Assembly: GCA_038501625.1 (NCBI GenBank)
Contig: JAZAYU010000923.1
Span: forward strand, 1-64,000
Source of the DNA: Corbicula japonica
Lineage: Eukaryota > Mollusca > Bivalvia > Venerida > Cyrenidae
Direction: 5' to 3'
Length of the DNA stretch: 64,000 nt
Part shown: positions 1 through 64,000 of the stretch, one piece after another
Position numbering within the stretch: the stretch's first letter is position 1
Layout of the letters: each line of letters begins with the position of its first letter
Program-made: the position numbers and the translations under genes
Notes under the pieces: generated by a model
Database searches by the model: none
What the model was told of the DNA's origin: nothing
Seen by the model: the letters and a program-made list of their open reading frames with translations, nothing else

Positions 1-1070
1 ACATGTGCTTAGTATAACCAGCTAAATTTTCCGTGATTGTAATATAAGCTGCATTCATATTTTCGTGTGGTTCTAATTTTCATAGATTTCGTCTTACAAA
101 TTTAAAACAACCACGATTTGTTGATTCTTAATTGAATTTAAGCGTATATTAGAAAAATTGAAAACCTCATATTTAGAAACCAAAACAGATGCCTTTTAAC
201 CGAAAACTACGAAAATTGATGCTCAAGAAAAAAGTGCATGACATTGTACTGTAATTCAGAATTAGTTTAATTGCAAATGTTACCAATTGTTGTTTCATCA
301 AGGGTTATCTGCTGATTATATTAAAGCTTATTCTGAACCAGAGGAGATAGTTCAGAAAAAAAAGCAGCAAACTCCACTTGTGTAAAAAAGTTTTTTTGGA
401 CGTTGTTTACTAGTATTCAGTAGATAAATAATAAAAATAAGCATAATTAATGAAAATTTCAAATGTAAAATATAAATATCTGGCTTCCTTTTTGAGTTCA
501 AGATATATATTTTCAACAAATTAAGATATATATTTTACTACAAATGTTGATTTCAGTTAGATTTTCGCTTGCAACCAAAACATCAAACACGATGCGCGGC
601 GACTGATATTTTCGTTGAGAAGTAGCGCGGAAAATATAGTTGACAGAATGTTGTTCATAGTTAAACTCGCCTTCAGAATGCTTACTTTAAGCCCACAACT
701 TTTGTTATTGTTTCAACATCCTCAAGGGGACAGAACCCACAGCGACACAAATTTGATTGACAGCCAAATTAATTTGAAAGTAAAATGAAACGTCTTTTGA
801 TCAGAGCGGCAAGACAAAAAACGTGGTCGGCGTCTTGTGAAGTGCTGCAGTGCAACAGGTAATTACGGAGGTTGCCCGCTTGGTAAATATCTTATTGAAA
901 TCGAAATTTGTAGTATCTTTGCTTTGTTCTTCCCTGATATAAGGTTGTTTAATATTTTTCAAATTTGTTTGTTCCTATTATGTTTTATAATATGTATATT
1001 GTGTGCTTTTAACTTATTTCTTCTTTTAAAACGCATTTTATTGGCTTGTTACTTACTATATTTCGTTGAA
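1..1070. other. Intergenic, no gene seen
   Basis: AT-rich DNA. The frame at 837-1097 starts with GTG, is hydrophobic by AT-richness and overlaps the MITE at 1071. No splice-compatible coding exon recognised. Confidence 0.5.
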
Positions 1071-1311
1071 TTAACCCTTCACTCCATCTGTACATAAACA
1101 GGTTTTATCACAAGTGCGATCAATGAAATCAGTAGGCAAACATGCGATCAATGTAATCCGTAGGCAAACAGTGTAGATCCAGATCAGCCGGCACATTCGT
1201 GCCCACTACCTGGTCATGATATATACTGTTCGCTCTTGATTAGAAAAAATGTAATGATCAAAAAGTGAACAGAATATATCATGATCAGAGGCCAATGGAG
1301 CAAAGGGTTAA
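1071..1311. mobile_element. piggyBac-like MITE (TTAA-flanked)
   Basis: Begins TTAACCCTTCACTCCA and ends TGGAGCAAAGGGTTAA, an inverted pair with one mismatch. TTAA followed by CCC is the piggyBac insertion signature. The interior contains GTGTAGATCCAGATCAGCC, a motif seen again at 18800-18830 and, in part, 18890-18910. Confidence 0.75.
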
Positions 1312-1624
1312 TGTTTTCTCTTTTATCAAATTGTTTCCAGGCAGTCAGTTATTGGTATTTGAACTGAAAAGAAGCATATGATTATGAAAATATGTTCTTG
1401 AGTATTACCCATGTATCCTTTAATGATCCAATATCTTTGAATATGGACCAAAAATTCAAGTAGTTGACATTTTATACACATGGCCGAAAAAAGCTCAAAC
1501 ATAAGGTCTCTGTACTGTGAATTCATTAATTTGTGTTGGGTAGTATTTTTAGTTGTCGTGGAAAGATCGATCCTCGGCATAAAAACCAAAACGAAATAAA
1601 GCATTATCTTAAATTGTATGTAAA

Positions 1625-1945
1625 CGTATAGTTTTTGTTAATTGATGAAGAGGTATACTATCAAAATGTTTTTTGTTAATTGCTCCGAAATTTTTTTTGT
1701 TAATGTTAAAGAGGATATACAAACAAAATAGTTTTTGTTAATTGATAAAGATACTTCACCAAAATACATTTGTTTATTGACCCAAAACTGCTTTTTGTCA
1801 ATTGATGAAGAGGACATTGAACCAAAATGTTGCTTTTGTTAATTGTTAAAGAGGACATACAAACCAAATATTTTCTTTTGTTAATTGATAAAGATTTTCA
1901 ACAAAAATATTTTTGTTAATTGACCAAAAATGCTTTTTGAAGACC
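1625..1945 (+). repeat. Degenerate tandem repeat TTTTTGTTAATTGATAAAG
   Basis: The core TTTTGTTAATTG recurs about eight times at irregular 30-60-bp spacing, often followed by AAGAGGACATA or CCAAAATG. No coding content. Confidence 0.75.
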
Positions 1946-3109
1946 ACCTGTAAACAAAGACCACCTTTGGATATAGACCACAATTTATTTCTACCACTAA
2001 CTCCTTTAAAGAACAAACTATCATGTTTGAAAAGACTTACTGTCTTTAAAGACCATTTTTGGGATTTCGCTTGAGACGTCTTTGAAGACAGGTTTGATTG
2101 TATTTAGAGTATCTTGTTAACAAAAGTTTGTTCTGTTTAATGAAATGAATGAACACAGAGTTATTTAAAGAGAATTAATGAAAATAAAGTAACTGCCTGT
2201 GAAGAAAAATGGTTATGTTTTTTTAAATTTCAAGTTAATTCTGCGCACTGTGAAAAAAAAGCTGTACATGTAGTCCTGGGTCCATTTAATTTTTGTGAAT
2301 AAGTATAACACTGTGAACTCATTAAGTTTCGAGGGGTACACTTTTTATTCATTTTCATGGACATAACAATCCACAAATTTAAAACCATTTTATATACAGG
2401 TTAATAAAAATGTATGTAATAAAAAATATGGGAAATAGAGATCGAATTATGGAAAAGCAACATATCCTCATTTACCTTTTAAAGAAGCCATGTAACAAAC
2501 GTTGGTGGTTTCTTTCTTAAGGATTTTAGCTTGATATGAACGCGTTAACAGGATTTTATAAAGAAGAACAACAGGAAATCTTAATATAAAAAGAGAGACA
2601 GACACTCGAGTTTTGAGGCGATTTCAAACTAAAACTGAAATAATGTAAAGGTGGGCACGAATAAACGTTACATAAATGTGATGCTTTGAAGAAAAATGAG
2701 GAGTTTCAAATGATACAATGTTTGTTTTAGTAGTGTTTTAATATCCAAAGGATACGTTTTTTAAATTCTTTCTTTATAAATCAAAGTTTTGGCTAATGTT
2801 TAAATCAGGATTACAGAAAAATTAAAACTGACGTTATGCCAGAATATACGAAGAATTGAGAAACGTTATGAGGTATGAAACACTACGATAATTACAACAA
2901 ATACCAAATATGTTCTCGAAATGTGTGTTTGACCTCAAATTATATTTAACATTTAAACACACAAATTACCTGTATATATACATGTAACTTAGAATAAATT
3001 CAGACTTGAGTTCAGAATAGTCACATATTTGTTTTGTAAAAGTATATCCACTTTTAACGTTAACTTTGTCTTTTGTTTTACATTGTATTTATTAAAATAT
3101 AATACGATA
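1946..3109. other. Downstream flank of M1, no gene seen
   Basis: Contains a GACCACC/AAAGACCA-rich repeat remnant (1940-2100) and AT-rich sequence. It includes the probable M1 3' UTR just below 3110. Confidence 0.5.
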
Positions 3110-3324
3110 TCAGTTTTGAAAAAGGTCCCGTAGTTTTCCGAGGGCTTCCGTGTTCGTCTCGCAGTTATATATACCTTTGTTTTCGTAATAGGCGATGTCA
3201 ATAACATCAGCGAGATTTTTATACTCTTCGACCTGCATGAGTTTGGATTTCGAAGATTCCCTTGGAAGTTCTGTCTTAGGAACACAATGTACGATTAACA
3301 GAACTAATTGCCGATACTGGTCCT
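3110..3324 (-). CDS. M1 exon 4: second half of cytoplasmic domain and stop
   Basis: Acceptor TTTCATACAG; 215 nt in phase 1 to a TGA at 3112-3110. The translation holds LVLLIVHCVPKTELP, SSKSKLM and ENKGIYNC, matching M2 exon 4 (FLVIVHSVPKNELP, SSKTRLM, EQGIYKC). A reverse-strand AATAAA lies at 3093-3088, about 17 nt past the stop, a plausible poly(A) signal. Confidence 0.78.
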
Positions 3325-6300
3325 CTGTATGAAAGAAACAGAAACGGTTTGCATTAATTGCAGACACCATATTTATTTAACAGATTTTAAACTCACAAAG
3401 CATATATTTTGAAAAGTAAATATTAAATCTAAAGACAAAGCGCATACACTTAATGCGTTTGAGAGGGATTTGAAGGTCTGTGATTAGAGTACTAACAAAT
3501 ATCTCTTTTATTATGAAAATATCTACTTGTTTAGAATTTACTTGTAAGAATGAATTTGAAATCATTTTACTCGTCTGATTTTAGAATACATTTTTAAAAA
3601 TGTTTTTTCTACAATAATTTGGTTTTGTGACGTTGTGCAACCGTATATGCTCTTAATGCAATTTGCTTTAGCGCAGACAAAATACACGCTACGTATGCAG
3701 TTATTAAAATACTGTACAGGTAGTATATACAGAAAACCCCCCGGATCTGAACCAAGTTTGAAAATGGCAATTGTAAAGTTAAAAAAGTGGCTGAAACATG
3801 AATTCGAGCCCACGAGTTTGCAATCATATTCTTGAATCACCGACGGCGCTAAGCAGGCTCTGAACTTTTGACCGTTTAAAACTGGGTATATACATTCATA
3901 TCGATTTACAAGTAGACCGTAAGGTTTACGAAAATTGCCGATTACAGGGTCAAATGCAAGAGTGCCAGGTCAATGTTGTTGCACAAGTGGCTAGTCTAAC
4001 AAGAAAGCTATTACCACACAACAGATACGATTTATAAAGTTGCTGAAAACGATTTTGTTTACCTTGAAACTTTGCCAATGCATTTGCAACATTCGCTTCC
4101 AACCTAGAGTTGTGAATGAGAACTACACACAGTTGCTTCTGAGATACTGGATTGGCATCGATCGTTATTATTCCTTTGCTTTTGAGTGCCTTCGCAAATT
4201 CAGAGATCGTATCTGATAGAAGAGGTATAACAACAGGTATCTGTTAAATAGACAAAAAAATCAGCAAACAAACAAACAAACACATAATTGTATATCCTGT
4301 CACCAGAATGATACTAATGAACTAACCAGTTGCGGATTTTTGGGCTTCCGTGATATGGAAAAAGACGAGTTGGGAAATTAAGTCACATAACGTGACATAT
4401 ATGATAATATTGCGGGCTCAACTTTTCGGCAGTTATTAAAGTGCGTATTGTAATCTACGCAATCTAGTCCTGTACTGATTACAAGGCAGTATTAATAACA
4501 TAGGTAAACAGCGGCAAATTCAAGCCATACGATTTAATTCAAATAATGATGACAGTATAGCATACGCATGCGCAAGAGATTAGCCTCATTTGCATATTTG
4601 TTTTTACCAGTGTAAGAAAGAAATATATTTCACCGAGTGAGGTCCAGAATTCGTATTTTCACGAGTGTCGAAGCCACGAGTTAAAATACATAATCATGGA
4701 GTTCACGAGTAAAATATATTTCTATCATTTACTGGTAAAAACAATTTTTTCCTTTTTTTATGCTTTTAGTGCAAATTTTGCGTGAATTTGACAGAAACTT
4801 GCAAGAAATGGCGCCAAAACCGCTTATTTATGAGGTGACGTCATGACGTCAAATATACGTGCGTTTTGGTACCAACGTGAAAAAATCTGTGAAAATAAAA
4901 AGGATATTCCACTGTTTGAAAACAGTAAAATACCACTTTTATTTCACCGGGAAAATTCTATAATTCACTGAAATGCGTAAAATAAATATGTGTTTAATAT
5001 GTAAACGACTTGGATTTCTTTGACCTAGAAGTGTTTCTGTATGTAGCGGTATAAATTCTATTAATTTATGCATACAATTCATGATTTTTTTACATAATGT
5101 ATGGGAAGTCACTTTCAAAACGTGCTGGTATTTTCCCACACAACGATTTGTACATGGTAAGGTGCTCTGAAGAAATAACTTTTATGTTGGTAGGTTAAGA
5201 GTTACTGTATTAATTTGAACTCAGTAAAGGTATCTCTTTTACGACTTGGCAAAAAAGACCAAACTAAATCTTGAGCAAAACCACCCCCTCAAAAACAATG
5301 GTAGTGAAAATACGTAACGCACACTTTCAAAGAGGAACACTCGGGAATATTTGTGGTCTCGCTACTTTAAAGTTTTCCTTAACTTTCCTATTTCATTATA
5401 TTTCAAAAAAAATCTAAGGGTGATCTGAAACAAAGATAACTTGCACAAGTAATATGCAGAATGTTTATTAGTAGCGGTTGTGATTGAGAAAAAAAACACA
5501 CAAAAAAACAGCACGCAATGATGCAAATGCTACATCAGTTTGAAACGATTTAAAATTTGCATTTTATCAAGCTGTCTACAAATTTGTTTTTATTTTTCGG
5601 ATAATTAATATTTTTTTTTGTTTTCTAGTCCGTTTGCATAAAATTCACAACAACAATAACACCAACAAAACAATACGTTAAACCTAGAAGTTTTTTTTAT
5701 AACAATAAAACAAACTTCATCAGAAATGACGAAATATTTAGTTACATAAACTGTTATTCTGCTAGTTCAGATAGAATAAACTTGCCTTTTGTTTAAAGTT
5801 AAAGTAACAATATTGTCAAGAAGGAATACCAAACATATGTGTGTTTCTTTCCGTGTGACACAGTTGCGCCACCCAACCAAGACAAGAGGGCCATGTTGGC
5901 CCTAAATCGCTCACCTTAGTACCCCAGGGCCAACATTTAAATAATGTTGGTAAAGGTTCTCTTCACAATACTCAACACGAAATATCTAAGGTCTAGTCGC
6001 ATAAATTTCAGAAAAAAAATGTTTTCCTATATAAATCAATGTAAACTAAGAGAACCCTGGGGCGTGGCCAATTTTTGCTCAGGGGACATAATTTGAACAA
6101 ACTTGGTAGACATCCACTAGACAATTCTACATACCAAATATCTAAGCTTTAGGCATTGAGGTCTCCAGTAAGAAGTTTTTAAAAATTGACTTTTTACATA
6201 TGAAGGGCCCCCGGGGCAGGGCCAATATTGACCCAATGGCCAACTTTTAAACGATGTTGGTAAAGCGTCTCTTTACAATACTCAACTCAAAATATCTAAG

Positions 6301-8524
6301 GTCTAGTCCTATTAGTTTCAAAGAAAATGATTTTTTATGTTTTCCTATATAAATCAATGTAAACTAAGAGAACCCTGGGTCGTGGCCAATTTTTTACATA
6401 TAAAGGGCCCCCAGGACGGGCGAATTTCGACCCCAGGCCGAATATTTAAAAAATTTTGGTAAAGGGTCTCTTCACAATACTCAACACGAAATATCTTAGG
6501 TCTAGTCCTATTAGTTTTGGAGAAAAATGATTTTTCATGTTATCCTATATAAATCAATGTACACTAAGAGAACCCTGGGGCGTGGCCAATTTTGGCCCAG
6601 GGGACATAATTTGAACAAACTTGGTAGACATCCACTAGACAATTCTACATACCAAATATCTAAGCTTTAGGCATTGGGGTTACCAGTAGAACGATTTTAA
6701 AAGTTTTCCTTTTTTACATATAAAGGGCCCCCAGGACGGGGCCAATTTCGACCCCAGGCCGAACATTTAAACAATTTTAGTAAAGGGTCTCTTCACAATA
6801 CTCAACACGAAATATCTTAGGTCTAGTCCTATTAGTTTTGGAAAAAATGATTTTTCATGTTATCCTATATAAATCAATGTAAACTAAGAGAACCCTGGGG
6901 CGTGGCCAATTTTGGCCCAGGGGACATAATTTGAACAAATTTGGTAGACATTTATTAGACAATGCTACATACCAAATATCTAAGCTTTAGGCATTGAGGT
7001 TTTAAAGTTTGCCGTTTTCGCATATTAAGGGCCCCCGGGGCGGGGACAATTTTGACCCCAGGGCCAACTTATAATCAAAGTTGTTAAAGAGTCTCTACAC
7101 AATACTCAGCACCAAATATCTAAGATCTAGTCGTATTAGTTTTGGGAATTTTTTAAAATGTTTTTCCTATATAACTATATGTAAACCATGAGAACCCTAG
7201 GGCGTGGCCGATTTTGCCCAGGGGACATAATTTGAACAAATTTAGTAGACATCAATTAGAAAATGCTACCCACCAAATATCTAAGCTGTACGCATTGTGG
7301 TTTGTGAGAAGAAGATTCTAAAAGATTTTCTATATAAGTCTATGTAAAATGAAGTAACCCCTGGGGCGGGGTCAATTTTGACCCCAGGGAAATAATTTGA
7401 ACAATCTTTATAGAGTTCCACTAGAGGGTCCTAAATGTCAAATATCTAAGTTCTAGGCCTTGTGGTTTCAGACAAGAAGATTTTTAAAGATTTTTCTTTA
7501 GGTTGCCATGGCAATCAAAGTTCTGCATGGAATTGATTTCTTTGAACAACTTTGGTAGAGCTTTAGCAAGGAACATCCGTGTCAAGTTTCATCAACTTTG
7601 GCGCAGGGGTTTAAGAGGAGATGTTGCTTAAAGCAAAAGTTGACGATGCACGACGCACGACGGACACAGGGCGATCCTAAAAGCTCACCATGAGCACAAG
7701 TGCTCAGGTGAGCTAAAAAAGCACAGAATATTTAAATAATTTTTAAGTATTGAAGTGAAACTGAAAACATACTTACTTCAATCTTGCATTTTTTACAACA
7801 ACATAACAAAGCCATAACCAAGAGCAGAGGAATTCCACACAGATATAAAACCAAATTAAAATCCAACTCGAAGAAATCACAACTGGTTACAACAAATTGC
7901 CTATATATATTTTTAACGGTGGAAGAAATCCATCTGTATACATCAAAAAAGGAATAGTATGCGAGACCTGAAATAATTAAACAAGAAACTGTAAGCATTT
8001 TCAAGTACTTTGAACTTTATTAAAATAATGTCTTGTTATTGATTATAACCGTTTTAATATAGCTGATTAAAATCAGCGTTTCTACTAATTTTTAGTAACT
8101 GGTTTTCATCCCATTATAGAAAACATTAGACATGTCTGTTATCACAATAGTTAAATAATCAAGCAATAACTAATGAATTACAATGAAAGTGTTTTGCTTT
8201 CCTTTTATCTAGTCCAATTAACATTATTATTATCATAACATAATTTAGAAAAAACACGCATCGCAAAACAGATCACAAATTTATTTTATCTTATGCATAT
8301 ATTTTAATGTTCAATTTTAATTTATTTTATTATCACAGTGATTATCTAGTTGCTCTCAAACCGGCATTTAATAAGCATTTCCATAACTGTCCAGGAACAC
8401 GCTCAATCAAACCAAGCCTGCAATATTTTCATATTTGACGTATTCAGTTTAATCAGAAGTTATAGATATATTAGAAACTTATGTCTATAACATTTTTCAG
8501 ATTATAATAAAACGTCTTACTCAT
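3110..8524 (-). CDS. Gene M1: small single-pass membrane protein with TIR-like cytoplasmic domain, unassigned family
   Basis: I do not recognise this gene by name. Four exons read on the minus strand (8524-8521, 7967-7777, 4240-4063, 3324-3110) join with consistent phases (1, 0, 1) to 588 nt, a protein of 195 aa. Residues 1-39 are a short N-terminal part, about 40-58 a hydrophobic segment (LVLYLCGIPLLLVMALL), then a Cys/Lys stop-transfer stretch (CCCKKCKIE). Residues 66-195 look like alternating strands and helices, including IPVVIPLL, SEFAKALKSKG, CVVLIHNSRLE and LVLLIVHCVPKTELP, ending with GIYNC and a final helix. The layout recalls a compact TIR/Rossmann-like fold, but no diagnostic TIR box is clear. 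Gene M2 at 45980-52176 has the same exon plan and shared motifs (NHSRLE/HNSRLE, VPKxELP, SSK, GIYxC), which argues that both are real. The 5' exon supplying only ATGA is the weakest part of the model. It lies divergent to the IFI44-like gene. Confidence 0.6.
4063..4240 (-). CDS. M1 exon 3: first half of cytoplasmic domain
   Basis: Acceptor TTTAACAG and donor GTAAAC flank 178 nt (phase 0 in, phase 1 out). The translation runs from IPVVIPLLSD to NALAKFQ and contains SKGIITID and CVVLIHNSRLE. It aligns with M2 exon 3 (ITTVIPCSAP to NALSQFR), most clearly over the NSRLE/HSRLE segment. Confidence 0.75.
4605..4860. repeat. Palindromic repeat with tandem CRE octamers
   Basis: ACCAGTGTAAGAAAGAAATA (4607) is mirrored by TATTTCTATCATTTACTGGT (4717-4736), with ACGAGT/ACTCGTG symmetry between. 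To the right lies TGACGTCATGACGTCA at 4836-4851, two abutting perfect CREB/ATF octamers. It lies in M1 intron 2. Confidence 0.65.
5883..7720 (+). repeat. Long tandem-unit repeat element with GGGCCAT/CAGGTGAGC ends
   Basis: Begins AGAGGGCCATGTTGGCCCTA followed by TCGCTCACC and ends TGCTCAGGTGAGCTAAAAAA. Between lie five to six degenerate units of roughly 330 bp with CACAATACTCAACACGAAAT, AATCAATGTAAACTAAGAGA and GGGGCGTGGCCAATTTT. The terminal part has CGACGCACGACGGACACAGG. GGTGAGC and GCTCACC give complementary ends. This architecture is common in bivalve genomes. It lies in intron 2 of M1. Confidence 0.85.
7777..7967 (-). CDS. M1 exon 2: membrane-anchor exon
   Basis: Acceptor TTATTTCAG ends at 7968 and donor GTAAGT starts at 7776 (minus strand). 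The 191 nt enter in phase 1 and leave in phase 0. The exon encodes a moderately polar lead, the transmembrane helix and the basic CCCKKCKIE end. The M2 counterpart at 51935-51766 has the same phases and also ends in a basic stretch before the donor. Confidence 0.7.
8340..8470 (+). repeat. Dispersed repeat family B (AACCGAGCCTGC) copy 1
   Basis: Contains AATAAGCATTTCCATAACTG, GCTCAATCAAACCAAGCCTG and ATATTTTCATATTTG. The family also occurs at 18237, 39062, 46438, 59245 and 62803. It lies in the M1 intron between exons 1 and 2. Confidence 0.7.
8521..8524 (-). CDS. M1 exon 1 (start codon, proposed)
   Basis: On the minus strand the sequence CTATGA is followed by donor GTAAGA at 8520-8515. ATG plus A joins in phase 1 to the next exon (GTCTCGC), giving MSLAYYSFF. 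The preceding bases AGCCGTCTAAGGAT resemble the M2 first-exon sequence CGTAGTCTAAGGAT, which supports this being the homologous exon. In M1 the M2 reading frame is closed by a stop, so only the last four bases would be coding. Confidence 0.4.
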
Positions 8525-8599
8525 AGCTAATGGGTCATCCTTAGACGGCTAAACAAAACACTGAAACTGAAAAATGTGATATTTTTTAATAAAAAGAGA

Positions 8600-8775
8600 A
8601 ATATATATATGAAAAATGGCCAGATCCGGAAGACACAAACTCCCCAAACAGCCAAAACGCAGAGAAGGAAAGAGAGCACTGTTGTATTCAAAATAGGCAC
8701 CAAACAATTAAAGAAATAGAGGACCCTATACTTTACCGCCTAGGAACGGTCTGTGAAAAAACAATTATAATCTTG
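8600..8775 (-). mobile_element. Retroelement 3' fragment (family A), divergent partial copy
   Basis: CAAACTCCCCAAACAGCCAA, then AGGCACCAAACAATTAA and TACCGCCTAGGAACGGTC, a diverged form of the family terminus, just upstream of M1. Confidence 0.55.
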
Positions 8776-10284
8776 TAAGTCTCTTTTGTAGCAGTATAAA
8801 ACAGATCAATAATAACAAGGGGTGCGCAATCAGTACCCATTGGTATGCCTACTACATGTTTTTAAAATCTAACAAATATTATCCAGTAAGAAGTGAGCGA
8901 CCTGACTATGCATTGACAAGTCCATAGAGTATAGTTTTCATAATAACCACCTGAAAAAACCCTTGTTCTGTAGCGAACCGCCTATCCAATTAGGATAATA
9001 GGTTCCTGTTATGTATTTACTTAGAAATGATCAACACCTTGACTGTTTAAGAGACTATTTAATACTGCATAGAATAACAATAACAAGGCGGCTATAACAG
9101 AAGATACAATGTAGATAGACAGGTACAGAGGCGTGGCTTATAAGTAGAATATATTACATTCACGTGCTGTATACTCTGTATGTTATCATAAACATAACAG
9201 TTCTTACAATGGATTCGCTTGTGACCGGCTTTTGGGAACTTCGGTAAAGTACAATGAAGGCTTAATCGGGTTTAAAAATTATTTGTTTAAACCTTAACAA
9301 AGATTTTTTTAATTATGGCAAATTATGCAAATCATTTTACCAAGCTACAATAAAAACACTGTGCACACTCGGTAGTCGTAATATTACAGATACGAGCATG
9401 ACGAGAACAATTATAAATTCAGTCACACGTAATTCTAAAAGTTTACAAGGTGGTAATTTTTGAACACCTAGTCGTCACGCTCGGTGAATTACACAACTTA
9501 CACACAATACTCTAATTTGCAATGGAAAATAACACACTGATAAATTTGTTTTTATTCTACGAATATTCACTTTCACTATAAATATAGATCTAAACAATTT
9601 ACGGAACTTCAAATATAAAGCCTTCATAGTCCTTATCATAATGGTTAAAATAAAAAACTTAGAAAATATCGATTTTTGCGACCTTAAACTTCGGTAAAAT
9701 TCGGAACTTAGAACATCTGTTCAAAACACAATCACTTTAGGCTAATTTTAGCTAGTTTATCTTTACTCGCGCATAAAACACTGTAATTAATTAGAGCACA
9801 CAAAAACACTTTAAAACACACTATCACAACACGTTTGGCAATTTTACACACACAGTAAACACTGGAGATGGTTGAGATTAATTTAAGACTTTGGATTATT
9901 TAAACAACTCAATTCATTTTTCAAACTTTTATTTACTTAAATTTGTTTGTATAACTCTATGTGATTTTTAAGTTTAACCAAACACTAAACTATTTGGACA
10001 GCTAACTGGCGCTTTCGGTGTCCAAAACAACACCGATTGAATTTCCCGCCGTAGCTGCTTTCATATGACCTTCTGACGTTATACGAAAATCGCGTGCGTA
10101 TACATTGTACTGTTAAGATGGCCGTCCAAACAGGAAAATTGTGGAGAACGCGCAATAAGTTTCACGATTTCACAGCAAAAAAGTAATGATGTGTGATGAA
10201 TAATGATACACTGACACGCTATAGTGATGAGTGATTGATTATAATGGGATTTTAATAAGGATAAAAAGTTGAATTATGTATATC
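8776..10284. other. Intergenic between M1 and the IFI44-like gene, left part
   Basis: No supported gene. AAGATGGCCGTCC at 10115 is a YY1-like motif whose ATG opens 22 codons only. GAACTTCGGTAAA-like segments recur at 9237 and 9690. Confidence 0.45.
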
Positions 10285-10925
10285 AGGAATCGCCACATTC
10301 AGATAAAACAGCCTCCCCACACAGTCAAGAAGAAGAGAGCGAGAGAGTATAATAAAATGATAAGTTTCAAAAGAGACACCACTAACAATTAACAAAAATG
10401 AGAACCCGAGGGGTTATCGCCTCGGAATGGTCAGTGGCAAATCAAATTGCCACTGGGAGTTTAAACCAGGTTCTAGGGTGCACCAACCTCAAACTTATCC
10501 CAACAGGTTCTCATATCACAAAACAAATACAAGTTGTCTTGGTGAAACAACTCCAACCCACTTATCGGTTTAACAATGTTACATGCAAAAGCACACACAC
10601 ATATAAAACATAAGAATTTAGTAGCATTGCAAAGCCAAAGGGCGGGTACTCAATGATCTTACCGAGACAAGAGATCCTGGAGTAAAATCCGCAAGAACAC
10701 GATGACATGGATAAAAGAAACAAATCGAGCTTCTAGGTTCTTTTAAGAAAAGATTTCCCTATAAACCTTCATAAACTCTTAAACCCCTGCCACCGTCGTG
10801 CAACCAAAGAGGTAAGCATAACGATCAACTGTAGAAGGCTTAATCACCAGGCATGCAGAGCGCTGTAATATATCATGTTGGTAACCTTTCTTTTTAAATT
10901 TAAAGTTCCATTATGACGTTCAAGG
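10285..10925 (-). mobile_element. Retroelement 3' fragment (family A), copy at 10.3 kb
   Basis: Shares the CAGGAATCGCCACATTCA terminus, GGTTCTAGGGTGCACCAACC and CGTCGTGCAACCAAAGAGGT with the other copies; 3' part only. Plus-strand ORFs here are shadows. Confidence 0.7.
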
Positions 10926-11379
10926 TAAATACACTTCTTTAGAAATTTTCCGTAAGCACAAAGAGAAAAAAAGCAATTCCAGCGGTGCAAAGTACTTGTA
11001 AACTATTAAATATACAATATGCAATTATTTCATGAATTGAAAACACCATAGCATACATAACAACAAGTCAAAACAGTATAAAACGGCAATCACATGGGTG
11101 GGAGGGGAAAGCTCACAAGTACACATTTATTCTTAATACTTTTATATGAATGTCTGAATGTAAACATATATTGGCACAGTGAATTTTCAAAATTAAATAA
11201 ACAGTGTAGGCCTATATTAAAGGGTTGTTACAGTTCATTAGAAGCGATAACAGTTTTTCGTTGCATACGTTTTATTCAATGAAACCGATGAATCATGATT
11301 AAAAAGATTTAAACAGTCAAATAATAACACAATACCTTATTAAATTTTTCTTTACATTGATGTTGATTTAAACATTTTT

Positions 11380-11825
11380 TATGGAGATTTAATTTATAAA
11401 CGTAAGAAAATAAAAGGCAATGTTAATTTTTTTCAAGTCATTCGTAAAAACCATCAGTAATGTCAAAAGGAACGGTAACCAACATGATATTCTGCAGCGC
11501 TCTGCAGGTCCGTATGTTTTATTTGCTTGTGGATTTATTTCACCAAGACAACTTGTACTTGTTTTGTGATAGGAGAACCTGTTGGGGCAAGGTTTAGGTT
11601 GGTGCACCCTTAGTCCTGAATTAAACCCCCAGTGGCTATTTGTTTTGCCACTGACCGTTCCAAGACGGTAACTCCAATGGTTCTGTTTTTCGTTTATTGT
11701 TCGTGGCGTCTTTATTGATTTGACATACTTATAACAAACATGCTCTCTCTTCCTCTCTTCTTTTTCGCTGCGTGGGGAGGCTGTGTTTTATGAGTGTTGC
11801 GATTCCTGATATGCATATTTCAATT
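11380..11825 (+). mobile_element. Retroelement 3' fragment (family A), inverted copy at 11.4 kb
   Basis: The same family in the opposite orientation, from GGAGATTTAATTTATAAACG to GCGATTCCTGATATGCATAT, with an internal deletion. With the copy at 10285-10925 it forms a tail-to-tail pair 455 bp apart. Confidence 0.7.
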
Positions 11826-13888
11826 TTTAAATTGTTTTTAAATAAAATTTATCAATTTTAATTATTTCTTATTTTTAACAAGCAGATGTGTATCTCGTTA
11901 AAATTAAATTCCAGATAATAAAGAAAGGGAAGTAATAACATTGCCGGGTTTGTTAATCATGCATTTTGAGTAAAAAGCCATTTTGCAGTGTTCAATCTAT
12001 TGAATTTCTTGAAGAAATGTTTACACTTACTGAACAGTACCTTATTACTTTATCATGACGGATAGAGATTCGCCAATTTTGAGCTGTTATTACATAATTC
12101 CGTGGTGCGATTCCGTATGCATGTCCGTGTTTGCGTCCAATTTTTGTTCGTGAGCCTGGTGCGTCAGTGAAAGTCAGTGAAAAGCTTTTTCATTGACTTG
12201 CAAAAATTGCGATGAATTTACATTTAACCATAAATGCTGCTATGATATTAGAAAGATGGAAGAATGGACGAAACAGAATGAACGGCAGATTTCTCGCCTA
12301 CACGAGAGCAGTATTTTAACGCCAAATGAGAGTAGATAAAGGGGTAAGATAAATTGATATTGAGCGCAAACAAAGCTGGCAAGATATACTTTTAGTGATA
12401 TAAAACTATTTGTTTTGAAATGTTTAATTAACACAGTAAAAAAATAAATATTAAATTTGCCGATATTTTATAATCAACAAAAACCGCGATTTTTTAAAGC
12501 AAAATGCGACGCCATTTTGTCTCTGAACACTGATGTTAAAGACGCATTAAATTTGTAAAACGTAAGTCACGGATAAAAATATTATATGTACATGAAGTAA
12601 TTTGCAAGACGCACTATGTGATGTAATTTTGCATGAGTCAACGTAAAATTGACCGAAAAATCGGCTTTTGTTGCTTGAACGCGGGAAATTTGACAGACGT
12701 CTCAAAAGTGACGTTACTGTTATACTTTGAAGGCTTGTAGTTTCGAAACGGCTAAGAATAGTAATAAAGTAAGCACATATCAGCATGTGCTCGATTATAT
12801 GTATGCGAAAGTTTGAGAGGAAACTCGAAAAAAAACTTGGGGCGCGTTCCACCTAAAGGACAACTATTTATAAGGGTCCAATTATTCTCAAAATTTCATT
12901 AGCATCGAGGAACATTATCTTCAATTTCCTGCTTGATTGCTCCGAGTTATTTAATATCACAAGTTTAATCAGTAAAATTTGTTACTTGCATTAACCCTTA
13001 TGCTGAAAGTTTAAGTTCAATCAACGACCACAGTAGATCCAGGCAATGGTCTTCAATATTTTAGTCAATCAAAACATTTTCAGAAATACCCCTTCAAACA
13101 GAAAAATTCAAGGTAATTCAAGTCTACGATACATGCATGTATGCAGCAGGATAACCAGCAAAAAACCCAGACCAAACGTTGTTTATTACAAAAGCTGTAT
13201 CTCTCTATTAAAATCTAATGGATTTTCGGCTACTCCATTGCTTAAATTTGTAACAACGGCAAAACTGCTGCATGGATCCCGTGAATTTATTACATTCTCA
13301 ACGAAATCATCAATTCAGAGCGCTAACAACTTTTTATGTTTTCTTGATTCTCATAACGCATGCGCATTTAAAATTTTTATCGATGCAAATTTCAAGCATG
13401 TTTCCCCGTTGCTGTATTACTGTTCTATAGGCCTACCACTTTTAAAAGAAGGAATCTATGCAGGTTATGTTAAGACGTTAAACCGTATCAAAACTAAAAT
13501 GAACGACGAGCAATACTTAATAAATCAATAATTTTGTTAAGCTGAAACCAGTGTGGCCATACTACGTGGTTTGTGACGTCATTTTTCGGTATTACTGCAA
13601 AACTCCCATCAATTCAAATCTTCGAAGCCTTGTAAGTATTTCATTAGTTCACTATTTTCGACGAAATCTAGTGCATTATAAGGGTATAGTTTAACACTAA
13701 CCAAGGTTGTCGATAAATTTGCCGCATTTTGTCTACTTTTGTCTGTGATTCTGGACAAAAACTGATAAAACTTTTATCATTCAATTTCAGTTTTTTTAGA
13801 TTTTCACATTATGATAAAGAATTTTTGAATACCTTTTAAAGCTTAAAAATGTATCCAAATAAACTATATTTCGATTTTTGGTAATTTG
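11826..13888. other. Intergenic, no gene recognised
   Basis: A 161-codon plus-strand frame at 13046-13531 has an ATG-like start and ordinary composition but matches no family I know, has no paralogue here and overlaps no splice pattern. A CpG-containing patch lies at 12060-12170. Confidence 0.4.
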
Positions 13889-14435
13889 TAGGGATGGGAC
13901 CGAACATTCGAATAGCCGAATATTCGCAAACCGGCCAAATATTCGGATGCCACAACGGTATTCAGATACTTGCATTTTTTACTATTATGATCTATTCAAC
14001 AAAAAGAAACTTAAAATCCCTATAATTTCTGATTATTTTGAATGTTATTCTCCGTGTCAATTACACCTGTCATACCGTATCCGGTCATTAATAAGTTGTT
14101 GATTCGGATAATTGACACGAGTGCCTGAATCCCCGCTGTATGTTGACAGTTGCGAACGGAGTGTTGTTTGATATCATTGTCTGCTTTAATTGGAAATACT
14201 GACATTTTTTTCAGGTAAACAATACTTAAATAACAAACACTCAATTAAAAACCCAATCAGTCTTAATTTCTTTATTTTAAAAGCCAATCAAAACGAATCG
14301 GTCACAAATTAACAAATGAAACATCATTACTCATTTGAGTGTACATGCATTTATCACGAACAATAAAATAATAAAAACATATCATAACCAATGCGAATAT
14401 TCGAATGCCTATTTTAGAAATCGTTCCCATCCCTA
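13889..14435. mobile_element. hAT-type MITE with 8-bp target duplication
   Basis: Ends TAGGGATGGGA and TCCCATCCCTA are inverted, with further terminal symmetry (CATTCGAATA...AATATTCGAATG). The element is bracketed by an exact 8-bp direct repeat, GTAATTTG, at 13881-13888 and 14436-14443. An 8-bp duplication is the hAT hallmark. No transposase frame is present. Confidence 0.9.
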
Positions 14436-15134
14436 GTAATTTGTAACACTAAACTATAAGGAATCAAACTTACGTTAATGTTAAATAAATCAAAATCCAC
14501 TGTCTACTCTTACACGCGTGTCATTCTTATCTTTCATGTACACCGACAAATATTTAGAACAAGGACTTCTCAATAATACTTTTATTACCAATCCGTTAAA
14601 AATGAAAATTTTCTGATATATTAAATAAACGAATTGCACATTTTATGTCAAACAATATGTATCTCTAATTTAAAAAAGGTCATGTCCTGACAAAGTCCAA
14701 TAAATAATTTATTAAGATATTATCATTATACTAAGCTATTGGAATAATTAAAGTACAATATTTTATTTGTTAATATCATCGCACCGTCAAATGTTATATA
14801 TACAAGCTAAAAGTGATACGATGCTGTTATTATGTGCAACCAAATTATTTGGCTCGGCATTACTTCGGAGAGAAAAGACGTTCATTAATATTCAGTTCGT
14901 CACGCGATTATGTTTCAGTTCAAACCAATCTGGGTAGCGAAGATACGAGTAGTGTGATTAAACTGAGCCCGGTTTGAAACAGTGTATGAGTATTAAAACA
15001 GAATGTTTCATGGTTTGTATTAAGTTTAATAAAAATCGATTAAAAATAATTATGTAAGTCATCTTTAAAAATAACTAGATAGCAGAAACAAATGATAAAA
15101 ATGAGAAAATACAAAATGAAAACATATAACACTT

Positions 15135-15347
15135 CTTAAGGTAGAGCAACTGTAATGCTTTCCCGCGCTTTTTTTCTCGAATGTCGGGAATACTCGGTGA
15201 ACTATCACTAACAGTCGACAATAATCGATGTTGCTTCGGCTACTATCGGCTCTGACGAGTAGCGTCGGAAGTCACAGAAAGCGAGACGATGTTTGATGAC
15301 GTCGCAAATTTTTGCGCGGGAAAGCATTACAGTTGCTCTACCTTAAG
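15135..15347. mobile_element. 213-bp MITE with near-perfect 34-bp inverted ends
   Basis: Left end CTTAAGGTAGAGCAACTG and right end CAGTTGCTCTACCTTAAG are exact complements and the symmetry runs on through AATGCTTTCCCGCGC. The TTAA inside each end could be the target duplication. No coding capacity. Confidence 0.85.
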
Positions 15348-15353
15348 TCTAAC

Positions 15354-17280
15354 TACACTAAAACCCCTTTAAACCGGATCCCCTTTAATTCAGAAACCTC
15401 TTTAAACCGGACAAATCGTCCGGTCCAAAACTGTTTCCTATATAATTTACCCCTTTTGGGATTTTTTTCCATTATAAAAACCCTTTAAACCGGACAAGAT
15501 AAAAGTCTTAATATGATTTTTTCATGTTAACGTCGAAATGTATGGTCCATTAGAAGATTGAAAATAAAATTCATTTAAAAGTGCATGTACACAGTAAATG
15601 AAGTAAATAAATATTGTTGTAATAGTCCAGGCAATTTAGCCGAAATGCATGACCAACCTTAAACAAATTCCAACAGAAGCGAGTTTATGATTTTTTGATT
15701 ATATAGATATCCATGCATTACAGGAAAAAATCCTCAAGAATATTTAATGCGCATGTATAAAAATTGATGAAGAAATATTCATACCCATTAAAAGAAACAT
15801 AACACAAGTTAAATTTCAGTAGTTTAAAAAAAACAAATCTGCAGACACATTTTCAAAACAAACATGTTTTCTTAGTTATAGAACAAAATTTAATATGTTG
15901 GCATATATATTATGTGTACAAAATATATTATCAATAATACAGGTGAAAAACTGTTTTCTTTCCGTGTAAAATTACCCCACCCACTTTACAATAATAAAGA
16001 AAATTATGTAAAAATGCCAACAATACACATATTTGATTTAAAGAAGCATAAATGTAGTTGCAAATAGCAATTCATTATTTACAAAACATAACCTCACATA
16101 AATTTTAAGTCTAAATGTCTTGTTAATAAATACATAATACTGCTTGCAATGATGCCTCTAACAGCTGAAATTTGCTAAATTGTCTTATGAATGAAATCGT
16201 CAATGCTCCCTATACCCAATACAGCATATTTATCAGTATTCAGCAGTAATCTGTTTAATTATTTATGTCTCCAAGTAAAGATTCAGATTTGTTGCTACAA
16301 TCAATTTCCCTGCATTCACCACAAGCATAAGAACACTGAAACCCAAACTTTTTTACAGGTACATCTCCTGGATTCACAGTTTACTTTACAGCTACATCTT
16401 ATTACTTTAAGTAATCTAGCACGAGCTGCTGCTAGATCTGTCTTCACTGGAATCAGTTTATTCCCTTTCAAACACCAACCCCATTCAACAGGATTAAGCT
16501 CGTTTCCATTCCATGTCTGAACCTGTAGATATACACGGAAACTGTGAAATCTAGCTGCTGCTTCAGTTGGAGGAAGACACTGCACTTGAACACACATCGA
16601 CCCAGTATTGGCTTTCATTACAAATTTTCTCAAGCGCAGATGATTCAAACTTTCCTGTTTTTTACCATTAAGCACTAGCTTGATGATCTCTTTACCGGCA
16701 TTTTCAACTTCTTCATGAATAGAATGGCTTCCAAAAAAGGCTGATGCTTGTTGTCGAAGATAAACAACAATTTATTTATTCACACTTAATGAATTTGTGT
16801 ATGATTAGAGCATGTAAAGACTTCTCTTTATCGCCATGACAAGAAAACTGATGTCTATGGAATGTGTTTTCACAACTTTTAGTTTAAATTATGACACCTG
16901 TGATACTTGGAATAGATCCATTGTATTTGTTTCTAGGGATTCTCCTTCAACACTTAATTAATATAAATCAGTTAATACATGTAAAACTATTTTCACTTTG
17001 TTTGCACTTATTTTAATTTTGAAATATTTTGGGGAGAAAGTGTTCTAATCATTTTCTTGTAATGAAATAATGGAATATTCATAGTCTTGTTGGTTAAAAT
17101 CTGTAGTGACTATTATTTATTATTTCTTATCAATATACAAAATCTGGATCCAAATGTTAACGTTTGGAAAAAAGGCTGGAATCTTGGCCAGATGTCAAAA
17201 CCCTTTTGGTCCGGAAACCGCTTTAAAGTGGAAATTATTTTCGGTCCCGACCTTGTCCGGTTTAAAAGGGTTTCAGTGTA
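15354..17280 (-). mobile_element. Tigger/pogo-like element with 70-bp inverted ends
   Basis: Left end TACACTAAAACCCCTTTAAA and right end TTTAAAAGGGTTTCAGTGTA are imperfect inverted repeats continuing for about 70 bp (AAACCGGACAA; GTCCGGTTTAAA). TA at each edge is the expected target duplication for a Tc1/mariner-type element. The 1.93-kb body has no recognisable DDE transposase but contains the broken ORF at 16255-16772. The right end is about 140 bp upstream of the IFI44-like start codon. Confidence 0.75.
16255..16772 (-). pseudogene. Fragment of a recurrent invertebrate Cys-rich protein, frameshifted
   Basis: The minus strand reads RQQASAFFGS, then QVQCLPPTEAAARFHSFRVY, QTWNGNELNPVEWGW, PVKTDLAAA and a Cys-rich end (IRCSCKVNCESRRCTCKK), with CSYACGECR in another frame after a one-base change in an A-run near 16360. 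From memory, this LPPT...RVYLQVQTW...CxCxxxC arrangement recurs in many invertebrate genome predictions; its function is unknown to me. It ends at TAA, 16257-16255. The upstream frame is closed near 16775, so it is a 3' fragment. Confidence 0.65.
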
Positions 17281-17328
17281 ATTGATGTAAAGACACTTCA
17301 TTTTAGGCAGCAGTGGACAACGAAAACT

Positions 17329-17421
17329 GATAAAAGTTGACTTGGTATACAATCCTCTCTCACCTGATAGTTAAGTGACACAGAAAAAGCCCAAATAGTT
17401 TAGTTTGAATATTTGTAAAAT
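17329..17421 (+). promoter_or_regulatory. Putative core promoter and 5' leader of the IFI44-like gene
   Basis: GATAAAAG at 17329-17336 occupies the place of TATAAAAG in the paralogous promoters at 57038 and 60617. It is followed by GTATACAATCCTCTCTCACC (17345-17364), nearly identical in the paralogues, and then ATGGGAAA. The TATA-like site is weaker here. The block begins about 50 bp after the end of a Tigger-like element. Confidence 0.5.
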
Positions 17422-17449
17422 ATGGGAAATATTTTGGAGTCTGTAAAAG
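17422..17449 (+). CDS. IFI44L-like: IFI44-like gene exon 1 (MGN start)
   Basis: ATG at 17422 opens a 28-nt coding exon (MGNILESVK plus one base) with donor GTATAA. It is homologous in length, phase and upstream sequence to the exons at 57150 and 60729 (MGNISSTQK). The shared 28-nt length and upstream block GTATACAA(C/T)CCTCTCT support the call. Confidence 0.7.
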
Positions 17450-20400
17450 GTATAAAATATTATATGAATCATTTTTTAATAAAATAACATTCAAAAGATA
17501 CAGAAAATAAATATTTTAATAAAAGCTGAAAATACAACAAACAATGTTAACTTTTTATAAGATACCTTTTGCAGTAATTAAGGAAGAAGACACACGAACA
17601 CAAATTGTACTAAGAAATGAAAACTAAATAGAGCGAAACAAATATATTTTAGCCTGTAAAAATGTAACAGTTTCCAGTCATACGTGTTTTATACGAGCGG
17701 CTTATCTTTTTTCTCTTTACATTTTGGCTACGTCACTATCAAAAATTGTGTTATGATTAGTAACAGATGCAATTTTTGTTCGCACTTAAAATGCAAAATA
17801 ATTTATGTTAACTTAAAGATAAACTGACAGATTAATACTAACTTTTTTAATTTTGTATTAAATTTACTTAATATTTAATTCTATACATTTTTTTTTACCA
17901 AAGGATACAGTTTTCATGAGAAATATTTGAATTTATTCAATAGAATTTGGATCGAATATTTCACAGTACGTTAAATGTAAAGGGAACAACTTTTGTTTAC
18001 CAATGACGCCATTGGCATGAGGTTGCCATGATATGTATCTGTCATAGTAAACGTGACAATAGCGTCATTATGTGTCCGTAATTTGCTAGTATATTATTGT
18101 TTTTGCATTTCCACATACTATGTAGACACACTTATATCAACTCCGATGATGCTGCCTCTGTCAATCGGCGTTGATATGCATACCATCGTTTGGGATGGAT
18201 CGAAATTGTACTATTTAATGGTGTAATTACTGAGTTGCGCTCAACCCGGGGCTAGGCGGCGTGGGCAGTAATAAGCATTCCCATTACTGCCCATGAACAG
18301 GCTCAATCAAACCGAGCCTGCAGTATTTTCATATTTGTCGTGTTCGGTGGCTTTCAAAGTTCCCTTCTCATCTATTTGTAATAGCGCCTTTCAGCTGTGA
18401 CATCAATTATCGCTAGCAGAGTAATTAAGAAGGTCAAAAGGCTAACCTCGGACAAACATTTACTATGCTGTGTTTCTAAACAATGGAAAACCGATGTCTT
18501 ATTGCAAGTTAAATATTAATTGAAGATGAATTTCAATGTGGTATTATCAAAGATAATTCTGTATAACAGGCTAAAACACTGTTTGCAGTTTAGATATCTT
18601 ATGAATAAGTTACTAAGAAATGCTAAAATGTTAATAATGACAATATGGCCACACAGCTCTATATTAATTTAGTCAATTAACCTATATGGTGTTAAATTTC
18701 AATTTATAATAAATTAATCTATTGTGGCTTATCAAACTTTACTAAAGTAGAACACATTGACTATTTATTCCATGGAATAGGCTTATATTCTATTTGTGAC
18801 CAGTGTAGATCCAGATCAACCTGTCAAGTGTAATCAGGATCTACACTGTTTGCTTGTTGGTCAAAATAATCTAATGCATCCATAGGCGAACACTGAAGAT
18901 CCAGATTAGACTGCACAATGTGACGCTGATCGGGATCTACAATGGTCGACATGGGATCAAGTCATATCTATCATGTCCAAGGAGTAAAGGGCTATGCGTA
19001 AAAGGTTATGCGTCGTGCATTCTTATATGTTTTTAAAACACATGTAAATTTGTTGTCAATTGAGTTGTATGCTAAAATACGAATAAATGATCTTTGTGCA
19101 TGTCCAATTTAATGTCACATGTGGAGATTCTTATCGTGGTCCGGTTCCTCCTTTTTCAAAACAGAAGAAATCTGATGACCGACATATTATAATCGACCAA
19201 ACTTGAGCTTTTTAGCCTGAACACCGGTTAACAGTGACTCACGGTCCGGAACAGACAATTTAGACTATGCCACCTGTTACTAAGACGCATACAAAAAGAT
19301 AGAGTAGTGAAGTAGTGATGTTTGATTGCTTGATATATAGAGAAGACGTTTACCGGAAAAGACATTAAACCAGATAATCATGTTTCTTCTATACTTAATT
19401 AATAATTTTATTCAGGACGTGTAGAAATAATGCAGTTATTTAAGTATCGTCAAACTGGATAACTATGTACTAAAATGAATGCCTCCTAGGTCATAGAGAT
19501 ACCAAAGAACCATGCGTATTTGTACACTTAGCAGACAAGCGACGCTTATTTACATAGTCATTATGCATTACCAACGTTCATATAGTGTAGTTCTAGGTAG
19601 GTCCGCAAACCAGGTCAAATTAGGTCAGTGACCGTTAGGAGACGGTACAAGAAATGTATTCATATGTTGATGCAGTTGTTAATTTCACTTGAACGTTGTG
19701 CTGATCACATTGTTTTTGGTTTTGTTAGGACAATTGTCTCTGAAAATGTTACAACGAAATTGTTTTGTTTTTAATTAATTCTATGACCAAAATATTGGCA
19801 TAATGTCACTGTTTTAAAGGTTTTTCACAAGTATTCATTCTCAGCCGGAAAATTACTTCAAAGGGTGGTGGTCTTAAAGTTTATTCTAAACAATCGCCAT
19901 TTGCATAAAAATGTTATTGCTTGTGTTTCCAGATGTCCATCTGCATATATAAAGACCTCTTCGTTCATAGTACAGCAAACAACATGAAAACACCCTATCA
20001 GGACAGCGTGGGCTAGAGAGAAGTTTACACTAATTTCAGGACAATGGGATTTAAAGGATAAACCCTACACGTTTCACCATGTTCTCAAACCACATATTCA
20101 CTAGTGGCATTCATGTTGTTCAACTATGATAATGAAATATTGAAACTGTCTAACCCCAATATTTTATTTATAGGAAGGAGGAAAGTTCTCAAGAAACCTT
20201 GGAGAAGTTATAAAGTCACAGAACCTAAAGATGCTTGGAGTGATGAGGTATTTGTTCTTGTTAAGAATTGCAATTAATGTTCACACTGACTTTAAAAACA
20301 CCGAATTTCAGACGCTTGGAAACAGAGTAGTTGATGATGTTTAGAGTGCATATTTGTCAATTAAACGGACATATAATATTAACTGTTCGTAATTTGGTGT

Positions 20401-23400
20401 AATGTTCTATTCCCGTTATGCGTGAAAAGGGGTTATTTTCAAAAGTTACTAACAAGCTGAATAGGTCGGAACATACCATAATAAACACAAAGATTCTTAT
20501 TTATTTTCATTTAGATCAGGAAACATATTATTTATATTTTAAGCCATATTATTGATATTGTTACAGTTAGTATCAATCATTCAGACGCTCTGATTTCGCA
20601 AAGGCGATCAGTACGTCTGAAGACATTGTTCGTTAAAAAACCAAACACTCCAAAACGAGGCGTGTAATTAGGACATAAGTATAGAACGCCGTTTTTGTCT
20701 TGTGAAAATTGTTTTTTAGACCGCCGCTCTGCCAGCTGGAAATCAAAAGACATATCATACTGCGACACGCATTTTTAACTGTATTATTGCGCCCACAGGC
20801 GTGTTCAAGTGAGCTGGGTTCTGCGGTTACACCATGATCTGATGAAAAGTTTAAACAGATTATGCAAGCACAATAATTATGCATTTTTAGAAATATTTTA
20901 TAATGAAATCATTTCAATAAGATCATGATAAAATGATAATGACAATATCGAAAAGAACTTTTGATTATAAGAGAGAAATCAACAATTTCTTATCATCCAT
21001 TTTCGCAACCATGCAATTAACGGCCAAAACACACTTTTATAAATACCTCTTACTGTATACACGTGATAGACAAGGTGATCTTAGATTTTGTTGTTTGTAA
21101 CTCATTATTCAGGAAGGTATTTAAATTGATGTTTAGTTTTGCTTTGTTTTTGTGTTTGGCTGCAGAATTCAGTTTTTTTACGTCAAACTATTTTATATTT
21201 AATAAACATACATAGTAAGATTTATTCATGCAAAGTTTGACGGAACTGCATTTTTCCGTTAGTGAGATTTTAATATTCTTCCCTCTTTATCGTTAACCGT
21301 ACAATGACAACTGCTATACCATACAACGTGACAGTCTAAAACCATTATCACGAAGAGGCAGCAACGGCGTACCATATATTTGCATTAATTTATGTAAAAT
21401 GGGGCAGGCAAGTACTAAACGTCCTTTGTTTGTGTAGCTTGATAACATATTACCTAAATTTTACTTTGCCCAGTGTGGGAGAAATACGGTTAAAGCACAG
21501 TTAACAAATTTCATTAGAAATCGCGATTGATTTTGGATTTGTTTACCATACAAAAGCGCCACCTGTCGGTCAGACTTTTTATATAGCGATGTCTCTAGTC
21601 TCTAGACGTTCGTCAGAGCAGTGTGATACTGATAAATGACAGAACTTCTAGATGATCTAGACTATGTTACAGTATCTTTAACATGATAACATTTAATAAT
21701 GTTATTATTAATTAATTTACAGTACAATAATGGAATAAAATGAATTAAATACATGCATAAAGTTCTATATCATATCCATCAATTTGGATTATTACACACG
21801 CTAGAAGTACATGTATTGCGTATATTATTTATCAATGAATCTGAATATGAACTATACAAACTCAATCGAGTCAAATCAATTACATTAATATCTCAAGGCG
21901 GTATCATTTGTCATGAAAGAGCTGAAGTGGACTGGGTGTAAGAAATCCTAATTTGAGAAAACTTAATTATAATAAATATAAATAAATATGTAGCAATTTC
22001 TTACATTGAAACGAACTTGCTATACTTCTACTTTTTTTCAACTAAACAAATCAAGAATGTCGACAAGAAGTTTACATCTAGACAATATGTACGGGGGAGA
22101 CTTGAAATGTAATTGCGTTAAACACTTACAAAATAGATCTTGCATTTTTGCCTACTACTATAATATTATTACACTATTAGATACATTTCTAAGATTTGCA
22201 AGTCTTCAAAGGCAAATTACTTGTGTAGCTGTGCCTTGGTATCAACAAGGAAATGAAAACCACTAATTACTTGTGGAATCTTTAATACCAGTGTAAATGT
22301 TACCAATGTTATGATTTCTACCAGACTGTACCGTACAAACGCTTCTCTTTTTTACGTTTTTGCATTTCTTTTAAATTGCTTAGTTAATCTGAAAAAACAA
22401 CAACAACACAATCTTGAAAGAAACTGTACGAGACACTTCAAATTCTAGTTAGTGCAAATATCTTGTCAAAATGCTTTTTTGCAAGAAATATTAAGCACTA
22501 ATTTTAAACAGCATAGGCATCAAAATAATCTTAAAGAATGCTTTTACCAATCTAAGAATCAGATATTTGATAATTATGTTTATATATATTACATTTATTC
22601 CTGTATTCTAAGGTGTGTAGAAAAGACGATTTTGTAACAAACATTTTCTGGTAAGTTATATACCACCATACATCGTTCTGGAGATTTAATGATGAACTGT
22701 TTAAACTACGAGCTTTAGCTTTCCAAAGAACTAGTCGGTCATTAGCAAATAAATTAATAGAATAAGTATGTATTTGTGCTTGCATTTACTTTTGGACCAA
22801 GAGAAGTCAAGGATATGTCCAGTTTTCTATCGATCAATGTCACACAGATTTTATCTGGCAAAATATTTGTGAATTAAGTTTCAAGTTTCAAGTTTATTTC
22901 CATTTTCATTTCTCTGTATGTACAAAACATAAACAAGAGAACATATACGAATACATTGTACTATGCTGTTACTTTAAGGCATACAAACAAGGTTAAAATG
23001 CTGATGTTTGATTTATTGAAACGTGTACCGACCTTACATAGAAATCATAATGCTTTTGTTGTCTACCTTAATGTACTTGTCAAAATAATGTCATTGTTTA
23101 GTGTCCCAAGACTGAGTCCATATCCGTTATATTCCATCCCAAGAAGAGAACGCATGGATAGATGCGGTTTTGAGAGGGAATAGGGGAATCAAAATGAATC
23201 AATTCGTATTTCGTTGAAAATGCATATCAAGTGCAAGTTTTGAATATTATGGAGGCGTAATTTTTGTAAAATAAATTACATAGTTTTAAATGATAAAAAT
23301 ACAGATGCACGTATAAATGATAAAATACAGATGCACGTATAGGATGGTTACCAAGTTTCTATTATAAAACAATCGTTTGAGTTTTTTTTTCTTAAAATAC

Positions 23401-26400
23401 TAGTAGATGAAAAAGTCACTTTAAAAACCACCGAAGACAAAAAATATGAAAATATTGCTGGCTCGGTTTGATTGAGCCTGTTAAAGACTTTTAAGCATTT
23501 CAAAAACATAAAAATAACGCATCGTAATTAGTGCTCCAACTTGGATATCAAAAGGACAGGAAAATAGATAGATCTTAAAAAAACAGAGCGGATATTGCGC
23601 AACAAGCTAGGCACTTATGCAAGTCTTTGAGAAAGAGCATTGTATATAAATGTCCCCCCCCCCCCCCTGAATGAATAACTGCGAATAAAAGATAAAATGT
23701 AATGTTCATAACTAATGAAGAGATGGGTAGTCATCAAACCAACTTGGTTTAAACTCTCGCAGCTTGGGTTTTAACATTATAAAAGTGCGCTCGAGGAGTG
23801 CAAAATTATGAGGTTGATTAACAACTACATTTGTAGTTATGGATTAAAATGATTTTCCAACATACTTGACTAACGAAGTACTTGTTTATATAAGACACCA
23901 AAACTGTGGTAACGTGTCGCCATTTATCCTATAAATTGATATTAGACAAGTTCAATAAACAAGATCATTATTGCTATTGATGATATTAGATAAAATATTG
24001 ATTATGCTGATCTCTTATGTTTACTTTAAACACTGGTCATGTCACATTCGATAAACTTCCGGTAAAATCTGAGGACAATCCCCGAACTGCACTGGAAATC
24101 GCAAACAAATTGCAGAATCGCTGACCTCTTATGTTTACTTTAAATAACTTCGTTAACTTCTGAGAACATTCACAACATTTGCACTGGAAATCGCAAAAAA
24201 AAACCCAACAAAATCTCATTAAAAGACAATATTGTATAAATTAAGCATCGTTTGCTATAAGCCTCTACTATTTCACGAGACCGAATGTTTTGTGATTTAT
24301 ACCACAAGAGAGACAATTTTTAATGTTAACACATGGGTAGAAGTTTTCATCAATTTTCAAAATACGCATGGACATTAGTTTTTTTTTAAACCCTCATTAT
24401 TTCATCTAACATGGCATACACTGAAATTGACATCATTAAAACAAACAAACACAGGAAAATGTGCGAGAACCAGCAACATTACATGTTGAAGTTCAGCATT
24501 CTAACGAAATTGTTGAAGATTAGAATAGGTAAATATAGTATTTTTGAGTCCCGGTCAGGCTGCTTATACCCCAACCCTAGGACAGTGACACAATTTTGTT
24601 GTTGAACATAAACTCTAGATTTTGGAATACAATTACAGCCATGTGTTTTTAGTTAAAAGTTTATGCAAATGACCGACTAGCTTTTTAAAATTTTTGTTTA
24701 CTGACAGCCTTTCCCGCCAAAGTCGGATATTCGTTAGTCTCTAAGAAAAACATAAACGATTCCTTGCTTTTGACCACAAAATCAATATAAGAATCGAATC
24801 TGTTTCATATATGGGATCATCCTGAACAGTTGTTTGATTCAAAAAAGTATCAGTTCAACTTATAAACAAATAATATTTAAATATGAAGGTTTGCATCACG
24901 TGACTTTCTAAAAAAGACGCATACCATTGTTTCTATACCCTGTAAAAATACAACATACGTATGTTTATATAATTTAACATGTCGTTATAGATCAGCTCAA
25001 TTTCTGATTTGATGTTACTACAAAGTCCAAATATTGTTTCATCAACATTTAGTAGTCTAGATCTTCAAGACGTTCTGTCATTGATCAGTATCACACTGCT
25101 CTGACGAACGTCTAGAACATCGCTATATAAAAATCCGGCCGACAGGTGGCGCTTTTGTATGGTAAACAAATCCAAAATCAATCGCGATTTCTAATGAAAT
25201 TTGCTAACAGTGCTTTAACCGTATTTCTCCCACACTGGGCAAAGTGAAATTTAGGTAATATGATATCGAGCAACACAATCAGCATATGGTATATGAAGCA
25301 AAGGACGTTTTAATACTTGCCTACCCCATTTTACAAAAATGAATGCAAATATATGGTACGCCGTTGCTTCCTTTCGTGATAATGGTTTTAGACTGTCACG
25401 TTGTATGGTATGGCAGTTGTTATTGTACGGTTATTGATAAAAAAAGGAAGAATATCAAAATCTCTCGGAAAAAATGCAGTTCCGTCAAACTTTGCATCAA
25501 TAAACCTTATTATGTATGTTCATTATTTAAACGTTAAGAAAAGTTACAACAGTAAAGAAAAATAGTTTGACCTTAAAAATCCCCAAATTTTTCAGCCAAA
25601 CACAAAAACAGCAACACTAAACATCAATTGAAATGCCTTCCTGAGCAATAAGTTACTAACAACAATATCTAAGATCATCTTCTCTAACACATGTATACAG
25701 TAACAAGAGTGCCAAACTGACACAAAATACGCCCGTCAAAATGCTGATCATCAAAGTTGCGTAACGATCTGATGAAAATTTTTCGACTTGGAGAGCAGAT
25801 ACCGCTAATTCAGTTTTTGGACAATTCAAGGGCCATAATTCAGGAGTGTCTGGGGGGATTTGGCAGGTTATAGAACTTGGTCGAGATATTATGCCCACCA
25901 ACATATTCACCAAGTTTGATAAAGACCGGATGAAAACTCTTTGACTAAGAGGGGAAACAGTAATTTTGAACAATTCAAGGGCCATAATCCAGGAGTGCCT
26001 GGGTGGATTTGGCTGGTTATAGAACTTGGTCGAGATATTATGCCCACCAACATATTCACCAAGTTTTAAAAGACCGGATGAAAGCTATTTGACTTAGAGA
26101 GCGTAAACCCTTATTTTGGACAATTCAAGGGCCATAATTCAGAGTGCATGGGGGTTCTGGCTGGTTTTAGAACTTGGTCGAGATATTATGCCCACCAACA
26201 TATTCACCAAGTTTGATAAAGACATGATGAAAACTCTCTGATTTAGAGAGCGGAAACAGTTATTTTGGACAATTCAAGGGCCATAATTCAAGAGTGCCTG
26301 GGGGATTTGGCTGGATATAGAACTTGGTCGAGATATTATGTCCACCAACATATTCACCAAGTTTGATAAAGACCGGATGAAAACTCTTTGTCTTAGAGAG

Positions 26401-29400
26401 CGGAAACAGTTATTTTTGACAATTCAAGGGCCATAATTAAGGAGTGCCTGGGGGATTTGGCTGGTTATAGAACTTAGTCGAGATATTATGCACACCAACA
26501 TATTCACTTTGATAAAGATCAGATGAAAATTCTTTGACTTAGAGAGCGGAAACAGTAATTTTGGACAATTCAAGGGCCATAATTCAGGACTGCCTGGGGG
26601 ATTTGGCTGGTTATAGTTAACTCTTGTCTTTTCGTAATTTGGAAATTATTGACTTTTTAAAAATTAGATCTAAAAGTCTAAGTGATTTCACTGTTAAATG
26701 TATCTAAGGTCTCCATTAGGGTATGCCAAAGAATGTTGAAGTTATCTTAAGAAATTTAAAAAAAAATGGTTGTAGGGCAACGTTTTTCACTTCAGACGTA
26801 ATTTTGATCCAAAAAGATACAAATTAAGAATAAAAAGAGATCTTCTTCTTGAAATGATTTCATTCTAAAGTATTTCGAAGGTTGCATAAAGTAACTATTG
26901 TGCTTGCAACATCTGTTTAAACTTTTCATCAGATCTCGTGGTAACCGCAGAACCCAGCTTACTTGAACACGCCTGTAGGCACAATAATACAGTTAAAAAT
27001 GCGCGTGGCCATGTGATATGTCTTTTTGATTTCCAGCTGGCAGGGCGACAGTCTAAAAAACAATTTTCACAAGACAACAACGGCGTTCCATACTTTTGTC
27101 CTAATTAGAAACCACGTTTTGGAGTGTCTGGTTTTTTAACGAAGAATGTCTTCAGACGTACTGATCGCCTTTGAGAAATCAGAGCGTCTGGATGATTGAG
27201 ACTACAACATTTAGAAGACTTTTCTTGCAAATTGAGTAACGGAATAGCATTCTCAAGCTTTAGAAGGGCGGATTTGTCTAAAGTGACCACGTCCGGTGCC
27301 GCTGTTAACCGGTGTTACTCTTCAAAGTTCAAGTTTGGTCCATTATCATATGTCGGTCATCAGAAAGACCGACATTTAAATGTTAAGAGTTAACATTAAA
27401 TATGTACACATAATTATTACATCATCATCATCATCAACAACAACAACAACAACAACAACAACATTAACAATAAACAGCAGTTCTTTTACTTTCATTTTAA
27501 ATCTAAATTTAATTTTGTATTCACAGACTGAAAACAAATTTTATAATTATTAGAGATTTCAATAGATACAGATTCATTTGAATTTTGATTTTTTACTCCA
27601 CACTGTTCTGTGCTTTAGGTCATTTTGATTGATGAAAATTGGTCAAGTTTTGCAACAAAAAACTTTTGTGTCTGTTGCATTTTAAATGTAAAGAAAAACT
27701 ATAGGAAGCCAGAAAATAATTGATGAGGATGTATGACATTTGAAAAGTAATAAAGTTTACTGAGTACATCCCGTGACTTTGGACGATCTGACCCATCAAA
27801 AATTTTCAACGGGGTTAAATGAAACCTGTTTTTTTCCCAAAAAACATGTGAATCAAAAATCAATATGATTAAAAGAATTGTCTAAAAGTGTGTACAAAAC
27901 TGCAGAATTGAAAAATCTAGAATCCTTTTATATCAGGTAAGTTTCGGTACATTGTTTCGAATATAGTTCATCATCCTGAAATTTGTTTATGTGAGTATAA
28001 AACATCTGCTTTTGGTATAGGTTAGCTTGTCGATACTTTTACTACTCATTATTGCTTAAAGCTCATATGTGAAAAGTTTAGACCAGTCAGCCTGCTCATC
28101 TGTGAAGTCTTTCCAGAATTTACATCATTCAGTCTATTAGATTCATTATTCTGTTCTTACCAAGATTTTTACATTATAGACTAATGTTTACGCTGATATG
28201 TATCTACATCGTTCCCACAACACGTGTTATATCAGCTGTATCTATGAAGTGAAATGTAAACTATTTAAATTAAGGTAAAATCCTAGTTTTTTAGAATTTG
28301 GATGCAGTGTGATGACTGTCATATTAAGATGTTTAAGGCATTTAGAGGAATCAAAAAGACATCACAATTGTCCATATATATGTAATGAATTGTAATTTTG
28401 CTATATGAAATATATATTTGTAAAACGCATAATTATTTTATTTTGTTGAAGTCGTAAATGAAAAAAAAACGTTATTTAATTTAAAACCGAAACAATTTAC
28501 TCAAAAGACAAAAGATATTGCCCTTTCTGGGGAGCTTATCGATTCCGATAAAGCAACCTATTTATCAAGCCGGGCCCACACAAAAATGTTGATCAGACAG
28601 CCCGTAATCATTACTGCATGACATCGGTAGCTGATTATTTACTGATAACAATACTGAGTTTGTTTCAGTTCCGTGAAAAGCTGATTGAGGAAATCAAAGG
28701 CTTTACAGCTTATGGAGGCATTGAATACGCAAAGCTACAGCTACTGGGACCTGTCGGCGCTGGAAAATCGTCATTTATCAATTCTGTCAAAAGTATTGAT
28801 AAAGGTGATATTGCCACGGCAGCACTAGCGGGTGCCGTAGGTTCAAGCTTCACGACTCGGGTAGGTTCCTTTATAAGATTAGGAATGATTTTGTAATTTT
28901 CTAACATATATCTGTTTAGTTTCCACAAAGTGTTTATACACACTTTGCATCTGTTTACACACTAGACAAAGCTTACAAATATAATTTATTTTCTTTTATC
29001 CGGTATTTATGCGAAGAATACTTAAAAGATAATAGACCACTAAATGGTTATAGCACTCTGTGATTATTTAATAATGTTTGTAGACGATACGGTGTATATT
29101 TCAGTACAAGCCCTTTCTTATTGATAGATAATAATACGTTTTTAAAAATTACCTAAAATGCAGGAAAGGTTGGCAATTGACATTAAAATTTGCTTTTGAA
29201 ATTTAAGTCTTTATTTGTGTCTGAAATTTTGATATGATTACTTATGTTTTCACTTTCTGTTCACACATTATCCTGGTTTGACTTAATTCAGTACCTGCCG
29301 GCAAAATAAAGAATTAGTGAAAGCATGGTTTTACTGCTGTCAAAGAATGCTTCTTGGGTCTCTCAATTCTCTTTCAAACCCTCTTTGAAATAAATCCACA

Positions 29401-29635
29401 CCTGTAGACCCGTCAGCCAGCTTATCATTGAAGTCTTATTTGGAATGCACACCATTTACTATTAGATACATTATTCTAATGTATTCTAATTTTGATGGCA
29501 ATTGTATACTGATGTTTACGCTGATAAATTGTTCCCACATATATCACAGGACCTTAAAATACAAGTCTATGGGAAATCATTTAAAAAATGCATATCAGGA
29601 ATCGCCACTCTCAAAAAACACAGCCTCCCCACGCA

Positions 29636-29695
<60 letters not shown>

Positions 29696-32600
29696 ATGTA
29701 TTTTATAAGTGTGTCAATTCAAATAGGACGCCACAAACAATTAACGAAGAAGAGAACCTTTGCGGATACCGCCTTGGAACGGTCAAAGGCAAAACAAATT
29801 GCCACTGGGGGTTTAAACCAGGTTCTAGGGTGCACCAACCTCACTCTTGCCCCAACAGGTTCTCGTATCACAAAACAAGTACAAGTTGTCTTGGTGAAAT
29901 AACCCCAACCCACCCATCAGCTCAACAATGTTGCATGCAAATGCACACAAACATATAAAACATAAGAAGCTAATAGCATTGCAAAGCCAAAGGGTGGGTA
30001 CTCAATGACCTTACCGAGACCAGAGCACCTGAAGCAAAATCTGCAAGAACACGATGGCAGGGATAAAAGAAACAAATCGAGCTTCTATGTTCTTTTAAGA
30101 AAAGATTTGCCCATAAACCTTCATAAACTCTTAAACCCCTTCCGCCGTCGTGCAACCAAAGAGGTAAGCATAATGATCGACAGTAGATGGGTTAATCACC
30201 AGGCCTGCAGAGCGCTGTAGAATATCATGTTGGTAACATTTCTTTTTAAATTTACAGATGTTTGTTACGAATAACCGGGAGAAATTAACATTGCCTTTGA
30301 TCTTCTCAAGTTTAGAAATTAAATCTCCATAAAAACTAGCTGTTAAATATTAACAGTTTCTGACCTACAGCCGCGAGAACGATGGTACATGCGTGCGGCG
30401 GGTAGTACGCATGTATCATTACGTGCATGCGTTTGAACATATCGCTGTACCGCATTCTTTTTATCTTTATGTGCGTCATAACTAATTAACATAAATCGGA
30501 CGTGATATATGAGCCGTGTCTTGAGATTTCTGACCTACTGGTTAAATTAAGCTTTTTCACGTGTTCACGAATTATTGAAGTTCAATAATATTTTTAAATG
30601 AACATTTTCCTCAGTTCTCAAAACTCCTTTAGTCCAGAAACTTCTCTGAACTGGAAATTTTGTCCGGTCACGATCTCATAAGGTTTAAAGGAGTTCCATA
30701 AATATATTCTGGTTATTAATTGCATAACATGGAAAGCACTTTGTCAAATTTGTGGAACAAATTATCTCACTCTTACCTGTGTATTTAGTTCGTTCATCCG
30801 CCATACAAAGAAGTGTATTTATAGACAAAAACCATAATAGTCAAATAAAACGGACAATTAGGAAAAATAAACTCAGCAAACATAAAAAAGTATGCACTTT
30901 CCTACCAATAATTTTGTAAAATAAGAAAAAATAAAAGATACACTTATTTCTTTGAAAAAATCTGCATTTCTGTAATCGTTACAAAGGTATAAAAATTTCT
31001 TGAAAATCTGCAGTCAAAACTTAGTTCTTACCCTATGTTATAATTATGGTTTTAGGAAGAAGTCATTCTAAGCAATATTCACATTTTTTTAAATCAATGT
31101 CTCCAGTTCTTGATGTTAATAAAACAATTAGTTCTCGATAAACAACGCTAGAGAATCCCATCCATTTCCAATTACCTCTGTTTAAAATGAATATGTTGTA
31201 ATAAGTTATTAATTATTTAATGTTATTCGATGGACAGTGTGGAAGATAATATTTATGAACAATTCAACTTAAAAAAACTGAGATTAACTTATAAAACACC
31301 ATTCAAAGCGTTCCTGGTTAAATAAAATATGTTGATGGGAATATAAGCACCAAAAGTGGATACTCTTTTTATGGCTCAGTGTTTATATTATCAAGCCATT
31401 CACAACCTACAAGACCATCGGATAATTATAAATGTAATATTTTCTAGCCAACTATTATTAATTTATCTTTTACAAAAAAAAAACAACAACACATTTTAAT
31501 AATTGATTTAAGAATTTCAAATGTTTCTGTATTTCATATGCAGTTAGAGCAACTCATTCCTAACAAAGCAATAGGTGGTCAGTACCGTATAGTAGATACC
31601 ATGGGTCTTGAGGATGTGGAAGGAAGAGGATTTCATGTGGAAGACGTTCAGTTCTTGATGGAAGGAAATATAAAACCTACATATAAGGTTAGTCATAATA
31701 GTTTTCGTTGTATGACCGATTATCTAAACTGCCAAAGGAGGGTTCAACTGTTTTGAGGTTATCGGTTATACAACATATACCAATTATTTGCTATTATTTT
31801 AAACTAAACAGTAAATATACTTCACGTTGATGAGGACATTTAAGCATGATTCAATTGTAATCTAAATATCATTGATGCTGTGAAAGTTTGAACATTAAAA
31901 ATAGCTAAAATTTTGTTGTTGTTTTTAAATTGGTGGTTTGATTATTCTTATGTTTGTCCCGAACGTTCTTATGTTTGTCCCGAACGTTCTTATGTTTGTC
32001 CCGAACGTTCTTATGTTTGTCCCGAACGTTCTTATGTTTGTCCCGAACGTAATCCATGAATTCATCGGAAGTTTTCGATATTTAACCTAACTTAATTTAT
32101 TGAACTTTTGTTTTTTGAATTTTCATGTGAGCTTCATCATTATCAGTTTACGTCATAAATTTAAGATATAGCCCTGTAAACAATTCTTGTTTGCTCCGTT
32201 CAAAGTCATCCCTAAATTCAATCATGCTGTTATCAAATACGCTCTTTGAAGGCCGTTGAGCACGACATTTTGTAAATTTTATGAACTCGCAGTTAAAGCC
32301 GATAAATTATCTTCAATACAACACAATATACCTATAATTATAGGAAAATAAGAAAATGCAGAAATAACCACTCAATTAAATATTTACAATTTTATTCTCC
32401 AATATCCATAACAGTATTTGATATACAATAACTAAAGACAGAAAATTCCTTAATATCAAAATGTAATAGAATACTATCAGCATGTCATATTATATTAATA
32501 CATGAAATGTTGTAATAAATTAGTATACAATTTAATCATGAGAATTGCAAACAGTTTTGTTGGCCTTGTTATTGGGCCCTGGGTAGTCATATTGGACCGA

Positions 32601-35600
32601 GGTCGAAGGCCGAGGGTTATCATGACTGCACGAGGCCCAATAACAAGGCTTATATGAATTTACTTTATTAATAACAATTTTACTAAATAACAAAATATCC
32701 ATAGTTCTAGACTCTGAAATTACTGATTATAGAGATGAGATGACGACTCTGATTATAATATCTGACATTATTCAATTAGTCCACAGTAGTAACCTGCAGA
32801 TGCAGATATGCAGGTTGTTTTGTTTTAAATACAAAAAACAACATAAACGTCAGTACACAAAGTAGCATCCATCTCTCTTGTTTATCCAGTCAGAATTTAG
32901 TTTTCATGTCTAAAACTAGGTTACTTCCTGGCACATTCAATCTAAGACTTCCACATGTAATATTCGATTCCGCATGTTTGCAAGCTTTAGAACTAGGAAG
33001 ATATCATCAAAAGCGGTTACATAGACCTATCCTCTGCGTACCTTTATCTCTTGCACCTGACGTCACATGATTTGTTACCTTTTTTATGAATAAAAACCGA
33101 CTTATAGAAATTCCAAAATGGCGGTATTTTTATTTTTATTTTTAAAGTTAAAGGCAGTGATTCATATTGGATCAGTTCATTAGCCAATCAGAATCATCCG
33201 ATCTCGTATTGGCCCAGTAAAACATGTTTTGGGCCAAGTTATCTCATATTGGCCCATTTTTTCGGCGTTAGCTGTCTAAGCTCACTTTTGACCTAGTTTT
33301 TCGACCAATGAAATATTGTAAATAAAACTTATTATGCAGCGGGAAAATCAAATAGATTATTTTGATTGGTTATTAGTGGGTCTCGGTAATGATTACCGTA
33401 ACGATTTTTATATTGAGTGTAAGTATTTACATGGCACTTATATGTTCGGGCATTTTTGTTTTTAAAAGCGATAATTGTATTGGAGAAAAAGATATTTACG
33501 GTATAAAAAAAACCCAGTTAAGTCAATTGATGGCTTAATACGATTTTATATGGAATATTCATGGGTGTCAGGTTAACACTCGAGTACAATACACAGTGTA
33601 AAACGACAGATAAGTGCAGATATTTCTGGTTCTTACTGGTTCCTTTCTAGTTCCTTTGATACTGATTGTTAATTTCAAGTCCAGATATTCAAATCCCGTT
33701 GGTGTAGTGGTTATCACACTCGCCTCTCAAGCGGAAGGCTCCGGGTTCAATACTCGTGAGTGACACATTTTTTAAAAGTTAATTTACGTAAAAGTTGGTA
33801 GATTTCGCTCTTGTAACAAGTTGTTATTATTTTCATTTATTGTATTTTAATAAAATTTATTCGTCATGAGTACTAACTCTACAAGAGGTATTTTATTGAA
33901 ACTGAATAAATGTACAGTTAATGTTAGACATTCTTCTTTAATCGACGTATTATCACCAGACGAAATTTGTATTTTTTAAAACCAGTTTTAAATTTCAATT
34001 TTAAATGATAAAGAGTAATCTTGAAACGTTGAAGTAAACAAATATTTTATTTCATTTATTAAGTAAAAATACAATAAATATTTACATACCTGGAAAAGGC
34101 AGAACGAACCACTTTATAAAAGAATTTACACGTTTATCCTTCACTGTCAAACACGTATATTAGAATGCCTGGAGTCTTTTACTGGGGCCAGATAAATTAA
34201 TTGCTGATGAGACACTTATGAATTTGTGCAGAGCTCCAGGAAGGGAAGTTGCAACTTAAAGATTGTCAAACTATTATTACTTCAAAAGATAAAATTCCAG
34301 TTAAAAAGCCATAGATAATAGGGGATAAAATCTACTTAACACTATAAACATGTAAAAAGTTATTCAAGACAATTAAGACTTCAGTTTCTTCAAAAATGCA
34401 CACACTAATACTTTTTGTTAAAAATTTATTTAAACTTACATTTTTTATTATATTATTGCATTAATCGGTTACGTATATCAGGGGTATCTGATCAACCTTT
34501 TTGGGGGTTGTCCCAGTTAGCTCAGTTGGTTGCGTCGCAGGAATTGCAGGGCTGGGCGCTGTCGCCGTGACAGTGCCGCTTCGCTCCCAGCTAGAGATTC
34601 TATCATTTCAATATACTGATAACTTCACGTTTAGGTCTTGAATAGAAGACGGAAATCAGTCGATGCTGGGGCTTATTAGTGTTACACATTTTATTAATGG
34701 TCAAGAACAGTCCTTATCTTTTCCGTGTTTTATTTTATTGTGATTTTAACATTTTCATCAAAATAAATTAAGCAATCTAATTAGCTATTATTGGATGAAT
34801 TTAAGGAGGGTCGCCCCTCGATGGGTAGCATGTTTGCTGAAGACAGCATGGTCAAACTGTTCAGCGCTTTCATATTTATTTGAGAAATGTGTGTCAATCG
34901 GTCAAAAATGAAACAAAGATACATGTAAATAAAAGAAAAAAACAACAACAAAAAAACCCAGCGCTGAACAACCTAAAAGTTTTGACAAATTTAATACAAC
35001 AGTAACATCAAAACAAAGTATTTCACCTGCTTTTTCTTATTCAGGTTTACTCAACACTAGTGCAACGAAGATTATTTTCAGACAGTGTTACCAATATTTG
35101 GCTTTACAGTAGACAGAGGTTGTTTCAACAAATTAAAAAAAATAAAACAGTGAGATTATTTAAACATGTGTCATCTTTAAAAGTGATACATATGTTTTGT
35201 TTCTTGTTTGTAGTTTAAACCTGAGAGACCCATTAACCCAGAAACAGATCCTGAATTCAATGCAAATCCGACATTGAAAGACAAGCCGCAGTGCACTGCT
35301 ATCATGATAGATTCGATTCAGATTTTGAGAAAAACTTTATCAGACGAGGGTCGAGCTAGGTTAAAACAAATTCAAAAGTTCATCAAGGAGAAGTGTAAGA
35401 ATATTTTCTTAGGAACCCTATAAAATTATTGTTAGTATGATTAGCCATCTCAGTTCACTCCCTTATAATGCTAACCTACCAATACCTAAGTAAACTGAGC
35501 TTAGTAACCAATGGTTTTTTGTTTCGCAAATGTTAAACATTCTTAAATTAAATTGAATACTTTTAACTTGAACACTACACGATCAAATTATGAAGAATTT

Positions 35601-38600
35601 TCCTAAAACAACTACATATTTTTAATTGAAGATCTGCTTATATTTTGTAATGAACGCGATTATTTATTTACTAATATGTGATGAGTTTTCTTAGCATTAT
35701 AATTTAACAGATACTATCATGACTATGGAAACTAATGTAAATATAAAAATTAAAAACCTCATTAAAAATGTACATGTATATGATATTTATTAACCAGGTT
35801 TTCTTCAGAAAAATCCTGGTTATTAGATTGGGCTATGTCGTGCAGGCGGGCGGGCGGGCGTCAACATTTTGTCAAGTTTTTTTGTGAAGTTTGTCTTTTT
35901 CTCAGTAACCGTTCAAGGTACAACTTTGAAACTTAACATAGTTGACTGACATATCAATACCAATTATCAGGACAAGTTTCATAATCCCTGACTGTATTTT
36001 GACAAAATAATGGCCCTTTTTCACTTAGAAATTTTGTGAAATGTTTTGTGAAAGTTGTGTTTTTCTCAGTAACCGTTCAAGGTACAACTTTGAAACTTAA
36101 CATAGTTGTCTGACAAATCAATACCAATTATCAAGACAAGTTTCAAAATCCCTGACTGTATTTTGACAAAGTTATGCCCTTTTTTCACTTTGAAATTTTG
36201 TGAATTTTTTTGTTTAGAGTTGTGTTTTTCTCAGTAACCGTTTAAGGTACATCTTTGAAACTTAATATAGTTATCTGACATCTCAATACCAATTATGAGG
36301 ACAAGTTTCATAATCCCTGACTTATTTTGACAAAGTTATGCCCCCTTTTCACTTAGATTTTTTGTTAAGTATTTTGTGAATGTTATCTGTTGATGCCAAA
36401 TTGCCTGTTGACGCTTAGCTTGGTTTGTGGGTAGTTTATATCAACAGTCAGCTTGAGATTGCTACCCAGGTGTCTGTGATATAGGTAAAGGCCACTTGCT
36501 AAATATAGAAATTCAGCTTAATCTCAATATCTTGAGTTTGCTTTTACCTCTGGATGCCAAACTTAGTATATAAGAATAAATGAAATATGCATATCATGAA
36601 TGGCCACATCCAGCATACACAGCCTCCCCACACAGCCAAAAAGTAAAGAGGAAAAGAAGGCATGGTATTACAAAAATCAGTTTCAAAATGTACGCCACAA
36701 ACAAATAACGGAAGTGAGAACCAGAGGGGTTACCGCCTTGGAACGGTCAGTGGCAAAACAAATTGCCACTGGGGGTTTAAACCAGGTTCTAGGGTGCACC
36801 AACCTCAAACTTGCCCCAACAGGTTCTCGTATTACAAAACAAGTACAAATTGTCTAGGTGAAATAACTCCAACCCAACCATCAGCTCAACAATGTTGCAT
36901 GCAAAAGCATACAAACATATAAACATAAAAATTTAATAGCATTGCAAAGCCAAAGGGGCGGGTACTCAATGATCTTACCGAGACCAGAGCACCTGGAGTA
37001 AAATCAGCAAGAACACGATGACAGGGATAAAAGAAACAAATCGAGCTTCTAGGTTCTTTTTCAGAAAAGATTTCCCCATAAATCTTCATAAACTCTTAAA
37101 CCCCTGCCACCGTCGTGCAACCAAAGAGGTAAGCAAAATGATCAACTGTAGATGGGTTAATCACCAGGCCTGCAGAGCGCTGTAAAATATCATCTTGGTA
37201 ACCTTTCTTTTTAAATTTACAGATGGTTTTTACGAATAACCGGGAGAAATTAACATCGCCTTTTATCTTCTTAAGTTTGTCAATTAAATCTCCATAAAAA
37301 CTGGCTGTGAAATTCCTTGTTGCAAAAGTGATTTTAAACTGCACCTGTATTTATGAATTAGATCTGGATATCGGCGATAAAACTTGCAAAAGGTTTTCCT
37401 TAATTTGTGATACCGATAACCTTGTTTTAAAAGTTTTTTCTGAAATGCAAAGATAACGTTCATTGAAATCATTAACATCGTTGCAAGCTCTTGAAAAGCA
37501 GCTGATATCAAAAGACAGCTTGGGATTGCCACGGGTATCTGTGATCAAGGTCAAGGTCATTGTTGCTAAAAATAGAAATCCAGTTTTCCCTTAAATAACT
37601 TGAGTTTGCTTTGGTATATTTACGCCGAACTTATTGTTGGTATCTAATATCAAGATGCATCTTGAGATTGCTTCCCAGGCGCCTGTGATAAAGCTCAAGG
37701 TCACTGTAGCTAAAAAAAGAAATTCAGTTTCTACTCAATAGCTTGAGTTTTCTTTGGCCTATTGACACCAAACTTGGTTTGTGGGTAGCTTATATCAAGA
37801 CACTACTTAGGATTGATACCCAGTTGTCTGTGATAAAGGTCTATGTCATTTTTGCTAAAATAGATATTTAGGTTTCTCCTTATTACTTGGTTTAGCTGTG
37901 ATCTATTGACACCAAACTTTCTTTGGGTAGCTGATATCAAGACGCAACTCTGGATTTTTACTCAGTAGATTGTGATCAAGATCAAAGTCACTGTTGCTAA
38001 TAATAAAAGTTCAGTTTCTTCATATCAGATATTATCTTTACAAAAGTATAAATATTATTGAAAATCTGGTTTTCGGCGCCTGGCGACGATTTTTTCTCGT
38101 CTTCAGATGTTGTGGTCGTCATACTGTTAACCAAGATCGACAAGATATGTAAAGAAGAAAAGATTGATATCACCAAAATCTACACAAACAGGACGATAAA
38201 AGAATTGGTTGATGTTACCGCCGAAATATTTGGAGTTCAAGTAATGTGACGTTAATTATATGTAACGTTTTAAAAATGATTATAAAAAAGACTTAATAGC
38301 AGGAACATTTCTGAACAAAAAGGAAGCCATATCATCCCACACTAAAGCGACAAATACAAGAAACGGTTCGTAGCGAGAAACTTTACATTTGTGCAAACTA
38401 GCAAAATGTAAGAAATATAGCACACACAACTATACTATAATGTAATTAATCAAGTGAATTCATATTGGTCCTGTAATTGGGCCAAGGATAGTCATATTGT
38501 GTATTAATTAACACAATATTCATAGTAACTGTTCTAGACTTGAAATTGCTAATTTACTGGCCTGAAGAGATGAAGTGTTAACTCCGATTCAAATGTCTTG

Positions 38601-40682
38601 CAAACTTCAATTGGTCTATATAATATTATAATAAAAGATGACTGTTAAGAATGCCGCTTACTGAATTGAAGTATTATGCCATATCATGGTGAGATGCAAA
38701 CACATTTCTGAACGACATGTCTTAAACACAGACGCCAGAAGGAAATAAAGATTTAAACAGTAACATGTTTATGATGGATTATTGATAGGGAAATCAAATT
38801 AAAAACGATTTTACCATCTCTATGCATTCAGCATGCCCTTCTTTATTAAAATGCTGTTTGTTATGCACTACATCCGTCAAACCTCTCCCCGAGGACTATA
38901 ACATCTTGTAATATCTTTTAATATGTATGGTTTTTTTTGGTCAGGCATTGTTGATGATTCTGGTTCGATTACACGTACGGGCGTGATCAGTTTAAATTCA
39001 ACATTTAAAACAAATCGAGTTATTGTACACATGTCTTCGTCGGCGTCAAAGTCACACATTAATTGAACAGGGGCTGCAATATTTTCCTATTTGTCATGTT
39101 CGATAGCTTTCAGTGTTCCTTTTTTATATATTTTAATATCATAATAGCGTTGTATTTGCCGCGTAGCGGCTGTAAAATCTCTTCAATCTAAACTTGCATT
39201 TGTTTCAATATTTTGGCCAGTTTCACAGTACTGTGAACGTTTAATGTAACAAAATTTGCGTCTATCGTGCGTCCGTCTATCGTGTATCGTGCGTCCGTCT
39301 AACGTGTATCGTGCGTCCGTCTTACGTGCATCGTTCGTCCGTATATCGTGTATCGTGCATCAAACGTTTTTTTTTTATTTTATCATGCAACGTGAATAAG
39401 TTTCTTGCTTATGCAAAATTATGTGTTTAAATTTCAACCATTCATCTTATATTTTGATACCATTTTCAAATTTTTAGAAAACTCGTCCACAAATTATATG
39501 AATCGGCAATATCGTGTATCGTTCGTTTACCGTGTATCGTGCGTCCGTCTCTCATGTATCCTGCGTACGTATATCGCGTATCGTGCGTTTCGTTTGTAAC
39601 CTTAAACGTTCATATTACTGTAAGATGAGTGGTTTTAATAGACCAGTCACTGTTGGTTTGAATATTGTTCAATCACGACAAGGATATATTTCCTGATTTT
39701 TAAATTTTCCTTTGGTATTCTCTGTGATATGCACGTGTATATTCTCAGATACCCTGTCTAAATTCTATTCTGTTTAGTTCCGTCTATTGTTTTCTCGTTT
39801 AGGGCAAACCCATTCTTTTATTCGATGACTAAATACACGTGTTCACCGCTATTAGTTCTGTCAAGTTTGATCAATTTAAATGAAAATATGATCAAATTAT
39901 AGAATATCTTCAAGATTTATATACAACAAGTTGTCTTTGAAGTCTAAGAGCACTAATGTTAAGGTGACTGGTACCAGAATTAGAAAAAGGTTTATACTTA
40001 AATAACTCGAGCAGTTGTCGGGATCTTTTGCAAAACTAGGTATTTTTCATTAGAGGTCAAAGGTCGAGTCAATTACTTCGAACAGACTTTATATACCTAG
40101 CCCAAATGATTGATATAGGTGTCACCAGTAGGGGACTCCTTTATTTATTGCAACTCTCTGATATCATTGTTTAAAAACTTCTTTTTTCTAAGACAACACT
40201 ACATTTAGAAATAAATCCACTGCAAACATTTTTATCGTACACTTGTGTATTATGACATCAGTTTGACATTAACTAGTATGGTGCACGCATTTCCCCCTAG
40301 TGGATGTCTTTGAACCGAGTTTATTTTGACTCATTTCTATGTTTGAACACGTAAAGACAAAAAACTGACACCCGTTTATGTATAACAAACAATATTAAAC
40401 TTTTTCAGGCAATTTATTTTAAACGAACCAGAACAATTTTCATAATTACGTTTTATATAAGTGTGTTTTACATGACAATTCATGACAATTTTTAAATAAT
40501 ATAACTCTTCATTTATTTTTATTTTTTTGCTGTCACAGGTTATGCAGATTTTCCCAGTACAGAACTACAAAGAGGAAACATCGCTTCAAACTGAAATGGA
40601 TATTCTGCTGCTGTTGGCTCTGCAAAAAATGCTTCATATAACAAACGACCGTTTGGAATACATAGATAATCAAACGAAATGA
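17422..40682 (+). CDS. IFI44L-like: Interferon-induced protein 44-like GTPase
   Basis: Seven coding exons (17422-17449, 20174-20247, 28669-28860, 31544-31687, 35214-35394, 38107-38240, 40539-40682) join with matching phases to a 298-aa protein. G1 is GPVGAGKSS (residues 61-69), G3 is DTMG (116-119) and G4 is TKID (215-218). The C-terminal part, with MQIFPVQNY and a run of Leu, follows the IFI44/IFI44L pattern. In vertebrates IFI44 and IFI44L are interferon-inducible and about 450 aa, with an extra N-terminal TLDc-type region; this protein lacks that region and starts with a nine-residue exon beginning MGN, a possible N-myristoylation site (although residue 6 is Glu). Exon 2 holds KPWRSYKV, a Pro-Trp-Arg segment common just before the G domain in this family. 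All GTPase signatures are intact and there is no frameshift, so the gene looks functional. It is divergent to M1 and is followed by a second IFI44-like promoter at 57 kb. Confidence 0.88.
17450..19159. other. IFI44-like intron 1, left part
   Basis: AT-rich. It holds family B copy 2 and, at 18785-18970, a relic of the GTGTAGATCCAGATCA repeat also seen in the 1071 MITE. No other exon found. Confidence 0.5.
18237..18400 (+). repeat. Dispersed repeat family B copy 2
   Basis: The fullest copy: GGGGCTAGGCGGCGTGGGCA, CATTACTGCCCATGAACAGG, CTCAATCAAACCGAGCCTGC and TTGTCGTGTTCGGTGGCTTT. Located in intron 1 of the IFI44-like gene. Confidence 0.75.
19160..19262 (-). repeat. Dispersed element GACCGACAT...CACCGGTTAACAG
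   Basis: Matches 27285-27372 (plus) and 53948-53998 (plus) as the reverse complement, sharing GTTAACCGGTGTT and CAAGTTTGGTC. With 27285-27372 it forms an outer inverted pair around the big inverted repeat, enclosing exon 2. Confidence 0.65.
20174..20247 (+). CDS. IFI44L-like: IFI44-like gene exon 2
   Basis: Acceptor TTTATAG and donor GTATTT flank 74 nt, phase 1 in and phase 0 out. With the base from exon 1 it reads GRRKVLKKPWRSYKV and ends WSDE, joining directly to FREKLIEEI of exon 3. The exon lies just left of the left arm of a large inverted repeat. Confidence 0.75.
20569..21680 (+). repeat. Left arm of a large inverted repeat
   Basis: Sequence from ATCAATCATTCAGACGCTCT to about 21680 reappears as the reverse complement in 25045-27203. 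Matching blocks include 20577-20884 (26890-27195), 21080-21170 (25560-25680) and 21300-21660 (25060-25440). It lies in intron 2 of the IFI44-like gene; exon 2 is just outside. Confidence 0.85.
22705..24690. mobile_element. Larger AGTCGGTCAT-family element, centre of the big inverted repeat
   Basis: Left end CTTTCCAAAGAACTAGTCGG and right end CCGACTAGCTTTTTAAAA are inverted and match the 52597-53157 element. The interior holds a C homopolymer (23656-23668), a short inverted copy of the AACCGAGCC repeat at about 23459-23485 and no supported gene. Confidence 0.55.
25045..27203 (-). repeat. Right arm of the large inverted repeat, interrupted by a tandem array
   Basis: The reverse complement of the left arm, but about 1.1 kb longer because a 150-bp tandem array (25690-26620) has been inserted. 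The end AATCAGAGCGTCTGGATGAT matches the left-arm start. Confidence 0.85.
25690..26630 (+). repeat. Tandem array, six copies of a ~150-bp unit
   Basis: The marker ACAATTCAAGGGCCATAAT starts at 25821, 25970, 26120, 26269, 26419 and 26565, a spacing of 146-150 bp. Each unit also holds GAACTTGGTCGAGATATTAT and CACCAACATATTCACCAAGT. Copies are about 90% alike with small deletions. Confidence 0.92.
27285..27372 (+). repeat. Dispersed element, plus copy
   Basis: CTGTTAACCGGTGTTACTC, then CAAGTTTGGTCCATTAT and GTCGGTCATCAG. This is the inverted partner of 19160-19262. Confidence 0.65.
27421..27462 (+). repeat. (ATC)n(CAA)n microsatellite
   Basis: Short ATC repeats followed by about nine CAA units, in IFI44-like intron 2. 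Confidence 0.9.
28081..28230 (+). repeat. Direct repeat flanking IFI44-like exon 3, left copy
   Basis: CAGTCAGCCTGCTCATC, TCATTATTCTG and GTTTACGCTGATATGTATCT match 29405-29550 (CGTCAGCCAGCTTATC, ACATTATTCTA, GTTTACGCTGATAAATTGTT). The pair brackets exon 3 and suggests an old local duplication. Confidence 0.6.
28669..28860 (+). CDS. IFI44L-like: IFI44-like gene exon 3: P-loop
   Basis: Acceptor TTTCAG ends at 28668; donor GTAGGT starts at 28861. The 192 nt encode FREKLIEEIKGF, then LLGPVGAGKSSFINSV, the Walker A/G1 motif, and end SSFTTR. Phase 0 at both ends. This is the most diagnostic exon of the gene. Confidence 0.92.
29405..29550 (+). repeat. Direct repeat flanking IFI44-like exon 3, right copy
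   Basis: Right partner of 28081-28230, about 75% alike, directly followed by the family A retroelement fragment at 29588. Confidence 0.6.
29588..30290 (-). mobile_element. Retroelement 3' fragment (family A), copy in IFI44-like intron 3
   Basis: Shares TATCAGGAATCGCCACTCTC, CAGCCTCCCCACGCAG, AACCAGGTTCTAGGGTGCAC and CGTGCAACCAAAGAGGTAAG with the 36585 copy. It contains an expanded GA microsatellite (29641-29695). Confidence 0.75.
29641..29695 (+). repeat. (GA)n microsatellite
   Basis: About 27 uninterrupted GA units inside the family A fragment; it creates artificial Arg-Glu repeats in the ORFs across it. Confidence 0.97.
31544..31687 (+). CDS. IFI44L-like: IFI44-like gene exon 4: G3 motif
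   Basis: Acceptor ATGCAG and donor GTTAGT flank 144 nt, phase 0 at both ends. It encodes YRIVDTMGLED, the G3 DxxG region, and ends with NIKPTYK. A 21-bp tandem array lies 257 bp downstream in the next intron. Confidence 0.9.
31944..32048 (+). repeat. 21-bp tandem array, five copies, with GAACGTTC junctions
   Basis: Five head-to-tail units of (g/a)TTCTTATGTTTGTCCCGAAC, 105 bp, essentially identical except for the first base. Each of the four junctions makes the palindrome GAACGTTC, which fits the heat-shock-element core GAAnnTTC. It lies in IFI44-like intron 4, 257 bp after exon 4. Confidence 0.95.
32563..32650. repeat. Hairpin repeat CCTTGTTATTGGGCC
   Basis: GCCTTGTTATTGGGCCC is mirrored by GGCCCAATAACAAGGC at 32634-32650. 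The centre has GACCGAGGTCGAAGGCCGAG, which resembles the centre of the 54.45-kb hairpin. The following 600 bp contains further ATTGGCCCA motifs (33201-33262). Confidence 0.7.
33694..33765 (+). tRNA. tRNA-Glu-like sequence (anticodon CTC), probably pseudogene or SINE head
   Basis: TGGTGTAGTGGTTATCAC is a good box A/D arm, CTCTCAA a proper anticodon loop with CTC, and GGTTCAATACT a slightly degraded box B. The T stem has one mismatch and the acceptor stem does not pair (TCCCGTT against GAGTGAC), so a functional tRNA is unlikely. Confidence 0.5.
34503..34600 (+). repeat. tRNA-like SINE fragment
   Basis: CCCAGTTAGCTCAGTTGG is a box A-like sequence followed by a GC-rich stretch able to fold (GGGCGCTGTCGCCGTGACAG). 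No box B or acceptor stem is seen. Confidence 0.35.
35214..35394 (+). CDS. IFI44L-like: IFI44-like gene exon 5
   Basis: Acceptor TTTGTAG and donor GTAAGA flank 181 nt (phase 0 in, phase 1 out). It reads FKPERPINPE, then CTAIMIDSIQILRK, the strand and helix after G3 in IFI44-type proteins, and a charged helix ending KFIKEK. Confidence 0.88.
35800..36375 (+). repeat. Tandem array, three copies of a ~155-bp unit
   Basis: Starts with TTAACCAGGTTTTCTTCAGA, a GCGG run (35845-35862) and then units containing CTCAGTAACCGTTCAAGGTA, AATACCAATTAT and AATCCCTGACTG. It lies in intron 5 of the IFI44-like gene. Confidence 0.85.
36376..38045 (+). repeat. Tandem array of ~140-bp units split by a retroelement fragment
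   Basis: Units with GAGATTGCTACCCAGGTGTC, GTGATAAAGGTC and TAGCTTGAGTTTGCTTT occur at 36440-36570 and again four times in 37530-38040. The intervening 36585-37530 is a retroelement fragment, so the array was present before the insertion. It ends about 60 bp before exon 6. Confidence 0.75.
36585..37530 (-). mobile_element. Retroelement 3' fragment (family A), longest copy
   Basis: The minus strand codes, in shifting frames, for DTRGNPKLSFDISCFSRA, LLKQGYRYHKLRKTFCKFYR, SLKSLLQQGIS, FYGDLIDKLKKIKG and INPSTVDHFAYLFGCT. I recall similar segments at the C-terminal side of reverse-transcriptase proteins of invertebrate retroelements but cannot place the class. The distal end (plus-strand left) has CAGCCTCCCCACAC and a TATGCATATCA terminus. 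Frame breaks show it is dead. Confidence 0.6.
38107..38240 (+). CDS. IFI44L-like: IFI44-like gene exon 6: G4 motif
   Basis: Acceptor CGTCTTCAG and donor GTAATG flank 134 nt (phase 1 in, phase 0 out). The junction codon is TAT, giving YVVVVILLTKIDK with the G4 TKxD motif, then a segment ending in AEIFGVQ. Confidence 0.88.
39062..39150 (+). repeat. Dispersed repeat family B copy 3 (partial)
   Basis: GCTGCAATATTTTCCTATTT then GTCATGTTCGATAGCTTTCA, the right half of the family, in intron 6 of the IFI44-like gene. Confidence 0.6.
39260..39362 (+). repeat. 22-bp tandem array TATCGTGCGTCCGTC
   Basis: Four to five units of TATCGTGCGTCCGTCTATCG with point variants. A second, looser cluster of the same unit is at 39512-39592. 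IFI44-like intron 6. Confidence 0.9.
40539..40682 (+). CDS. IFI44L-like: IFI44-like gene exon 7: C-terminus and stop
   Basis: Acceptor CTGTCACAG; 47 codons and TGA. It encodes VMQIFPVQNYKEE, then DILLLLALQKML, matching the usual C-terminal strand and helix of IFI44/IFI44L. AATAAA occurs at 40688 (6 nt past the stop, probably too close) and again at 40895, the likelier poly(A) signal. Confidence 0.88.
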   Translation, partial: VMQIFPVQNYKEETSLQTEMDILLLLALQKMLHITNDRLEYIDNQTK

Positions 40683-42489
40683 ACTTAAATAAAAGAATGA
40701 AGATTCAAACTACATGAGCTTAAAATGTTATTTGTTAATGAACGTTGACTTAAAGACTGACTTAAAGTTTATGAGAAATTCATCCTTATAAATGAACACC
40801 ACTTTGCTTGATTACTTGTACCAATACTATTGTGAATAATGTATATTCTATCTAACGTGAATAACTCTATTTCTTTCTTTGAAGGTAAAAATTAAATAAA
40901 TAACACATTGAATTTCGTGAACATTTGTTTCCTGTTGTTTACGTTTTTATTCAGGTATAAAAGAATATACATTATTTTGAAACATGCAGCGATTTGTGTT
41001 CATCAAGGGAGAAATGTGTGAAATAATTATGTACTAGTGCCTTCTAGTTGTCTACCTTCTAGATATTAAAATGGCGGTGTTTTGAATTGACGGTTATTTG
41101 AATACACATTGCTATCGTCATATGGTGTCCAGACGTCGATAATTAGGTTGTTTTTGTATTAAGCTATATTTAATATATGATAGTATCATTTGGTTTAGAT
41201 TGAGAATTGTGCCCTTATTAAACATTTTATGTTTTAACAGGCATTACAATTTGGTATGTTAAAGTAAACTTAGAATTAAAAAAAATATTGAGCCAAAATG
41301 AAAAATTAACAAAATAACACGGGAAACTCCTATAACATCTATGATGCACGTGAATGCTAATAACTGGACGGATTTGATCCCCAGTATGTTTATCTTCAGT
41401 ATGATCTATGATTGGCATCGGTTTAAAAACAACACTATATTTGGTTGTTGCAAATTATCAGTTGTATTTTGTTTTTTTCTTCAATTAAAAAAGCGGTTAA
41501 TTGCAAGAAAGATATCTGAGTAACTGTATTCTATTTCGTTGCAGTGGTTAATTTTTTTCTGAACATGCCATAAACTTCTAAATTAAACAGTCAAATAATC
41601 TGTTTGAGACTTTTTATGTAAAAAGTCGTTTTAATCATTAGATGGGAAAGAGGAGACAACCTTGACATCTTTTAATCAAAGCGCTGAAAGCGTTGAAATA
41701 CTGGCGCGCTGGTTGAATCGAACATGCCCTGCACAGATATCATTACTGTAAACATATGAAACTATGTGTGATTTTTTCGTTAAACTTTGTGACAGTTACT
41801 ATCATCAACATTAGCAAATAATTCTGTATATTCAGGGATTTCAATAGATGCAGGTACTTGTATTTTGATGCAAGGAAATTAGGTTTTCCACTTTTTTTTC
41901 ACCTGAATCTTAGGCGGGGGTCTTTTTGATGCAGAAGCGTATGATTAGTGGTTAAATTTTGCTAGAATAACGATGATCAGGCTCCGCCACAACTGAGTAT
42001 TGTAAACAATGAAATGCACAAGGCTCACGTACCTTAAGAGACTGAAACAGTTACAATCTTAATTTTTACGTCGATCGCAACAATGCATTAACAAAAATAT
42101 TCGCCAACTTACTGACGGTCTCCCCAGGATTTTTGGAAGGGTTGTCGCTGGATATTTCGTGGATATAAGCTCGCGAAACCTCATTTTTTAACTATCATTT
42201 TATACAATTTTATATTTGTACCAAAGTTTACTGCAAAAACTGTATATAGTACATAGATGTTTTTTTTATCTCTTTAGAGCCAAGAAAGGTACAAAGTTAA
42301 AAAACATAAATAATGTGAAACAATGTGTAAACAGTATGTCAACATGTGTTTTAATAACATAAACTGATCTGATCTCATCAAATTACAATGCCAACTATAT
42401 ACTCTGTATAGTTAGTTTTTCACCTTCATTGTCCAAGATATCTCACACATATCAAACTCAGTGTTTCATTACAACTGACAGAATTAGGA
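40683..42489. other. 3' flank of the IFI44-like gene
   Basis: 3' UTR of the IFI44-like gene, then AT-rich sequence with no exon recognised before the hAT exon. Confidence 0.45.
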
Positions 42490-42671
42490 TTAAACTTTCA
42501 GAAGCCTCTTTTCTTCTTGGGCCCAAGCGCTGACTGCCTTATTATAATCAAACTTCAGTACATCAGGACCTTCCATGGATATCATTAACAATGAATTTAA
42601 TGTTGAATTGTTAAGCCTGCTTCTAAGCTTAGTCTTCGCTCTTGATAAAGTGGAAAAACCCCACTCACAAT
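42490..42671 (-). CDS. hAT-family transposase C-terminal exon (transposon or derived gene)
   Basis: Minus-strand acceptor TTAATTTCAG is followed by 182 nt ending in TAA at 42492-42490. The reading frame gives DCEWGFSTLSRAKTKLRSRL, then LMISMEGPD and KAVSAWAQEEKRL. The ExxFSTL-R-K-KLRxRL and L-L-I-xxEGP pattern is that of the C-terminal dimerisation region of hAT transposases and related host proteins. No stop or frameshift interrupts it. Upstream exons would lie to the right but I found no confident DDE-type part, so it may be a relic or one exon of a domesticated gene. Confidence 0.65.
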
Positions 42672-42782
42672 CTGAAATTAAATTAATTTACGATACCAGT
42701 AAACATATAGATAGCTTCACATATATAAAAATAATATCATAATAGGTATTCAGTTAACACAAACAGGTATAATAAATTATGT

Positions 42783-42978
42783 AGTGCACCCCAAGAACCT
42801 GGTTTAAACCCCTAGTAGCAAATTATTTTGCTACTGACTGTTCCAAGGCGCTAACCCATACGGTTCCCCTTTTTTATTAAACAATCAACAAACAAATCAT
42901 TTATTTTCCTCTCTTCTTTTTGCTGCAGGGGAGGCTGTGTTTTATGAGTGTGGCGATTCCTGATATGCATATTTCCCT
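42783..42978 (+). mobile_element. Retroelement 3' fragment (family A), short copy at 42.8 kb
   Basis: CCAAGAACCTGGTTTAAACC to GGCGATTCCTGATATGCATA, the terminal 195 bp of the family. It sits just upstream of the hAT C-terminal exon. Confidence 0.7.
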
Positions 42979-43036
42979 TTTTATATATAGTAGCATGAAA
43001 TTGATTTATTTTATTTATTTAATTCAAGTCACAAGG

Positions 43037-44535
43037 CTAAGTAAATATATATAAAAAAACATTGCCAACTTCTTGCAACCAGAAGTAGACTTTCTTCCAC
43101 TTAGGATCGACACCTGACTGGATCGAACTGGCTGTTCGAGGTAGCCGGCGTTGATTCAGTGTCTCGGCATGTTGGGGTACCGCGTCCGGCATCGGAGTAA
43201 TTTCACGACGTGAAGGGGTACTTGGCGTCGTAAGAGTCGGTCTTGAAGGGCTATCCGGAAATGATCTCGATCTCATTTCTAGAATTTTGAAGTTCAGAAT
43301 GCCCGATGGAGTTGGCATCAGCCTCACAAGGCCGGTTTCTCTTGAAATAAGATAGAATTGACGAGTCGTCGTTCTTTCGCGCATGCATACTTGAAAATGT
43401 GTCCGACGAAAATGAACTGATCGTTACGATGATAGCGCAGTAAAATGCCACAGAATGTATTTCTTTTGCAATTTAAGTTCTAAATGCAACTTGCCAATAG
43501 ATTTGTTTAAAACAATTCCATTATCGCACAATTATTTTCATACATGTATACAGTACAATTTTCGAAGTGTTTGTCTTCTAATCACAGAACTAAGAATAAC
43601 CAAATAATTACTCATGATCGCATCTCATTTAAATCATTGAACATTATGTTAAACACACCGGGTTCCGCTATTAATTGAGAATATCAAGAGTCAACAGAGC
43701 CAAAATACGATCAAACGACACCGACAGACTTGCGAATTCACCACGTGGAGAGGCGGAGTTATCCAGCTGATAGTAAAGAAATCGATTGTGATTGGTCAAA
43801 TCGCCCATTGCTTAACCTTGAATGAGGTGTGTATTGAAAAGCGACCTGTGTTTACAATGCAAGAAACAGAAAATTATGACATGTCGATTTTGAATAAACG
43901 GATGTCGGTGAATTTAACACTTGTTGGAAATAGATCAAAGCTTGTTAACGGTTGTCTGGGGAGAACACTGGGACCCGGCCCGGTCCTTGTTAGCCGAGCA
44001 AAATCTCGATCCACAACTACTCCAACCTAACCAAAATGGCAACCCACGCTATCTCCCGCTTGTCACGTGACTGATTTGTTTTTATTCGTTCTTTTAATAT
44101 CCTTTCCTTGCGAATCACAACATTAAATTGTTTTCTTGTTTTTATTTGTAGAATTATCTTTCAAAGTTCGCATTCCTTCTCGAAATATTTGTATTTTCTT
44201 AAAATGCACTACTTTTTATGCCACACAACTACGAAATATTTCAGGCGTAACTAAACTACTCATTCATATCCAGTTGCTTGTTCACTGCCGTAGCTGGTCA
44301 TGATTTCACTCTACATTGTCCGATGGAATTTTTGGCATGGATGCTCCAAAATTACACGGAAACTTACTATCAATCGCTCAGAATTCGTGGAATGGTGTGC
44401 TGCATTGTGCTTCACACTTGTGCAGAACATTTCGGCCTGCTCTCGCGGTGACCACTTACTTGATACGCTCTCGTGGTCGCAATGATACACCCGAAGTTCA
44501 GGACTGCGCGTCGCAGAGTTCACAGCATCGTTAGT
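43037..44535. other. GC-richer island with unassigned short frames
   Basis: A minus-strand frame at 43384-43037 (115 codons, rich in Pro, Ser, Arg and Thr) and shorter frames around 43788-44535 overlap on both strands. Composition differs from the surroundings and CpG is frequent. It could be a promoter/first-exon region of the hAT-related minus-strand gene, but no splice link could be shown. Confidence 0.35.
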
Positions 44536-44544
44536 AAAATACTG

Positions 44545-44554
44545 GCGCATGCGC
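44545..44554. promoter_or_regulatory. NRF1-type palindrome GCGCATGCGC
   Basis: GCGCATGCGC is the NRF1 core and is embedded in an inverted repeat, ATACTGGCGC / GCGCCAGTAT. It sits in a relatively GC-rich island (43.05-44.56 kb) in otherwise AT-rich DNA, possibly a promoter of an unseen gene. No transcript is evident. Confidence 0.4.
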
Positions 44555-44563
44555 GCCAGTATT

Positions 44564-44926
44564 AAAAACGAACATTATCTTTCCATTTTATCAAATGTCC
44601 AGATAAGTGCAAATACCATACCTCAAGTTAAGGATTAAATATAGCATCACTAAACAAAAGTTTCCAGTTAAACTTAGTAATAATAAGGCCAATACCAGAC
44701 CTTGAGATGTGTCAATTATATTGAAAAGAAATGCATTAAATAAGCATTATTTCCAAAATCGTGCATTAAATTAACATAGGCATTACTGTATTTTGAGAAA
44801 TTAATGCATTAAATGAAGCAAAAAAGCATTATTGCATTCCAATGTCAGCTGACAATAAATACTTTAGCCAACTGGTGATATACATAATGTATAAAAGTAA
44901 TCATCTTCAACAAAGAACAACAACAC

Positions 44927-44981
<55 letters not shown>

Positions 44982-45979
44982 GTAATATACAAGTATCAGT
45001 CTGAAAGAAGATCTAAAGTGCCACTTCATGGACTTGGAACAAACTAGTCTTAATACAAATATACTCAAACAAATAAGAAACCTGACACTGTATAGTTGGT
45101 GTATTTTCCTGGAATCAGATTTAAGGCTAATTGAATTGTGGTATGTTATAAATTGTGTGCATGTTTTGAACTTAATTATGCATTTTGATAGTTTTGGTGC
45201 ATGAAACAAGTGATTCAGTGGTTATTTTCTTCTGAATGGTGCAAAAATATATAGATTTTGAATATGCACCTCATACTTATTCAAAGTTAGAGTGTCAGGT
45301 TTCTTTTTTTTTGTTGAGTATACATTAATACACGTTAAGCTTTGAAAACACTTTCAATTCGATAAGGAACATTGGTGTATGAAATTTAGTGGGAAAATCA
45401 TCTTCTCCCTATGGATGTGTAAAGATAAATGATTAACATTTTCTGTAATTGTTGACAGAGATATATAGAATACTGGCTATTTATAATCATACAAATGATC
45501 AAACTTTACAACATTCTAATGTACAAAGCTTTGCTCTTTATATATGCACCTTGTTGTATCACATTTTAAACTAATTTAAAATTGTTATCATGTTTTCTCT
45601 TACTATTAATTAGATATGCAATATACTAATAACGTATTTTATCTTAATAGCACCTTAGCATTGCAAAAGTACTTATATTAATAATATTCATTTTCATATT
45701 CTGTTAATCAATTATAGTGAACACAATCAAACAGTAAACACAAGCATAATTATGGCCAAAAATGCTATGTATTAACAGCATTTTGACATACTATAGGTAA
45801 TGCAATAAATAAGCATTAAACAAATGCTAGATTTGTTGCATTAATCACCTTGAAGTTCCTGTATTACTCAAATAAGTAATTAATGCATTTTAATGCATAA
45901 GAATTAAAATTTGTGATGATTGTAACATTGTGATCACTAATGTGTTGACACTTCCAACTGATTCATTTGCTTTTCTCGT
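44564..45979. other. AT-rich, TGCATTAA-rich stretch
   Basis: TGCATTAA or close variants occur about ten times in 44730-44840 and 45770-45910, in both orientations, perhaps the ends of an AT-rich element. No gene. Confidence 0.4.
44930..44983 (+). repeat. (TAA)n microsatellite
   Basis: Seventeen or so ATA/TAA units, ending AATAGTAATA. On the minus strand it gives a false poly-Tyr frame. Confidence 0.97.
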
Positions 45980-46188
45980 CTAAAAATGTTCCCGTATTGT
46001 GTTGAGAGCATTAGTGTTTAAGTCACATTTGTATATACCTTGTTCTTTGAAAAATGCCATATCGACAATTTCAGCGATTTCTTTAAACTTGTCCAATCGC
46101 ATGAGGCGGGTTTTCGAAGAATCTCCAGGAAGTTCATTTTTAGGAACGCTATGTACGATTACCAGAAAGATCTTATGGTACTCGTCAG
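45980..46188 (-). CDS. M2 exon 4: second half of cytoplasmic domain and stop
   Basis: Acceptor TTAAAG; 209 nt in phase 1 ending in TAG at 45982-45980. It encodes KIFLVIVHSVPKNELP, SSKTRLM, KEQGIYKC and a last helix ending REHF. This exon is the most similar to its M1 partner. Confidence 0.8.
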
Positions 46189-49100
46189 CTTTAAGAACGA
46201 AGGAAAAGCATTTAAATAAATAGTCACTTTATTTAACGATTACAACAACAAAAGATGCATCATTTTCATCATTAATTGTTTTGAATTGAAAAAGAAAGCA
46301 ACATACATGCAGAACATTTGCCCTTAAAGCGCATGTCAGATAATGATGTTTTTATATGAAATGCTAGCTAAACGGCCAAGATTCGGCAAATATACGTACA
46401 AAAAAACATATTTGGGAGTACTGGGGTAGTATTGAGATGCATTCAACCACAGGCTAGGCGGTGTGGGCAGTAATATGTATTTCCATGAAAGCCCATGATC
46501 GGGCTCATACCGGGGCAGCAATATTTTCAAATATGTCTTTTTCAGTGGTTTTTAAGTTTATTTTTGATTAATTGCTGTTTTCAGAAATATTTTAAATTTG
46601 TTGGAAATCAAATTTATATTTACTTACCTCTAAACTGTGAAAGTGCATTATCAATATCTGTTTCTAACCTGGAGTGGTTAAGGCAAATGACTAACACTTT
46701 ATCTTTAACATAAGCACTGCTGACTTTATTTAATCGTATCCTTTTGCGTCGAAGTTCATTTTCAAAATGCATAATAGCAGGTGCAGAGCAAGGGATTACA
46801 GTCGTTATCTATACATTAAAAGAAAGAAATATTATATATATGATACTCTTAGTGTGTATAACAAGATACAAGATACAAGACACTTTATTTAACGTCGGTT
46901 TGTACAATAAAAAACATTAGCTATAAGCTATTGTCCGACATAACAGAAATCGTTTAACACATAGACATAAAAAGACAATCAACGAAACCTGTAAAAAGAA
47001 AGTTACGACAGTTAGAAAATAAAACACAATATTGATAAGACTGATGTTCTAACATATAAAGTACATCACAAAGGTTGCACATAAAATCACATAAAATTAT
47101 ATACATTTACACATGACACATGAACAGGTCTGACCAGTCCAGGTCTGGATCATTCTGGTAAACTCCTTGTAGTTCTTACATGATTTGGTAGATTGTTCCA
47201 GACCCGGGCTGCCTCAAACCTGAACGATTTTTGCCATATGTTGTTGTTCGGACTTTTGGGACTAAAATGGTATTTACTGTTTCTAAGAGTATAGGTTGAT
47301 TGTTTGAATTCAACAAGATCGTGTAGATAAGGGGGAGATAAACGGTAAAGGCATTTATATGTTTCTATTGCTATGGTTCTAAGTCTAGCAAGATGCAAAG
47401 TTGGCATATTTACTTTTTCTAGTCTTCGTAGGTTGAATTAAAATCATAAAAAACAATTCTAAGTGCACGGTGTTGAAGTTTCTCTAACTTTTCAGTATTC
47501 TGTTTACTACAAAAATGCCATATAATAGGACAAAAGCTAAAATTTGACCTGATAAAAGATTTATATACCAACAGTTTACATTCTACAGATAAAAATTTAC
47601 TAAGTCTTAAAAGTACATTTAACTGACCAGCAGCTTTTTTGCATAGCCGGGTAATATGTGCATCAAAATTCAATAAAAAGTTTATATCTACACCTAAGAG
47701 TTTAACCTGATCTTCACATGCAATATTTACATCATCTATGTTAAAACATTTCAGTTGGTCGTGGGTTTTCTTACCAACAGCTAAGGACTGAAACTTATCT
47801 GAATTGGCTTGCATTTGATTTATGTTAAACCAATTAATGAGAGTTTTGCTTTCTTGTTCTATGGTGGATTTTAAAACACAAATATTAGGATGGTTAAAAG
47901 AAAGAGTGTTATCATCTGCATAGTTATAAAGTGTAGATAAAGTAAAACATATCGTTTATAAAAATGTTAAAAATAAGAGGTCCTAAATTAGATCCCTGTG
48001 GAACACCTTTGATAGTTTCAGTCCAAGAGCTATGTACTTTACCTATTTTAACCCTTTGTTTTCTGTTAGTTAAATAATTATGTACAAGTGAAACAGAGTT
48101 GTCTGACAAGCCATATGCTTTGAGTTTAAGAGCGATGAGGTTATGTGGGAGGCAATCAAATGCTTTTGACAAGTCCATAAGTATGGCACCCAAATGTTCA
48201 TTGTTATCTAGCGCCATTTTCCAATCTTCTATCAATCGCAAAAGTGTTGTCTGACAACCGTATTTCGGACGAAATGCAGCTAAAAAGTTATTAAAGATAT
48301 TATCAAAATATGTACAGAGTTGATCATTTATAACTTTTTCAAAAACTTTTGACGTCGATGAAAGGATGCTTACAGGTCTATAATTTTTCATTACAAATGG
48401 GTCATCTTTCTTATATAATGGGGTTACTTGGGCCTTGTTAAGATCATCAGGAAAGATATTAGTTTCAATCATTTTATTAACAATGCGTGTTAGTGGTACA
48501 CTAATAGACGGAGCAGAGCAATTAAGGATTTTTGGTGGGATATTATCGACACCGGTGGCCTTTTTAGGGTTTAACGACTAAAGGGACTTAGATATTTCTG
48601 TTTGGGTAACAGATTGGAAATGGAACTGGTTGTTTCTATTGTGGGTTTCAATTATTTGATACACTAGGGTGAGTTTGTGAAATATTTTCCTGAACATCGA
48701 TGCCTATATTTTTGGCAATATTAACATAGAAATCGTTTAGTTTTTTCGCATACTTCTGATTGATTTGATATCAAGTTTTCATTTTCTTTAATAATGATTT
48801 CTTGAGAACCACGAGAGACTGACTTTTTAGAAAGGAACGGTTTGATAGTGGGCCAGAAATCCTTGGATTTAGGCCCACCACCACAACGTTCGAAAAAGTA
48901 AATTTTGATCGATTCACGTTTAGCTTTAGTTTTAAGGTTTCTTAATTTTTTATATTCGTCCCAATTTCGACTGGTTTTATGTTTCAGATATGTATTGTGA
49001 GCCATTCTAGTTTTGTAAATAATTTTACGATATTCTGAGTTCATATAGGGTGGTGGGTTTTTCCGTGGGTACTTCTGTTTAACAGGAGCATGTTCATCCA

Positions 49101-50054
49101 GTACTTCTGTGAACAGTTTCTCGTAGGCCCAATATGTATCATCAATGTCATCAAATACAAATGCTACATCAAAGGGGACATTTTGTAGGTCAAGGTTAAA
49201 TTGGTTTTCGTTAAAATTTTTGTAACTCCTAAATGTTACTTTCTGCCGTGAGATACTGTTCACTTGTTCTTTAATAGATGTAAAGATCATACTATGACAG
49301 TCGATTATACTTCAATTGAATACCGACGTGTTACAAACCAAGGTCGGAGAATTAGTGAGAATAACATCTATAAGAGAAAGGTTTTCAACGTTTTTATGGC
49401 AAGTTGGTTTCTTCACTAAATTGACTAAATCAAATGAATCCATAATATTTACAATGGTTTCAGATTTGTCTTGTTTAAACAGATCATAATTCATATCACC
49501 AATGATCAACAGGTTGTCAAAACTCATTTACATTTTGTCTAAACATATTGTTATATTAGATTCAAAAGTCGTGTCAGAAAGTGAGGGTGGTCGGTATACA
49601 AACAGAATACCCCATTTTCTTTTCTGCATCTCAAGTTCTAAACATATTGATTCTAGTTGTTCACTTTCCAGGTCAGTACGTCTCTTAATAGGTAAATCAG
49701 CACGGGTAAATACCATAATACCACCACCGCGTGCATCGCGATCATTTCGGTAAAGTTTATATCCATCTACACTAAATAGGTTATCGCTGAAGGTATCGTC
49801 AATTTTCGTTTCAGAAACACAAAATAAATCTACTAAGTAACGGTCAAATAAGTCTCTAATCTCTTGAAATTTGTATCTTATGCTATTGATGTTTTAAAGA
49901 CCTATAAGGGGTCGTTTACGATCATTGTTTCTAAGCATTTTCACTTCCGTAAAAATGTCAAGACACTCTGGTTGCGAATAATAGAGGTATGATGAGAATC
50001 ATTTATTACATTTGATGAGTCCTTCCAGTCTTCTTCTTCATCAGCTGTGTTTCC

Positions 50055-50085
<31 letters not shown>

Positions 50086-52176
50086 GGGGGTGTTCATTTA
50101 ATCAAGGACATGATATCAAAAGGTAAACGCTTAATGTAGATACTGTGGTATCATTATATTTAGCGATGGCTTAATTTTCGCGTATTTCGCGCTCGGGTCA
50201 GTGCGCGAATTTTAAAACCTAAGCTAAAAGTCAACCATCTAGTTCCACATCTATAAGTTTCCGAAACGTGCTAATGTCCGAATAGACCTACACTTCGTAT
50301 TTAGTTGCCCGTATCGCTATGTGATATAAATTTGAGGTATTGAATATTTAAAATGTTAGAGGAAATAAAATAAGTTATTATTGTAAAATTTATTTTGAAA
50401 TATTTTAAATGATACTTCAAAATTTTAACGACAATTTAGTCCGGGCATTTAGGTCAGGTCACGTTTTAGAAACCAGTATCGTTGTCATCTCATTCTGTTT
50501 ACTTTCACACGTATTTTTGTTTTCTACTGGTAACATGTTTGTTTCCATTTGACAATTCTGATAATTTTGAGACGTTCTTGTTTCTTTTGACAATTTGTGA
50601 AGTATGAAGACCATTTGGAATATTTCTTTTCGTAAGGCAGTCGAGTGTTTTGATAGAGTGTAGTCGGAAGCAATACTGTAGCGTTTGAATGTTTTTGAAA
50701 AGTTCAATTTTAATTTACAACCCTCTGTTTTGAGTAGTTGTTTTACAATCCCTTGACACTTAGGAAAATAAAACGGGTACGCAATTTAACATGCCAATTA
50801 TGTTATGAATGGTCCAGAAATATGGATCAAACGGGTCCCGTGTCAATAGGCGTCCCGAATAAACAGCGGTCCGATAATTGACTAACAAAGGAAGTGGTAA
50901 TTGACCCCCTGCCAACTGACACATGATTAGCTCGCATGTTCGAATAAATAATAGGTGTTGATAACGGATCAGTCAATTATCGGTTGTAATATATATTTTT
51001 TGAAAAATTGGTTTTGCGCGAATTTACGTCTGCGCGAAACAGTCATTTTCGGCGATTGCGCGAAATTTCGTGCCAGCGAAATTAAATGATAACACAGTAT
51101 AACCTTTTCGGTAAAGTGACAAAAAGTATTGCACTACTTGATATTATATATGATTTCTATAACTTAACGAAGCAATTTTAATTCCTGTAGATGATAACAT
51201 CTTTTCAAATATCAAATAATTTGTGCATGTGATATAAGTACAGGAGATGACTTTGTTGGTTTTTTTTTCAATTTTTCTAGGTAATATAAATCAAAGCTTA
51301 TATTAAAGCGGGCTTGTATTAGAGGTAGTGGCGTGGTAATACAAGATTCAGCAATATGCAAATAAACGTGTTTTATTATAAATAAAGATGATTAGAAAAA
51401 CAAATCATACTTCAGTGTTTGAGTATGACAAAACTTAATTTTTTTTTAGTAAATATCGAAAGAATTTTAGAATTCGTCGCGCAAACACTATAAACTACTC
51501 CTAATTTGATAAGGATCACTTATAAGATTTCGTTTATTTTTATCATAAGTTTGAAACATTAAACTATTTGCTGTGATTCTGAAAATTCGTTTTTAGACAT
51601 TAGCTTTGTGCCAGGTATGTCGTTAGAATAATCTACTAGTAAATGTATGTAATGGGTTTACCATTAAGAAGATCTTTAAGAAATAAAAAGTGATCCCTAT
51701 CAAATTTTGAGTAGTGTAATTCAATTCAAGTTTAGGAATCTAAAAACGAAAAAAAAATCACTGACCTCAAGCTTTCTTCGTCTAGGAATACAACGAAGGA
51801 CACTCATGGCCAAATTGTAAAGGCGACTACAGAGAACGTAGCACACATTCCAAACAAATGTGAAGCAATAACTTATCCATCTGACCAAACACGAATTACT
51901 TTTTTTAATTGTTTCAATGATTCTCCATATAAAGCCTGAAAAGGTAAATTGAAAACAATCAGTACCCCGCGGTCATAGAGTAATAGCGACCACACCTTTG
52001 TTTTAAATTTGCGTCTTAAAAAATATTATCATCTTAATTTCAGTTACATGTATTCCATATTAAATTCATATTTTGCTTTCCGCATTTAGGTTTGAACATT
52101 TACCTTTTGCTTTGCTGTTTATCCTTAGACTACGTCGTCCATTGTTGGAGAAGGTCATCAAGGTTATTCTGGGCAT
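45980..52176 (-). CDS. Gene M2: paralogue of M1, membrane protein with TIR-like domain
   Basis: Family not recognised. Four exons on the minus strand (52176-52104, 51935-51766, 46808-46628, 46188-45980) join in phases 1, 0, 1 to 633 nt, a 210-aa protein. Residues 1-38 are basic (MPRITLMTFS, GRRSLRI), about 41-62 are hydrophobic and aromatic (WISYCFTFVWNVCYVLC), and 71-80 are strongly basic (LRCIPRRRKL), so a single-pass topology with the C-terminal domain in the cytoplasm is likely by the positive-inside rule. Residues 82-210 form the shared domain: ITTVIPCSA, KVLVICLNHSRLE, FLVIVHSVPKNELP, GIYKC and a final helix. M1 and M2 differ much in the membrane part but little in the C-terminal exon, so the soluble domain is the constrained part. 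The 5.0-kb intron 2 contains a decayed LINE. It is divergent to the second IFI44-like first exon. Confidence 0.72.
46438..46560 (+). repeat. Dispersed repeat family B copy 4
   Basis: CAGGCTAGGCGGTGTGGGCA, CCATGATCGGGCTCATACCG and GCAATATTTTCAAATATGTC. It lies between M2 exons 3 and 4. Confidence 0.65.
46628..46808 (-). CDS. M2 exon 3: first half of cytoplasmic domain
   Basis: Acceptor ATGTATAG and donor GTAAGT flank 181 nt (phase 0 in, 1 out). The translation runs ITTVIPCSAPAIMHFENEL to NALSQFR and includes KVLVICLNHSRLE, homologous to M1 exon 3 with one extra codon. Confidence 0.78.
47419..47930 (-). pseudogene. LINE reverse transcriptase, YADD and thumb region
   Basis: The frame begins with NYADDNTLSF, the catalytic Asp pair, and continues through MQANSDKFQS and LGVDIN to SFCPIIWHF. 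A one-base loss at about 47415 separates it from the C-terminal part (NMPTLHLARLR). Confidence 0.85.
47924..48545 (-). pseudogene. LINE reverse transcriptase, palm region
   Basis: The frame holds the RT blocks: LYKKDDP, NYRPVSILSS, the D of MDLSKAFD, and KGVPQGS. A one-base shift near 47930 moves the following YADD block into another frame. Confidence 0.85.
48721..49290 (-). pseudogene. LINE inter-domain region between endonuclease and RT
   Basis: A 189-codon frame with APVKQKYPRKNPPPYMNSE, then a basic stretch (KTRMAHNTYLKHKT) and FWPTIKPFLSKK, typical of the linker between endonuclease and RT in jockey/CR1-like elements. Confidence 0.75.
49312..49940 (-). pseudogene. LINE endonuclease region
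   Basis: Frames with MLRNNDRKRPLIGL, NINSIRYKF, VSETKIDDTF, DARGGGIMVF, YRPPS and IIGDMNYDLF follow the apurinic-type endonuclease block order. Frame breaks lie near 49905 and 49527. The 5' end beyond 49990 is not resolved. Confidence 0.75.
50053..50092 (+). repeat. (GT)n microsatellite
   Basis: GTGTGTGTGTTTGTGTGTG followed by a G run, between the LINE 5' end and the 50141 MITE. Confidence 0.9.
50141..51099. mobile_element. MITE with TACTGTGGTATCATT ends
   Basis: TACTGTGGTATCATT at 50141 is inverted at the right end as AATGATAACACAGTA, followed inward on both sides by GCGAAA/TTTCGCG-rich sequence. TA edges suggest a mariner-type target. The interior is non-coding. Confidence 0.7.
51766..51935 (-). 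CDS. M2 exon 2: membrane-anchor exon
   Basis: Acceptor CCTTTTCAG and donor GTCAGT flank 170 nt. The translation has an aromatic and Cys-rich hydrophobic stretch followed by IPRRRKLE. Phase 1 in and 0 out, as in M1 exon 2. Confidence 0.7.
52104..52176 (-). CDS. M2 exon 1 (start)
   Basis: ATG at 52176-52174 opens 24 codons plus one base, then donor GTAAAT. The phase-1 end matches the phase of the next exon, completing a Gly codon. A second in-frame ATG lies at residue 7. Confidence 0.6.
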
Positions 52177-52596
52177 TAAAACAAATATATATCAGTCAGT
52201 CGAGTCTGCAATAGTTTTATTATTTGCGGTATACTATCAACTATATGTGTAAACAATTTCCTCGCATACAAACAATGCTGTCATCGACTATGTCCTCTGA
52301 TGGTCGTTTAGCACGAGTGTGTATTTTAACGCCCAACGAACACCAAGGGCGTTGTTGTAAAAACTAATGTTCAACCTCAGAACAATGTTAAATATACATC
52401 TGTTAAAGACAACCATCCTTGATGTTTTCACTGTTCTTAGACTTACATTATTGAAATTGATAGTTTACGAGCTCCCAGTATCATACAGAATTTTTACTAA
52501 ATTATAATACTGATTGTACAAGTTCGGATGCAATTTATTAAATAACTTGTTATAGATGCAATATGCAATATGATTAAATAACTATGTGTTACAAGT

Positions 52597-53157
52597 TTTA
52601 GCTTTCCAAAAATTAGTCGGTCATCATCTTAACCTTTTAACAAGACGGCAGAAATGCTAGAATTTTAAGCCACTTTTATTGGATGCCATACAAAAATGTA
52701 AGTAACTTATAGCTATTTCCTCTTTCGAATGAGCTGTATTTAAGCTGGTGATAAATTTAACCCTGTTTGCGAACACGTTAATAATTTACTTGGAAGTAAA
52801 CCAAAATGGAAAAGTTTGTCAAACAACACTTTTGTGTCAGAAAGTGTTAGAAAGCAACGATTATCATGTTGTTAATATATATCAAAAGCTACAGAATATG
52901 TTAAAAAAAAATTTCACAGTCATAGGGTGGGAGAGAAAAACGTGAACAGTCTGTCGGGGCACTTACAGGTATGATATAATTGTTCTTTCTGATCTAGAAC
53001 ATAATCGTTAGAATGTTGGTATTCACTTAGTATATCTCATGACTTCGAATAACAACCTAACGCATTGATTTCAAATTCGCAAAAAGTATGCACTTCAGTG
53101 CCGTCTTTGGTTGTTAAAAGGTTATGCTAATGACCGACTAGCTTTATGGAAAGCAAC
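52597..53157. mobile_element. Inverted-repeat element, AGTCGGTCAT family
   Basis: Left end TTAGCTTTCCAAAAATTAGT and right end (reverse) GTTGCTTTCCATAAAGCTAG continue as CGGTCAT...ACCTTTTAACAA on both sides, about 47 bp. The same ends occur at 22705-22750 and 24645-24690 in opposite orientations. No coding content. Confidence 0.7.
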
Positions 53158-53947
53158 ATTTTGTATTGTGTATTATTGACAGTTTCATGACCCAATTTGA
53201 TACTTCTGCAAAAGTATGTGTGTTAGCATTCCAAAGATTATTTTGTTGATTCAAAACAAAATTAAAACTAAGTAACTAAGCTTAAACTTGTTGTGTCTAT
53301 TATTTTCAGTTTCATTACCCGATTCAAGATTTCTGCAAAACTGTGTGTTCTGGTGTTCCAAAGATAATTTTTACATTCAAAACCTTATAAAACTTTAGCA
53401 ACCAGTTGAGTAGTGGCAAAATGCAAGATAACAGTTAAGCAAAATTATCAAGAAAGTACCGATGGATGTTTCCATATCGAGCTAGCTAAACCATGTAAAA
53501 CATTCCCTGGGATACCTCTGATCCCCGAGTTTCACAAAATGCTGCACAAGTTCGTAGATTCGTGGTCAGCAAAATAAGTAGCTAATCTCTTTTAAGTGTT
53601 CTCTACAAATTTTCTTTGCTTAAGTTTAATACATTTATAAGCTGTATATCTTTTGTTTATCGTACACAGTGTATATTTACTAGAAAAAATCCATGTACAG
53701 GTATATGTTTATTGTTCGTTGTCGGACATATCTTTATGAGTAATAAGCCTAGCTGATAAGAAGCTGGAGAGATAATTTAAGAATAGGTACAGACTTTAAA
53801 TGTGACGTCCTTCAACAGCCAATAGGAGGCCTCTATGTTTTATAAATAACGACGGAGTAAGAGTCTATCCATAAATAACGGCTGAGTAAGAGTCTAATTA
53901 TCTAAATTATCCGTTCCGTCTGGAACGTGATCTTGCTTTACATCACT

Positions 53948-53998
53948 GTTAGCCGGTGTTCAGGTAGAAAGCTCAAGTTTGGTCATCAGGATGACCGG
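53948..53998 (+). repeat. Dispersed element, third copy
   Basis: GTTAGCCGGTGTTCAGGTAG then CTCAAGTTTGGTCATCAGGA, a shorter copy of the family at 19160 and 27285, near an AGTCGGTCAT element at 52597-53157. Just upstream, CGAGTAAGAGTCTA-like sequence occurs three times (53846-53910, 54310). Confidence 0.6.
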
Positions 53999-56493
53999 CA
54001 ATTAGCCCTATAAAAAAGCATCTGCCACGTTCAATAACACGACGGCCTGCTTTATAACAGGGCCATTATGATTAACACTTTGTCGGCCCCGGGCAAAAAG
54101 GTGTAAATGATATAAAGCCCGCATTTGAAGCAATTTGATTGGCTTATAAGGCAGGGCCGAAAAAGTGATAAAGATTTCAGCAAGAAACTCTAGGAAATGG
54201 CAGCCATATTGTTTTCACTCGGTCTATTTTTCGACGCAGAGATTTTGCGTGATAAAATAAACTAAGTTCCCAAACATTAATTGATTGACGTTTATTTACT
54301 GAAAACTACTGAGTAAGAGTCTAAAACCGAACGTGTTATAAATTTACAACGTGAAGATTTCACAAATACACAATCATTTTCTGGCTTGGATCAAATACTT
54401 GTGGTTTTTTAATGATATTGTCAATAAATTTGTGATCTGAAATTGAGCCTGTTATTTGTCCTCGGGTCAGTCGTATTAGCCCTCGCCCTTCGGCCTCGGG
54501 CTAATACGCCTGCCCTCGAACAAATAACAGGGCCAATATCAAATCACTTATTATTAACATATATTCTCGCCGGACAAGTCAGAAGGTGTCTAAGCGTATG
54601 AACAATCACCGATTTGATATCAATAGCTATATAAAGATCCTGCTTTTTCTACACTGATTGTTTCACATTTGAATTAAAAATATCACAGTCTAAATGACTT
54701 TAGTTTCATGTCAATTGATAAAGTTCATAACAATATGGAGTGACTTACTGGACTCATAAACTAGGAACAGCTTTTTTTCCAAAGGGTCTACATTCAAAAA
54801 TTTTGTATGGCTTATCATGAAAAAGTTTAACGGTGCTGATTATATTGATTATTAATGGATTTTGTATCAACCTATACTTTTCCTTTATTAAGTCTCTTCG
54901 CTTTACAATATAGATGAGATAATGAATTAATCATCTGCCTTATGTTTAGAAATGTCATTTCAAATGGGTGGTTTCAAGATTCAATCACCTCTAGGATATA
55001 ACTTGTGCTTTTTTGCTGTGGGCGTTCCCTAGGATATGCAGGTTGTATATTCTCAAAACCCTTGTCAGCTCTAAAATTCTCCACGTACATTCAATCAGTT
55101 ATGTTATTAATCACGCAATTTGAACACATATCTTTGTAAATATTATGCTGTGCTCAACCAGGACCTAAGCGGTGTGGGCAATTAAAATGAAATTGTATTT
55201 AAAGAACCATTTTTAAATAAAAAACATAATAATTAAATGCTTTACAGATAAACTGAAGAACTTTGTGATTAAAAAGAGAAATGTTCACTAATGTATATTT
55301 CTTTACTCCGAGCACAAATTGTCATCGCGCACAAATGAAAACAATTTTTAAATTATATATCTTTTTAATCTCATTTATCGTTTTTGAAAAGATTTAAAAT
55401 AAAGATTTGTTTAACTGTAGTAACCATGTTTAACATTCATCATTTGACATTGGTAAACTGAAACGTGATATTGTAATTCAGAACTATTGCACAAAAATAC
55501 AAATGAAATACACCGCATAATTATGTGCAGATGGAGAAATGGAGACGTCCATGGTTCTAACCATGGAACAAACCTGGGGTCTGTTTGCTTTCTTTCAAGA
55601 AATGCTAGCCATCTGCTTTCAAAATGACTGTATAATTGCTGCCAGATAAAATTAATAGACTTCATCGTGTATCAAAATTTGCACTGAACCAGGAATATGT
55701 CATTTCAAGTATGATTAGTAAGGACTCTGTCTGTCGATATCTTGAAACCTTAATTTCTTAACAATTTGCAGTCTATCCTTAAATAGGCAATCTGTAAACC
55801 TTTGATGTTTAATATCCAGTTTAAAATCACGAAGAGTATGTTTGTGAAAGGTCTTTAAAATACACTTACTTGTCTGATACTAGCCCTAAAACATGATTGA
55901 ACAATAGACTTTAAATAGCGGAAATAAGTAGGTTATTAAAAGTCAAAACAATACATTGCATAATACATTATAAAAGGCTCATGCAATCAACTGGTAGTCA
56001 GAGGTATGCTGGAAATATTTACATAGAATGTTAAAATAAGTAATGACATGTCTTAAAACCTATTTTATGCTATGAATATTATTTCCCCCTGGCTTTTCCC
56101 TCCGGGCTTTTACGAACGACTGACTCTATTCTTGGCAATGGGCTTCCGAACCCATCATTCAATATTTGAAAATAAATTGTCTCATGTATCAGTGGAATTC
56201 AAGATGATATTTTCAATTTTAACAAGAATTAATAGTTTTATTACTATAGTACTGTACTCCTTAGTCGAAATGCTTACTAGATTGAACTTTCAACTGAAAG
56301 GCAGTAAAACAGGAGTACGGTTGAGGAGAACCATGGTCAATGTCCCTAGGTGCTTAAAATATGGTTATTTCACTCTTTTATTATAAAGTTTCGGTCCTTT
56401 TAAGCTATTTTGCTGTATTTTTGTGAATGCGATTTCTATAATCTTTTAGTCAGTGATTTTCACTACGGTAAAGAATTTAAATAATTTTCAGAG
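53999..56493. other. Intergenic between M2 and the second IFI44-like gene
   Basis: Contains the hairpin element at 54.4 kb and a short family B fragment at about 55150-55190. Frames at 55411-55665 (minus) and 56072-56386 (plus) resemble no family and lack supporting splice sites. Confidence 0.45.
54430..54550. repeat. Long hairpin repeat around CCTTCGGCCTCGGG
   Basis: AAATTTGTGATCTGAAATTG...CCTGTTATTTGT folds on ACAAATAACAGGGCCAATAT...AATCACTTA, with an inner stem CGTATTAGCCC/GGGCTAATACG. The stem is about 55 bp long with few mismatches. It probably belongs to a non-autonomous element starting near 54035. Confidence 0.75.
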
Positions 56494-57037
56494 CTAAACA
56501 TATCGAAATGAACAGTATTAGATTGCTGGCCATTCTTAAAGGTAAATAACATAGTGACGAACTTACGTAAATGTTAAAAAAGTATATCCTCTCTCTCTAT
56601 ATATATCTCTCTCTCTTCACCTCCACAATGATAAGACTTTAAGATTTTTTCATACTCACACAAGGGCTTACTAAAATGTTTTACAAACTTTTTTCTTCAT
56701 GTCTAAATACAACATTCGGATAAAAGTAAATTCTATCCCAAAATATTGACTCAGGTACAGAGTATACAAATTATACAAAAAAAAACAACATAAGAAATGT
56801 ATCGAACACAATATTTAACCATTAAATCCTTCGACACAATTTGTGTAGTGAGAATACCTACGTTCAAAACTTAAGTGACGGATTAAACATCCTTTGTTTA
56901 TAAATATTTACATGTCTTCAAACAGGAATATAAATATTACACCACTCACAGTATAAGCGATTGACAAATTTCTCCGGCACCGTAAATTAAAACAATATTT
57001 AATTCCAGGAGTAATTGTTTAAGTAATCAACACCGAA

Positions 57038-57149
57038 TATAAAAGACAATGCGTAACACGATGTTAGTATACAACCCTCTCTCACCTGTTACATCATTAA
57101 CATAGAAAAAGGACGCATTTACAAGTTAACGTAAAAGTTTTCTTAAATC
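57038..57149 (+). promoter_or_regulatory. TATA-box promoter of second IFI44-like gene, copy A
   Basis: TATAAAAG at 57038-57045 lies 112 bp before the ATG. About 25-35 bp downstream is GTATACAACCCTCTCTCACC, conserved with 17345-17364, so the start site probably lies in or near it. Confidence 0.55.
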
Positions 57150-57177
57150 ATGGGAAACATATCTTCAACACAAAAAG
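57150..57177 (+). CDS. Second IFI44-like gene, exon 1 (copy A)
   Basis: ATG at 57150 opens a 28-nt exon, MGNISSTQK plus one base, with donor GTATGT. Length, phase and promoter match exon 1 of the complete IFI44-like gene. Gly2 and Ser6 fit the N-myristoylation pattern MGxxxS. No P-loop exon of this gene is visible to the right; introns in the first gene are long, so it probably continues beyond 64000. Confidence 0.6.
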
Positions 57178-59577
57178 GTATGTCGATATTTAATGAATTC
57201 TTTTTTTAACTAAAACGATGAGTAAAGATAAGGACTGGACTAACTTACTAACTTACAGTGTATCATTATTCAAGTTTAATGTAAACTCTTTCGGCAGTTC
57301 AAGAATTTAGAAGAACACACAATGCGGCATCTCGTTCAACTGCCATGGTTAGAGTCCCAGCTTTTGTTTAAATATGGCAAGCCCACAGTTAATCTAATAT
57401 CTACAGTTATCGTCTAATAACTATAGATATCGGTCCGATAACCATAGATAGATAAGGTCACTAAATATCTCTATGCGATTATATATCTGTTTGATCACAG
57501 AAAATAACTGATGGTTGTTGTAGTCATGTTTATTTCTGAAAGATTAGCTTAAAAAACTGATTCCTGAAATGTTAGGGTTTTCGCATCAGTAAAACTTTGT
57601 TTTTGGGAAATACAAAAAAGTTGCTGATTAAGTATACATGTATGAACGTAAAGTTCTGGAAAATAAAAAAGTCTTGTATTACACAAATCTGTCATGACTG
57701 GAATGTTGTAATGTCACATGATAAATCATATTTACATTTAAAGTGAACATCTAAAATGTCGTCATTGAGCAAAGAAATATCGATCCGGAAAAACTAGGCA
57801 TAAAGGATTGGACAGCAGAAGTAAAAAAAAAACACTAAGCGAAACGAGTTAATCTCTGCCATTGAGATAAAAATAGGGCCTTGGTATGATCTTATTATGT
57901 AATGTCACTTTTACAAAAAAATATTTATCCCAAGGGCATATAAAAAATAAATTAGGAAGTTTACTCCCTTACTCAATATAAGTAATCTGCTCTTGCTATT
58001 TTCATGATAATCTTTAGACGTCACCTAGAAATTTATATACTAATAATATTGCCTAAACCTGGGAGTTTGATCATTGAGATTTAAAAATATGCTTAATTAT
58101 TCTCGATTGGCATCAAGTGAATTATTAGTCTGAACTTAAATTATACATGCAGTCAACAGAGATAATTATTGTAAGTTACATATTTTCTTACACCTGTTAC
58201 CCATGAATTCGTTTATTTCCATGTAAAGATAATAAATAGTGCATCAATTACTGCTACATTCTATACGATTTCCACAAAAAGCAACAAAGATTTCTTAATC
58301 AAAATAAAAGATTAGTTTAAACACATTAATTTCATTTAACTTGTAACTTACTTTAATAATTTCATGTAATTATTTATTCTATTTTTACAAAATATGTTTG
58401 GTTTGAATACAATTAAGCAAAAGACTAATAAATTATGGTTTCAGGTGATATTATGACCATGTTTAAATTATGTTTGATTCAGCATCTGTGAACCAATTAC
58501 ACAAACTGCACAAGTTTATTGCAGACAGTTACCTCCCCTAGTCAGCCTTTATTTTCGCTATGAGGCATTTTACAGCTTACACTCGCTTATGTTATTGATT
58601 CAACAAACCGCAAAATAGTTCTACACAAAGTGTTGCAGTTTCTGTCGGAAAAAGCACTTTTGCCTGCCTCATAGCTTAATCGCGTTAAGCATTAGGAGAT
58701 AATTATTTCACACAATTTAATGACATTTTTGACGAAGTAATTACATTTACCATCTCATCTTTTAAAATGGTTTCAATAACGGTATCTTAAAGCATGAAAT
58801 ATTGAATTACGGTATTTCTTATAATTCAATAAAAGCAACTATTGAACGTTATGCAACGAAAACGTCAAGATAAAGGTCTTGCGTACCACAACGTCAACCG
58901 TATTAGCTCTTCTTTTTGGTACCGTACAGGGAAATAATTTTATATTTGTCATGTTTAGCGAAATGGCTATTTAAGCGCGATGATGTAACGATGTTAACAT
59001 TTGTAAGCGATGAAATTAAGTTACTATTATTTAGTGGTAACCAAGCCTATCTCAATTTTCAAACAAACTTCGGCCGCATGTAGAAACAATTATTGTATTT
59101 GTTAAAAATAACCGTGAGTATAGCCAATAACGTTTTGTATACTGCCTTGATACTGATAAAAGATAAAAATGTAAAAAATATTGGTTTTTGTTAGTCGACG
59201 AACATGACAGCTATACTTTCGGCGAACAATAATATAATTTTATCAATAGTACAATCAAACCGAGCCTGAAATATTTTAATTTATGTCGTGTTCGGTGTCT
59301 TTCAAAGATCCTTTATCATCTATTTTGTCATCAGTGAATCCTAAAAAAAAACCGGGAAAATAATGTTAGACAAACTGGAAAATAATACTTTTACAAAAAC
59401 AGGAAGATCATGTTCCTATTGTTGTAATTTGTTTTGTTATGTTTAAATGTGTATATAAATTTATATTGCGTTTATCGTATTTTGAATGTAAACAAAATAA
59501 AAAATCACATTTTCCCCCATGTAAATGTAAAACATGTAGTTATTTATGTTAAAACAATATAAGCATCGCCGCAGAAA

Positions 59578-60077
59578 NNNNNNNNNNNNNNNNNNNNNNN
59601 NNNNNNNNNNNNNNNNNNNNNNNNNNNNNNNNNNNNNNNNNNNNNNNNNNNNNNNNNNNNNNNNNNNNNNNNNNNNNNNNNNNNNNNNNNNNNNNNNNNN
59701 NNNNNNNNNNNNNNNNNNNNNNNNNNNNNNNNNNNNNNNNNNNNNNNNNNNNNNNNNNNNNNNNNNNNNNNNNNNNNNNNNNNNNNNNNNNNNNNNNNNN
59801 NNNNNNNNNNNNNNNNNNNNNNNNNNNNNNNNNNNNNNNNNNNNNNNNNNNNNNNNNNNNNNNNNNNNNNNNNNNNNNNNNNNNNNNNNNNNNNNNNNNN
59901 NNNNNNNNNNNNNNNNNNNNNNNNNNNNNNNNNNNNNNNNNNNNNNNNNNNNNNNNNNNNNNNNNNNNNNNNNNNNNNNNNNNNNNNNNNNNNNNNNNNN
60001 NNNNNNNNNNNNNNNNNNNNNNNNNNNNNNNNNNNNNNNNNNNNNNNNNNNNNNNNNNNNNNNNNNNNNNNNNNNNN
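59578..60077. other. Assembly gap of exactly 500 N
   Basis: An unbroken run of N. The round length indicates a placeholder gap inserted at a scaffold join, not a measured distance. Confidence 0.99.
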
Positions 60078-60616
60078 ATCTAAACATATCGAAATGAACA
60101 GTATTAGATTGTTGGTCATTCTCAAAGGTAAATAACATATTAAGGAACTTACGTAAATGTTTAAAAGATATATCCTCTCTCTCTATATATATCTCTCTCT
60201 CTTCACCTCCACAATGATAAGACTTTAAGATTTTTGCATACCGACACAAGGGCTTACTAAAATGTTTTACAAACATTTTTCTTAATGTCTAAATACAACT
60301 TTTGGATAAAAAAATTCTATCTCTAAATATTGACTCAGGTACAGAATATAAAAATTATACAAAAAAACCCATAAGAAATGTATCGAACACAATATTTAAC
60401 TATTAAATCCTTCGACAAAATATGTGTAGAGAATACCTACGTTCAAAACTTAAGTGACGGATTAAACATCCTTTGTTTATAAATATTTACATGTCTTCAA
60501 ACAGGAATATAAATATTACACCATTTACAGCATAAGCGATTGACAAATTTCTCCGGCACCGTAAATCAAAACAATATTTAATTCCAGGAGTAATTGTTTA
60601 AGTAAACAACACCGAA

Positions 60617-60728
60617 TATAAAAGACAATGCGTAACACGATGTTAGTATACAACCCTCTTTCACCTGTTACATCATTAACATAGAAAAAGGACGCATTTA
60701 ACAGTTAACGTAAAAGTTTTCTTAAATC
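60617..60728 (+). promoter_or_regulatory. TATA-box promoter of second IFI44-like gene, copy B
   Basis: TATAAAAG at 60617-60624 and the downstream GTATACAACCCTCT block match copy A at the same spacing, 112 bp before the ATG. Confidence 0.5.
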
Positions 60729-60756
60729 ATGGGAAACATATCTTCAACACAAAAAG
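60729..60756 (+). CDS. Second IFI44-like gene, exon 1 (copy B)
   Basis: The same nine residues, MGNISSTQK, and the same donor GTATGT as at 57150, inside the second copy of a 3.05-kb duplicated segment after the assembly gap. It is probably the same locus represented twice. If a real duplication, the gene has two alternative promoters and first exons. Confidence 0.55.
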
Positions 60757-63125
60757 GTATGTCGATATTTAATGAATTCTTTTTTTAACTAAAACGATGA
60801 CTAAAGATAAGGGCTAAACTAACTTACAGTGTATCATTATTCAAGTTTAATGTAAACTCTTTCGGCAGTTCAAGAATTTAGAAGAACACATAGAATGCGG
60901 CATGTCGTTCAACTGCCATGGTTAGAGTCCCAGCTTTTGTCTAGAAATGGCAAGCGGTTTGCACAGTTAATCTAATACGTATCTACTGTTATCGTCTAAT
61001 AACTATAAATATCGGTCCGATAACCATAGATAGATACTAAATATCTCTATGCGATTATATATCTGTTTGAAAATAACTGCTGGTTGTTGTAGTCATGTTT
61101 ATTTCTGAAAGATTAGCTTTAAAAAACTGATTCCTGAAATATTGGGGTTTCCGCATCAGTACAACTTTGTTTTCCGGAAATACAAAAAAGTTGCTGATAA
61201 AGTATTCATGTATGAACGTAAAGTTCTGGAAAATAAAAAAGTCTTGTATTACACAAATCTGTTATGACTGGAATGTTGTAATGTCAAATGATTAATCATA
61301 TTTACATTTCAAGTGAACAGCTAAAATTGAACAAAGACAATATCGATCAGGAAAAACTAGGCATAAAGGATTGGACAGCAGAAGTTAAAAAAAAACACTA
61401 AGCGAAGCGAGTTGATCTCTGCCATTGAGATAAAAATAGGGCCTTGGTATGATCTTATTATGTAATGTCACTTTTACAAAAAAATATTTATCGCAAGGGA
61501 ATAAAAAATAAATTAGGAAGTTTACTCCCTTACTCAGTATAAGTAAATCTGGTCTTGCTATTGTCATGATAATCTTTAGACGTCACCTAGAAATTTATAT
61601 ACTAATGATATTGCCTCTACCTGGGAGTTTGATTGAGATTTAAAATATGCTTAATTATTCTCCATTGGCATCAAGTGAATTATTAGTCTGAACTTAAATT
61701 ATACATGCAATCAACAGAGATAATTATTGTAAGTTACATAGTTTCTTACACCTGTTACCCATGAATTCGTTTATTTCCATGTAAAGATAATAAAGAAGTG
61801 CATCCATTACTGCTACATTCTATACAATTTCCACAAAAAGCAACACAGATTTCTTAATCAAATTAAAAGATTAGTTTTAATACATAAATTTCATTTAACT
61901 TGTAACTTACCTTAATAATTTCATTTAATTATTTATTTTATTTTCACAAAATATGTTTGGTTAGAATACAATTAAGCAAGAGCCTATTAAATTATGGTTC
62001 AGTTGATATTATGACCATGTTTAAGTTATATTTGAGTCAACATCTTTGAACCAATTACACACACTACGCAAGTTTATTGCAGACAGTTACCTCCCCTATT
62101 CAGCCTTAATTTTCGGTATGAGGCATTTTACAGCTTGCCCTTGATATATTATTGATTCAACAAACCGCAAAATAGTTCTACACAAAGTTTTGCAGTTTCT
62201 GTCGGAAAAAGCACTTTTGCCTGTCTCATAGCTAAATCGTGTTAAGCATTATGAGATAATTATTTCACAAAATTTAATGACATTTTTCACGAAGTATTTA
62301 AATTTACCATCTCATATTTTAAAATGGTTTAAATAACGGTATCCTAAAGCATAAAAAACGAAGTAGGGTATTTCTTATCAATAAAAGCATTACAACTATT
62401 AAACGTCATGCAATGAAAACGTAAAGGTCTTGCGTACCACAACGTCAACCGTATTAACCGTATTAGCCCTTCCTTTGGGTACCGTAGAGGGACATAACTT
62501 TATATTTGTCTTGTTTAGTGAAATGGCTATTTAAGCGCGATGATGTAATGATGTTTACATTTGTAAGCGTTGAAACTAAGTTAGTATTGTACTGTGGTAA
62601 CTCAATTTTCAAACAAACTTCGGCCGCATGTAGAAACAATTATTGTATTTGTTAAAAATAACCGTGAGTATAGCTAATAACTTTTTGTATTCTGCCTTGG
62701 TACTGATTACAGATAAAAAAGTAAACAGAATATTGGTTTTTGTTAGTCGACGAACATGACAACTCTACTTTCGGCGAACAATAATATAATTTATCAATAG
62801 TACAATCAAACCGAGCCTGCAATATTTTGAGATTTGTCGTGTTCGGTGGCTTTCAAAGTTCCTTTATCATCTATTTTGTCATTAGCGAATCTAAAAAACG
62901 GGGAAAATAATGTTAGACAAACAGGTAAATAATCCTTTTTTACAAACAGAAAGATAATGTTCCTATTGTTGTAATTAGTTTTTGGTATGTTTACATGTGT
63001 ATATAAATTTATATTGCGTTTATTGCATTTTGAATGTAAACAAAATGAAAACTCACATTTTCCCCCATGTAAATGTAAAACATGTAGTTATTTATGTTAA
63101 AACAATATAAGCATCGCCGCAGAAA

Positions 63126-64000
63126 GAAACAATAAGCGAATATATAAAGTAATTCTTGTTTTTTTGCATTAATTTATCTGAGATTTTTAAACTTCGCATC
63201 TAAAAACATCTAATAAGCTACAAAAACGAAACGAAACGAAAACACTAATACACTATCAAAGGTTCCGGACTAATGTGATTTTATAGTTATTACAGCAGTT
63301 ATAACTTCATCTTAATCAATATCACTTTATTTGTTTCATTAGCATTTCTTCATAAAAAAAAACCTAGTCCTGTATCTACGTTATGTTCAAATCGCGTAAA
63401 CACTTGGTAGTTCCATGTGCAAATAGGTCAGCAAAACTACAATTCTACTTAAAATATCATGAAAACTCAATTCGACCTCCCATCCGTTTATAAACAGTAC
63501 AAGTACTTTATGCAGAAAAATCCTTAATAGCCTGGTGCAAACACACTGTCATGTAACAGCTGCCCTGTACAAAAAATGGGTACCCTGTAGCAGTCCGCAA
63601 GATGGCGACCAGTTAACAGACAAAAAGGTATGTGCTATTTTGTTTTCCAGTTTGTATGCATACAGTAAGGTATAGACTTGTATACTTGGATCCTATATTG
63701 AAAAGGATTGTTGATTGATTAAATGATTAAAAAAATTGCCCGTGTGTCTGTTTGGCCCTGTAATTGATAGAAATAAATGGCCTTATTGGCTATTTCAAAA
63801 TTGAAGCGATAGAGACGACTGATTTCGACTTTTTATTCTATGACAACTTTGTTGTTCTCGTGACATTTGATATCACTTTGAAGCGCCTCTAATTGCCTAT
63901 ATTGTGGTAAAATTATTAAACTGAACAATTTTGTTTTGTTTTTAAGAAAATGCGATTCAAACAAATTGTTGTTGGTACCCGGCACCGCCCCTCGGATTAT
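63126..64000. other. Right end of the window
   Basis: Single-copy sequence after the duplicated segment. Apart from the YY1-type site at 63599 I see no exon; the expected exon 2 of the second IFI44-like gene (Pro-Trp-Arg motif) is absent here. Confidence 0.5.
63599..63627 (+). promoter_or_regulatory. Putative YY1-type start region with 5' splice site
   Basis: AAGATGGCGACC (63599-63610) matches the YY1 element often found at metazoan transcription starts. The only ATG there is closed after four codons (MATS). CAAAAAG followed by GTATGT at 63628 is a strong donor, so a non-coding first exon is possible. The gene would lie beyond 64000. Confidence 0.35.

Follow-up and report, generated by a model that had tools for sequence, protein, structure and literature searches.

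The central question raised by this locus of Corbicula japonica is whether a gene for a membrane protein (M) and a gene for an IFI44-like GTPase, lying side by side in divergent orientation, form a unit which has been duplicated as such and whose products act together. The window, i.e. the whole stretch of 64,000 bases which was analysed, is the beginning (bases 1-64000) of a contig with a length of 123,477 bases, which belongs to an assembly of 1.07 Gb. Along this contig the genes are arranged as M1(-) A(+) M2(-) B(+) M3(-), where A and B are the IFI44-like genes and M3 is a third M gene on the minus strand at 94-117 kb of the contig, of which exons 2, 3 and 4 were found. As an earlier sequence-only reading had proposed, M1 and M2 are each directed away from the IFI44-like gene which lies 5' of them. 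The architecture is, with high confidence, that of a multi-copy, divergently transcribed two-gene cassette, and the window holds one array of such cassettes.

The IFI44-like gene A is complete, lies on the plus strand at 17422-40682 and codes in seven exons for 298 amino acids (Table 1). A protein search with A returned 692 proteins at E <= 0.001. Among the best 120 of these, most of the named ones bear the name interferon-induced protein 44-like or a similar one, the others being hypothetical or named after a domain, and the named vertebrate and bivalve proteins (IFI44/IFI44L) match 85-97% of the GTPase length with 29-39% identity. The best match of A is P0004, with 59% identity over the whole length of A and the same M-G-N start. 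An N-terminal TLDc domain is present in many, not all, of the listed IFI44/IFI44L family members, and Mercenaria (P0075) and Potamilus (P0061) have it in their IFI44-like proteins, whereas no TLDc match was found in A, nor in P0004. Gene A further differs from the IFI44 family in its M-G-N start and in having the G4 part and the last part in separate exons. As A is without a TLDc match and its exons begin MGN-KPWR, it is assigned here to a TLDc-less, IFI44-like branch rather than to IFI44 proper. The N-termini of A, B and P0004 suggest that the GTPase is possibly N-myristoylated through this M-G-N start; myristoylation favours a Ser position which only B fills.

The second IFI44-like gene proposed in the sequence-only reading is real and complete. 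Gene B runs on the plus strand from 60729 to 81842 of the contig in seven exons with the intron phases of A, and encodes 294 amino acids with 62% identity to A and 71% to P0004. Only its exon 1 lies within the window and the gene body extends beyond the window's end. The GTPase motifs G1, G3 and G4 of A (Table 1) are kept in B as GPVQAGKSS, DAMG and TKID. For this gene two first exons had been listed, at 57150 and at 60729, but these are most likely copies of the same exon. Two 3.1-kb blocks, 56494-59577 and 60080-63125, which are 91.2% identical (6% substitutions and 29 indels of up to 10 bases), abut the edges of the 500-N gap as a dovetail overlap. These gap-edge blocks resemble an unmerged overlap of two haplotype contigs, so that the two copies of exon 1 most likely represent two haplotypes of a single exon. 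Some M loci are also 85-95% alike over part of their length. The assembly thus probably keeps haplotype copies, and the copy numbers given below are to be read as upper bounds.

The same observations bear on the possibility that there are really just one or two cassettes, multiplied in appearance by repeat or haplotype sequence. The dovetail duplication at the gap, the partly similar M loci and some M and GTPase exons of different contigs which differ by <20% would fit such an assembly artefact. However, M1, M2, both paired M genes of contig C137 and those of C31 (2.49 Mb), C674 and C262 (355 kb) are each at least 39% distant from any other M tested, and A and B share just 62% identity. An artefact of this kind is extremely improbable.

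M1 and M2 stood up as paralogues. They have four coding exons each on the minus strand, encode 195 and 210 amino acids respectively with 37% identity, and share the intron phases 1,0,1; all the introns are GT-AG and both frames are open. The four-base first coding exon of M1 is a gene-model guess to which the compatible start of P0003 (MNHTYY) lends weak backing. For M2, a minus-strand stretch at 55861-55763 matches the N-terminus of P0002 (61% over 33 amino acids, E 6.8e-6) and may be an earlier first exon or a decayed relic; in this copy, read by eye, neither an in-frame ATG nor an in-phase GT donor was found. If this stretch is an exon, M2 would have an earlier start, with about 1.3 kb left between it and B. 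The first exons of M1 and M2 share a 10-mer, but homology between them was rejected, as their best local alignment was matched by 161 of 500 shuffles.

Table 1. Coordinates of the coding exons and other features of the window
Feature	Position	Strand	Remarks
M1 exon 4	3110..3324	-	conserved domain, second half, and stop codon
M1 exon 3	4063..4240	-	conserved domain, first half
M1 exon 2	7777..7967	-	transmembrane segment, then CCCKKCK
M1 exon 1 (first coding)	8521..8524	-	ATGA, then GT donor; gene-model guess
19-bp element TACAATCCTCTCTCACCTG at A	17348..17366	+	56-74 bases upstream of A start; shared with B
A exon 1	17422..17449	+	MGNILESVK
A exon 2	20174..20247	+	KKPWR
A exon 3	28669..28860	+	P-loop GPVGAGKSS (G1)
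A exon 4	31544..31687	+	DTMG (G3)
A exon 5	35214..35394	+	
A exon 6	38107..38240	+	TKID (G4)
A exon 7	40539..40682	+	stop codon
M2 exon 4	45980..46188	-	
M2 exon 3	46628..46808	-	
M2 exon 2	51766..51935	-	hydrophobic segment
M2 exon 1 (first coding)	52104..52176	-	model of the sequence-only reading; no independent homology support
Candidate earlier M2 first exon or decayed relic	55763..55861	-	matches N-terminus of the M2 relative P0002
Same 19-bp element at B, haplotype copy 1	57070..57088	+	
B exon 1, probable haplotype copy 1	57150..57177	+	MGNISSTQK
Assembly gap, 500 N	59578..60077	.	flanked by dovetail repeat 56494-59577 / 60080-63125
Same 19-bp element at B, haplotype copy 2	60649..60667	+	
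B exon 1, probable haplotype copy 2	60729..60756	+	gene runs on to contig 81842

M had been described as a membrane protein of a family which could not be named. This stands with regard to its relatives, none being recognised in Pfam or PDB; the membrane segment is strong in M1 by hydropathy and only borderline in M2. In the M proteins, basic and cysteine residues come after a hydrophobic segment, and beyond these lies a domain of ~130 residues. Alignment of 14 M proteins has highlighted 11 invariant columns, which include Ser-Arg behind a predicted strand, a His ending the next strand, an Asp, and Cys-x-x-Asn after a nearly invariant Tyr. The domain is probably cytosolic, of alpha/beta type and without recognised relatives, and the topology is presumably N-out, C-in.

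A protein search with M1 and with a three-sequence alignment found P0001, P0002 and P0003 as the only relatives. P0001 and P0003 resemble M1 (51% and 46% identity) and P0002 resembles M2 (72%), so the split between M1-type and M2-type proteins is probably older than the C. japonica genome. The search requires shared 5-residue words, so that M relatives in the named bivalve proteomes may have escaped it. Relatives were found neither in viral contigs (alignment A2 as query) nor in prokaryote genomes (P0001 as query). No Pfam family was common to members among the 14 M proteins at E up to 1; matches to 13 families, one M each, the best being Methyltransf_31 (1.6e-4), were taken as chance, since none recurs in a second member. 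The PDB sequence search gave nothing convincing (weak ribosomal-protein matches at E 0.2), and the profiles of M and IFI44 showed no relationship (probability 0.2%). The AlphaFold2 models of M have mean pLDDT of 59.6 and 46.0, and no confident fold was obtained from them with Foldseek and VIA searches. The matches of these models to Arf GTPases, response regulators, PRPP synthetases, the TIRAP TIR domain (E 0.41) and part of a bafinivirus replicase (E 0.02) are all typical of a common alpha/beta arrangement and were set aside. As neither a Pfam family nor a solved relative was found, this expanded gene family, which could matter for immunity, may not have been described before. In the literature covered, which consists of titles and beginnings of abstracts mostly outside subscription journals, neither the M family nor a divergent M/IFI44-like pair was found to be described.

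The association of the two families was assessed over the whole assembly. Searches with M2 and M1 gave 38 M genes, seven of them by the M1 query alone (weakest E 0.0053); the rows for M exons 1-3 of the window's contig were omitted because these genes are already counted by exon 4. The search with A gave 69 IFI44-like clusters, comprising 37 'fused' ones, in which a single hit covers both the G4 part and the last part, and 32 'non-fused' ones, of which 21 are 'split' as in A and 11 could not be assigned. This rule was set after seeing the hits, by the query parts which one hit covers. Same-strand hits were merged within 8 kb for M and within 26 kb for IFI44-like genes, and 132 of the 309 first-look IFI44-like candidates were scored, so that partners of M genes counted as unpaired may have been overlooked.

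A non-fused cluster lies within 60 kb on either side of 20 of the 38 M genes, and on the 5' side of 16 of them, leaving 22 without; uniform placement would give 0.07 M genes with such a 5'-side partner. The orientation is divergent in 15 of these 16 pairs (binomial p 2.6e-4, a value which assumes independent pairs; the assumption holds in part, since arrays of paralogues are not separate events). In a within-contig null of 5,000 runs, limited to 22 M genes on the ten contigs which hold both families (non-fused) and have a known length, divergent pairs averaged 2.7 and reached at most 9, as against 14 observed. Apart from the window's contig, ten contigs of the assembly carry divergent pairs. 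An M gene is found within 60 kb of 17/32 non-fused clusters in comparison to 4/37 fused ones (Fisher p 1.9e-4), and none was found within that distance of the remaining 15/32. The pairing has exceptions. On C131, none of six M genes, some of which are near fused-type genes, has a divergent partner within 60 kb, and this contig also holds a seventh weak hit. In one case (C619, 99 kb) the gene which the M gene faces is on the same strand. A candidate M-G-N exon at 47628 of C1076, for which this pattern itself had served as the query, is not counted as evidence.

If the genes were copied as pairs, distances among the M genes should track those among their partners. In a Mantel test comparing distances in M exon 4 with those in the GTPase P-loop exon over 14 pairs, one of which spans 82 kb, r was 0.656 and none of 20,000 permutations was as high. 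The pairs of C504, C284 and C241 were excluded, as their P-loop exon was missing from the set or the gene was of the fused type. Pruning near-identical or doubtful pairs gave r of 0.559 with 12 pairs (5/20,000) and 0.693 with 11 pairs (0), and leaving out the window's contig gave 0.664 with nine pairs (1/20,000). In the weakly resolved, midpoint-rooted M and GTPase trees the partners fall into the same two groups, with support of 89/95 in the M tree and 100/98 in the GTPase tree. The first group contains the pairs of C923, C137 and C31 (2.49/2.53 Mb), and the second contains those of C55, C262, C674, C619, C514, C1076 and C31 (2.43/2.38 Mb). The latter C31 pair, 54 kb apart, combines a C55-like M with a C1076-like GTPase, and this mixture of subfamilies indicates that some partners were reshuffled. 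The recurrence of the divergent order across the assembly and the correlation of the sequence distances indicate that the M and IFI44-like genes have largely been duplicated together. The proposal of a two-gene unit duplicated in its divergent order is thus well supported.

Joint duplication may also be passive. Both genes could be ancestral neighbours in a tandem array which segmental duplication copied without any functional tie; both families are expanded, partly in arrays, unpaired copies of each exist, and the matched exons of a pair, being 12 to 54 kb apart, need no shared regulation. On the other hand, the partners stay paired even though M of other cassettes has fallen to as little as 27-39% identity with M1, and the orientation is kept in all but one of the 5'-side pairs. 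Such passive linkage is quite conceivable, at clearly less than an even chance.

Divergent order raises the further possibility of regulatory sharing only, through a common immune-responsive chromatin domain or enhancer, with M's own function unrelated. Genes of a bidirectional-promoter pair conventionally have transcription starts within about 1 kb. The modelled coding starts of M1 and A are 8.9 kb apart and those of M2 and B 5.0 kb, which is no tight head-to-head arrangement; with the candidate earlier M2 exon the latter distance would be about 1.3 kb. A and B have in common a stretch of 118 bp with 68% identity which includes exon 1, as well as the 19-bp upstream element (Table 1); at <=3 mismatches the element has three matches in the window, two of them at the probable haplotype copies, against 0.01 expected. 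This conserved stretch fits shared regulation, but it sits at the GTPase starts, and nothing similar was found at the M starts when both intergenic regions were compared in this way. Interferon-response-like sites (GAAANNGAAA) are also not enriched in the window, with nine found against 7.4 expected. Regulatory sharing alone is a rather improbable explanation.

The immune reading draws on the IFI44 family, and M would be tied to immunity solely through its neighbour. PMC4111845 gives, for oysters after ostreid herpesvirus, relative IFI44 levels of 24.1 against 1.3 in the control in one family and of 10.2, 33.7 and 47.3 against 2, 1.3 and 1.2 in another, and also states that there was no consistent pattern for these genes. 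IFI44 belongs to a sustained antiviral set after poly(I:C) in oyster (PMC7064767), is raised in mussels after injection of Vibrio (PMC6401078) and is among the shared antiviral effectors in Nematostella (PMC13319465). In a Manila clam table, one IFI44-like gene is given as 11.07 and another IFI44 gene as -25.60, in a column whose treatment is unchecked (PMC7430831). The function of IFI44 is described as unclear in PMC4111845 and PMC6401078.

In the mechanism that we propose, the products of M and the IFI44-like GTPase would act together in antiviral or antimicrobial defence. The GTPase, with its M-G-N start and possible N-myristoylation, would work at the membrane where M sits. The conserved residues of M (S-R, H, D, C and N) may form a ligand-binding or active site which the GTPase would switch or assemble, and the cassette copies would diversify against different threats. 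A joint immune function of the two proteins is put forward tentatively, at somewhat below an even chance; the best explanation taken as a whole, a co-duplicated divergent M/GTPase cassette with products acting jointly in defence, is given about an even one. A gene which has accompanied IFI44 in many duplications offers a direct lead to an IFI44 partner or pathway, and the M/IFI44-like pair is a testable candidate for a two-part immune module.

Two known systems can be compared with this pair. Like TIR-domain membrane adaptors, M has alternating strands and helices predicted behind a membrane helix (low-confidence model), and this order had suggested a TIR domain. Unlike them, M has no TIR match in Pfam (14 M proteins, E up to 1), and comparison of profiles with the TIR domains of TLR2, TLR1 and MyD88 gave a probability of 0.2% with five M proteins and 0.06% with 14. 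TIR, the one specific assignment considered, is thus not supported, although a very distant relationship could escape small profiles and a low-confidence model. In plant NLR immunity, sensor and executor genes occur as head-to-head pairs. By that analogy, M could be the first family known to have a new kind of membrane-bound immune receptor or effector domain, with each GTPase assembling or gating its own M at the membrane in a diversified two-component defence of animals; this bold version is unlikely. The M/IFI44-like pairs resemble paired plant NLRs in that the divergent order is kept and the genes are partly duplicated as a pair, whereas here the protein families are other ones, the distances are much longer and a division into sensor and executor is without evidence.

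Contig C131, from the same assembly as the window, carries six M genes (the family of M1 and M2, four-exon membrane-protein genes) at 58-491 kb, some of them close to IFI44-like genes of the fused type, in which one match spans the G4 and last parts. None of the six was found to have a divergent partner, that is, an IFI44-like gene on its 5' side and opposite strand, within 60 kb. These genes may form a branch of the family whose partner was lost or never present.

Within the window, a 500-N gap is flanked by two 3.1-kb blocks of 91% identity in dovetail arrangement, which are probably unmerged haplotypes producing a false tandem duplication. Intron 2 of M2 houses remains of a LINE-type retrotransposon, spread over several frames and with a reverse transcriptase match in Pfam (E 1.2e-21). 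Two copies of a dispersed element lie in introns of the GTPase gene IFI44-like A, and other repeats are also present.

Positions of repeats and gap-flanking blocks in the window
Feature	Position	Remark
Gap and flanking blocks	within 56494-63125	
LINE-type remnant	47422-49893	minus
Dispersed element, three copies	10270-10902; 29718-30348; 36581-37313	88-91% identical
Same, partial copy	11376-11829	inverted
Short dispersed repeat, reference	18228-18386	
Same, further copies	62803-62887; 59252-59325; 8369-8445; 46430-46558	76-91% identical to reference
Same, additional partial copy	near 23.4 kb	inverted
Local array, long units	5921-7499	within M1 intron 2
Local array, ~150-bp units	25815-26616	
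Local array, 21-bp unit	31945-32050
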